Shown: one piece after another, positions 1-64,000 of the stretch
How positions within the stretch are numbered: position 1 is the stretch's first letter
Layout of the letters: each line of letters starts with the position of its first letter
Assembly (NCBI GenBank): GCA_030272155.1
Contig: CP126191.1
Coordinates: 10,969,001-11,033,000, forward strand
Direction of reading: 5' to 3'
DNA length: 64,000 bases
From: Tetradesmus obliquus
Lineage: Eukaryota; Chlorophyta; Chlorophyceae; Sphaeropleales; Scenedesmaceae
Notes under the pieces: model-generated
Seen by the model: only the letters and a program-made list of their open reading frames with translations
What the model was told of the DNA's origin: nothing
The model's database searches: none
Made by a program: the position numbers and the translations under genes

Positions 1-43
1 CCAAGAAGTTCTGACTATTTGCAGGCACAGCACGATAGTCAAC

Positions 44-3000
44 ATGGATGAAGATCCTTGGAGCACACTGCTTTCGTTTGGCCAGATGTCTTTAGACTCT
101 TTTATCAGATTGGCTTGCGTCGACAAGCATCTACGGCAACTGTGCGAGGCGAAAGCTGCAGAAGGGACTGCAGCACAGGACCTGCTGCTGCAGGCTGTAA
201 TAGCTGCATCGGCAGACGCTGTCAATGCCCCAGCGCACGTAGCAGGAGCTCCAGTGCTTCACGACCTTTCCACGGACCAAAAGGTGGCCTGGCTGCTGAA
301 GCAGGTGCCTAGCCTCCTGCAAAATGATGACGTCATGTCAGCACTCATGCAGCAGCACAGCATGCCACACTGTATGGCAGCAGCACTGCTGCGACACGGA
401 GCACAGTTCACCTGGCAGCAGCTGCAGGATGCAGCAGCCAGCCTGGTCCCAGGGCTGCAGGTGTGGGCTGAGCTCAGCAGGGCGCTGGGGGTGCAGCTGC
501 ATGCGTCCGTGCCGCGCATTGCAGCAGCACTCTGCTGCGGAGATGTGCTGGAGCTGCAGGTGCGTTGTCACTGTGTCAGCGAAGCAAGCCGAAGTTTGCA
601 GTGTGTTGCCAAGCAAACTGATGCAAGAATGTTTCCATGTGTCAGTGGTTACAGGGGCCGTGTTGTACTGTGTATGCAAAACCTTTGTGCGACCAGTGCA
701 CAGCAGCTGCATGGACAGCAGAGTACGCCAGCTGCAACTGGCCTCTCAACCAAGTCTCTGCCTGGGGGGCACTCCAGCAGCCGGGGATGCCACTGCTAGG
801 CTAGATGTAGAGTTGTTTTGCCTCTCTCTCGCAAGTGGCACAACTCATGGCATCTGCGCGGCTATGGGATGTGTTGTAGCAAAGTATCCTTGCAGCATAG
901 TATCGTTGCACACGCCTCTCTGAGAGTTATGAAACACGTGCTGCACCTGCTGTTGTTGGCTGCTGCTGCGTTACAGAGCCCCCTGCAGTGGGACCTCCCA
1001 GCAGACACGCCACCTGGCACCCTCAGCAGCCGCCGCTCCGCACTGCTGCCTGGCTTGACACAGCTGGCAGTTGCCCTGCCAAGGGCTGGCGGCGCTACAG
1101 CCGCTCTGGCGGGCCTGTGCAGCTTGCAGGAGGCGGCAGGCCTGGACTGCAGCACTGTTGCTGGCCTGCTGAACGCAGCGCTGCAGGTACGTGGTGGGGC
1201 ACACAACGGGCTGGAGGGCTGGGCCAGAGACGCCATGTGCATGCACTGTGTGGTGCGGTGAGCTGCCTTGCACTGTGCATGGCAGCCGAGGCATTCTATA
1301 CCTGCAGCAATCTGCTTCGGATCAGACATCAGCAACTGCTTGTGGGTTGTGTTGTTTGCCTTGCTCTCTGGTTCCAACCTACAAGGCACCAGCTGTGTAC
1401 AGGCTTTTACGACACGCGGCTGACTTTGCTGCTGCTGCTGCTGTTCCTGTTGCTGTTGCAGATGCGCGCGACTGAGCGCGTAATGGTGCTGATGCGGCTG
1501 CCAGCAGTGCAGCAGCTGGAACAGGCAACAGCCCTGCAGCTGTTGCAGCATGCAGTGGACACGAAGCTCGCTGTCAGTGTGCAGCAGCTGTGCTCGCTGC
1601 CCGTCCTGCAAGCAGAGTATGACAGCAGTCAGAGCAACCCGTTGTGGTCACAGCTGTGGTCCAGTGCGTTGGTTACAGGGGCTCCTGCAATGCTGCGTGC
1701 GCTGAGTCAGCTGCCCGCGGTTCGTGCAATGCAGCAGCTGGATGCGCAGGCGCTGCTGCCGCTGCTGCATGCAGCTGTTCGTTGCCAGCACTCGGGCAGC
1801 CTTGGTTGGTTGTGCAAGCTGCCAGCAGCGGCAGATATCACCAGTGATGACGCAGCGGCACTGCTGCAGGTAGCTGTTGACAGCGGCAGCAGGGCGCAGG
1901 TGGCAGAGCTGCTGCAGCTTCAGGGCGTGCAAACGCTTACTCCTGCAAGCGTGCAGAGGTGAGGGGAGGCTCTGGTGTTACCTTGGACGCCAAGCAGAGC
2001 ACGCATGACACAGCCCAATTGTGTCATGGTGTTGTGTATAGAAACACGTGGCGGATCATCTTTGCTTGCCTGCATGCAGCACGCAAAGAAGGCTGTATGG
2101 CTCGATGTAAGTGCAGCGACTGGCTGTGCACGCCGCTGTCAGCTGCATGTATCACCTGCTAGCCTTACGTATGTTTGGTGTCCAAACATGCTTGACTCCC
2201 CGCTGGCGCTGCTGCTGTTGGTTCACTGTTGTGCAGCCTCCTGCAAGCCTGCATGCAGAGCAGCGATCCGCAGCTACCAGCAGCACTTGTTGCTGGTGTG
2301 CCAGCCGGAGTGCTGCAGCAGCTGCGGCCAGCCGACGTTATCACCCTGCTGCAGGCAGCGCTAGCTGCAGAGCAGAAGCAAGGCGGCGAGCAGCGAGTTG
2401 AGGCGGTATTAGCCTTGCCAGCAGCGCGGAGGTTAGACTCTTGCAGCGCGTGCAGCCTGCTACGGCTTGCGGTGCTGCACCCACATGCTGCGTTACTGGC
2501 TGAAGCTCTGTGTGAAACTGCCGGAGGACAGGTGGATGAGAATGACATCAGCAGCCTGCTTGCAGGAGCGGTCGCAGCTGACAGCTCCAGGAAGCTTGAG
2601 GCGCTTGTGCGCCTGCCTGCTGCAAAGAGCCTGGCTGCCGATGCGCTGCTGCCTATTGCAGCTGCAGCAGCGCGCAGCAAAGACGTGCGGGTGCTGCCTG
2701 CGCTCTTGAACCTTCCTGCAGCGGCAGAGCTGCCCGGAGCAGCTTGCAACATGCTGCTGCGTGCGTCAGTAGATGCTGCAGGGGTTTTGGGTGGCTCTTC
2801 ACATGCTGTTCATGTCAACGCACTGTGCAAGGTACCTGGTGCTGCTGCAGCTAGCACAGATGTCCTGCTTGCAGCAGTACAGTCTGTCATCAGCACCAGC
2901 GGCACCTGTGGCACCTGGGTCCATAATTCCATCCTGGGGGCTGCTAGTCTAGCAGTTAATAAACTCTGCAAGCTGCTGGCCGCGCAGCAGCGTGATGTGC

Positions 3001-4855
3001 CTGCAGCAGAGCTAGCAGGCATCCTGCAGGCAGCACACAGCAAGCAGGGTTGCTGTTATGCATGGCCGCTGCTGGATGCGCCTCAAGCAGCACAGCTGCA
3101 GGAGCAGCTGGTGGCAGACTGTGTGCAGCAGGTCTTACGGAAATGCATGAGGGGAGCATGCGTCGGTGCTCTGGTGAGTACTGGTGCTGTTGACTTGTAG
3201 CAGTACGCAGCTGTTGGTTACCATGGCTCTTGTATCATTGCCCTTGAGCACTGCGTGCTGCAGGAGTGAGTTATGCCGGATTGAGTTGGGCAGGAGTGCA
3301 TCGACACCTGCGAGCAGAGCCTCAGGCGGTGCTGCTGCTGCTGCTGCATATGCACAAGGTCAGCTTGGGCGCCAAGCTGTCCTCTGTGATTGCAGTGCTT
3401 TTGTGCCTTGCTACTGGTGCAGCATGTGCCTGTTGAAATAGCACCGCTCGTACATGGCCTTCATCCCCTTGCCAACTCCTCTGCTGCCTGCCTCTGTTCA
3501 ATGCATGCCAGGCTGTGCGTGGGCTGCAGGTGCTGGGCCCTGCATGCACCAGGCAGCTGCTGGTGACTGGTCTAGACATGTGCAATGCTGCTGCAGCAGC
3601 ACCAGCAGCACGGCACTCGCCAAGCTCACAAGCTGACCTGGAGGTGGCAAGTTTTTGTCATCATGCCCTGGCAGTACTGAACGTGCTGTGCGAGCTCCCT
3701 GCAGCACAGCAGCTGCCTGCAGCCGCAGTACAGCAGCTGCTGCCTGCCTTGACCACCCTTGTGTGCAAGCAAGTGCACCTGCTGGGCCAGGGCCTGCAGC
3801 TGCTCAGCAGTGGCAGGCGTCGCGAAGGCAGCAAGTTCAATGACTGGCCTGACGAGCTTTGTGCTCTTGACGAGCAGCTGTTGCTTTGTCACAAACTGGA
3901 GGACATCATGAAAAACATGCTGGCATGCGGAAAGCTGCTGCAGCAGCTGCGGATCCTGCCAGCTGTTGAGCAGATGCCGCTGGAGTCGGGGCTCTTCCAA
4001 CCCCAAATAAAGACTTATATCATTGACACCAAGGTGATCATATTTGCAGCTGACCCTTGGCTGCGTGGTATCCAACATGTATGCGTAGCAATGGGTCAGT
4101 GACGTGCATGCTGTCAGGACATCATCATTTGTAAGCTCCACAGTTCCCACAGGTGTCCTGCGCACATGTGGCACTGCCACCCGGCGTTGCCTGGCATGCA
4201 TGTAGCATATATTTCACAAGCTGCAAAGTCTTTAATGACAGACTGTTTGACTGATGTCTGTGCTGCTGCATGTCCTGCTCATGCTTGCAGGAGCAGCTTG
4301 TTGGAATCATGGCTGTGCTACGGGGCCGGGGCCGACAGGCGTGGCAAGCTCAGGTGCGTCATGCGGTTGTGGTCCAGCACAATTGCCAACACACGGCTTG
4401 CAAGCAACAGAGATACCAACTCCATGATGTGCTGCATGCAAAGCACTGCAATACCTTCATTGTATTTATCATGTCAATCTGTGCCTTGAGCTGATGCGTA
4501 TCGTGTATGGCATTGATTCACAATGATTGACCAGTTGTGTGACACTCTCCTGTTCCTCCTGCTATGCAATCATTGAAGGCGTATCAGCAATGCTCTCAAC
4601 TCGCGCCTATGTTTGCCGTTCTGACACGTACCTGTTACTGTGGCAAGTGCGTGTTTGCGTGTGCAGCTGTCAGTAGTGCACAGTCGGCTGGGCTGTTGGT
4701 CTAAACGGGGCCTGCCGCCACCAACGAAAGCCGATACGCTTGCTGCTGTATATGCCTTGCAGGTCACAGTGCAGCTAGCTGAGGAGCTGCTGGCCAAGCT
4801 GCAAAGTTTGGAGGACAGCCCCCTGTATGGCGTTGCTGCATCTGCAGGCAGCTGA
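44..4855 (+). CDS. Alpha-solenoid-like repeat protein with F-box-like N-terminus, function unknown
   Basis: Seven exons join with consistent phase: 44-559, 977-1186, 1462-1958, 2237-3173, 3530-4033, 4291-4353, 4763-4855 (939 aa). All introns are GT-AG. Residues about 8-40 (LLSFGQMSLDSFIRLACVDK and on) resemble an F-box helix bundle. From about residue 60 to 880 there are roughly a dozen degenerate units of about 30-40 residues, each with a helix such as LLQ.AV followed by L..LC.LPA...L (for example LGWLCKLPAAADI, VEAVLALPAARRL, LNVLCELPAAQQL). Repeats of this length suggest an alpha-solenoid like PPR or ankyrin arrays, but neither signature is present. If the F-box is real, a substrate-adaptor role in an SCF ubiquitin ligase is possible; that is inference. 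No signal peptide or membrane segment is visible. The start is the first in-frame ATG. A further exon at 3264-3358 breaks the frame and was left out. Confidence 0.7.
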
Positions 4856-6350
4856 CTGAGGCGCTGCTGCTGATGATGCAGACTTCACCTGTTTGACAGC
4901 TGTACAGCTGGCCAGCAGCTCACACGTATGGAACGGCCTGGTGCATGTGCTTGATGTTGTTGGCTGTTTGCAGGCCTTTTGTAAGTGAACTTGCGGGTGG
5001 CATAATACAAATCACAGCAGCATGCTGTTTGAACATACGATAGAATTCTATGACAAAGTAGTGGTGCGTAGGTGTGCGTGCTGTGCGTGCTGTGTGTGTA
5101 TATGTGACAGGACACAGCCGTGCATACACGCGCATGTGTGTGCTCTGTTGAGCTGCTGCTGTGTGGCTTGGCCAGCAGATCAAGCCCATGCGCATGCTGC
5201 GCAGCCGTGATTGGCAGTGGGCAAGCACCCAACAGCTGATGCTGCAGGGCTTGATTGCACAGCTTTAGCATCAGCAAGAGGTTGCTAGTGTGGTGCCTTA
5301 GCCAGTGGCGCCAATGCCTGGTGTGTGAGCAACATATGTGGGGGTGCCGCTGCGTCTGTTGCATAACATATGCAATGCATCTGGCGTTACAAATGTAATC
5401 GGCCCCCTGCTGTGTCTGATAATGCACGCGAGGTTTTAGCTTTCTTACTGTACGTGGTTGCAGGACGTGCAGGGTGCACGTGCAGCGTGTAATAGAGTCG
5501 TAAAATCGCCCTTCATTGCTCTCCTGCTGTACCAATTTCATACTGGCAACCTGCCTACAGTGCGTCCAGCGTCCTGTTTCAGCGGGTGTATGCAGCTAAG
5601 CCTGCACGTGGGTGGGACTCGTTTGCATGTACATGTACCTGCCGTTGGTGTGCATCGCCTAATTTTTCATGCAGGCGGTGCAGATGACCATGTAGGCGGC
5701 GCAGATGACCAACATGTTGGCAGCCGCACCGGCTACAGCTCGTTCAGCTGGGCTGCCGTGCTGGTACTCGTGATCAGCTGAGTACTGCAGTACAGGCTGG
5801 CTTTAGCAGCTGAACCATGGTGACGAATCTTGTGCAAACACACAAGCGATATGAGCAAAAAGCGTTGCTCGGCAAACTGTGCCGATCAAGCTAGCAAGCT
5901 GAAGCTTGACAATGCAAGTCCAGGGTGGCAGCTGCCCTGCAGGGCGCTGGGGCCTTCTCAAGGCAGGGGAGTGCCGCATGCGATGTGTTGCGGTATGCGC
6001 TGGAACCTGTAGATGAATAATAAATTAATGTGAAAGGTTATACCGTATTGCTTCGCGGTGTGCGGAGAGCATGCAGGTAACCGTTCCTTCCGTGCCTTGA
6101 TGCCGTCATGGAACGGCGCCACCGCAGCCTATGCAAGTTGCGTAGTGCGTCTGCAAGAAAGCAAATTATCTCCATACAAAAGCTAAAATAACATTTCTAG
6201 TGTGATTCCTCGACAATGCGCATGATCTGCAGCGGCCCGACCTACTCGGTACCTGACGCAGAGGTTACATCACAAGCAGTCAAGCAGCGTCACTCTCCAG
6301 GCTGAACATAACACTCATATCCCTGCATTTAATTTAGCCTTCTGTCTGCG
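4856..6350. other. Intergenic, no gene recognised
   Basis: About 1.5 kb between the solenoid gene and the ELIP-like gene. It should hold the 3' UTR of the first gene; a TGTAA, the usual chlorophyte polyadenylation signal, lies near 4980. There is GT-rich simple sequence at 5066-5140. A short open frame at 5458-5781 ends in a hydrophobic stretch, but it has no recognisable domain and no clear splice partner. Confidence 0.4.
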
Positions 6351-6358
6351 TATATAAG
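6351..6358 (+). promoter_or_regulatory. TATA box of the ELIP-like gene
   Basis: TATATAAG lies 123 bp upstream of the ATG at 6474, in a locally A+T-rich stretch. With transcription starting about 30 bp downstream, the leader would be roughly 90 nt. This is the cleanest TATA box I see in the window and fits a strongly inducible stress gene. Confidence 0.6.
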
Positions 6359-6473
6359 CAGTCCTCATATTTGCTTTGACTGTTCAGTTGTTGATCAAGC
6401 TGCCACCAACAGACGTGCTTCCATCAGCAAACTTTTGAAAGTGCAAAAACTTCTTTCAAATCAACCTCACATC

Positions 6474-8925
6474 ATGATCGCAACCAAGCAGAGCGTTGCT
6501 TGCCGTGCATTGGGCAGCCGGTGTCTGCCTGCGCGCCCTTTCAGCACCTCGCAGCGTCGCAGCGTGGTGAGGCGCTTCAAGGAGGACCCCAGGCCTGAGT
6601 TCGCCAAGAGCAACACCGAGGAGCTGCGCAAGGACCGCGTGCAGACTAGCAACCCCACAGAGCCCAGGCTGAGCCAGGAGCAGATCGAGGAGGTGCGCAC
6701 CTGGCAGTGCAGGGGGAGGCTGGCATTGTGATGTGGGCTCATTCTACAATGCATTGACTGACACTGCAGAGGAACTCACAGGAGCATGGTGGTCCTGAAC
6801 TCATACTGAATCATTGCAAGCCAGCAATGCACTCAGTGCGCTACTGAGCAGCAATGCGTCAACTGCTGCCCATCAACGGCTGACATGATGTCAGCAGCCT
6901 GCCAGGATCTGTAACTGTACAGGTTGGAGATTTGCAGACTGCAGATGAATACTTTGAACCGCAGAAGCATTTCAATAGAAAAGGGTAACACTGTGTTTGT
7001 GCCAGCTCGCTCTTTGCGCTCGGCTGCCCATACGCTGCTTTCGTGCATGTTGCTGCTGCAGGTGCAGCGCAAGGGCCGGCCCGGGGACGAGATGGGCTTT
7101 GAGCCTGGCTCAATCAGCAAGGAGACCGCTGAGATGAGGGCTGACCTGGGCAAGCAGGCCAACTTCTGGGACATGCAGGTGGGCAGGCTGGCAGGGCTGC
7201 TGAGCTTGCAGGTAGGCTACTGTTGCTGCTGTACAGCCAGACATGCATTGTGCAGGCAGGAAGTGCCCATATTGCGCACTGCACCATGTCCTGAACCAGA
7301 CATGCACCCCTGTTATTATCATGGTTACTGACTGGTGTGGGACTGCTTTGCGCCGCATGTGCTGCTGCTGCCAGGTGTTTGACGGCCCTGCCCCTGAGAC
7401 CATCAACGGCCGCGCCTCCATGCTAGGTGAGCCGCCACAGGCCTGGGTCAAGGGTGATGTCATGTTGGTGTGCATCTGCTATGATGCAGGGCGGCTTGCT
7501 TGGACATACACACGCGCAAGGAAGCATGCAGCTTCGCTGCAGCTTCGCTGCATGACAGCATTGCTGTGTGCTGACTTGATGCAATGCTGGGCACAGTGTG
7601 TGTACTGTCTGAGGCAGCTGATAGCAAGGCAGCACTGCACTAGGCAACGCGTTAACAGCAAGACATACGCGCCGCAAACAGCATGCTGTCCCACTACATG
7701 AAATGGGGGGACACTTGCCTCCTTCACATCAACTCTGTTACTGCTGCATTGCCCTGTGCCTGGCCTGCAGCGGTGGTGCTGGGCCTGTTCCTGGAGGCGC
7801 GCACCGGGCAGGGCCTGCTGGAGCAGACCAAGGACCACCCGCTCAGCGTGTTTGCCGTGTTTGTGGTCATCGCGCTGGCCTCATACATCCCCCTCGCCAG
7901 GTGAGCTCCGCGCTGCTGAGGGCTGCAACTACGGGCAACTTGCCTTGCAGGCGAGCGCCAGCATGTACCCCTTCTCCCGGTGCGTGGTTGGTGAACCTTC
8001 ATTGAATGCTATCCGTCTATGCATGCCCAGCCTTGAGCTGCTCAGATTTGCTGCTTAGGTGGGGAGAGGCCTTGTTTATTCAAACTTTCGTACGAACATG
8101 TTGGCACTGCTGTGTGTGCATGGTGCTGGGTGTATGATCATTCATTTCGGAGCTTGCTGTGTGTCAGGCTGCCTGTACTCCAAGAGCAGTGCAGAGGGTG
8201 GCCTAATCAGGCCGGGCACATCAAAGATGAATCAAAACATCTGGGCCAAACAGCCTCCAGTTCAGCTCCGCCTCCGACACAATCTTTGAGGGAGTGTTGA
8301 ACTCGGGGCTGTTTGGGCTGCTGCACTTGTCTCTTGATTGAAAATCATGCTTCAGCACAGTAGCAGCTGCCAGGACTGTTGCCCTGCAAGATGTAAGGCA
8401 CAGAACATGTAACTTTCCAAACAAAATCTGTAATGCAGAGTTGCTGCTGCTGCTGCTGCTCTGCTGCTGCTGCTTCGCCGCTGCCGCCGCACCGGCCAGG
8501 GGCTACACTCGCAAGGAGCCGTACGCCAACCACAACCTGGGCTTCAACTGGACGCCCAAGGCGGAGAACTGGAACGGACGCATCGCCATGATGGGCTTCA
8601 CCGGCATGCTGCTCACTGAGGTGAGGCGGGGGGCAGTAGAGCTGATAGGTGGCAGCATTGTACGACGACTGAGATACAGAGCGTCTCAACATACACAGCT
8701 GCGTTTCTGGGCAGGCTTGGCTGCAAAGACCCTAGCAAGGAATGATTGGTGGTGCTTTATGAATAGCAAGTCTGCAGGAGCTGGCGCGTGTTGTAGCATG
8801 TGTTTATGGCATGGCTGAAGGGGCTGCTGCTGCCTGCTACCACCTGCTGCTGCCTGCAGTGGATTGCTGGCTGCAACACGCTGCAGGCGTGGGGCCTGCA
8901 GTCCATCCCCTTCCCCCACCTGTGA
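6474..8925 (+). CDS. ELIP-like / LHC-superfamily chlorophyll-binding stress protein, plastid
   Basis: Six exons join in phase: 6474-6692, 7062-7178, 7375-7426, 7771-7900, 8500-8620, 8860-8925 (234 aa). The first 30 residues, rich in Arg, Ser and Ala, look like a chloroplast transit peptide (ARPFSTSQRRS). Two LHC motifs of the E..N.R type are present: ETINGR at 120-125 and ENWNGR at 195-200. Between them lies a hydrophobic segment (FAVFVVIALASYIPLA), giving the three-helix plan of early light-induced proteins. In that family the paired Glu and Asn/Arg ligate chlorophyll in helices I and III, and the proteins protect thylakoids under light stress. The C-terminus (QAWGLQSIPFPHL) is short. Other LHC-like proteins (LIL family) are the alternative. 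A TATA box at 6351 supports this start; the ATG at 6435 would only add a non-transit-like extension. Confidence 0.85.
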
Positions 8926-10369
8926 GCTGGAAGTGTCTGCTGAACGGCAGCAAATCACCTGTACACCTGTGAATTGAAGTGCATGGAACAGATATGAGCA
9001 TGTACGCCCCATCGTGCAAACGTGCTACAGTGGTGCTGCAGCGGTGTGTGCCCAGCAATGAGCTGGACGTGGCCACCATGGCTGTGGCAGCCTGTCTTGC
9101 ACCAGTGTGACGCACGGCACAGCAGGTGCAGTACGCGTGGTGCTGAAATATGTTGGCAGGTGATGAGTTCTGCGGGTGCAGGGCCTGGAATGATGTTGTG
9201 ACAGCATGGCGTAAAGACTAGGTACTGGAGCTGAGTTGTGGTTGTATAGCAGTGTACTATACGTCCTGCATGATCATGCAAGGGTGCAGAGTTCGTGCAG
9301 TTGGAAACTGCGAGTTGCAGGCCATGTGTGTTGTGCATGGTTAGAAGTGTGATGCTGTGCACACAGGTGCATCTGACAAGGGAAGGGGATGTGGGTGATC
9401 AGCAAAGAAAATGGGGAACAAGGTGTTGTACAAGTCATGACCTGGCAAACTTCATGAAAATGAACGAGATGGTGGTGATCTTTGTGAGCTGCATACCGTG
9501 TGTGTGCTGGAAGCATGAGTTGCATGCAGCACCTATAAGGTGATGGGGTGGGATGATGGGAAATATGCGTCGGCACGGGCGCAATCGCAGCACAGGATGA
9601 GAAACTATATGCTGGTAACACCGGAATATGTTCATCGTTGGTGGTCTCAGCAGGGAACTATACAGTATGCAGGTGATTTTCAAGGCAGCAAAGCGTGGCA
9701 TTGCCAATTCTGACAAGTGGAGACACCAAATGACGGCTATGCCAGCTGGCAGACATGCAAGTGCCAGCTGCAGCAGCCAAGCACAATAGTGCTGGCATTG
9801 TTAAGACAAGTCAATGCACCCTGCAACAACTCTGTATATACATTCACTTGAATGACATCTATCAGCGCCGTGTGGCTCAGAGCAAAAAAACCGTGCTGGT
9901 GCAGCTGCATCTGCTGCCAGTCATCGGCTGCTGCAAGCTGCAAGCTGCAAGCTGCAGCAGCACCAATGTTGGACAGACACTGTAACACAAGCAAAGCAGA
10001 GCCCCGTGTCGTTGGGCGACCGAGGATTCTATTCAGCGCATTGAAGTGACATCCGCTGATTAATGAGCTGCAAGAAGTGAAGGTGCGCGCGGTGTCATGC
10101 ACCGTACCTGTCATGAGTTCGGAGTGCTGCACGAGGGTGCAGGTCACGGGGAAGCCGCAGCACTGTCGCATTGTTCAAAGGCTACACCGGCAGTGACAAT
10201 ACATAATCAGCGCAGCATCAGGCAGCCTTTCCATGCAGCGCTTGCTCACACCAAACAACCGTTGTCGCAAAGCCAGTTCGTTCTGCTGAACGCTCAGCAG
10301 GAACGCAAGTACACGCTGTACACACGCGCTTTGCCTAGTACTGTGTGTGATTCTCAGAAGAAGACCATC
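8926..10369. other. Intergenic, no gene recognised
   Basis: About 1.4 kb holding the ELIP 3' UTR and the sphingomyelinase promoter. I find no conserved protein and no RNA gene. The only feature is a short GCAAGCT tandem near 9932-9955. The open frames here are short, low-complexity and lack splice partners. Confidence 0.4.
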
Positions 10370-13300
10370 ATGTCGCTGTCTGTGCTGACCCTCAACATAT
10401 GGGGCCTCTGGCTGGTGTCGAAGAAAAGACAAGAGCGGGTCAAGTAAGCACTTCAACAGGGCGGACTGAGGTCACGTGAAGAGCTTCAATTGCAACCTGC
10501 TGTGCTTGCACGCTGCTGCTAGTGATGCTGATGGCATAGACACTACTGCTACTGCTGCTGCTGCTGCTGCCTGTCCTGCAGGCACCTATGTCACTACTTG
10601 CGCACCTGCACAGAGGTGCGCCCTGAGAGCAGCCTTTCCAGACAAATTTCTGCTCTCAAACGTGAAGCAGCTGCTGAAGTGCCTGCTGCCAATGCCCTGT
10701 GGTTTACTGGCTGCATGCCAGCATCTGCACGTGCCGGTGCTGAGCCTGCCTTGCCACCGCTGCTGCTGCTGCAGGACGTGGTGCTGCTGCAGGAGGTGTG
10801 GGTGGATGCTGACGCACAGGCGCTCATCAGGGCGGGGCGCGAGGCAGGGCTGGCCCACGCCACACACTTCAGGTGAGGGCCACGCCACACACTTCAGGTG
10901 AGGGCCACGCCACACACTTCAGGTGAGGCCAGGCTGGCTCGCTTGGGCATGCCTCTGCTCAGGGCGCACAGCAGCAGGGCTGGAGCAGTATTGTCAACAG
11001 CAGCGGAGCAGCAGCCACACAGCTCTGCTTTGCTTGGGCCTGTACATACACAGCAAGCAGAGGCAGGTGGGCGCCCTCCTACTTGTCTTATACCTGACCT
11101 TGCCCCTTGCTGTCTGGTGCGCTGCTGCACCACACGCACCAGGTCTGGCGTGTTTGGCTCTGGCCTGGTCACGCTGTCACGCCACGCAATCAGCCGCCAC
11201 TGCTTCTGGCGCTACGCTGCGGGCGGCTTTGCCACCAACATCAGCTGCGGCGACTATTATGCTGGCAAAGGTGCGTGGCGTTGGGGGTGGGAAGCTACGA
11301 CCCCACTGGTGTTGTGAGTGTGGGCTGCGTGGGTGGTGGGCGCGTGGCCAGGCGCCAAAATGGAAGGTGTTGGCTTGTAGTTGGCGTTTGGGCAGCATCA
11401 GCAGCCATGTGCACCTTAGGCCCTAGCTGGTACGCGCTGTGACACCGCAACACCACAGATGATGCTGCCTGCAAGCAAACTGCGGCCAGCAGCGCGCAGC
11501 ACGCATTGCAGGCAGCTGCCAGCAGCGCCCTGTTCGCCCAGCTCAGGCTGGTTACCCTGTCCTGCATACATCAAATACACCAGCGCAATGCGTCCTGCTG
11601 CCGCTGCCGCAGGTGTGGGGTGGGTGCGCCTGGCCACCCCCCTGGGCGAGGTGGACGTGTTCAACAGCCACCTGCACGCCAACTACTGCCACGACTACCG
11701 CCAGCCAGACCCAGCCCTCACCCGCGCAGCAGCAACAGCAGCCGGCTCGCTCGGCGAGGAGCGCGGCGACACAGCCGCAGTGGCAGCAGCAGCAGCCGCA
11801 CTGGATGCTGCTGGCAGGGGCCGGCTGGCTGTGCCTGCTGAGGCGTGGCTGGGCAGCAGGCTTGCTGACGATGACGATGCAGGCGTGAGGCTGAGTCAGC
11901 TGCTGGAGCTGACTGAGATCATCCGGCTGGCTTCAGGCGATGCATGCAACGGCAACAGCCAACCTAGCGGCGATGCTGGAAGCGGCAGCAGCAGCAGTGG
12001 TGCGGCGCGGCTGGTGGTGCTGGGTGGCGATTTGAACTGCAAGCCGGATACATTGGAGCTGGACCTGCTGCGGATGAGGCTGCCTGGCATGAGGGACGCC
12101 TGGGCGGCAGCAGCAGCAGCTGGTGGCAGTGGTGACGGCAGCAGTGCAGCAGATGGTGATGGTGATGGTGGCAGCGAGCTGCCTGCCAACCCTGAGGGCT
12201 TCACCTGCCACGCGCCAGGCAACAGCTTCCAGCCGCGACGACAGGTGGGGCTGCAAAGTTTGAGTGCAGTTGCTGCCACAACTGGTACTTATTGGGTGGC
12301 AGTTTGTCCCTGCGTTCAAATGCATTCCGGGCATCTGATTGCGTACTCGCACAAAGTATCCAGCGATGTTGAACCGGCAGCGCTGCGCCAACAAACACCC
12401 GTAACAGAGACAGCCGGCAGGCTGCCACTGGCTGCGCAACTGCATGTGCTGCTGTTGCGCCTCTATGCATCGCCTCTTACAGGAGTATTGCAAGGCACAA
12501 CGCACCTGGCCACAATTAATATGGCGCACACCCGCCACACATCTATATTATCCTGCAACTGCCTCCCCTGCCCTGCCCCGCCCTGCCTGCCCTGCCCTGC
12601 CAGGTGCCTGAGCGCATCGACTACATCTGGAGCAACGGCACATGCGCCAGCGCACAGCTGGCACTGCAGCGCGTGCCGGGCACTTCGCTGTCCTACTCCG
12701 ACCACTTTGCGGTGCGCGCAACCCTGACACCACCCAAGCCCCAGCCCGCTGTCACCTCACCAAGCAAGGGCGGGCCAATGCGGCTGCTGCGCAGCCCCAG
12801 CAAGCAGCGCCAGCAGCAGCAGCAAGATGCAGCCGGCAACGGCAGCAGTGGAGAGGGTGCTGCGATGCCGCTGCAGCAGCGTGTGGCCACACTCATGGCC
12901 AGCCAGCTGCTGCTGGAGGAGGGCATGACCTGCTTTGGTGCCAGCAGCAGCATGCTGAGCATGGGGGGCGGCATCCTGCTGGCCAGCGTGGTGTATGCTG
13001 CTGTGGCGCTGCCGCTGCTGCTGCCAGATGTGGTGCTAAGGGGCTGGCTGCTGACTGTGGGCTTGCTTGCTGCTGGGCTGGTGGCGGGCCTGGGGCTGCT
13101 GCTGCTGATGATGGGCCAGGTGAGGCGGCTGGGGTGGAGCAGGCACATTCAAATGCAACTGCAGAGGAACGCATCGGACTCAGAAGCTGAGGGTCTCTGG
13201 GTCTGGATCAGCACCTGTGCATGCCGCAGCAGCGAGCTGCATATTGCCTGCGTGCAATGAAGCTTTGCGCATCCGCACTGTGTGTCGCTGGGACTGCAGG

Positions 13301-13581
13301 CACCGAGATAGACTACACACATGGCGGTGTGATGGCGCCCTAGATTGAAGTGACTGTTGCTTGTGCTGCTGCTGTTGACAAAGAGCTGTGTGTCACCTAG
13401 TGCGTTCACATTGCTTGTGTGCCTTTGCCTGCTGCCGCAGGTGGCTGACAAGACGCAGAAGCGCGCCCTGCAGAGCAGCTACCGCCTGCTGCGGGTGTGG
13501 ATGCAGGAAATAGGCCTGGACGTGCCGTACAGCAGCAGAAGCAGCAATTCAACAGAGCCAGCACCTGCCGCTGAGCAGTGA
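10370..13581 (+). CDS. Neutral sphingomyelinase (SMPD2-like), membrane-anchored phosphodiesterase
   Basis: Seven exons: 10370-10443, 10582-10615, 10775-10872, 11143-11270, 11613-12244, 12604-13119, 13441-13581 (540 aa). The fold is the Mg-dependent endonuclease/exonuclease/phosphatase type: Asn9 in TLNIWG, Glu43 in LLQEVW, GSGLVTLSRH near 74, His131 in FNSHLHANY, Asp251 and Asn253 in GGDLNCKPD, and the Asp355-His356 pair in YSDHF. These are the metal and catalytic residues of the family, which cleaves sphingomyelin-type lipids to ceramide; algal substrates may be inositol phosphoceramides. Two C-terminal hydrophobic helices, about 444-466 and 470-492, match the membrane anchor of animal SMPD2. 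A low-complexity Ala/Asp/Ser insert lies about 145-245. The 34-nt second exon is supported because it restores the exact spacing between the LNIWG and LLQEVW blocks. The donor of exon 3 is present in three tandem copies. Confidence 0.88.
10852..10927 (+). repeat. Three tandem 25-bp copies of an exon end plus splice donor
   Basis: The end of sphingomyelinase exon 3 and its donor (CACACACTTCAGGTGAG) occur three times with a 25-bp period, placing GT donors at 10873, 10898 and 10923. Only the first keeps frame with exon 4, because 25 and 50 are not multiples of three. Confidence 0.92.
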
Positions 13582-14199
13582 AGAGCACAGCCGCATGCAA
13601 TTGATCCTGAGTGGCGCGCAGCAGCACACGCTCGGCTGCTGACGAGGAACCAGCTAGTCGTGACGATGCCTGCGGCGAAGTGGCAGCTGACTGCTTTTAA
13701 CTTGAAGACAAAGTTACCTTTTTGTGGGTTTTGGCTCGATGTGCTTTTGCTGGCACGTGCTTATTCTGGTGGGGTGTACCATCAGCAGCACCAGTTCAGC
13801 CACCACTCACTTTGGTGACTGCTGAGTGCCATAGCATGTGTGGCGGCCAGCTGCAGCCACCGTGCCTTGCTCAAGGTATATGTTGCCATCTTGGGATGAT
13901 ACAACGCATGTATCAAGGCTACTGTAAAGTATCGGCGTCCTCTGCACAGCAGCAACTGACTCTCCGGAACCCGTGCTTGAAGCTTATGGCACAGTACAAG
14001 CGGAGATGGATGCATCAACACAAAAGCGACATATGGTTTGGTTTATTGACCTGGCCGTTTGCTGCGTTGCGCACGTGTCCATCGCAATGACAACTGTTAG
14101 AGAGGCTGAGCTACACAGCGTCTTCGCGACCAGAGATCGTTCTTCTTTGCAGAACGCAGCATGCGTTGTTGAACTAACTTATCAGAAGAATTTGTGACT
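13582..14199. other. Intergenic, likely acetolactate synthase promoter
   Basis: About 620 bp between the sphingomyelinase stop and the acetolactate synthase ATG, with genes head to tail. A TGTAA at 13922 could serve the upstream 3' UTR. No TATA box of good quality and no further gene is visible. Confidence 0.4.
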
Positions 14200-15823
14200 A
14201 TGGCGTTCAGCATGCAGCGGACCCAGCGTGCTGCTGCTGGCAGCAGCAGGCAGCCATGCCAAGAGGGCGTGCCTTCTCTGGTTCTCCAGGTACCACCAGA
14301 TCGCATATAGCTTAGTCTTGAAGCGCTCCCAGGCTGTCACTCAACGGCATGCACTGGCCCTTGCAGGTTCACACACAGAGAGCACAGCGCAGCAGGACCG
14401 TGTCCAGGTGCGTGTTGCCATTGCAGCAAAGCAAATGCTTTTGATGTGCCGTTTCAGACGATGCATCACCTCATCTCGTCGGGACATGCAGGCGCGAAAG
14501 GTGTGCTCCAGTGGTGTATGCAAAGCTTGCCGAGGGCGGCCAGGCGGGCAAGATGAACACCTCAGAGGTGAGGATCCTGCACAGCAAAGGGATTAAGCAT
14601 TTACAGGAGCATGCAGCAGCAGCGGGAGCCCAGCCGTCGTCTCCGAGACCTCTCGTTACGAACTGATTTGCATGGGTGTGGCCGCAGCAACAGGATGTCA
14701 AGGCAGCTGATCAGCAGGTGCAGCTGCTGTGGCGTGCTGGCAGCCCTGCCAGCTTGTTGCTTACAGCCTGGGTGGTGTCAGCAAGCCCTGCTCCTGCACA
14801 TGCTGGTGCCTGTGCTAACCCTAGCTGCTGTGTTTGGCTGTGCCTTGCAGCTGACCAAGGCCCGCCAGGCAGCACAGGCAGCTGTGGATGCTGAGAGTGA
14901 GTGGGCAATGCAGAGAGCAGCTGGCATATAGCAGCTGCAAGATGCACTCAGGCGCAAGGTTGGAGCAGGGCAGTGCCAGCTGCAGCATGGCTGGCTCGTC
15001 TGTGGCAGCCAGCAGCATGGGCCATGTGGGCCTAACCAGGTGTCAGCCTGGCGACTGCTCTGTCAGCAGCAGAGGGGCCAGGCGTCCTGGCAGTCCAGGC
15101 AACAACTGCAGCAACTCCAGCAACTATCTGCAAAAGCAGCTAGGCAGCACATCACGTGCCCGGCATGGAGCTGCCTTGGAGCTGCCGCGTAGCCCTGAGT
15201 CATGGCGGTCAGGCAGGTTCCACGCTGCTATGGTGTCATGCAAATGCTCACACATTTCCTCAGCATTGTGCTGCCTCGCCTGCTGCTGCTGCTGCTGCTA
15301 ACCATCAGGCGCTGCGGGCTGGGTGGACCGCTTTGCTGGCAAGCCGCGCAAGGGCTGCGACATCCTGGTGCAGGCGCTGGAGCGCGAGGTGGGCGCAGGG
15401 CGGTGTGTGCCTGCATGTGTGCGTGATTTGTTTTGTGCTGTACTTGCTGCACCTGCTGCACTTGTGGCCTGAGTCTCGATTGCGCAACTGTGTCGCTGCT
15501 GGGTGTAGTTGTGTGACAGGTGCATGGGCAATGCAGCACCGCTGGCGCAGCAGGCTGGCGAGCAGCAGTACCGGTCAACAGCGCACGCTTGCTACTTGCG
15601 CACCAGAGGGCTTGTTGGCACTGTAGTAATGGCTTCAGTGCATGCTGCTGTGTGTTGCTCAGTGCATCCTGCCATCTGCTGCATGCTGGTGCTTTGTGCC
15701 ACCGCGCAGGGCGTGGACACTGTGTTTGCCTACCCCGGTGGCGCCTCCATGGAGATCCACCAGGCTCTCACACGCAGCGAGACCATCTCCAACATCCTGT
15801 GCAGGCACGAGCAGGTGTGTGAC

Positions 15824-15860
<37 letters not shown>

Positions 15861-18800
15861 CAGACAGGCGCAGCAGCAGCAGCAGGCAGACAGGCGCAGC
15901 AGCAGGGGCAGCAGCAGAGGCAGCGGTGCCAGCAGCAGCAGCAGCAGCAGGCTGACGTGGTGCCAGCAGCCCACTGTGCGGCAGCAGCGGCAGTCCGTGG
16001 CGCGCAACGCCTCAGGAAGACGACATGGTGCTGCGGTGGAAGGCGTTTGTGTTGCTGTGCACGCGCAGATGCTTGCTGGTGTGTTTTAGTACACTGCTGC
16101 ATGTTCGGCAAGCATCAGCCAGCAGCCGCGTGCTTGTGGCAGCAGGTGCCCCATCACTTGTGCTGTCTGTCACCACTGCCCTCCACGCACCCAACAACAC
16201 CTGCGCAGGGCGAGATCTTTGCTGCTGAGGGCTATGCCAAGACCACGGGCCGCGTGGGCGTGTGCATCGCCACCAGCGGGCCTGGCGCCACCAACCTGGT
16301 CACTGGGCTGGCTGATGCCATGATGGACAGCGTGCCCCTGGTGGCCATCACGGGACAGGTGCGGGGTTGGTCGCAGCAACTTGGCTGCGTGCAGAGCGAC
16401 TGGATGGTGTTGGGGTGTGTGCGCAGTGGCAGGAACAGCATGTAAGCAGCAGCCCGATTGTCAGAGTCTGGTGCCGGTTGCGCTTGGACTGTGTGCACCT
16501 GCAGTTCACAGCAGCTGAACAAGCAGTTCGCTGGTGTGGGCGAGCATCATCCGCTGTTCATGCCGTCATATTATTGTAAGACACACCAGGCTCTAGTTAA
16601 TGTACTATGTTTGCCGCTGCGTTTGTCACCCCTGCCTGCTGCTGCCTTCCCTCGCTGCAGGTGCCCCGCAAGCTGATCGGCACTGACGGCTTCCAGGAGA
16701 CGCCCATCGTGGAGGTGACGCGCGCCATCACCAAGCACAACTACCTGGTCATGGACATCGAGGACCTGCCGCGAGTGATGAAGGAGGTGCGGCGCTCCTG
16801 GCAGCTGGCTTTGATGACGCGCGTGCGTGCGTGTTTCTTTCGCTGGCATGTGCTTTGCATACACCAACATGTGTGGTTGTTGCCGGCATGCAGCAGCTGC
16901 AGCCTTGACAAACAAACTGGCAAGCTTTCACATCCGCTTTCGGCATCTGCACAACTGTACACACAACTTCACGTGTATGCGCATGTCACCCCTCGCCACC
17001 TTGCTGTTGCTTGTCCCTGCAGGCCTTCTACCTGGCGCGCACCGGGCGCCCTGGCCCCGTGCTGGTGGACGTGCCCAAGGACATCCAGCAGCAGCTGGGC
17101 CTGCCCGACTGGGACGCGCCCATGGCCATCTCCGGCTACATGAGCAGGCTGCCGCCCCCACCAGAGCCTGCTGCACTGGCGGCGGTGCTCAAGGCGCTCA
17201 AGGGCGCCAAGAAGCCTGTGAGTGGCTGGCTGTGGGGGCCCAGCAGCAGCAGCAGCATGTTCATTCTTGTTTTGAACCTGATCTGACTGTGGGTTGTTGC
17301 GTACATGTCGTGGCATCCAGTGATGGGCTGGCTGGCGGGAGCCAAAACAAATGCTGCTGAGATGGGGTGTGGAAACATAGCAAGCTGCACTCGGTCAAGT
17401 CACAGGCGCACATGCCTGCAGGCAGCTTCACGCGCGGCGTTGATGCGGCACCTAACCTCACCATGAACCTGCCTCGCCTCCTGCTTGGCGTCTGCTGCAT
17501 GCATCCTCCCCCGCAGATCGTGTACCTGGGTGGCGGCGCCCTGGACGCCGCGCCCGAGGTGCGCGAGTTCATCGCCCGCACCGGCATCCCCGTGGCGCAG
17601 ACGCTGATGGGCCTGGGCACCTTCCCCGTGGGCGACAAGCTGAGCCTGCAGATGCTGGGCATGCACGGCACCGTGTACGCCAACTACGCTGTGGACCAGG
17701 TGCGGCTGGGTGGCTTGGGGGTGGCTGGGGGTGGGATGAGGTGCTGAGCTGTCTCGACACGTGGTGCAACGTGGTTGTGCACATGTGCCTGCGGTTGTGT
17801 CGCGCGAAGACCGCTCTAGGCATTTACTGCTGTGCATGTAGCAGCAGGCGGTGTCCGCATGCTCAGCTGCTCACCAGCCCTGCTGTGCCTCTGCCTGCTG
17901 GTCATGTTGCGCTCCGCAGGCCGACCTGCTGCTGGCCATGGGTGTGCGCTTTGACGACCGCGTGACTGGCAAGCTGGAGGCCTTTGCGCAGCACGCGCGC
18001 ATTGTGCACATAGACATCGACCCCGCGGAGATCGACAAGAACAAGACCGCACACATCCCCATCTGCGCAGGTGCGCCTTGCGCGTCTTACTTTGTTAGCT
18101 GCAGCGCCGCACAGCATGTCTGCTGCAATGCTGCGTGGCCGCCGCTGTGTTGACGCTGGCTTTGCTTTGCGCTTGCCTTGCGCTTAGCGCGGCACACTCC
18201 ATCTTGTGGTGAACTTACATATGATGCCGCCATCTCTCCTGTCGACCTTCCGCCACTTCGCCTGCCTCCCTTCAGACGTGAGGCCTGCGCTGCAGCTGCT
18301 CAACAAGATGCTGGAGGCAGACCCGCTGCCTGCGGAGCACTTCCAGGCGTGGCGCGAGGAGCTGGACGCGCAGCGCACCAAGTTCCCCATGCAGTACCCT
18401 GACAGGAGCGACGTCATCGCGCCACAGCATGCAGTGGACGTGAGGCCCAGGCACAGCAGCAGCAGCAGCAGCGGCAGCGGCAGCAGTCGTGGCTTGGTTG
18501 AAGGAGGTGGCCAAGCAGGAGCGACAGGGACTGGTGTGTAATGCCAGCTGCATGTTTACAGTATGGCTTGTGGTGATGTGGCGGTGTCGCTGTGGTTTCA
18601 CCTCTGAGCTAAGTTCTGTGCTTCCCCCGGCTGCTCAAACCTCGCAGGTGCTGCACCAGGAAACCAACGGCGAGGCCATCATCACCACCGGTGTGGGCCA
18701 GCACCAGATGTTTGCGGCGCAGTGGTACCCGCTGCCTGAGCCGCGCCGCTGGGTCACCTCCGGGGGCCTGGGCAGCATGGGCTTTGGCCTGCCTAGCGCG

Positions 18801-20188
18801 CTGGGTGCTGCTGCTGCACACGATGGCAAGAACGGCCGGCCGAGCCGCGTTGTGGTGGACATTGATGGTGATGGCAGCTTCCTGATGAACTGCCAGGAGC
18901 TGGCCACTGCTGCGATTGAGAAGCTGAACATCAAGGTGCTGCTGCTGAACAACCAGCACCTGGGCATGGTGGTGCAGTGGGAGGACAGGTTCTACAAGGT
19001 GAGGCCAGGCAGGGCTGGCGGTGGCAGCGGCAGCGAAGTGGTGGTGGCAGTGTTGGTGTCAAGTCACAGACAGGTTCTAGAAAGTGAGGTGAGGCAGCAG
19101 GCTAGCGGCGGCTGCAGCAGCAGCAGGGGTGGTGGCAGCAGAGGACTGAGGCACATGTGCTGTGCATAGCTGCTGCAGGCTCTGGTGTAAACTGGGGCCG
19201 TGTTTGTGCATCACATCATGGATCATGCTGTAGTCCAGCTATGTCTGCAGCTACGGCAGCACATCGTGTGGACAGCCACCCTCCTGTGCGGGTGCACACC
19301 CTCTCACATCACCCACCTGCCCCGCCGCTGCCTTACCTGCAGGCCAACCGCGCGCATACCTACCTGGGCAAGCGCGAGGCTGAGTGGCACGACACACAGA
19401 ACGAGGCAGACATCTACCCAGACTTCCCACTCATGGCCAAGTCCTTCGGCGTGCCAGGTGCGCAGCAACGCATAGCACATGCATATTGCCTATATGCCAA
19501 ATTCAATCTCACTGTCAACAGTCACAGACGGAGGCTCAAGAAGCACAGGAAGTGCTCCTGCTGCCTCTCAGCTGGTGCTGTGGCTTGCATGCCAAGAGCC
19601 CGGCTTCACTATGCGGTGCTTGCACACATGGGTCTTTTGTTTGCATGATGACTTCTGCATCGCCCCTCGACCGTGTTTGCTGCTGCTGTCGCTGCTGCTG
19701 CTGCTGCTGCTGTCCCCGCAGCCAAGCGCGTGATCAAGAAGTCTGAGCTGCGTGGCGCCATCCGGGAGATGCTGGACACTGAGGGGCCCTACCTGCTGGA
19801 GGTCATGGTGCCGGTGAGCATGGTGGATGTGTAAATTGTATGGCAACAACAGCAGCAGCAGTAGAGCATGCGGTGCAGTCGGTGCACAGTTGTCATGTGC
19901 TGGGGCAGGCTTGCTGGGGTATGAGATGCCTTCCCTGGCAGGCATGATTGCCCGTGGTGTGCTGGCTCGGCATCATTGAGATCTGTCGCTGCTGTGCTTT
20001 GTTGAATGAAGAGCATGTGGTCACCCGCTGACTAAGTGTACACGCTCTGACTGCTAATGCCGTGCTTGCTCTGCTGCTCGTTTTACCGCTGCCGCCCGCA
20101 GCACATTGAGCACGTGCTGCCCATGATCCCCGGTGGCGGCAGCTTCAAGGACATCATCACCAAGGGAGACGGCTCCATCGAGTACTGA
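14200..20188 (+). CDS. ALS: Acetolactate (acetohydroxyacid) synthase catalytic subunit, plastid
   Basis: Seventeen exons join in frame: 14200-14289, 14367-14407, 14492-14567, 14688-14717, 14851-14896, 15309-15388, 15710-15814, 16209-16358, 16661-16786, 17023-17217, 17517-17699, 17920-18070, 18276-18439, 18648-18998, 19343-19457, 19722-19813, 20102-20188 (693 aa). The enzyme condenses pyruvate with pyruvate or 2-oxobutyrate, the first common step of branched-chain amino acid synthesis, using thiamine diphosphate, FAD and Mg. Residues 1 to about 95 form an Arg/Ser/Ala-rich leader consistent with plastid import. The catalytic Glu155 lies in RHEQ, and the ThDP motif runs from GDGS (553-556) to NN (580-581). 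Residues aligned with plant inhibitor-contact sites are Ala133, Pro208, Asp386 and Trp590, all the usual types, and Gly676 in place of the plant Ser. Exons from 15309 on are certain; the five small leader exons rest on phase and splice signals only. Confidence 0.93.
15825..15950 (+). repeat. CAG trinucleotide-rich tract in an acetolactate synthase intron
   Basis: An uninterrupted AGC run of about 12 units at 15825-15859 is followed by alternating CAG clusters and GGCAGACAGGCG units. It sits just inside the intron after the 15814 exon end. Length polymorphism between strains would be expected. Confidence 0.9.
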
Positions 20189-20263
20189 GCAGCAGCAGCA
20201 GCCTGAGTACTGAGCACCATCATGCTGAGTACTGAGCAGCAGTGCGGCGTCATCGAGTACTGA
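20178..20263 (+). repeat. Four copies of the acetolactate synthase stop-codon context
   Basis: GAGTACTGA, which encodes the final Glu-Tyr and the stop codon, recurs at about 20180, 20206, 20229 and 20255. The last copy retains a longer match to the coding end (ATCGAGTACTGA). CAG runs separate the copies. Confidence 0.85.
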
Positions 20264-21524
20264 AGCAGCAGCAGCAGCAGCAGCAGCATAGGGCTGCGCT
20301 GCGTTGTTGAAGGTACTGCAGGCGGCAGACAGCCAGGCACAGCAGGCAGGGTGGCACTGCAAGCACAGTGCGCAGCAGCGCACAGCACAGCCTCCGCTGA
20401 AGTGAAGGGGTGGCGCCTGCAGGCCTGTGCTGTTTGTGAAGTTGAAGATGTGCGAAGTTGTTTCCTGGAGGTGCCCGGTGTTGATGTGCCTATTTGGCGG
20501 TTGCTGTCGGCCCGGCCCTTGTTATGTGACGGCAGTGGGCTGTTGTTGAGCTGCTGCTGTTGGCGCGTTGCGGAATGTCACCGACGTGGTGGGGTGTGTG
20601 GGGGCTGTGTTTAGGGCCTATGAGTGTTGGATCCGCTGTGGCTGTGCTCACTTGTGTGTGCCTGCACAGCGGGCGTCTAGATGCAGAGATAGCAGTGCGG
20701 CAGGCATTTTGATGCAACACAGCCCTGTTGGGTGTGTGCATGTGACCTGGTATACCGTAGTGTACTTGTAGCGATTATGGCAGTGTCACGAGACACGCAG
20801 GAGAATGTGGCATTAGCAGTGCGGCTCATTGACAGCTGCAAGGCTGTGGCACAGCTGCTTGAAGTCTGTGCAGCTGCAGCTGCTGCAGCATGGTGCTTGC
20901 TCGCTGGTAATATTTGAAAGTGCACTTTTGACGTGTGTTGTGCTGGTGCCAGCGAAGTGAAGACGCTGCAATACATGCTTGCCGCCAGCTCAAGGCTGCA
21001 AGCCTGTAGCACTTCTCACCTGCCGTGTGAATGCAACATATCTGTGCATGTACCATGATGGTTGTGGCGGCTATAACGGCAGACGGAGGAGTGCTACAGG
21101 ATCATGTGCGCAACTATACACGACAGCAACCGTTGGACGGCGAGCTGACCATGAGATTGACGGCCCACTTGACTCGAAGTCCTGCGGAATGCAATAGAAT
21201 CGTTACCCACCTTCCAAGCCGCAGCTACGTTGCTCACAAAGCACACACATCACTGACATATACACACACACCAAACTGTAGATGAATGTGGGTGTCTGCG
21301 CCTGCTGGCAACACGCCAGCAACTGCTGCGCAAGGCACTGTCCAACAGCCCTACAGCAGCTGCAGGCCTGCAAGCACGCCAACATGCATGTCCATGGCAG
21401 GCCGCCCGCTGCAGCTGCAGCAACGGCTATGCCACCATGCAGCACGCTGCAGTGCAGGCAAGCCCCAACACCGCTACTCCACGCCACCACCACCACAGCT
21501 GCTGCACCGCATCGCTGCACTCGC
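20264..21524. other. Convergent intergenic region between ALS and the coatomer gene
   Basis: About 1.3 kb, starting with a CAG run at 20264-20289. It holds the 3' UTRs of two convergent genes. No conserved coding region, RNA gene or mobile element is recognised. Confidence 0.4.
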
Positions 21525-21704
21525 TCAACCCTTCTGCTTGAGCGTGCTGCGCCTCAGCGCTGCAAGCAGAAGGGCTGGCGCACGACCAGCCCTGCTACTG
21601 CAGCGCAATCCTGCCCGCTCAGCCGTTGTGCTTGAGCCTGATCTCGTCGCCCCAGCCCTGCTGCTGCAGCCGCCTCAGCCCTTCTGCTTGAGTGTGATCT
21701 TGTC
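21525..21704 (-). repeat. Three copies of the coatomer beta C-terminal codons and stop
   Basis: On the minus strand the coding end ([10 protein letters not shown], stop at 21675-21677) is followed by a diverged copy ending GDEIRLKHNG plus stop at about 21619, then by a third ending TLKQKG plus stop at about 21525. Only the first is in the reading frame; the others lie in the 3' UTR. Confidence 0.85.
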
Positions 21705-24700
21705 TCCCAGGCTGAGCGCAATGCCCTGCGTCTTGCTGCGGATGCGGATGTAGCCCGCCAGGCGGCCGCCTCCCGTGTCCTCCACGCTCACGTTGACCAG
21801 CGCGTCCTCGCCAAACACGCTGCGCGCGTACAGGTTGGCGGCCGCGTAGCCGCAGCCGCCCTCCAGTGCGCGCGGCGGCGTGAGGCAGCGCATGTTGGTG
21901 CTGGTGATGATGTGCTCCAGGAAGGCGTTCACGTCGGTGATGCTGGTGTTGATGGCCACCTGTACAGTTGGCAGCAGATGGGTGCGAAGGGGAGGGGGGC
22001 GTTGTCAGCAAGCAAGCAAAAGGTGATCCTAGGCGTGTGGTGCCACACACTACGCTTGCAGGAGGAGCTTGCAGGCTCATAGCAACTCACACGCTTGCCC
22101 TTCGACCATGATCCACCCCGCCACCACCCTTGTACTCCAAACCACTGCTTGTTTGACTGGCGCTCAATGCTAGCCCCACCCCCTGCATCACACAGCTCAC
22201 CTTGTTCTCCCACTCAAACTCCGCCCACATGTTGCGGAAGGTCACGTCAGCACAAACAGCCGGGCTGATGTAGTCCATGATGTCGATGTGGATGTCAGCC
22301 AGCACCACCACGCTGCGCTCCGCGTAGCCGCTGCCCTCGTACACAATGTTGCCAAAGATGACACCCGTCTCAGTGCTGGACACCTGCGATACAAAACAAG
22401 AACGAGGGCAAGACAAGAATAATCAGCGTTGGATTGAAACCAAAGCAACACGCCACTTGCCCGCATGACCGCTCGTCCGGAAGGCGCCAGGCAGCCAGTG
22501 GGTTGTGCCCTGCATCACTTGTAGACACGGCACCAGCTCCTTCCCTAACCAGCAGGCATGAACAACCAAGACAAGTGCGCGCTCACAGTGCCGCTGTTGG
22601 TGCCCAGAGCACCCTCCATGCAACACACACAGCTCCATTCCAGCCCTTCCCCGCGATCTTCAACCCTCATGAGCGGTAGATCGGCTCGCTGGGCTTGTGA
22701 CTGAGGTAGGTCCGTCCTATACTTTGGTATTGGTATTGTCAACACCTCTAGCCTCCACCGCTCCCCCCACCTTGATGTTGGCGCGGATGACCTTGCTGGC
22801 CCCTGGTGCCAGCGTGTACTGCTGCAGCCGCTCCACCAGCTTGAGGTCGCCCATGGTGGCCAGCTCAAGCGTCAGGTTCTGCAGCGTCTCGTTGGTCCTG
22901 CAGCACGAAAGGCCAGGTGAGCGGCCAGCCAGTCAGTCAGGCAGGCAGGCAGACAGGCGGGCAGCAAGTGAGACACACAGGTAGGAGCAGCTCCAGCGTC
23001 AGGCTCTGCAGCGTCTCATTGGTCCTGCAGCCGCGTGAGCACAGGCAGGCAGCCACGCAGGCAGCCAGGCAGCAAGCCAGACATACAGGTAGGGACACGA
23101 CCAGGAGAGGACGTGCAGGTGCTGCTGTGCTGCCTTGTTGGTGCAGTACGCACTCTGTTCTGAAGCCATCAACAGCACAGACACAAAAATCACACCCGCC
23201 CACCTGTTGAGCACGGTCACGTCCATCACGATGTCGTACTGGTGCACCGTCACGTAGGCCTCCGCGTACACCGGGTCGCTGAAGCCGGTCAGCTGTAGCA
23301 CGCGGTTCAGCCGCCGCGCCTCACTCTCAGCTGCCTCAGCCAGCCCCGTGGCCCGCGCAAGGTCGCTGGTGACCTGCATGTTGCAGCAGCCAGTAAGGGC
23401 AGGTCGCGAGCAGTAGAAGTTGAGGGCAGCTGGCATGGGTGCAGTACATGTCACCGTGTGCAGATGTTCTGCATGGAACACTGTCACGCTGCTGGCGCAC
23501 GCAAGCAATGGCACATGCAGCACCAGACACGCAACACAGGTACGCAGCCGCCTCCAAGCAACTCACAGCACACACTGCCGCACACTCAGCCTGTCCTGCA
23601 GCCATCTGCCCCTTCTGCAATGTTCAGGCGTTCAAACAGCTTGTATCTTTCCCCCACTACACTTTCACACGCCCCACCTGGTCCTCCAGCTCCAGCTGGC
23701 TGAGCCCGCCCTTCCTGTTGCTGACCAGGTGGCCAAAGTCAATCAGGTCGTCAGGCTGCGCGTAGCTCTTGGCAGACTCAGCGGCAGCCTCCGCAGCCTC
23801 GCGGCTCTGCTTGTCGCTGGTCAGCGCGCTGAAGGCGGCACGGCAGTCGTCCAGCCACACCTGCGGCAAACGGGTCATACCGCGCAGCAGGTGAGGCACA
23901 GCCGCGTGTTGTTGGCATGCCCTTAGCACGACGTGCACCGCCTTTAACAACAACTATTGCAGCAGCCCTCAGCTAGCCCTAAGCACGCCTGCTGTGGCCA
24001 GGGCCGGTCCCCTGCCCCCTCACCATACCCTCCCGTCACCTTGACCATGTCAGGCTCAGGCGCCGCCAGCCCCTGGATATTGCAACAGCCTTCAGCTCGC
24101 CTGCTGTGACCACTACCACTGCCCTATTGTGCCCCCCACTAGCCGCCTCACCTTGACCATGTCTGGCTCAGGTGCTGCCAGCACCTGGATGCACGCACCC
24201 ATGCGGTCCCTGCTGTCGTCATCCAACGGCGTGGGCAGCGCGCCACTCTCCCCCAGGCGTAGCATGGCCACGATGGCCAACATGGCACTGGCGGAGGCGC
24301 GGTGCAATGAGGCAGCAGGCACGCCCAGGCTGCCCAGGCGCAGCACCAGCTTGGTCAGGCTGGCGGCAACCACGCCTGCAGGATGGTTTAAGCGACACAG
24401 TGTTGTTGAGTAGCGGTTGCCATCTCATCTGGCGGCAGTACAATGCCAGCGCATGTGCAGTCAAGCATGCCACTATCCTGCCGCCAGTAACGTGTTGTGC
24501 GCTGCATGCCCTGCACACACTCTCCTGCAGCGCCGCCAACTGCCAGAACGGCTGGCCCATAGGCACCCACTGGGGTCGAATGGACGCCCCCCACCCTCCC
24601 ACCCCAACCCAGCCCCCCCTCCCTGCTGCCCCCCCTCCCCCTCACCTCCCAGGAAGAAGTCTCCCACCAGCAGCAGCGAGCGCAGATTAGGCGGCAGCGG

Positions 24701-27700
24701 CCCAGACACGCTCAGCAGCGGCATCTCCACCACAGCAGCCTGGCGCAGCAGCAGCGGCAGCAGCAGCAGCAGCAGCGCGGCGGCAGTTTGACAGACAGCA
24801 AAAGAATCAGACACATGCGTTGAGCAGTGATAAACTGTTGCCAAGTAGCAGCCCGCAGTGCAGCTGGATGTCACGGCAACACCAACAGCACATGCCTTGT
24901 TGTGGCAGCAGACGCCACGTCGTACGGCACTCAGAGAAGCCACATGACTGCACACTGTATTGCACATGCAAAGAAGAGCCGCTGTGCCCCACCTGCGATG
25001 CGTATGTGCCGTCTGCAAGCACTGCCGGCCGTTTGCTGCCGCCCATGGAGGCTGCTGACGGCAGGCTAGCGGGGGCGTCCTTGGCGGCTGCTGTGTCAGC
25101 ATCATCCTCTGCAGGTGCGGCGGCAAAGGCGGCAGAAGCAGCAACACAAGCACAACAAAGGCAGTAAAAGCCAGCCCTGCAGCGAAGAAATGACTTGCAA
25201 CAGCGTTCTTGCAAGCCAACAGCCAGATGCTCGAGCACAAGTGCGCACAGATGCTGATGCGGAGGGCCACGATAGCAGATCACATTACGATCAGCGTTGT
25301 GTCAGCTGCCGCGCCCACCTGACTCCAGCTGCAGCAGCGGCAGCGGCCCCAGCCCAGCGGTGATGACGCCCAGGGCCGCCTCCACCTCCTCCCTGCTGGC
25401 ACTGTACTCGCCCAGCACCCACAGCGCACAGCTCACCTGACGCAGCGGGGGGCAGGGCAGCAGAGATTACAATTAGTGCAACAGGCTGGAGTAGGATTAA
25501 AGGACTTCCACGCAGGGCAGTGGCAGGGCAGCAGATATAGCTGTTAGCGTAAGGTTGGAATGGGGTCCTAGGATGCAACTCATAGTTGGCTGCCAGCAGG
25601 CGCTGTGTGGAAGCTGCTGCATTCCAAAGATCTGCCAAGCTCATGCGCTGGCACATGTGTCATGCGCGCCGCCTGCGCATCTGCTGTGCGCCATGCAGCG
25701 CAGTTCTGCAAAGCGGCTGCAGCAAGGCTGCTTTCATTGCTACTTCAGCCTGACCACCGCATCGCGCGGCCTGCGCTCACCACGCGGCTGGCGCGTATGC
25801 TGGGGAAGGTGTCTGCCAGTCGCTCCAAGATGCTGGGGCGCAGCGCGGGATGCGTCTCGCAGATCTCACGCACGAAGAACACCACGTCCAGCGCGCTCGA
25901 CACCTGGCGGCGGCAGCAGCAGCGGTGGCAGGACAGAGAGGCAGTGTCAGAAGAAGAGCAGCAAATCGTTTGCGTGCAGCCTGCGGTCCCTGCTGGCGCA
26001 GGAGCTGTGCAAATGGCGACCTGGCCGAACACAGCAGCCGCCAGCAGCATACAGTGCCCTACCAGGGCAGCAGTGCTGGCAGCACGTAGCATATCACCAA
26101 CCAGTGCAAGCTCAGCTGCCAGCTGCCTTGCCGCCCTCACACGGGTGACCTGGCCGGTTTGGGGGCCCGATGACAGGCCTATGGGCAATTGGAAAACACA
26201 ACCTGGTCAAAGCATGGACCGCTGGTCCTGTCTGCAAGCACCACCACCACGTTCCCCCCTCACCAGCGGGTCTCCCAGGAAGTCCATGAGCAGGTGCACC
26301 ACGCTGGCCGCCACCTCGGGGAACTTGACCGCGCAGGAGTGGATGGCGGCCACCAGCATCTGGCGGTACTCAGGGCCGCGCTCGCTGTCAGCGGACTGCG
26401 TGCGCATGATCTCCTTCTTGAGCACCATCACCACCTGCGGCACAGGGTTGGGAATGCAAGGCAGTTGAGTGTGTGCATAGTCTACGTCTTGAGCACCATC
26501 ACCACCTGCGGCAACAGGATGTACAGGTGGAGAGCAGTGGGACCAGCATTGCCAGCGCAATTAGAGGCGTATGGTGGGTTTTGTGTAGTGCCAGAGCGCG
26601 GCAAGCAGGGAGGGCCGGCAAGACATACGCGCAGCTGCGTACAGCGCATGTGTGGGGGAGGACTTGCTGCCTACCACACGCCCTGGCACCACCCTGGCAG
26701 CAGCAGCAGGTCAGATTACAAACCACATACACCACAGGAAAGCACACCAGCTGTTGCAGGTGCTGCTAAACACAGCAGCTGCCAGCTCACCTCATCAATG
26801 TTGCGTGGTGTGAGCAGGTCCAGCGTGATGTCCAGCGTCTTACGCCGGATGTCCAGGTTGGGCGACGACAGCGCGCGCAGCACGTCAAGCAGCTGCTCCT
26901 GTGGGGGTGAGGGGTGCAGGGTGGCGCACCAGCACATGCAGGCAGACAACAGAGGGGTGTGAGTACATGGAGATCAGGTTGCAGAGCTGGCTGAGCGCAC
27001 CACACTACACACCTGCCTGTCTGCTGGTGCCCCCACAACACACACCCGCAGCACCACATGCAGCACAACCTCCCAGTCACTCACACCGTTCTTCCCTCGC
27101 CTGCCCCAGCCCCGCAGTGCAGCACTCCACTCCAAGCAGCACAGTCCGGCTCAGCCCACACACGCCGCACCTGCATCACGTCCCTGTGCTTGTCCTTGAG
27201 CTCCTGCAGCCTGTCCAGCACGATGAGCTTCACGTTGTTGTCGCTCTGGGCCACCAGCAGCTGGCAGTAGCAGTTGGCGGCGGCCCGCACCGCAGTGGGC
27301 GCCTGGCTGAGGCTGGTCAGCGTCACCGCGCACTCGTAGGTGACGGCCGCGCTGGGCGACTGCAGCAGCGCCAGGATGATCTTTATGTACTTGCCCTTGG
27401 CATCAGGCTTGGTGCGGCACACCTGGGAAACGCAACACGGCAGGCAGGCAGGCCAGGATTAGAAGCACATGTCAGCCGTGCAAAACAGCCCGCTGTGGTG
27501 TGTCAGCTGCATGCAAGCGTGTGCTTGAGCACATAGAACAGCTAGTCAGCAGCGAGCGCGCATCCTTCCACTGCACCAGAGCGCTGCGACTGCTGGCAGG
27601 CGCAGAGCCCATGCCGGCATGCTGCTGCTTGCAACACGGTGCGCGTCTGCAGCTGCTGCTGCGGTGGCTGGTTCCCGCCCTGTGCGCCAGCCAATTATGC

Positions 27701-29935
27701 AGCCAGGCTGCAACAGTCTGCGCATCAGCAGCTGCGCTGCGCAGTGCCCCCGCCAGGCCTGACTCACGATGCCGATAAGCTCCAGCACTGCCATCTGCTG
27801 TGCGCCTGCCCCAGCTGTACGCCTGTTCCTAACCCTGCCGTGCAGCTGGCCCCAACCCAGCTGTGCGCCTGCCAAAATCCATTCACGCAGCCGCCCCTGA
27901 CCCAGCCGTGCAACCGTTCTCAACCCCGCTGTGCGCCTGCCCTCAGCCCACTCACGATGCGGATGAGCTCCAGCACTGCCATCTGCAGGATGTCGCCCCA
28001 CACCGCCAGCTGGTCCAGGTGCTCAAACAGGTACTTCACAGCACGCTCCTGCAGGGAGGCAGCAGCAGCAGCACGCAAGCGTGAGGTGCACGCAGGCGAG
28101 CTGCAAATCAGCAAGCTGTGCGAGGAGCCATGAGGTTCCTCCTGGACTGTTGCTGCCGCGGTCAAGCTTATTTCTGCAGCTGCTGAGGAGCTGCCCTCAT
28201 GCAGTCCTGCCTATGCAGCTCGCGCCCACATGGCTGCGGCAACCGCCCCGACTGCTGTCGCCACTGCTGCTGCTGCTGCTGCTGCTGCTGCGGGCTGCAG
28301 CGTGCCGCACCTGGCTGTGCTGCGTGAGCAGCATGAGCGCGTTGCGCTTGGCTGACACGTCCTGCTCCTGGCCCAGGAAGCGCTCGATGAGCTCGTCCGC
28401 GTCAGGCACCAGCAGGTCGCCCTTGGGCAGCTTGCACAGCGCGCTGATGGCCAGCACCGCGTTGCGACGCACGTAGCTGTGCCTGCGGGGCGCAAGGCCA
28501 GCGCGGTGAAGAGCGCGTGAGATGCTATAAATATCAGCACACAGTTGTTGCTATTGCTGGTGCTCTGCATCTTGCAACGCTGCGACACGCACAGCGGTGG
28601 AGTTGCATTACAGCGCACCACTTCCACAGCTTGCTGCTGCGCTACTGCGCTACGGCCACTGACTGCTGGCTGCGCCACTGCCTGCTTCTCCCACACACCA
28701 GCACACCAGCATCTCTTCGCCTAGCCGCACCTGTGCTCCAGGTTGGCCAGTATGGAGGGCACCAGCCCACCCCCAGCCCCACATACACATGCTTTCCACT
28801 GCATCTCGTTGCTGCCTGCCCCCGCAGCACCACTGCATGGCCGGTACCAGCACGGCAGCTGCTGCCCCCCACCTGTGCTCCAGGTTGGCCAGTATGCTTG
28901 GCACCAGCGGCTCCAGGATCTCTTCCTCACGGATGCGGCACAGGAAGCGCAGCGTGACGCCGCGGATGTACTCGTTGGGGTGCTGCAGGTTGTTGCGCAG
29001 GTTCTGGCAGATGAGGATCTGCGGGGGAGCGGCACCGGGCGAGACGCAAGGGGCGTGGTAGTGAAGCGGAGCAGCAGCAGCAGCGAGGGGCACTACTATG
29101 TACATACAAGCTGCTGTACGAGAGCACTAAGCACGTGGGACTGCCACCGAATAGCAAGCCTAGTTCCGCTTGTTGTTTGACTGCGTGCTGCAGAGCACGA
29201 GCACACCACTGCTGGCACTACCAGCCACCAGCTGCTGCGTACAGCTTGAAAACGCTGCGCAGTCATTGTGTTGTTGCACTGCTTGCACAGCAACACAGCT
29301 GAAGAGTACTTGCTGCAACTCTGCACTGGCATGTTGCACTGATGCGGTGCTGGCGCGACTTCTGCATCTGCAAACGGTGCCGGTGGATGTTTTGATCGTC
29401 AGCTGGCGCTGCCAGCCAACTGCGGCATGCTGATCAGCTCTGGGAGGTGCGCTGCGGCAGTGTAGTGCTGTACTCCGCCTTGCACTGCTGCTGCAGCTGG
29501 CACTGCTACGAGGTCCTGCTTTTTGGGTGCAGCCACACTGCTGTACGCACCATCTCTGGCAGCACTTTGCCTGCAGAGTCCGTCTTCTCGATTGCTTCCT
29601 GCAGGATCAGGGCAGCAGCAGCAGGTCAGCACAGCGCTGCTTGTTGGTGCTCTGCTGCACCACTCCTGCCTTGCAGGCGCTAGATTTGCACTTACCAGGT
29701 ACAGAAGCAGCAGTTTCTGCACGGTATGGTCCTCTGACGGCAGCACATAGCGCACGATGGTGATGAACAGCTGTGGTAACTGCTCCCCACTAAGCAGCAG
29801 CACTATTGCCTTCTGCATGGCCAGGATCTTCTGCTCCGTATCACTGCCCTCCAGTGCCTCCTTGATCTCGCTTGCTGTCGACTGTTTATCATTGTAAATC
29901 AGCATAGAGCAGCTGCGTTCTGTTGCGTTCGCCAT
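21675..29935 (-). CDS. COPB1: Coatomer subunit beta (beta-COP), COPI vesicle coat
   Basis: Eighteen exons on the minus strand, 5' to 3': 29935-29696, 29598-29551, 29018-28873, 28482-28311, 28048-27956, 27422-27171, 26898-26791, 26434-26264, 25903-25781, 25436-25319, 25108-24993, 24739-24646, 24375-24152, 23860-23678, 23373-23204, 22897-22771, 22383-22201, 21959-21675. The product is 950 aa, close to the usual length of about 950. It is recognised along its whole length: the N-terminal adaptin-type solenoid ([54 protein letters not shown]), the DGTY and GDFFLG linker region, and the C-terminal appendage ending [12 protein letters not shown]. Beta-COP is part of the heptameric COPI coat on Golgi membranes. 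Five introns or flanks carry copies of adjacent exon edges, listed separately. It converges on ALS; its 5' end faces the PRMT1 3' end. Confidence 0.96.
22862..23030 (-). repeat. Duplicated acceptor and start of coatomer exon 16
   Basis: The 5' part of exon 16 with its acceptor (22862-22903) is repeated at about 22988-23030 inside the preceding intron, about 127 bp away. The copy reads [13 protein letters not shown] with an intact CAG acceptor. The flanking GGCAGGCAG-rich sequence and a GACACACAGGTAGG-like piece are repeated too, so the unit extends beyond the exon. Confidence 0.88.
24037..24190 (-). repeat. Duplicated end and donor of coatomer exon 13
   Basis: The last 40 or so bases of exon 13 with its GT donor (24149-24190) recur, diverged, at 24037-24078 within the following intron, 112 bp away. 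The copy still encodes [10 protein letters not shown] followed by gtgacg. Confidence 0.88.
26417..26516 (-). repeat. Duplicated acceptor and start of coatomer exon 8
   Basis: A 25-bp block covering the acceptor and first codons of exon 8 (26417-26441) is repeated exactly at 26487-26511 in the upstream intron, 70 bp away. Both copies present a CAG acceptor before VVMVLK. Confidence 0.88.
27760..27995 (-). repeat. Duplicated end and donor of coatomer exon 5
   Basis: The exon 5 end (MAVLELIRI plus gtgag, at about 27951-27990) has a diverged copy at about 27764-27800 reading MAVLELIGI plus gtgag. Between them are several further CTGTGCGCCTGCC-type units, so the intron looks built from tandem pieces with an overall period near 185 bp. 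Confidence 0.85.
28728..28907 (-). repeat. Duplicated end and donor of coatomer exon 3
   Basis: The exon 3 end (LANLEH and the donor, 28870-28907) is copied at 28728-28765 inside the following intron, about 142 bp away. The copy keeps SILANLEHR in one frame and a GT donor. Confidence 0.88.
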
Positions 29936-31286
29936 TGTGTCCCCAGCTGCTTGATCAGCCCTAGTGGCACGAACAAATACGCTTTGAGGACAGATCAAAC
30001 TCTATACACCGGTCTTCATACTGCAAAGGCCATGCAGGTTGTCTGTTGACAGCAGCAGGCACTCAACCGAACTTAGCAGCACACTTCTGTTCCCAACACG
30101 CGTCTTGCCGCCATCCATCAAACGCAAATACGGACACGCACCTACTCAACGAGCAGTAGGAGCAATACCTGCTGTCAGCTGGGCTCTGTCACATAACTTG
30201 CCCTGCCCCCTCTGAGGGGACTAACAGTGTCCTCCTCTGAGGAGGCCTGGCCTGCCGCTTGAATTGCTGTTCAATGTGCAGCATACGTTGATCCTTGATT
30301 TGTCCTTGCAATTGATTGCACATTATTTGATTTAATTTGCTAGCCTCATCAATAAGCAGCAGGCTGTTTTTGCGCAAGAAGCAATTGTGCATGCCATGAA
30401 CAGTGACGATGACGCTACCTATTGAGAGCTCCTGCTGCTATACACGCTTACGCCGCCTGGTTGCATTTGTTTGAATTACAAACTGGATGGCACAGCTGAC
30501 TCACAAACCAGTGTCTTGCATGGCACAGCTGACTCACAAACCAGTGTCTTGCATGGCACAGACAAACACACAGACACATTCAGTGAGATGGCTCAATACA
30601 TATTCTGCTGCCCTGGAGACCTGCTGGTATCATACCATGCCATGTGCGGCCCTGCCACTCATACAAAGAAAACCACCTAAAAGGCCGCGCACGAACAAAA
30701 CTGCTGCAGTCCAGGTGCGCTACAGCTGTGCACACCGAGTGCTAGTCAGCACAGTGAACCTGGCTCCTAGCCAGCCAGCTGGCTGCTGCAGCAGCAGGCT
30801 GATGACAAGCATCATGCAAGCCGACAGCCGCAATGCTCACCGCTGCTGACCAGAGGAGTAAACAGGTGACAACCGCAGGTTCACACCACCGAACTGCAGA
30901 CGTCAGTCATGTGCAGCAGCTGCAGACCGTGTCTAGAAACACCACTGCCCCTGCTGCTGTCACCGCACCGTGCACAGGTAGTTGATTCACCGATACCACG
31001 CCTGTCACAACACCAGCAGTGTGAAACCATAAAATCATGCATTACACAAAACATATCCTGCTCAGTAACAGCACTCATACACGTTTGAACATCACAACCC
31101 ACAAACTGCATGACAACCAGCACCCATGCTGCAGGCATGGTGCTTTCTAGGACTGCACGTGGGAGCACGGCAGCAACCAGCACTTGCCAATACAATCACA
31201 ACAGCCCGACATACATACAACCCCCACGCAGCTGCGAGGCGGTCACCAGCTGCCGCCCTAGCGCAGGCCCAGCCAGACCAGCAGCA
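29936..31286. other. Intergenic between beta-COP 5' end and PRMT1 3' end
   Basis: About 1.35 kb. It should contain the beta-COP promoter and the PRMT1 3' UTR. At 30240-30375 there is a markedly A+T-richer stretch with a minus-strand open frame of 67 codons (30392-30189) that is unusually polar and of normal complexity. I could not assign it or find splice partners. A 33-bp tandem repeat lies at 30487. Confidence 0.4.
30487..30561 (+). repeat. 33-bp tandem repeat, 2.3 copies
   Basis: Units starting ATGGCACAGCTGACTCACAA begin at 30487 and 30520, with a partial third at 30553. The two full copies look identical, suggesting recent origin. It is intergenic. Confidence 0.92.
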
Positions 31287-34705
<3,419 letters not shown>

Positions 34706-34918
34706 CTTGTTCAGTTGCTTTTGAGTAAAGCTAGTGAGATGTGATGATAACCCGCGTGCACACGGGCGTCGGGACAAGCTCAGGCGTCTGGTAGCAGCTG
34801 CAGTACAGTGCCGAGCATGCAACATCACGAAACGCAAGGCTGTGCGGCGTGTTCCTTAGCAGGACTTCGAGCAGCAGAATGTTACCCGAGCAGTCACTGA
34901 CACTGTCAGTAACAAGGT

Positions 34919-35998
34919 TTAGTCATCCGCCATGCTGCTGCCCTGCTGCTGCCCTGCTCCCTGCTGCTGCTGCTCAGCAACTGCAGCAGCAAGCAAAGCC
35001 TCAAGCTGCAGCGGCTGCCGCCTTGCCTGCCACTGGAACAGCACTTTGGTGTACACATCTGCCCGCCCTCGCCGCTGGTTAGCAGGGCCCTCATACGCCA
35101 GGTCTGCGCCTGCAGGGCTGCCACCAGCATTGAACAGCAGCCCCCCGGCGCGTATGCTGAAGCGCAGCAGGCGGCCCGGCCGCAGCAGCTTGGGCCCCAT
35201 CTGCTGCACAAACTCCTGCGGCAGCCTGGCAGCAGGCGATGTGTGGTGCAGCACAGGCAGGGCAGTCCACAGGGTGGCCAGGTCAGTGCCCCAGCACATT
35301 CGCGAGGTGCTTGCGCAATATGCTTGCATCGGTTTGCAGGCATGCATGCACATGCAGCATATGCCTGCTGCTGGCTCCGTGGCACCCCACTGCAGCGCAC
35401 AGTGCATCGACCCGCTGCAGCCAGGCTATTGGGACAGAGACCATGAAGCACCAGCCTTCTTGCCGCGCACCTGCCCAGCACCACTGGCGGCTCGTCTGCA
35501 GTGGCCACGCCGTCTGTGGGCGGGCCCTGGTATGCCAGCACCAGCTGCTGGAACTCCGGCACCACACCGTCACCATCGGTGTCCTGCAAGCCGCAGCAGA
35601 CACCATGTGTTATGCTAGACGAGCAGCAGGCGCAGCAACTCCTGGTGCAGAGCCAAGCAGGAGTACAGTATGGTGGTGCTCCATGCTTCCGCATGCACGT
35701 TTCCACAGCATGTAGGACGTCGCTGACAAGCACACACAGTAACTGCCAAGCACTGCCATGTGTATGCCAGGCACAGCCAGGCCACCTGCCATCTCCTGGC
35801 GGCCTGCAATATGGCATGCGCCCTAGTCTAGCCAGCTGCTGCCACCCGAAGCACCCCTCGCCCCCCGCCTCACCAGCAGGTATCTGCTGCAGCCAGCGTC
35901 CTTCCACAGCAGCGCCAGCGGCGTGCAGCCGCCCCCTTGGCTGTAGTGGCCCTCCACATGCCGCAGGTACACGCCGTCCTGCACGTAGCCGGGGCAGC

Positions 35999-36033
<35 letters not shown>

Positions 36034-37894
36034 GCTGCGCCTGCTCGCGCAGCAGCTGCAAGGCCGTCTGGCGTGGCGTGCCAGTAGGGCAGCAGCTTGA
36101 ACCTGCGGCAGCACACGGCAGGGCAGGAGGGGCAGCACAGCAGAGCCGAAGCGCGCAACGTCACACCAATGCCGACTGCGCACAGCGCAGCGTAGTACGA
36201 ATTAATACAAGAACTGCGTTGTTAGTGCAGACATACTAGTTGGCATTTTGTAAGACCGTGGATAACAAACGTCAGCTGACTTGACAGCTGGCGAAGCGCA
36301 CCTGTGTGGGTGGCTAGGCCCGGGATCACCACCATCCAGGCTCCAGCTGCTGCTGCTGCTGCTGCTGCTGCCCACCTCCTCCTGCAGCTTAGAGGCCAGC
36401 CAGAACAGCCGGAACTCCGCGCAGCAGTCCACCAGGCTATAGCCGCGCCACGCAAGCACGTCTTGGATGAAGAAGGTGCAGCCGCCGCTGCTGCTGCTAC
36501 TGCTGCTGCCGTTTGCACTATGCTGCTGCGGTTGGCTGGGGGTGCTTTCGCCGGCAGGCGCCATGTCTGCATCCATGCCTACTCGCTGCTGCTGTTGCTG
36601 ATGATGCTGATGCTGTATGCGCTGCTCCTGCTCCTGCAGTATGCAGTCCAGCACGCAGTAGCAGGACTCGCCGCCGCTGGTGCCGGGGCCACCGCCCGGC
36701 AGCTTGCTGGGGAAGCGCAGCAGCAGCGCACCTGTGCGGCTGCGTGCATATGTGTAATTACTGCAAAGGCAGGGTGCAGCGCACAGCGGCAGGCAGGACA
36801 GAACATTGCAGCATATGAGGTTGTCAACAGAAGTCATGACAGGCAAGAGTAGCTTGTTGCAGCACACATCATAGACGCGTGCAAAGCTGTGGTTGTGATT
36901 GCTCAGTGACAATGCAAGCATCTAGCGTTTTGGCATTGGGGGCTGCTGCTGCTGCTGCGGTGGTCAGTCTCATGTTCGAGAGTGCATCGCAAACAGGCAG
37001 TGCTGGTGAGCAGCGACTGTGCACACAGCCAGCTACACCACATGCACAGCTGCCAGGGCAAGCTGCTAGTCACGTTGCCTTGCAGCAGCTGCAGCTGGGC
37101 TGCTGCGCTCACCCTGTGCTGATGACCAGGCAGCGCTTGCCCTCAGGGCGAGGCATCACCAGCCTGCAGCAGCAACACAAGGCCAGCATGCAGTGCACTT
37201 GGCGACTTTGATCTGTCAAGCAGCGCCATGCATTTGACTGATGGGAGTTTCACTCTCTGCCCACCACAGCTGCAACTACTGCTGAGTTCATGTAGGTACA
37301 ATGGTCAACTGTTGAGCGAGCAAACATGAATCAGCCAGCATGCTCTGCCTAAAACTGCTGCCTCCTGCTGCTGCTGCCGCCCCTCACCAACTGCTGCCCA
37401 GGTCCTGCGGTATGTCGCTCATCCACTCCGGCTGCATCAGCTGCCGCGCAAAGTAGGTTTTCATCATGGAGCCGCCCAGCTGCAGCGGGTTGACGCCATC
37501 CATGCCATACAGCTGCGTGTCCTGCGGCAGCTCCTGCTGCTGCTGCTGCTGCTGTCCGCGGCGCCTGTGCCGTTGCTGCTGTCTGTTCTGCGGTTGCTGC
37601 TGTGTATATTCGTGCATTGCCTCAGCATCATCCTGCGAGGTTCATGTTGGTGAACAGCATTGTGCCGTCAGCAAGAGCAGACGCCTGTGCTTGTATGCCG
37701 TGCTTGCAAGCCCACCATGCGGATGCCTGTTTCACCTCACCCACCTGCATGGCAGCCAGGGCCAGAGTCCTGAGCTGCTGCACCTTGTCCTCACGAGCAT
37801 TCTTCTGTCTGTCAAGCGCCTGCGCTCGTCGTTTCTGTTGGAAGCTGGTGTAAGCACTGCTGCTGCCCTCCTTGGCAGCAGCTCGTCGGCTCAT
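34919..37894 (-). CDS. SNUPN: Snurportin-1 (m3G-cap snRNP import adaptor)
   Basis: Seven exons on the minus strand, 5' to 3': 37894-37745, 37632-37388, 37163-37113, 36760-36302, 36102-35874, 35583-35471, 35225-34919 (517 aa, longer than the about 360 aa of animal proteins). Snurportin carries trimethyl-capped spliceosomal snRNPs into the nucleus with importin beta. Residues about 15-45 are a basic importin-beta-binding-like helix (FQQKRRAQALDRQKNARE). The cap-binding domain is recognised by QLMQPEWMSDIPQDLGSSW, VMPRPEGKRCLVIS, GNYTYARSRTGALLLRFPS, YCVLDCIL, VLAWRGYSLVDCCAEFRLFW and FKLLPYW. The extra length comes from Gln, Ser and Ala runs and a longer C-terminus. It lies head to tail with PRMT1 (213 bp apart) and divergent from the NEK kinase. 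Confidence 0.9.
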
Positions 37895-38608
37895 GGCCTG
37901 CGGCTGGAGCTGCTTTTAAATGTATCTTATTTAGATTACCTTGAGGTTATGTGGGCATGAGCAGGCAATGGGCTAGCGCTCACGACCCGGAGCTGCTTAC
38001 AGTTTGGGCGGTGAGCTTTGATACGAACTGATCACAGCTATGTAAGGAGGGTACTGGTGGCATTTTCTAATGCTGTTCTCAACACAAGAAAGGTTCAGCA
38101 ATTGGTAATGGTGGTGTAGGCCTGGCCCTCCTGTGGCAAAACCCATCATGGGTTTGACATGGCATGTCGAGCCCTGACGAAGGCCCCTTGAGTATAAGCA
38201 AGTGATACACTGCTCGGCTAACTAAATCTAGCACCATCAGAAAGTTGCTGCTGCGTCGACGTCTTGCACCTTCGGTACACAGCTGACACCTCCTTCCAGG
38301 CTGGTGCAAGGATATAAGCAGCAACTCGGTGGCTTCACGACAGCTGTGGTTGCATCAAATATGAACGTGAAATGATATAGAATTGCCATCAACCTATCAC
38401 CTTAGTAAAAGGTATAGGCGTGGCGCACTGCGGGCACTCAACAAGTCTGGTGCCCAGCTTTGACTCAGCTGCTGCTGTGCGCGGCGGCAGCATCAGCATG
38501 GCACGATCTGCAGACCGCTTGGTAGGTGCCAGCATTGTCAGCAACATACTATCCATGCAAGTGTCAGCAAACCAGTGACCACAGCTGCTTGACATCTGCA
38601 AACATTGT
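37895..38608. promoter_or_regulatory. Divergent intergenic region between SNUPN and NEK kinase
   Basis: About 710 bp separate the two start codons on opposite strands, so it must contain both promoters. The stretch 37910-38060 is A+T-richer than its surroundings. No clear TATA box was identified. An open minus-strand frame at 38389-38880 is a shadow without recognisable domains. Confidence 0.45.
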
Positions 38609-41600
38609 ATGGTGCACCAGGATGACTTTGAATTGGTGGAGACCATCTCCAAGGGCTCTTTTGGCACTGTGTACAAGGCGGTCAAAAAGGGTGAGCATGG
38701 GCCATGTACATAGCACTGAACAGGTGCTATTGAGCATGTCATCAAGATCAGGGCAGCTGGAGTCTGGCGCCAGTGTGCAGCTGCGCTGGCGACTGCAGCA
38801 GTGGCACCAGCACAGCAAAAACGCAACAGTACTTGCAGGAGCCACCACTGGCGATTGTGTGAATAGTGCGCTGGCACAGCAAGCTGACACTGGATTCCAC
38901 CGTGCTCGCAGCTGATGGGCGTATCTATGCGCTCAAGCAAGTGAAGCTGAAGGGCATGAAGCGCGTGGACAGGGAGGAAGCCATTGATGAGGTACGAACA
39001 GCAGCTGCAGCATTCGCAGCAGCAGCAGCGGCAACGCTTCACCTGCTTGCAGCCACTGCAAGTGAAACGCAAGAGTTGCCGACCACTCGAAAGACCTTTG
39101 GACAGCAAGCTTCTAGTTTGCAGGGACATTGTGGTATGGCTCGCTGCTCGTCACCTTGTGCTGTTGCTTGCAGGCACGCGTGCTGTCGCAGCTGAGCCAC
39201 CCACACATCACGCAGCACCACGGCAGCTTCATAGGTGCGTGGCGCAGCCTTCAGTGCAGTCAGTGGCAGATTATAGGTAGTGCCATGCAGGAGACGGTCC
39301 GAACAGTTGCCGGTTTGCTGGAAGGTGCAGCCGCAGTCCAGTCCTGTAGCTTGCACAGGCACTCCATGGCAGCTGCTGAGCACTCAGTTCGCCATTACTC
39401 CACAACAGCAAGCTGACAATGATGGGGCTTGCCTGAACCTTTTCTGCTGCACTGCCGTGGTTGTTGCCGCGTGTTGTGTGTGCAGACAAGGATGAGCAGC
39501 TAAACATCCTCATGGAGTACGCAGCCAATGGTTGCCTGCATGACCTCATCAGGGTGAGCAGCAGGCGGCAGCAGCAGCAACAGCGCTGATTGGAGGCTGC
39601 AGAAGCAGCAGCTGCTGCTGATGCTGCTGGTGGTGGTCTTGAGTAGTTGCAGTCTAAGGCAGGGCTGCAGGAGGCGGAGCAGGGCACCAGGCTAAGCTGC
39701 AGCACCTGACACAGCCACTGTACGTGTGTGCTGCAGGGGAGTGGGAAGCCGCGCCCATTACCTGAGGGCAAAGTATGGAAGTACATTATACAGGTAATGC
39801 GTGGCTACTGTGAGGTCCGTCGGCAGCTCAGCTGCTGCAGGAAATAGCAGCAACCCAGCAGCAATGGCAGCAGCCGCACCCCAGAGCAGCTGCACCTCTG
39901 CTGCTACTGCTATCCGATGCAACTGCCATCCAGCACGCAACGCAGCATCAAGCAAGCAGTTTCAAGCTCTGAAGCGCTAACGCAAACAGCCTCACCACAT
40001 GCAGAACGTGCAGCGGCATGACTGCCTGTGCTGCATGTCTGCCTGCGTTGCATGTCTGCTGCCCCCGCAGGCGCTGCTGGGCCTGTCCTACATGCACAGC
40101 CGCAAGCTGATCCACCGCGACATCAAGAGCCTCAACCTGTTCCTGGACGCAGCAGACAACATCAAGGTGCGGGGGCTTGCAGCTAGGACTTGCTGCCTGC
40201 TGGCTGTGCCTCTGCTGAGCAGCAGTAATAGTTGAATATGCATCTGTAGCAGAACCCCTCTTCTGTGCTCACAGTGCGGCGCTTTCAAACTGCCAGTACA
40301 TCACTTTCCAACACCAAAGTGAGGCGTTTATCAAATTCAAGCTGCTCACTGCAATCATCACGCTGCTGCTTATGCTGCAGATCGGTGACCTGGGCATTGC
40401 ACGCTCACTGAGTGGCGGCAGCGACTTTGCGCGCACCATCGTGGGCACGCCCTACTACCTGTCACCGGAGCTGTGTGACGACAAGCCCTACAACGAGAAG
40501 AGCGACGTGTGGGCGCTGGGCGTGGTGCTGGTGAGTGTGAGCTGTGCTGGCCGTGTGCATGCGCTGCTGTGGTGCTGGAATGCAGTAACTGTGTGCGTTT
40601 GAAGCAGCACACCTGAGGTCGTACACCTCCTGCTGCTGCTGCTGCTGTTGGCGTGCAGTACGAGTGCTGCATGGGCTGCCACCCCTTCGAGGCGCAGAAC
40701 GAGGGCGCGCTCATCCGCAAGATCCTGCGCGGCAGCTATACGCCCATCAACGGGCCCTACAGCGCCGCGCTGGTGCAGCTGTGCGGCCAGATGCTGGCCT
40801 TCAACCCAGTGCGGCGGCCGACGGCTGCGCAGCTGCTTCAGATGCCTGCAGTGGTAAACCAGGTGAGGCATGCTCTGCACACTGCTGTGCCTTGTGCCAG
40901 TGGTCAGCCATGATGACAGCTCAGCCGCAAGAAAGCAGGCGCTGCGCTGCAGTTTGAGTTCACTGTGTCTTTTGACACATCGCACTACTGCTTGAGCATT
41001 GAGAACTGAGCAATGCTACGACGTAATGATGGCTTTGTCCTGCTATGCTTGGCTGCCTGCAGGCGAGGGCGCTGGGCGTGGACATGGCTTGCAGGAATCA
41101 CAACCCAGCTGCAGCAGTTTATGAGAAGCAGCCGCAGCAATCCGGTCAGCAAGGACAGCGAAGAAGCAGCAGTGGCGCAGCAGATGCGGGGCAGCAACCT
41201 GTGCAACGTGCCAGCCATCAGCCTGCCTCGGCAGGTGCCTACATGCATCCTGGGCAAGCTGCAGCTGCAAGGCATCCATTTGAGATGCCCCTACCAGCAG
41301 AAGAACCTCCTGCCCAGCAGCATTCAGCAGCTGTGCCATCACAACAACAGCAGCAGCAGCAGCAGCAAGCCAGCAGGCCGCAGTACCCAGGTGACGCAGC
41401 AGCCATGGCCGAGCTTGAGCCGATGATGGCAGCAGCAGCCATGGCACGCGTGGCGCAGCCAGAGCAGCTGCCACCAGCTGGCTACCAAAACAGGTGAGGC
41501 TTGGGCAACACAGCTTCCTTTGTCGCGCCCACGCACCATGTGGCCTGGTAGCAGCGCAAGCACCACTTCACTCAGTCCCTTACTGCAATGTCTGAAGCAC

Positions 41601-42026
41601 TCTGTTCCTGGCTCAGCAGTGCCAGTTTGCAAAGATTGATTGGCACCATGCAGTGTGATAACATGACAGTGATTTTCATGTACGGGTACCTTACTGATGT
41701 GTGACACATTGCATTGACGCTGAATGTTGGCTTCCTGCAGGCCCGGCTCAGCGCGTCCGCCGCCTTTTGCAGTGGCAAGCAGCGCCAGCGCAGCAGGCAG
41801 GCTCAACCAGACCACAACGTCAGCGCAGGAGGCAGCAGCAGGCGTGTGGGGCGTGAAGCCTGTGCCGCCGCAGTTTGGCCGCAAGCGCTGCAGCGACCTG
41901 ATGGCCACTGGGCCTGGCATGCGGGGGGCGGCTGGGGCACGTGGCGGTGGGCATGGCGCAGCACCTGTGGCTGATGATGCCACAAGCTACTGCAGCACGT
42001 CGTACCAGGGCACGTCTTACCACTAG
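38609..42026 (+). CDS. NIMA-related (NEK) serine/threonine protein kinase
   Basis: Ten exons: 38609-38690, 38912-38991, 39174-39234, 39486-39553, 39737-39793, 40071-40166, 40381-40530, 40659-40862, 41063-41493, 41741-42026 (504 aa). The kinase domain spans about 7-265: Gly-loop [11 protein letters not shown] (14-24), catalytic Lys36 in YALKQVK, HRD at 131-133 in [14 protein letters not shown] at 151-153 in place of [12 protein letters not shown], and [13 protein letters not shown]. Sequence style and the short N-terminus are typical of NEKs, which in green algae often act in cilium and cell-cycle control; that role is inference. The C-terminal half, about 267-504, is Gln/Ala/Pro-rich and low complexity, ending in a Ser/Tyr-rich tail with no domain I know. 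A TGTAA near 42307 may be its polyadenylation signal. Confidence 0.92.
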
Positions 42027-42640
42027 ATCTGTTGGACCATGGCATGGCCAGCATGGTGCTGGGAATGTGTTGCCCAGGATGTACGCGGTGCACATGTGCA
42101 GGATGTGGCTTTCCAACAACTTCATATTTCGATTACGCTGGCATGCTGACCATCCGTGACGCAGCGGATGGCTGCATGCTGCAAGAGCACTGGCAGCAGG
42201 TGCTTGTTGAAAGAATTTGCCAGCCAGGCCGCAACGCCGTGACCAGGTCACTGCGCACCATTTGACTGCGTGCAGACAGCTTTGATAAAGAACTAGGCTG
42301 GGACTTTGTAATCTTGCACTTTGGTAGTTCTGGCTGGTATGCGACAGCACGTCGAGAGTTGGCAGTTGCCTGCAAGAAGCGTGCACTGCATCTCGGGGCT
42401 CAACAAAGCTCAATCAGCTACGCCGTAGCCCGGGGCAGTGACAATGTTACCCATAGGCGCCTAGGCGACCGACAGGCCTGTACAGACATGCCTGGCTAGC
42501 CAATGAGGCTGACACCACCATATGCACTACTTGCAACAGCATTGGGGAGCCAGCAGCCCAGACGTCGGTGTCAAAGCCTACTATGTGATAGCCGCTCCCA
42601 GCGACCTGCTAGAGCCACTGTGCAGAGCCACCCCAATGTG
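42027..42640. other. Convergent intergenic region, NEK kinase and SET gene
   Basis: About 610 bp holding the two 3' UTRs. No additional gene or repeat is recognised. Confidence 0.45.
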
Positions 42641-45600
42641 TTACGTCCAGCCGTCGTCATCATCACTGTTGCTGCCATACACGGCAGCCAGCTGCTCGGG
42701 TGTCGGCTGCGCGCCACCACCGGCTGCCAGCGCTCCTACTGCCGATTGCCAGGCTGCTACTGCTTCTGCACAGCCCAGCAGAGCTGTCTTCTCTGAAATC
42801 AGAGCGCGCAGCACACCTATACGTATCTGCAGGCCTTCTGCCTCTGCGCTCTCTGCTATGCTGTCACCATCTTGCTGCTGTTGCTGCTGCTGCTGAACCA
42901 GCTGCTGCAGCTCCTGCCTGTCAGCATCTATGGTTGCAGGATACGCTGCTACGCATGCCTGCACTGCCTGCTCCAGCAGCTGCAGCACTCGCCGCTCAGT
43001 CGCCAGCGACACTGGAACAGACAGCCGGCCCATCACGCGTGCACACAGCTCTACATCGCTGCCCTTGCTGCCGCTGCGCCAGCCTGCCTTGATCAGCTCT
43101 GCATCTGATGCTATGCCAGCGCGCAGTGCCGCCATGCAGGTGACGTCAGGCCCGCTGGGTGTGAGCACCAGCGCTGGCGGGCCACCCGTGAGTGTGGTGA
43201 GCGCCTCCAGCAGTGCTGCGTTGCGGGGGCCCCGCGGCTGCAGGTGCTGGCTCAGCAGTGCGTCATAGCTGCGGCAGTGCGACAGCAGCAGGAAGCAGCA
43301 GATCAGCAGCTGTGCCTATCAGCCGCGGGCTAACACAGATGAAACGGACTTTCACAAAAGGGCTACAGCCACCAACAGGAGTGACATGGCAGGGGCTCGT
43401 TCTGCACATGCCTATGACCAGGCAGCACGTTATGCAAGCCGCTGCGTCTCACCGTGGGTTGTCGCTGGCGCCCTCGCCCACGCAGCCGTGGTCCATGATG
43501 AGGTCAGCCCATGATAGGCCCGGCCCGTGGCTGTCAAACACCTCAGCGCCAGGCGCGTACGGCTTGTGCGCTGCCAGCAGCGCCGCGCGCGCCTCAGGGT
43601 CATACGCCAGCATGGCTCCCTCACCTGGCAGCAGGATCATGCACGACACATCAAAATGGGTGAGACGGGGCCAAACCAGACTTGCTGTTCAGCAAAAACC
43701 AAATGACAGCTACGACACACCCAGGCTGGCAGCAATGCGCAGCAGGTGGTGAGTGGCATGCATGACACGCAGCCAGAGCATTATCACGCAGCGAAGCACG
43801 CGCAAGCCAGCATAACATAACACGTGTTACAGACGTAAGCTCAATCAACTGCCAGGCGCCGCACCTGCCTCGCTGCTGTGCCGCAGCATGTCTGCCCAGG
43901 GCACAAGCGCCAGCACTGCGGGCCCGTGCGCCTGCCAGGAGCCGTACCAGCTCATGTCAGGCTCCAGCGGCAGCTCAGGCTCGCTCATGTCCAGCTGGAA
44001 GGAGCGGCCCAGCAGCACGGCAGCGGCCCAGGCCACGCTGGCCAGGCTGACCAGCGGCGACTGCAGAGCAGCAGAGGGGTGGGGTGGGCAGTGTACGAAT
44101 GTCAAAGGCAGGGGAGGCGGGGGAAGGAGCACAGGTGCTGGAATGAGCAAGGAATTGGGTTTGGAAATCTCCCCACTAACAGAACAACAGGTTGCTGCTG
44201 ACCCTTGAAATTGCTGCAATGCTGTTGCGATGGTGGTGTGCAGACACAGGCGTGCCGCAGCAGCTGTCAAGTCAATGCTGCGCAGTGCGATCGACCGCAC
44301 CTGTGTCTGCTGCTCCCAGCGCTGCGCAACCTCCAGCTGGTTGGCACCAGCAGCTACCAGCTGCTCAGTGTCCTGCAGGCAGCACAGCAAGATAGTCACA
44401 GCAGGTGAAGCTTGACCATGGCTGGGCGTAGACAATATTGCTGCCACAGCTGCTGCACAACACAGGAACATGTGCCGCGCGCATCACAATCACTCCATGC
44501 TACCCCTGCTGCTGCCCTTCACCAGTCCTGGGCGCCCTACCAGTGCTGATGCACTAGTGCTGTGTCAGGCCGCCTCTCAACGCGCTGCCAACCCTGCGCT
44601 GTGCATCATCAGCCGAGCCGAGGGCGCCGGCAGCCCTGTGCCTCACCTCATGCACCTGTTGCAGCCCTGTGCCTCACCTCATGCACCTGTTGCAGCCCTG
44701 TGCCTCACCTCATGCACCTGTTGCAGCCCTGTGCCTCACCTCATGCACCTGTTGCAGCCTGTCAGTCAGCAGCCGCAGCATGGGCGAGCCAGCCAGCTGG
44801 CCCTGCAGCTCACTGCCACACAGCAGCGGGTGGTGGCGCTGCGCACAGCAGGAGCAGCGCGTGCAGATGAAGTGAACCACGGTTGAATTGTTTGAGCTTG
44901 AAGAAACGTGCTGCACTGCAATATAATGTGACTGCACAACAATGGGTGTTGACAGGCACAAGCGGCCTGGGACATGATGAAGGCAGCTGCTGCTGCGCCC
45001 TGACATCATCATTCATCTGCTGCCAGTCCGAGCTTTCAGACTCTGTCGCGTGCCACACTAGCAGCATTCAGCTGCCTACGCACCTGCTGCCCCAGCACTG
45101 CGATGTATGGCGCCCAGAAGCTGTCAGCCCCAGCAGCACGCTCGCATAGCAAGTGCAGCACCAGCGCCTGCAGCAGGTAGTGCCCATCAAATGGTGTCAG
45201 CAGCCATCCCTCTCAGCCCAGGGGGTGTGCTGTGGTGAGAGTCCTTGAGCATGCATAGCAGCCAGCCCGTAGAAGCAGCTCAATGCTGTCACTGCTGCTG
45301 ATGACATGTTGACTGCGCCGCTTTCATGATGCTCTGGGTGACAAACACGACCAGGTGTCCATGACTGCTGCAGCAAGTGATGCTGCACGACTAAGGCTGC
45401 GTAGTTCTGTGCTCTAATTGTGCGTGTTGGTTGGCTGGCTGGCTGGGCTGGGCCAGCAACGCACCTGCCACTCAGGAAGTTCTGCCGACTTGACAAATTT
45501 GCCACACAGCTTGCTTTTTACTGCTGTGTTTGCAGTCATAAACAGCGTATCCGGAACTTGCAGCAGTACTTGTGATTCCTGAATGGCGGCTGCAGCCATC

Positions 45601-45949
45601 ATCCGGTGCTCCCTGCAGCCGCACATGGCAGAGTTGGCTTTCGCGGTGCCACAACTAGTCCTAGTCGTGCTGTGCCCAGCTGCAAGGCTTACCCATTGTT
45701 GTTTTTTAGCACTGGTTGTAGCTGAGAAGGCCATGGTGCACAGTACTTCTCCACCCAAGCCTCTAGTGCTGAAGCCCTTTCTGCCAGCGAGCCATGTGAA
45801 CTGTCTGCTGCTGCTGCTGCCCCTGCTGCTGCAGTGTCTGCACCAGCTGCGTTCAGGCGTCGTCGATATTGAGCGACGTTTGGCAGTTGTACTGTTTGTT
45901 TGCGTGAGCTGGCAAAAGAACTGGCTCTGCCCAGGTTGCTTGCGTGCAT
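42641..45949 (-). CDS. SET-domain protein of the RuBisCO-LSMT/SETD3 class, probably plastid, active site altered
   Basis: Eight exons on the minus strand, 5' to 3': 45949-45693, 45612-45465, 45167-45084, 44838-44740, 44372-44301, 44060-43865, 43624-43453, 43268-42641 (551 aa). The N-terminus (MHASNLGRASSFASSRKQTV) looks like a transit peptide. Recognisable split-SET blocks are VLLQVPDTLFMT, LPEWQALVLHLLCE, SFWAPYIAVL, GSELQGQL, VSLASVAWAAAVLLGRSF, LVPWADMLRHSS, EVFDSHGPGLSWADLIMDHG and the helical substrate-binding C-terminal domain. Family members methylate lysines of RuBisCO or aldolase, or histidine of actin (SETD3). Here the usual NHS is RHS (Arg280), and the conserved tyrosines of SYGP and DYGF are His318 and His331, so activity is doubtful. 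The exon 4 donor is present in four tandem copies. The gene is divergent from the AK7-like gene, 289 bp apart. Confidence 0.82.
44633..44758 (-). repeat. Four tandem 31-bp copies of an exon end plus splice donor
   Basis: The end of SET-gene exon 4 (CTGCAACAGGTGCATGAG plus gtgagg on the minus strand) occurs four times with an exact 31-bp period, giving exon ends at 44740, 44709, 44678 and 44647. Splicing at the first keeps frame. Reading into the second copy meets a TGA within 30 nt. Confidence 0.95.
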
Positions 45950-46238
45950 CGCTGCGGAAGGGTGCCCCCTGTTTGAACGACCACTGCGTCAAATGTTGTA
46001 ATCAAAATACGTGCTTGTTTCTCGTACGTGATGGCGTACAGCAGGTGAACAGCCCGCCCTTTTGAAGTGTAGTGAACGTTGTCCAGCAGGTAACAGACCA
46101 GGGTTGTGTGCACAGGTTGCACGGAACCACAACAGCAAATGAAACTTCTTTTAACCACCATTTAAAGACTCTGTGGCTCAAGAAGATGAGAATCCGGACA
46201 GTCAACTACAGATGAGCTTCGAACATTGACAGACAAGC
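45950..46238. promoter_or_regulatory. Short bidirectional promoter region
   Basis: Only 289 bp lie between the start codons of the minus-strand SET gene and the plus-strand AK7-like gene, so promoters and 5' UTRs of both must be packed here. The centre (46120-46180) is A+T-rich. No consensus element was identified with confidence. Confidence 0.55.
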
Positions 46239-49200
46239 ATGCGAGCAGTCGTGTATCCTCCAGATGGCTACATAGCTAAGAATGTTGCCAATTACTTGGA
46301 GGTGATCTGGATGTAGCACATGTGGTTATGCAGCAGCCGAGCCTGATAGGCGTCAGGCTGTAACATGCGGTTGATGCACTGCACCACTGCCTGCAGAGTG
46401 CTGGACATGAAGTATTAGACTGGAACAGACAGCAAGCGCCATCGGTGGGTACTATAGTGTTTGGCTGTTTATCTGCAACTTTTCGGCAGCTCAATTAAGC
46501 CGTTGCTTGGATTCACTGAACAGTGAAAGCACCAGTGCTGCTTGGAATTCACATCTGCACCCACGGCTCTTGCAGGATGATGCTGCATGGGAGGCAGCCC
46601 TGCAGCAAGCAGATGCTGTAATTCATGTTCTTCATGGCCATGAGCAGCATGCAAGGTCCTCTGTATTGCAGCTGCTGAAGATTGCGGTGAGTTCAACCAG
46701 CGATTTGCCACAGGATGCAGATGTCAGCAGCGCCAACATCAAACTGGTTGGGAATAATGCAACGCTCCTTTAACTGCATCAACACACACGGCAACCTTCA
46801 GCATCATAGCAACGATGTGTGTTTATGTCACAAAAACAGCAGCAGCTGCTCATAATGAGCAGAAGTAAAACACGGATGTTGTGTCTGCTTGTGACCATGC
46901 CTGCTTGCTGCACCTGCTGCTGCAGACCCCAGCAGCCCCTGTTACATTTGTGGGCATCAGCACACCTCTGACATGGGCAGCCACACCAGCACCCCAGCAG
47001 CAGCAACAATGTCAATTGCAGCAGCAGCCGGACCAGCAGAGCGCAGCAGAAACATCAGCAGCCGCTGCAAACAGCAGCCAAGCTCTGCAGGCACAGCACC
47101 AGTCCCAGCAGCAGCCATGGCCACCGGAGGAGGACCTGCCAGCTGCCGCACGGCTTACAGACAAAGATGCGCCCAGCAGGTGTGCAGGGTCTTGGTTCTA
47201 AGCAAGTGCTGTTGTTATAAGAGGGTTGTGCTTCATGAGCACCAGCCTGCTGTCCACTTGGATGTGTGGCATCTCAAGCATGCATGCCTGTGCCTTCTGC
47301 TGCTGCAGGCGTCCTGCAGCTGCTGCCCTAGCCACATACCATGTGGAGCAGCTGCTGCTGCGCTGCAACCGCCCTGGCAGGCTAGCTGCGTACGTGGTGT
47401 GCCCTGGGGTGCTGTACGGTGCCGGCGAAGATGACAGCCAGATGCACAGGCTGTGGAGGGCAGCGTGGGAGGGACAGCAGCCGCTGCAGCTGCATGGCGA
47501 GGGCCGCAACCGGCTGCCCACGCTGCACGTGCAGGACCTGGCTGCCTTTGCTGAGGCTGTGGTGCTGCAGCAGCCTGCAGGCCGCTACCTGCTGGCGTGT
47601 GATGAGGAGGCGGTCAGCCAGGCGGAGCTGCTGGGCGCAGTGGGGCAGCTGCTGGGCAACAAGCAGATGCAGTGAGTGGCTGTGCAGGGTCTTGTGCAGC
47701 GCAGCTGGTGCTGGCACTGTGTCACACACTGCAGCCGTCAGTGCAGCGCAGCAGCATTCATTACACACTTGCAACAGAAACATTATTTAGCAGCTGCCGC
47801 GGCTGTTTCATCCACCCAAGGCATTTGCCTAGCAGTGGTTTACAGCAGCTCCTGCAATCTGCAGTGCAGCCAGTCGCTTTGACAGTGTGCAGGACACAAT
47901 GTGCTCGCTCAACCTGCGTATATCCAATCAGCATTTGCACGTGTTGCTTGCAGGACACTGTCTGGAGATGCTACACTGCTGCAGCCGGCCCCCAGCCCGC
48001 TGCTGCTGCTGGACCTGCCCTTCAGCGCCAGCAGCCTGCCGCAGCCTGGCGAGATGCTGCGCTGCTGCCCGCGTGGCCTGCTGGGCCACCTGCCCCTGGT
48101 GCTGCAGCAGCTGCTGCAGGCTCGCGGCTTGACCCCACTGCGCATCCTCATCAGAGGCCCACCAGCAGCAGGTAAGGGCGCGCGGCGGTATTTGCAGCTG
48201 CTAGCAATGCCTCCCTCCAAGCAGGATGTGTCTTGTTGTCAGACACTTATTGAAGTTTCTGCCCTAAGCGCTGTGCTTCCACCAGCAAATGCAGTTTTCA
48301 ATTTCGATAGTGTGCAGTTCAGCGTGAAGCCTTATTATGCAGCATGTGTGCACTACATAAGGCCCACGGGGCTCATGCAGCTGCCTCCACTGTAACCTGA
48401 CAGTGTTGCTATGCTGCTATGTGCTGCCTGTGCAGGCAAGACACATTTGGCGCAGCGCCTGGCGCAGCTGTACGGCCTGCTGCATATCAACACAGCAGCG
48501 GTGCTAGCAGAGCTGCCTCTGATGGATGCTGAGACACAAAAGGTGCGCACAGGCCCCTGCACCACAAGCACAACCCAACGTCACTGTGCATGCCATGCCG
48601 CTGACCTGCTGCAATGTTGGTGCTTTCCACTGCTGCCTGCAGGCTGCCCACACACAGCTAGCCAGCAGGGAGGGCCGCATCTCTCAGCCGCTGCTGGCGC
48701 GCATGGCGCAGCACCTGCTGGCGCGCCAGCCCGCAGCAGCCAACCAGGGCTGGGTGATGGAGGGCTGGATGCGCAGCCTGGCTGCTGCGCAGCTGCTGAC
48801 GTGCAGCGCTGCAGGTGGCATGACAGCGGCTGAGAAGGCCGCCAACAGGCGCACCACAGGGGGGTCAGTCAAGGTATGCCGACTCAGGCTTGGAGACTGT
48901 GCATGGTCTGCATCGCAATGGGCTATGCCAGGGTTACACTTCACCACATACTCCAAGGATTTAGGGCAATACATCTGCCACGACACAGCGTTACCAGATG
49001 CTCAAAGGGCTCATGGACCTGATGCTTTCATCACCCGCATACTGCTCTGCAGAGCATGGACAAGAAGAAGTCCGGCACTGGCACAGCAGGCAGCAGCAGC
49101 AGCAAGGAGGCAGCTGAAACAGCCGGCAGCACAGGCGGCCGCACACGACGCAGCAGCACAGCCGGTGATGAGTGCTCTCTCGCCGCTGAAAGCAGCACAG

Positions 49201-50181
49201 TACAACTGAGCACTGAGCTGCTGCCCCACTTCTTTATTGAGGTGCGTGTCATTGGCAAAAATGTGACTGCTTGGTGGTTCATGCATCCTTCCAGCTGCTG
49301 TGGCTTGCTAGTGAGGCGCCAACTGCCGCCAGGTTCTGTGCTGCCTTGCCATTCAGCAGAGTGTCGTCAACCACCAGACCAGCACGTTTGCTGGCTGAGC
49401 AATCGAACTAGCTGAATGCTGCTGCCCATGCTGCTGCTTGTGCTGCAGATTGATGTGCCAGAGGATGAGCTGCTGAGAAGGGTCAGGGCACTCGCAGCAG
49501 CAGAGGCTGCAGCAGCGGCAGCTGCTGCTGCAGCCGGTGCGGCAGCAGCAGTGGCTGCCGCTGCCAACGCCCCTGGGTCAGCTAAGGGTGCAGCATCCAT
49601 GACAGGCGGGAAGAAACCTGCATCAGCAAGCAGGAAAGAGGGCACTGCGCCTGTCAGTGGGGCTTCTGGTGCTGCTGGTGCTGCAGCTGCTGGGCCTGTG
49701 CAGACGTCTCACAACAACGAGAAGGAGTTCATGCGGCGGCTGGAGTCCTACAAGCAGCTGCTGCAGGAGGATGCAGCTGACCTGGCAGCAAAGGTGAGAG
49801 CCGGCGCTGCACAGATGGTACTGCTAGCGGTAACAACAGTGTGGAAGACAGTGTGGCAAGCGCGCAGCAGCAGCAACACAAACGTGATGTGGCAATCATG
49901 CGATGCGCACACGACAGCCCAGGCGGCTGCTCAAAACTGCAGCAAAGGGTGGGCCGTACCACTGCAACTGCAAGCATCTGTAGGGAATGGCCGCTAACAT
50001 TTCACTCAAAAAAATCGCTCGCCCCTGCCTGCCTTTGCAACTTGCAGCGAGGCGCCATCCTGTCAGCACTGCAGGCCGCCAGCCAGTCCAGTGCAGCCAG
50101 CCCACATGACACTCCCGGCCGTGCAGCACGCGCAACAGGAGAGCAGCGCAGCACGTCACCAAGCAAGGCTGCTGCAGCAAA

Positions 50182-50214
<33 letters not shown>

Positions 50215-52181
50215 GCCTGACGCATCAGCACTGCCGCCTGATGTGAAGCTGCCTGAGCATGGCGGCTTTGTGGCCTTCTTTGCAGATGCAGGTGAGTTGG
50301 CTGGCAAGGTGTGTAGGGCAAGCAGGCTTCCTGCAGAAATGATCCAACTGTTGTCGGTTATGTCAGCTTACTTTGGTGCTGCCGTCACATGGTACTCGAT
50401 GCGCCACACTGCAGGTGCCAAATACGTCAAGCTGAGCAACCCCTTTGATGAGGCAACCGAGGCAGCCTGCAGGGCAGTTCCTGCCACGCCCAAGTGCCAG
50501 CAGCAGCAGCAGCAGCAGCTAGTGCCACTGCCAGCACTGGAGCAGCAGCTGACAGGCCTGATAGGCCCACCGCACAACTATGTGGGCTTCCCTAACACAG
50601 CAAATGCAGCAGACCTTGCAGCTGCAGATGAGCCCAATGCTGCTGCTGCTGCTAGCCGTGCCAGCATTCATGCTGAGGGCAGCAAGCATGCCGTAGCATC
50701 CGCTGCGCCTGGCAACGGGCTAGGGCTGCAGCTGCCACCAGCTTTGGGTGGCAAAGGTGCCGCAGCGCCTGGCAGCAGCTGGCTGGACCTGGGCTTGGAC
50801 AAGCTGGCTGCAGCAGCAGAGGTGTGTGCATTGCTTCAGCTCTGCCACAGCTTGTGTTTCGCCTTTGCAGAGGGGATGTGGTGTGCACACTGCGTACTTG
50901 TTGCTGCACCGTACTGCGCCCGCAACAGCTGATCAGATGCTGTTTGTGCTGCATGCGCTGCTGCTCCTGCTGCATCAGTCTGCATACCACATAGCAGCAG
51001 TAGCAGCAGCAGCTCATTGTCAGGTGCTGATGGTGGCTTTGCGTGTGCTGCTGGCGCTGTTGCCCCTGCTGCAGGCCTTGGCTGCTGAGAAAGCGACCCG
51101 TGACCAGCAGCGGCTGCAGGCAGCAGCCCGGCCCCTGGCGGCCAACCTGATGGGTGGTGTGCTGCCTGCTGTCATGGCTGGCTTGGTCAAGGTGGCGCTC
51201 AGCAGGCCAGCAGACCCATGCCAGGTGAGACGACTCAGCCGCGCCGCTACTCTTGGCAAAGATAAGAGGTGCCTGGCACGTGCTTGACAGGCGCAATGAT
51301 GCAAGTTGATGTTGCGGCTGCAGCTTGCTGGTGCATGCCGTGCGTTGGTTGCAAGCCTCACATTGCAGATTACTAGTCTGGCTGCATCTGCGGCTGAGTG
51401 CTTGACGTACAACTGCGGTGTCCGCTCTGCAGGTGATTGCTGATGAGCTGCTGGCTGCTGCAGCCCAGCTGGAGGCTAGTTATGCTGACCCTTATGACGA
51501 ACCAGTGTATGGCATCCAGCTGGCAAAAGTGGAGGCAAAGGCAGCACGCGAGGCAGCACGTGCAGCAGCTGCAGCAGCCAAGGCAGCAAGGTGGGTCATG
51601 GCTTTTACGATGTCAGGACGCAGGAGTGTAGTGAAGCTGTGCTCTATGTGCTGGAGTGACTTGCTACATGCTGCGCAACAGGCCGCCTGTCGCCGGCCCT
51701 GTTGAACGTTCAGTGCCATGTGAGTTTCAATACCAATACCAAAGTATGGGATAGACCTACCTCAGGCACAAGCCCAGCGAGCCGATCTACCGCTCATGAG
51801 GGTTGGAGTCAGGTAACCAGTTCGTCCTTCAGTTTCATTACTCGTGTTGCAGCTCACCCTGTGCCACTGCACATTGGTGCTTGCAGGGAGGAAGCGGCTG
51901 CTGCTGCAGCTGCAGCAGCCGCACAACAAGAGGCTAAGGCTGCTGCCGCTGCCAGCAGCTTCACTGCAGGCAGCATGGGCAGCTTTGCTGGCCCACCTGC
52001 AGTGCCAACCCTGGACACAGCAGCTGCCGCAGCTGGTGGTGGCAGCCAGCCGCCCACTCGGCCCGGGTCAGCTGTTGTCGGCAGCAAGGCGGCCAGCAGA
52101 GCTGCTGTGCGCACCAGCACCGCGGCAACTGGCAGCCCTGGCAGAAGCGTCAAGCCAACAGCCTCTGTGCGGGGGCACTGA
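46239..52181 (+). CDS. Adenylate kinase 7-like protein with Dpy-30 motif (ciliary type)
   Basis: Fifteen exons: 46239-46301, 46397-46444, 46576-46686, 46926-47179, 47309-47671, 47954-48171, 48436-48542, 48643-48873, 49053-49241, 49449-49793, 50048-50291, 50415-50821, 51075-51224, 51433-51590, 51887-52181 (1060 aa). The order matches AK7: an N-terminal NAD(P)-type epimerase-like domain (VTFVGISTPLTW, ATYHVEQLLLR, VVCPGVLYGAGEDDS, LPTLHVQDLAAF), a P-loop kinase core (GPPAAGKT, 348-355), and a C-terminal Dpy-30-like helix pair at about 882-918 (NLMGGVLPAVMAGL). AK7 proteins are found in motile cilia. The usual G[FY]PR block is GWMR (429-432), and the kinase region is interrupted by Ala/Ser/Gln-rich inserts, so catalysis may be weakened. 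The C-terminal 100 residues are an Ala-rich coiled-coil-like tail. Confidence 0.85.
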
Positions 52182-53079
52182 GTGGCAGGCTGTCAGCAGT
52201 TGGCTGACCCGTAATGTGCGCGGAGCCCTACTGTAGAAGTAAAATACGTTACGTTGTGAAGTTAGCAGCCTCGATACACTGGCACACACTGCAGAAACTT
52301 GTAAGGAGCTGGGTACACTTGCTGTATGGTCCCATCGTCACTCTCTGAACTGTTCAGCTGCACAAGCACTGCTGCACGGCTTGCTGCCACTTCACTTACT
52401 TTCTGCGTGCACGGCCCACACAAGCAGCTTCCCCTGTTACTGGCGCTCGGTGACACCAACTCCTTTGCAAATGCCACACTGTGACGCCGTTCCTACTAGC
52501 TGACAGCTCCCACTGCTGAACAAAGCACACACCCATGTGCCACGTAACTGTCCTCATATATGTAGTGCTGTCATTACAGCACCACTGCTGCGCAAGTACT
52601 TGTAGCGGTATAGAATGTTACATCGTCAAGTCTGCGGCCCCAACACAAGGGCACACGCTGCAGGAACCTGTAACAGGAGCCGAGTACACTTGCTGCTTAG
52701 CCTCGTCGTCACTCCCTGCACTGTTCAGCTGTACAAGCACTGCTGCGCACAACCCCTGGCTGCCACACAATTTTTCATCTGCCAAGAAAGGCCTACAGGC
52801 CAGATTGCATTGCCACTCTGTGACACTGACTGCACCCATTATGTCACTCCGTGACACCCATCGTTTTTGCCTGACAGCTCCCATCATTGTACAAGTACAC
52901 TCCTATGTGCCAACTGCACGGTCATGTAACTGCCCTCACGCTGGACTGATGTACCGGCAACCCTGCTACTGCTGCTCCAGTACTACAGCCCTTCATCCTC
53001 AAACCCTGACACTGCATACAAAGCTGTTGATGACGCTGAACCACGTGCTAAGCAGCACCATGTGCAAAGCTGCATGCCT
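52182..53079. repeat. Diverged tandem duplication of about 370 bp in convergent intergenic DNA
   Basis: The stretch 52262-52570 is repeated at about 52632-52960 with a period near 370 bp. Shared landmarks include GTACACTTGCTG (52313, 52684), ACTGTTCAGCTG and GACAGCTCCCA (52502, 52872). Substitutions and small indels separate the copies. The region holds the 3' UTRs of the AK7-like gene and secreted protein A. Confidence 0.8.
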
Positions 53080-55076
53080 TCAGCATGTGATGAGTGTACT
53101 GGATTTGGGACCTGACTCGGAGTCAAGAAGGCACTCAGCTGCGCCGCGCAGCAGCGTCAGGATGAGCCACTCGTTGTTAGCGGAGGCCACCACGCCCATG
53201 GAGTTCTTGATCGTTGCGTCGCTGGGAGGCTGTGAGTTTTTGCCATAGACCTGGGCGAGGAGGGAGCGCAGAGCAGATGGAGGCAGAGCCGTGCAAGGTC
53301 AGACATGCTCGAAGCGCAAAGTTGGTCTCTGAAAATCAAGCAGAAGCTGCATGCTGCGATAGCAGACTGAGCCTGTCAGCTGCTATTGCCCGTGCCAGCT
53401 GTGTACAAAACCTCCAGCAGCTTTGCAGCTTACGCGGCATGCACAGCCTGGCAAGATGCTGTAATATGGCACAGCCCCAGCTGTGCAGAGCAACTGCATG
53501 AACACAGCTGCTCCGCTGCAACAGCTCGTTGCAGTTTTGCAGCCTGCATGCAACGAGGAAGGCGCGGCCCCTTACCATCATGAACGGCGTGACGGCTGAT
53601 GGCGTGGTGCCAGCTTCAATGGTCACGGCGATTGTATTGGTCGCCTTTGTCTGTTTGTTGGGGTCAAACTTGCAGCTGATTGCCTGAGTTTGTTGCTTGG
53701 AGCAGGAGATAAAAAATGAACTTGTCTTGCTGCCCTTTGCCCATGTGTGCCCTGCCTGTAGGGCGCCCTTCACCTCGTTAGGAGTGAGGCCCACATGCAT
53801 GTGCAGCTGCAGATGGCAGCAGCAAGCACGCCAGCGCCAACGGCAGCACGGTGACAAGCAGTCCCCACGGCAGTGCAAGCAGCAGCAGCAGCAGCAGACG
53901 AGCATCAGCCGCAGTTGCAAGCGCATGTGTGTAGCTGCCAGGTTTTGACTTGCAGCTCTAGATCTAGCAGGTTCCTGAAAGGAACTTTCTTGATGAAGCA
54001 AATAACCATCACAGTGTACAGCTGCTACTGCTGCTGCTCAGCAGCAGTGGGTAATCGCTGATCACTACTCTGTTGCCTGGGCTGCGCCATGGCCCTGCAA
54101 TGTACAAGGCAGCTGCCGACTTGTCCACACCGTGCATGGAACCTGTTGGCTAGCAGCCCACCATGTCAACATTGCCAACTCTGGATGGACGGATGCCAGC
54201 AAGCTAGCTAGCTAGCTGTGGCTTTTCACCTAGCTAGACAACTGCAGTTCTGTATCCATCAAAACACCAAGTTGGCTTATAGTCGGCAGTGCTGACCAGC
54301 CCTGACCTGGTGCTGGGTGCGCTTCTGCATGGAGTTGACGGAGACGACGTAGCCAAAGTAGTCCGCCACCTTGCCCCCTGCATCTGTGTACCTCTTCAGC
54401 GACGCGTCCCATGCCGTCTCCCCCCCGCACCTGCCGTTCTGCCAAACCTCGATGCCACGGCACGGCTGGTTGGGCATCACCTGGCAGGGCGGGCGGCAGG
54501 TGCAGCGGGTTCAGCAGTGCAGTCCCGGTGTGGTGGTTGCAGCAGCAAGCTACAGATGTGGCTTACCAACCAGGTACAAGGCATGCCTTGTACCCAGCTT
54601 ACCAACCAGGTACAAGGCATGCCTTGTTCCCAGCTCATGTGCGCCACCAGCAGCTGTGGTGACTGCTTATGGGCTGTCGCTAAGCTGCCTGAGGATCAGA
54701 CTGTTTATGAGTTAATTAGCCTCCTGCCCCACACCAAACAACTGCCTTTGATGCTGGGTGTGCACGCAAGCAGCTGCTCTGTGCCGCAGAAGGGTTCGCG
54801 ACTACATCGCGACTCTGCTCAAAGAGCACGTCAAGAAGTCCCTGTTTTGCATCAGTCTGAACTCACCAGGCTATGTTCTGTCTGTGAAGTTGGGCTTTTT
54901 GAGTTGTGGACAAAAGCCAGTGTGCCAGTGTTCATGGAGCCGTCTTTCTGTGTGCAGTGCCTGCGGCACAAGAACGCAACATATCGTCAACACTAGTGAC
55001 GCAAATGGGATGATAGCAACTCAACTCAACAGCAGCAACTCAACAACAGGATTGCTGGTAATGGCAGCGGCGGTGG

Positions 55077-55111
<35 letters not shown>

Positions 55112-56043
55112 GTAGCGGCAGCTCCCACGCCTGCTAGTAGCAGCACCAAAGGCCTTTGGACAGTCCTACGGAGGAGGTGGCTCACGCAAAGTAGAGGAAG
55201 CAGCCAGGGCAGTAGTTTGTGTTGTCCCAGGCGTTGGCTGGAAAGCCCTTCTCGGCTAGGGGCCGGGGCGGGCTGCTGAACTCGTGGGACAGCCGGCAGT
55301 CCAGTGAGGGGTCCACCAGGCAGGTGAACCTGCGGCAAATGGGCGTGGCGACGCATGTTGTACATGGACAGTGGTGTACATTGGCAGTGACAGCAACAGC
55401 TGCCGGTCATCTGTGAGACATGGACACTCATTGGCTATGCTGCGGTGCTTGGCACATGAGCTGCTGCTGCTTCAACGCCCTTTGTTGCCTGGAGCGTTGC
55501 TGGCTGCATATCTTATAATGACTGTCAATATGATGATAATGACTGGACTTGGCTGACTTGATACTGACTTGGCTGGCCAACGCAGCCGCTGCAAGCGCCG
55601 TGCGCAAACCCACTTGCTGAACATGTTTGGTGTGAGAGTAGAGGGTAGCGTCACAGGAAATGCCTGCACATGGCGAAGAAAAGGGCACCTTGTTGGACTC
55701 CGCGTGCTGCAGAGGTGAGCTTTCAGCTATAGATCAATTTCGCAAGCTTTGCTGTTGGCAAACATGTTTTGCACTTGTACAAGTGCTAGCAGCGCTGCAG
55801 CTGCCAGCTTGTCACTGCAGCTGCACAGCTGCATGCAGTGATTGCGCAGCCACATCTGTGCATGCTGTACTGCACGTAGCTATATGCTGCAGCTGACTTA
55901 CGTTGTTTGTAAAGCAGGGCTTGTTGCATGGTGATGCTCCCACGGCAGCAGCAACTGATGCATCAAGCGACTGTGACGCCACTGTCGCCATGAGGCACGC
56001 CAGAAGCCACGCCCCCGCTGCCAACAGCGGCGAGCGACGAAGC
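53080..56043 (-). CDS. Secreted Cys-rich protein A, unknown family (5' end unresolved)
   Basis: Seven exons on the minus strand, 5' to 3': 56043-55902, 55663-55614, 55329-55186, 54960-54867, 54480-54307, 53806-53576, 53250-53080, giving 334 aa from the 56043 acceptor. The upstream exon carrying the start codon is not certain; an in-frame ATG inside the first listed exon would give a truncated signal. A hydrophobic signal-like stretch (LLAAGAWLLACLMATVAS) precedes a Cys-rich body: CNKPCF, FTCLVDPSLDCRLSHEF, YCPGCFLYFAHC, KDGSMNTGTL, MPNQPCRGIEVW, DYFGYVVSVNSM. A later half (HMHVG to IEAG, then NSMGVVASANNEWLIL) is also shared with paralogue B. Exon sizes of 50, 94 and 174 nt are identical in B. 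I do not recognise the family; a cell-wall or extracellular-matrix role is only a guess. Confidence 0.75.
54561..54633 (+). repeat. 36-bp tandem repeat, two copies
   Basis: Two near-identical 36-bp units beginning GCTTACCAACCAGGTACAAG start at 54561 and 54597. They lie in an intron of secreted protein A (between the 54867 and 54480 exon edges). Confidence 0.9.
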
Positions 56044-56119
56044 CTGCATGTAATGAGGCAGGTGGTTGTATCATTGGAGCTGGCGGTAAGCTCGCAAGGC
56101 TGGCCAGTGCTTAGACTCG

Positions 56120-56159
56120 TATCAGACGGTAACCAGGAGCTCCTGGTTACCGTCTGATA
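56120..56159. repeat. Perfect 40-bp palindrome
   Basis: The left half is TATCAGACGGTAACCAGGAG and the right half is its exact reverse complement with no spacer. It lies 77 bp upstream (in gene sense) of the first supported exon of secreted protein A, in its promoter or first intron. Paralogue B lacks it. Confidence 0.97.
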
Positions 56160-56761
56160 GTGCGGTCGTACACGCTTGCAGCTGAAGCTGTTGATCAAAC
56201 ATGTTGTATCAAGGATCAGATAAACTATTGGCAGCTGCTGAAGTGAGATATTGGGAAGCTGCTGCTCTGTTTGCTCAGCTGGCACAATGGCGATCACAGC
56301 CGAAGACAACTGCCATATACGGTGCATCAACTAATTCACCTGCAATTCGGCATTTTGCTGTTCCGGAAGAAGCGCATGGGAGAAGCTGTCTTCAGGTGGT
56401 TGAGTGTGCTTATGTGCAAGTGCCTTATGCGCCCGTGCTCAGTACACGCAGATCACGCCCGACTATGTTGGTGTCGCTTGTGGTACTAACCCGGCTGCTT
56501 TCAAAGCTGCTGATGTGTGATAGGTGGGTTGTCAATAACAACTTCGCCGGTGAAGGGAAGTGACGAGGAGCAGTGAATCCTCGCACTTGCTTGGCGGTTG
56601 CTGTCGTTCCTTGCCATACAAATATAGATATACCAAGGAATTTCATTGCCGCAATAAGACTACGACCACGCTGCTCCAGGAACCTCAAAGGAACCTCACA
56701 ATAAATTGAATCTTGATGCATCACCTAGGTCTCCTCACCCAACAGCGGTGGTGCTGGCGAC
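56160..56761. other. Intergenic, junction of the segmental duplication
   Basis: About 600 bp. A piece at about 56515-56560 (TTGTCAATAAC, TTCGCCGG) resembles 62295-62320 upstream of paralogue B, so the duplicated block probably reaches here. No gene is recognised. Confidence 0.4.
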
Positions 56762-58006
56762 TGTTTGTTGCCTGGTGCAAACATGTGGGTCTACTTATGC
56801 CAGTGCTGGAGCAGCTGACAGACCTGATACATCAGGCCTGCATTGGCCCGCCACCGTGACACACTGCAGTTGGCAACTTTGTGGGCTGCCCAGAATCAGC
56901 AACTGCGACAGACCCTGCAGCGGCACATGCCATGATGGCCCCACCATGGCTCCTACTGGCCGTGCCAGCATTCTTGCTGACGGAAGCAGGCGTCTGCTGG
57001 CATGCGGCCGTATCTGCTGCGTCTTGCAGAATGCTAGCGCTCCGAGCCAGCAGAACCAGCTGAGCCAGCTGAGGCAGCTGCAGTGCAGGGTGCAGTGCAG
57101 CTCGCGCAAGCTTTGGGTTGCAAAGGTGCCGCAGCGCCTGGCAGCAGCTGGCTGGACCTGGGCTTGGACAAGCTGGTTGCGGCAGCAGAGATGTGTGCGT
57201 TGCTTCAGCTCTGCCGCAGCTTGTGTTTCACCATTGTGCTTTGCAGAGGGAGTGTGGTGTGCACATCGCATCTTTGTTGAAGCAGAAGCAGCAGCTGATC
57301 AATAATAATAATAGTCTTCTGGTAAGCCATACCTTATCGGCATCGGCGACCGCCCCCCGGAACGGAGCGGAAACTACGACTATTATTGCCTCTCTATTGG
57401 TGAGGGGTAGACCACCCAGACCCCCTCACCGCCTTCACCAGGCAGCAGGTGGGGGTTACCCATACGGTTGGCTGCAAAATGCTTGTGACTTCAGCAGCAG
57501 CTGATCAACTATCGTTCCTGCTGTGCGTGCTGCTGCTCTTGCTAAATCAGTCTGCACAACGCTCAACCGCAGCAGGAACATCTGGCCAGGTGATGATGAT
57601 GATACCAAACTTTCAAAGCTGTAGCGCTGTGTCAGGGCGTTTGCGTCACAGTAAAAACCGTACGGGGCGCAGGAGTATAGAAAGCGCTGCGCCCCTTGTG
57701 CTTGAATTCAAGCTTCAAAGTGGCTTGCTGCCGCACTGCTGGCAGCATGATGCTGCATGCTGCATGCTGCGCAACAGGCCGCATGTCACACGCCCTGTCT
57801 GACGTCCACAGCCATGCGCGTGCCAACACTCATGTCACAGCTCACCCTATGCTACTGTGGTCTGCACCCAGGAAGCAAGTCGCAGCCGCCGCAGCTGCCG
57901 CAGCCGCACAGCAAGAGGCTGAGGCTGCTGCTGCTGCCAGCAGCTTCACTGCAGGCAGCATGGGCAGCTTTGCTGGCCCGCCTGCAGTGCCAACCCTGGA
58001 CACAAG
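56762..58006 (+). pseudogene. Decayed copy of the 3' part of the AK7-like gene
   Basis: Matches exon 12, the following intron, intron 14 and exon 15 of the intact gene at 46239-52181. The exon 12 end at 57115-57190 is nearly identical to 50740-50821, but the donor GTGTGTGC is ATGTGTGC here. Sequence matching exons 13 and 14 is missing, replaced by about 170 bp of unrelated DNA (57600-57750). The exon 15 copy (57870-58004) keeps the Ala-rich stretch and SSFTAGSMGSFAGPPAVPTL, then stops matching. There is no 5' half. A 190-bp insertion interrupts the intron copy. Confidence 0.85.
57303..57492. mobile_element. 190-bp non-autonomous insertion with 16-bp target-site duplication
   Basis: AGCAGCAGCTGATCAA flanks the insert at 57287-57302 and 57493-57508. 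The corresponding place in the intact AK7-like gene (about 50924-50940, CAACAGCTGATCAGATG) has one copy and no insert. One end is a TAA/ATT triplet run (57303-57312), as seen at the tail of some SINEs. No terminal inverted repeats or coding capacity are visible. Confidence 0.75.
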
Positions 58007-58895
58007 GGTTAAATTGATCATCAATGTTACAACGTAATTACCAAGGCCTGGATGCAGTGCCCTGCCAGCATAAAGTGTACCTCAGCAGTAATGCATAAGG
58101 TTGGTGGCAGATACATGCGCATGCAGCATAGTGTCAACAACTGTCAGTGACACTTGGCCCTTTTACAAGCTGTGCCAATGGTGCAGACAACACGGCCGTC
58201 TTAGGTCGTTGAGGTGTGGAGATCTGCATCAAGCCATCCACATGTGGCACAGTTTCTAGTACAACATTCAACGCAATCGTATGCAACACTAGTTTATGTT
58301 ACATTACGCTACATACTCAACTCATCAAAGAACTGGAACCCCAATCAGAAGCCGACGAGAGGCCCATAGGGGACAGAGACGTCAGTGAAATATAAATTGC
58401 CATAATAGATGCCATAGTTATATGCCATGGTATGCCAGAAACATCAGATGCCGTGAGATGTGCAGCAAACAGCACTTGTAAAGCATCAAGCCTTCCTGCT
58501 TCAAAGCAACGCCAGGCTGTGGCAAGTGGCAACACGCAAGCAGCAGCGGTGCTGCACTGCAGCCTGCAGAGCATGGTGCTCTGGCTAGAGCCTTGCAGAC
58601 GCACAGATTCCACCTCCAAGCTCAGAGATCACGTTGAAGCATGAAGGGGGAGCATGCAGTTATCAATGATGTGTTTCGCAACGGTGTATCAAGCTAAACC
58701 AGGTGTAGCAGGACGAGGTTGTTCCTCATTAAAGCCTGCTGTAGTGCTGTACAGCACAGCCTTCAGCCTTGATTTATGTACTCAGTGCATGGAGTCCATG
58801 CACCATGCAGCATCCACAGGTGTGATTCCACACAGTCCAGCGCTTTGCCAGGCGCACTCCCTCGCAACAGAGAATCATCATCATCATGTTACCCA
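58007..58895. other. Intergenic, no gene recognised
   Basis: About 890 bp between the AK7 pseudogene and the stop codon of paralogue B. It corresponds in position to 52182-53079 of the first block but I could not align it by eye. No RNA gene is seen. Confidence 0.35.
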
Positions 58896-59930
58896 TCACA
58901 GCTTCAGCCTCCTGCCAGGCACGCCATCCACAACACCTGGCACAGTTGTGTCGGGAGTGGCCACGGTGTCAACAGCAGGTTCACCACCACCACCAGCAGC
59001 TGCAGCAGCAGCAGCAGCAGCAGCAGCGGCGGCGGCGTCCACATCCATGGCAGCAGCGTCGACTGCACGGCGGCGGGAACTTGCTGGGTTGCACTTCTGG
59101 TCGTCCTTGGCTTCGTCGGCCAGGAGGCACTCTGCTGCGCCGCCCAGCAGCTTGAGGATGAGCCACTGATTGTCGGCAGAAGCCACCACGCCCATGGAGT
59201 GCTTGATAGTGCTCTGGCCGGGAGGACTGGGAGCTTTTGTGTTTTTGCCGTAAATCTGCGGGAGCAAGACAGCAGCGTGCAGTGATGCAGGGTGGCTCGC
59301 AATGCCTGGGATGAACTGGACAGCAGCAGAGACACAACAGCGGCACCGTTATGAAAGCATTCTGGGCTGGAGTCTGCTGATGCCCGGTGCTAGCTGTATG
59401 CAATCCGTTCACCGGCAGTGCACGTTACGCTGCGCATGAACACCCCCTGCTCTTTGGGACAGCAAATAGTTGCCCCCATCTCTCTTTTTGCAACAACTGT
59501 TGTTTTCCTGCTACCTGCATGCAGCATGCAAGGTGCAGCCCTCACCGTTTCAAACGGCTTGGCTACAGATGGACTGGCGCCAGCTGCAAAAGTTGCGACA
59601 ATGGTGTTTTGTGGTTCTGTCTGCTTGCTGGCATCAAACTTGCATGATATGTCTGCTGCTTTGGCCTTGGTGCAAGCAATCATGAAGGTCTTCTTTGAGC
59701 CCTTGGCCCAGGCATGCCCCTTCTCCAGGGCATCCTTCACTCCAGGTGCCAGGGTACCCACATGCAGGTGGAGCTGCAGGTGGCAGCAGCAAGCACGCCA
59801 GCGGCAGCGGCAGCGCAGCAAATGGCACGCATCCACATTGGCAGCAACAGCAGATGGTTTCAGCCAGGTGTCACCGCAATCGTAGGTGTGACACCTGCAA
59901 CTGCATATCTGCTGAGAACTGCAGCTACAC

Positions 59931-59969
<39 letters not shown>

Positions 59970-61784
59970 GAGTGTGGGTACTTGCTGTGCGCAACCTCCC
60001 AGCCCTGGTTGCGTCATACAACGCCCGAGACAGCTGCAGTGCATGCGCCGTGCACACGGCCTTGCAATGAAGCAGTCGCCAAGAAGCACGTGCACATCGT
60101 CCGCCCTCAACCAGCTCAACCTGACTACTTGTGCTGCATGCAGTGCGCTGAGCATAGCACACCATGGGCAAGGACAGGGTGTATGAACTGCAAACAATTC
60201 CAGCCAACAGCAATTCAGCAAAAACAACGCTGCGGGCAGTGCTCCTGTGCCCTGACCTGTTGCCGGGTGCGCTTCCTCATCGAGTTGACGGCAATGACGT
60301 ACTTGAAGTAGTCCTTCGGGTTGCCCGTGGCATCTGTGTACGCCTTCAACGCAGCATCCCACGCCTTCTCTCCCCCGCACCTGGGGCTCTCCCACACCTC
60401 CACCCCACGGCACGGCTGGTTAGGCATCACCTGGCAAGGCAGGCAGCAGGTGCAGCGGCGCTCAGCAGTGCAATGTTGTCCGTGGCTGCGGCAGCAAGCC
60501 AACACTGCAGCCTCTCAAACGGGTGCAAGGCAACAATGCCGATTTCAAAAGGAGCTCCGACGAGTAATTGTTGTGCAGAAGCGCTGTGTCTGCAGGGCTG
60601 ATTCCGTTGATCTGTCCTGCTGCCCAGGCTGTTGGCCAGCAGGGTGGTCAGCCCATTGCAGACCCTGCTCAATGCGAAGCAAGCCACGCTACTGCAGCTT
60701 GTGCACCCAAGCAGCTGTTCTGGTGGCTGATGGAAGCCTCTCTTAAGACATGTTTGTCTTGCACAAAGTGCATCTCACCAGGGCATGCCGCGTGGTTGAA
60801 ACTGGGCTGCCTCCGTTGGTGACAAACCTCAGAGTGCCAGTGTTCATGGAGCCGTCTTTCTGTGCGCAGTAACTGCAGCACAAGCAGGCCGCACGATTTC
60901 AGCTTTAGCGGCTGGATGGGGACAGCAGTCACACACACCCCAGCAGCAGCAGCAGCAGGAGCAGCAGCAGCAGCAGCAGCAGCTCCCAGGGTGCTGGCAG
61001 GCAGCTTCTACATGGCTTTCAGCCCTGCTGAGAAGGCGACTCACGTGAAGTAGATGTCGCAGCTGTTGCAGTGCGCATCAGGGCCGTACCATGCATTGCC
61101 TGGGGGCCGGTCGCGGAACTCGTGCGCCAGCCGGCAGTCCGTGGAGGGGTCACGCAGGCATGTGTACCTGCGGCAGGCGGGACAGAGCAGCTGCTGGTCA
61201 GCACTGGTGGCAGGCGGCGCAGGGGCAGTGCACTAGTGCTGTGGCGTTGTGTACAAGGTCTGCTGCTTCTTCATTGCGGTTCATTGCCTGGCCAGTGACT
61301 GGCTGCACATGCCTTGCCCAGGCTGCAGGGTATGGTGTGTCACAACACAGCTTGCGCAAACCTCACGTGTTGAACATCTCTTTTGTGAGGCCTGAGGAAG
61401 GGGTGATGGGAAACGCCTGCGCAAAGTGACACAAGAGGGCAGCTGGTCAGGTTCAGCATGCCGCACAGGGAGCGTAGTACAGGTGCTGAGCATTGCTGTC
61501 AAAATGGCAGCTGCAGGGCAGCAGCGCTGCCAGCAGGCTGCACACATGGCAGCACTTCGTCCTTGCATTTCAATTTCAGGTTGCTGCGCGTTTCAGCTGG
61601 CATACCTGATCTCTCACTGCGTTGTGCATCTACAGCATGCAAGTAACCATGGAACTGCATCTGCCTCACCTTTTGGTCAAAACAGGGCTTGTTGCATGGT
61701 ATGAATGCGGTCACAGTCACTGGTGACATCATCAGGCACACCAGAAGCCAAGCCACAGCTGCTGGCAGCAGCGAGCTGCCCAGC
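58896..61784 (-). CDS. Secreted Cys-rich protein B, paralogue of A (5' end unresolved)
   Basis: Seven exons on the minus strand, 5' to 3': 61784-61670, 61416-61367, 61167-61045, 60872-60779, 60430-60257, 59773-59546, 59255-58896, giving 380 aa from the 61784 acceptor. The start codon is in an unresolved upstream exon, or at the ATG pair at 61732/61729, which would truncate the signal (LLPAAVAWLLVCLMMSPV). The Cys-rich body parallels protein A: CNKPCFDQK, YTCLRDPSTDCRLAHEF, CNSCDIYFTYC, KDGSMNTGTL, MPNQPCRGVEVW, DYFKYVIAVNSM. In the 58-residue fifth exon about 70% of positions match A by eye. B differs by a longer last exon that adds a poly-Ala/Gly tract (about 59000-59040) and ends GVVDGVPGRRLKL. 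The arrangement and spacing behind an AK7 end repeats that of gene A. Function is unknown. Confidence 0.75.
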
Positions 61785-62445
61785 CTGCACGCTTGCGACA
61801 GCCGTGGTAATACTCAACGAGGTGGTGGTAAGCTTGCCAGGCAAGCACCAAGGCACTGCACATTGGCATGCCTGGGCGCTGAAGCCTGAACACATCTGCA
61901 GCAGCGCCATCGTACTCAAGCGCAGCCGCTGCTGCCGACCTATCACATATTTATTGCGACAGCTACCGATTGCGAGCTCCTGGACAGCTGAAACGCTGGA
62001 AATGCCTGACGACCAAGTGCATGCACCTGCTCGTCTTTTCGCTCGCTGTCACGGCGGAACCATTTAACGCAGACATCTGCAAGGAGCAGTTTAGGAACGA
62101 TCTCACCTCACTGAAAGCATTTTGCTGTGCCACAAGGAGCGCGTGGATGAATTTGTCTCCAGCTGTAGTACAGCTCAGCCGTGCCAGCTGCGCCACAGCT
62201 CAACAAGCACACACCACGCATCAACCGGTCACTGGACTGGGTACGTGTTGCTGGTCTTGGTGTGCACGGCTGCGAGCACGTATGATGCGGGATTTGTCAA
62301 TAACTGGTTCGCCAATATATACCCGAGGTCGTGCTTTTCAATATACAGCTGTTACCATGCTGTACTCAGCTGTAATGCATTGTAGTATTATTAATTATAA
62401 TTGCCAAACCAAATCAGGGTACGATCGCGCTGCTTCAGGGATCTC
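61785..62445. other. Intergenic with one possible short secreted ORF
   Basis: Upstream of both paralogue B (minus) and the next plus-strand gene, so probably a divergent promoter region. A plus-strand frame from 62021 begins MHLLVFSLAVTAEPFNADIC, signal-peptide-like, and continues with several Cys to 62455. It has no splice context or family match and may be chance. The end at 62330-62405 is A+T-rich. Confidence 0.35.
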
Positions 62446-63869
62446 ATGCAGCTGATGGATCACCCCCCTGCACGTCGCCGCATTTCGGTTGTGCTGGTGA
62501 CTTTGGTTCTTGCCATGGTGTCCTACTCTCAAGGTCAGGATGTCGTGACTCTGCCGGTAAGCACGTTCTCGTCAGCAGCACCTGGCCCCCCTCAACCAGA
62601 TGTGTTTGCACGTGCACGTCTCCACGTGCAGCCCGTACGGTTCTTCCTAAACTCATTGCGAACACGTAATTTGTTGTGCAGCGTATGCCTACATGCCAGC
62701 TGAGAATGTCCGAAGAACCCTCGGTCACTAGCTGGGTGCTGTGACAGCTGCAGCCCGGGCTGATAGCCCAGGATAATCGCTGCTGGATGCTGCGCAACAC
62801 ATATTTGCACTATCTTAGCGCAATGACCTGTCTGCACCAGCCGGTTGTCAGCCCCAAGCATGCAAGCAAAGCTGACCAGTGCCTTGACTGTGCTGCTGCA
62901 GGAAGCCAACGCTGCTGCACTGGCCAGCCCTGATGCTTATAGCAGCAGTGGTGCCGCAGCAGCAGGTGAGGCCATGCCAGCACAAGTTGCACCCTCAACC
63001 GATAGTGCCACTCTGGGTGCTGCTGCTGCTAGCATGGCCGCTGCTGCAGCAGCTGCCAGTGACAGCCGCAATGAGGCTGTGGCAGCTGCAGATGCTCTGG
63101 ATGTGGGCCCGACGTCGGCAGGTTCGCCTGCAGCGCTCAAGCCTAAGCTGCCCAAGGGCGAGAAGGAGGTCATCCTGCTGCTGGGGTTCAAGCGCAACAG
63201 CCAGCTGGACTATGGCGGGCGCCACATCACCATAGCCACCTTCAAAGGCAAGCAGAACTCCACCAGCAGCTACAAAGAGATGACACGTGAACGTGTTTCG
63301 CAATGGCTCAATTCAACAAAGTTCAAGTGCGGCGACAACTTGGCCACTCTGCAGACCAGTGCGTGGAAGCTCAGCAGCTCTGCCTGCCAGAAGCAGAAGG
63401 TCACCACTGGCAACGTGACCTGCAGCTGCATCGGCCACAAGACCGGCTCAGACATCGATTGCGGGGACCACCCCTGGAACCTGTGAGTGGGGTGCTCATT
63501 TGATCACGCAAAGAGTGAAGCGTGCATGTCTCTGCAAAGTACAAGTCTATAGATTAGATATGTGGTCTATTGCTGCACGTTGCATGTGTCAATAGCACAT
63601 GGACAAGCTGCTGCTGCTGCTGCTGCTGCTGCTGTCGCTGTTTCTGTCGGATGATGTGTGTTGACGCTGCGGCTCCTACTGCTGTCGCTGCTGCCGCTGC
63701 TGTCGTTGCTGTCGCTGCTGCCTCAGCACAAAGCTGAACTACGACAAGCCTGCCTACACTGTCATCTTGAAGTCCAGAAGGCTTGATGCACTTGCAAAGT
63801 GCCTCAACAGTCTGCAAAACCTTTGGACCAAAACTAGCAGCGTGAAGGCAACAGCCCTGAAAGACTTTG
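62446..63869 (+). CDS. Secreted Ala-rich, N-glycosylatable protein, unknown family (3' part beyond window)
   Basis: Three exons are visible and in phase: 62446-62556, 62902-63482, 63727-63869; the last ends with a GT donor in phase 1, so the gene runs past the window. The N-terminus (MQLMDHPPARRR followed by ISVVLVTLVLAMVSYSQG) is a clear signal peptide. Residues about 38-95 are Ala/Ser-rich low complexity. The folded part, from about residue 110, begins KGEKEVILLLGFKRN, has three N-glycosylation sequons (QNSTS, LNSTK, GNVTC) and Cys clusters (SACQ, CSCIGH, DCGDHPW). No family is recognised. A position next to paralogue B and shared secretion suggest an extracellular or wall-related locus; that is inference. 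The second intron ends in CTG/CTGTCG repeats (63607-63722). Confidence 0.65.
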
Positions 63870-64000
63870 GTGAGCACTATCCTGGCTGCCACTTAGATGG
63901 TGCAATGCATGTGCTCTGCACTGCAGCTGACCTGCTGTTTTTACTGTGGATGTGACAGCAGCTTGTGTGAGTATGCATGCTGCACAGGACACTGACACAG

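What the first reader, a model, noticed from the sequence alone, without database searches (positions are those of the whole stretch)
10852..44758. Tandem micro-duplications concentrate on exon-intron boundaries and stop codons
In four unrelated genes (sphingomyelinase, acetolactate synthase, coatomer beta, SET protein) I see nine cases where a 25-185 bp duplication spans an exon edge plus splice site, or a stop codon. The copies range from exact to clearly diverged, so the process is continuing. Models of intron gain and growth by duplication of AGGT-containing segments predict such traces. Chance or simple microsatellite slippage would not favour exon edges, though I did not count duplications elsewhere in introns. 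It could be a genome-wide mode of intron growth and of new splice-site supply in this lineage.
Basis: partly seen in the sequence, partly recalled or inferred. Interest (0 to 1): 0.78.

Follow-up and report, generated by a model that had tools for sequence, protein, structure and literature searches.

The report
Exon-edge copies inside algal introns
In this genome, probably a green alga's, about one sampled intron in twenty carries a dead, decaying copy of the neighbouring exon's edge with its splice site, a trace of local DNA duplication that lengthens introns and leaves decoy splice sites but shows no sign of making new introns.

Summary
The nine cases can all be matched, and there is a tenth. 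I tested 304 kb: the window plus 240 kb of the same genome, with a home-made gene finder (65 genes, 397 introns). Spaced copies of exon edges lie beside 19 of 691 real splice junctions, against 21 of 1558 points inside introns (odds ratio 2.1, p=0.025). The added sequence alone gives 2.2 (p=0.029); the window alone is not significant. Simulation says about 1.4-fold of this is easier detection, because the working exon copy cannot decay, so true concentration at exon edges is modest and not clearly significant. The copies look dead: differences are spread over codon positions (16/19/23), and using the copied splice site would break the protein in 18 of 21. Introns with a copy are longer (356 vs 281 nt). 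No sign of AGGT-type intron gain. So: intron growth and decoy splice sites, best explained by break-repair duplication, as proposed for Daphnia introns. One thing does not fit. In 14 of 21 cases the intron part of the presumed unit shows no homology, though neutral whole-unit duplication predicts it in 82-92%; and all 22 junction hits reach the exon end. Short junction-anchored copies or gene conversion are needed. That part is unresolved.

The parts
10855..10928 (+). 25-bp unit x 3, exact, exon end plus donor of the sphingomyelinase-like gene (exon 10775-10872)
   Evidence: Pfam Exo_endo_phos 46 bits
18963..19138 (+). tenth case: ALS donor (exon 18648-18998) and copy at spacing 83; exon and intron parts both shared, old
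20180..20263 (+). ALS stop: GAGTACTGA four times, first is the real end
21525..21692 (-). coatomer beta stop: 18-bp end motif three times; real stop at 21675-21677
22861..23031 (-). coatomer beta acceptor (exon 22771-22897) and intronic copy, spacing 127; intron part also duplicated
23975..24190 (-). coatomer beta donor (exon 24152-24375) and intronic copy, spacing 112; intron part also duplicated
26400..26518 (-). coatomer beta acceptor (exon 26264-26434) and intronic copy, spacing 71; copy carries an in-frame TAG
27762..27986 (-). coatomer beta donor (exon 27956-28048) and intronic copy, spacing 188; the gene finder called the copy a 27-nt micro-exon (27768-27794)
28725..28908 (-). coatomer beta donor (exon 28873-29018) and intronic copy, spacing 142; weak flank homology (z 2.6)
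   Evidence: single copy in genome
44630..44762 (-). 31-bp unit x 4.2 at the donor of a SET-family gene (predicted exon 44740-44802)
   Evidence: Pfam Rubis-subs-bind 26.3 bits

Best explanation
Neutral products of local break repair. A short segment straddling an exon edge is duplicated in place, for example by fill-in and joining at a staggered break. If the copied segment includes the junction, splicing from the original site still restores the protein, so the extra exon edge is stranded in the intron (or 3' UTR) and decays; the intron grows and carries a decoy splice site. The same happens inside introns but fades sooner, because both copies decay; inside exons it is purged. Shown: the copies exist, are local, look non-coding, differ in age, would usually break the protein if used, and sit in longer introns. 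Inferred: the break-repair origin and the purging. Not covered by the simplest form (a tandem duplication of the whole unit): two thirds of the cases match only in the exon plus splice motif. I attribute these, tentatively, to a second repair outcome (a short copy inserted, or a captured spacer) or to gene conversion refreshing the exon part.
For: Range of identity 0.81-1.00 and differences at codon positions 16/19/23, 25 synonymous, 32 nonsynonymous, 1 stop in 767 sites of 21 cases. Strictly local: coding-to-noncoding pairs peak at spacings 80-160 bp. Whole-unit duplications with shared intron part in 7 of 21 (flank z >= 2.5), whose introns are longer by about one unit. Exact young arrays at three donors (25x3, 31x4.2, 29xn) beside similar arrays in introns and intergenic DNA. 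Detection bias of 1.4-fold reproduced by simulation. Precedents: PMC4202315 (abstract and passages), PMC4974935 (passages), PMC8355091 (passages).
Against: Flank homology in only 7 of 21 where simulated whole-unit duplication gives 82-92%, and exon part never above 55 nt where about 40% should exceed 62. In the 14 without flank homology, intron length minus the whole unit is too short (215 vs 281, p=0.03) but minus the copy alone fits (274.5, p=0.76). All 22 junction hits reach within 7 nt of the exon end. Cases cluster in few genes (p=0.0009). Recent paralogues show introns diverging only about twice as fast as coding sequence (5.0 vs 2.4%).
Confidence: 0.5

Rival explanations
1. Junction-anchored copying: exon ends plus splice motif are copied into the adjacent intron by a process linked to the junction, for example through splicing intermediates or RNA-templated repair.
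For: 22 of 22 hits reach the exon end; 14 of 21 lack flank homology, including copies 96-98% identical to their exon (94259, 157114), and their introns are longer only by the copy; clustering in genes.
Against: Donor and acceptor cases are about equal (10 and 11 of 21), which a sense-RNA template does not predict easily; 7 of 21 duplicate the intron part; a weak group signal of flank homology remains in the other cases (combined z 2.0-2.4 with three scorings, 0.8 with the fourth).
Confidence: 0.2
2. Old whole-unit tandem duplications whose exon copy is kept similar by gene conversion or unequal exchange with the selected exon while the intron parts drift apart.
For: Whole-unit and exon-limited cases share the same spacing range, about 60-160 bp apart from one at 260; weak group flank signal.
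Against: Conversion should also have kept intron parts alike at first; introns of the exon-limited cases are too short for an added unit (p=0.03); gives no reason for exon parts of at most 55 nt.
Confidence: 0.15
3. Detection and survivorship alone: duplications fall anywhere and those touching an exon are merely seen longer.
For: Simulated advantage 1.4-1.5-fold, 1.6-1.7-fold at identity >= 0.9, against observed 2.1 and 2.9.
Against: Explains most of the enrichment but not the exon-limited form or the missing intron homology.
Confidence: 0.1
4. Functional alternative splice sites or poison exons kept by selection.
For: Most copied donors are strong (10 of 12); one copy forms an in-frame 27-nt candidate micro-exon.
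Against: No codon-position constraint; 18 of 21 would break the protein; copied acceptors mixed (4 of 10 strong). Poison exons are not excluded without RNA.
Confidence: 0.03
5. Intron gain by tandem duplication of AGGT-containing exon segments.
For: Copies usually carry AG|GT or CAG|exon; the 25x3 array resembles the 24-bp fission yeast case cited in PMC4974935 (passages).
Against: No excess of introns with matching ends once repeats are set aside; copies lie inside existing introns.
Confidence: 0.02

Closest known systems
Internal direct repeats of young Daphnia pulex introns, attributed to staggered double-strand breaks (PMC4202315; abstract and passages seen)
   Same: Repeats inside introns, proposed passive trend to greater intron length by break repair
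   Different: There in newly gained introns; here at exon edges of introns with no sign of recent gain, with copies of 20-55 nt of coding sequence
Potato RdRp duplication across an intron-exon boundary (PMC4974935; passages seen)
   Same: A tandem duplication spanning an exon edge with its splice site
   Different: There it made a new intron; here the copies stay inside the old one
Small tandem duplications at broken DNA ends by CST-Pol alpha fill-in (PMC8355091; passages seen)
   Same: Size scale of tens of bases, in-place duplication
   Different: Mammalian cells; no link to splice junctions
Direct repeats near intron borders (PMC11782384; abstract seen)
   Same: Repeats at or near splice sites
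   Different: Short (mean 11.4 bp) and compared between the two ends of one intron
Introners (PMC9860276; passages seen)
   Same: Change intron content in fast-evolving lineages such as green algae
   Different: Multi-copy mobile introns; the four loci searched here gave only their own place

Membership tests
Break-repair tandem duplication | Adjacent direct copies of one whole segment | tested here: inconclusive
   flank homology in 7 of 21 spaced cases; exact arrays at three donors
Break-repair tandem duplication | Junction signatures against the empty allele | not testable with these tools
   no relatives or strains held
AGGT intron gain by tandem duplication | Two ends of one intron similar in register | tested here: not met
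   4 of 368 vs 7 of 1472 null; the hits are repeats or the repeat gene
Introner | Many similar copies across the genome | tested here: not met
   four loci searched, each only at its own place; the tool skips very common words
Conserved alternative exon end | Coding constraint on the copy | tested here: not met
   codon positions 16/19/23, 18 of 21 break the frame or bring a stop
Conserved alternative exon end | Use in RNA | not testable with these tools
   no RNA data
Enrichment at exon edges beyond detection bias | Excess over intron interiors greater than simulated advantage | tested here: inconclusive
   2.1 observed vs 1.4-1.5 simulated; 2.9 vs 1.6-1.7 at identity >= 0.9

The most novel reading that the evidence does not exclude
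A junction-anchored copying process: exon ends of about 20-55 nt, cut at the splice junction plus its motif, are repeatedly copied into the adjacent intron, mostly 35-135 nt away, seeding about 5% of introns with dead exon ends and strong decoy donors. DNA breakage alone would not know the junction, so this would point to a link between splicing or its RNA intermediates and DNA repair.
Probability: 0.2. Interest if true: 0.8.

Novelty: new variant of a known kind. Interest (0 to 1): 0.47.

Why it matters
If it holds genome-wide (23 or so cases per 304 kb would scale to several thousand), the genome still carries datable traces of how introns lengthen and how decoy splice sites arise. Comparing strains would show exactly what is inserted, whole junction-spanning units or exon ends alone, which makes a debated step of intron evolution directly testable. 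It also warns gene predictors: such copies look like exon ends and micro-exons, and my own gene finder called two of them exons.

Tried and rejected
Copy derived from a diverged haplotype or coding paralogue: differences should be mostly synonymous; they are 25 synonymous to 32 nonsynonymous plus 1 stop.

Mobile element between the copies: four loci searched are found only at their own place.

Introns scrambling fast in general: recent paralogues in b1 85.8-87.2 kb show coding 2.4% and noncoding 5.0% divergence with few gaps.

Templated insertion from random nearby DNA: should also copy exon interiors; 22 of 22 hits reach the junction.

Empty-site comparison with paralogous introns at b1 83-88 kb: too diverged to help.

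Captured spacer between two copies: for acceptor cases the spacer would have to bring its own branch site and pyrimidine tract, which I judge unlikely (reasoning, no call).

Assembly artefact: no reads to test it; copies carry their own substitutions and some stops and indels.

Earlier counts mended: the 23-case set was searched without masking and held three rows absent from the masked search (b1 101780, b1 113184, b2 14877; 113184 is CAG repeat) and set aside b1 3785; its numbers (codon positions 17/21/26, 21 of 23, flank 8 of 23) are replaced by the masked set (21 cases, one further hit in the tandem-repeat gene dropped). The intron-length test improved with that, for which I raised the novel case slightly. 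A looser intron control gave 16 hits in 767 intron points and 7 in 788 intergenic points. In one search, flank p was at most 0.05 in 6 of 24 and at most 0.2 in 15 of 24.

Gene finder: the first two versions fused genes. The third gives all hand-built coatomer beta exons plus the 27-nt micro-exon, and the ALS exons except one acceptor, but fuses ALS with the gene before it; both genes were in its training set, so this is not an independent test. The organism was not identified; 'green alga' is my inference from composition and gene structure (recalled knowledge, no call).
Full report
WHAT WAS CHECKED. I hand-built two gene models: coatomer beta, 18 exons, complete (Pfam coatomer beta domains, E=4.1e-53 and 1.3e-52), and acetolactate synthase (ALS), 13 exons with the start left open (PDB hits to chloroplastic acetolactate synthase). 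Both read cleanly. The finding does not list its nine cases; I could match nine by gene, and a gapped self-alignment found a tenth at the donor of ALS exon 18648-18998. Coordinates are in the parts list.

SAMPLE. To count duplications elsewhere I added C1:3,000,001-3,200,000 ('b1') and C2:5,000,001-5,040,000 ('b2') from the same genome, trained a simple gene finder starting from the two models and kept 65 predicted genes with 397 introns. The total is 304 kb, 0.3% of the genome. Self-alignment at offsets of 15-600 bp gave 160 hits at score >=18; a control at offsets 5000-5585 gave 11. Pairs of a coding and a noncoding copy peak at spacings of 80-160 bp (24 hits) and drop after that (5 hits from 160 to 515 bp); 16 more at 515-3015 bp come mostly from a few gene families.

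IS THERE ENRICHMENT? Exon edges against the adjacent intron score >=18 in 29 of 794 edges, against 0 of 1538 mismatched pairs; 24 of the 29 reach within 7 nt of the junction and 6 lie in one long tandem-repeat gene. In a matched design (up to 80 nt of exon or intron against 160 nt of intron; introns of at least 160 nt), spaced copies were found at 19 of 691 real junctions, 21 of 1558 points inside introns and 5 of 2452 intergenic points. Against introns the odds ratio is 2.1 (p=0.025); for identity of at least 0.9 it is 14 of 691 versus 11 of 1558, 2.9 (p=0.008). Outside the discovery window alone it is 15 of 506 versus 17 of 1262 (2.2, p=0.029); inside it 4 of 185 versus 4 of 296 (p=0.49). 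One event can be counted at several intron points, and some intron hits derive from exon-edge events or arrays. A simulation of neutral duplications of 60-160 bp at donor junctions, with the working exon evolving at a quarter of the neutral rate, gives junctions a 1.4-1.5-fold detection advantage, 1.6-1.7-fold at identity 0.9. Most of the concentration is thus expected without targeting; the remainder is not clearly significant.

WHAT THE COPIES ARE. The masked set holds 21 spaced cases (10 donors, 11 acceptors; one hit in the tandem-repeat gene dropped), that is 21 of 397 introns. In 767 aligned exon sites they differ by 16, 19 and 23 at codon positions 1, 2 and 3, with 25 synonymous, 32 nonsynonymous and 1 stop change, and 3 indels. 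That is a dead copy beside a conserved exon. Use of the copied splice site would shift the frame or bring a stop in 18 of 21. Copied donors are strong (10 of 12 above the 95th percentile of random intronic GT), copied acceptors mixed (4 of 10 above it). Introns with a copy are longer, median 356 (n=21) versus 281 nt (n=376), p=0.004. AGGT-type intron gain left no trace: 4 of 368 introns have similar ends in register against 7 of 1472 mismatched pairings; at score >=16 in any register it is 8 of 368 against 11 of 1472, but these hits are CAG/CTG repeats, the tandem-repeat gene or the coatomer beta copy.

WHAT DOES NOT FIT. The intron part of the presumed unit is recognisably duplicated (z >= 2.5) in 7 of 21: window 28872, 24151, 22897; b1 84443, 107447, 164287; b2 9663. 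In the other 14 it is not. Neutral whole-unit duplication predicts flank homology in 82-92% of detected cases and an exon part above 62 nt in about 40%; the longest here is 55 nt. The simulation used a somewhat different null for the flanks than the real test. The copies at b1 94259 and 157114 are 96% and 98% identical to their exons without flank homology, while recent paralogues show introns diverging about twice as fast as coding sequence. In the 14 cases, intron length minus the whole unit is too short (215 vs 281, p=0.03), while length minus the copy alone fits (274.5, p=0.76); in the 7, length minus the unit fits (248, p=0.60). These tests are small and uncorrected. All 22 hits reach within 7 nt of the exon end. 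Against this, a weak group signal of flank homology remains in 18 cases of the earlier set (combined z 2.0 to 2.4 with three scorings, 0.8 with the fourth). Cases cluster: 5 in coatomer beta and 6 in an Omp85-family gene of 28 placed (a list I compiled by hand), p=0.0009. Gene-model quality could add to this.

HOW IT PROBABLY WORKS. The simplest account is break-repair duplication straddling exon edges. Selection spares events that include the junction, because the first splice site still gives the right protein, and the second exon edge is stranded in the intron. Daphnia authors proposed that internal staggered breaks give introns a passive trend to greater length (PMC4202315, abstract and passages). 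A potato gene shows a duplication across an exon edge, there with a new intron (PMC4974935, passages). Small tandem duplications by fill-in at broken ends are experimentally known (PMC8355091, passages). The exon-limited majority needs more: a short inserted copy, gene conversion, or a process anchored at the junction. Without alleles or relatives I could not decide.

NOVELTY. Searches of the paper library (result lists seen, capped) showed no title or abstract on exon-edge copies inside algal introns; the library lacks most subscription journals. Duplications at splice junctions are known as single cases; the frequency here and the exon-limited form are the new part.

LIMITS. Home-made gene models outside two hand-built genes; a small sample from two contigs; no RNA, reads or relatives. 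Names: ALS and coatomer beta are secure; the sphingomyelinase-like gene hits Exo_endo_phos (46 bits), the SET gene only the Rubisco LSMT substrate-binding domain (26.3 bits).

Noticed in passing
window 54561-54635: 36-bp tandem pair (97%) whose unit holds the palindrome GGTACAAGGCATGCCTTGTACC; intronic by prediction.
   Followed up: no
window 52229-52375 and 52597-52746: 150-bp direct duplication, 77% identical, 368 bp apart, in predicted intergenic DNA.
   Followed up: no
window 27768-27794: The coatomer beta intronic copy is 27 nt between CAG and GTGAGT and in frame, so it could serve as a micro-exon; no RNA to test it.
   Followed up: partly
b1 (C1:3,000,001-3,200,000) 1400-1703: Three copies of one exon end with donor in the same intron; the last copy has lost its GT.
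   Followed up: partly
b1 2627-2959: Exact 137-bp tandem duplication including predicted exon sequence.
   Followed up: no
b1 127071-135092: Two neighbouring predicted genes with long internal tandem repeats, periods 372 and 129.
   Followed up: no
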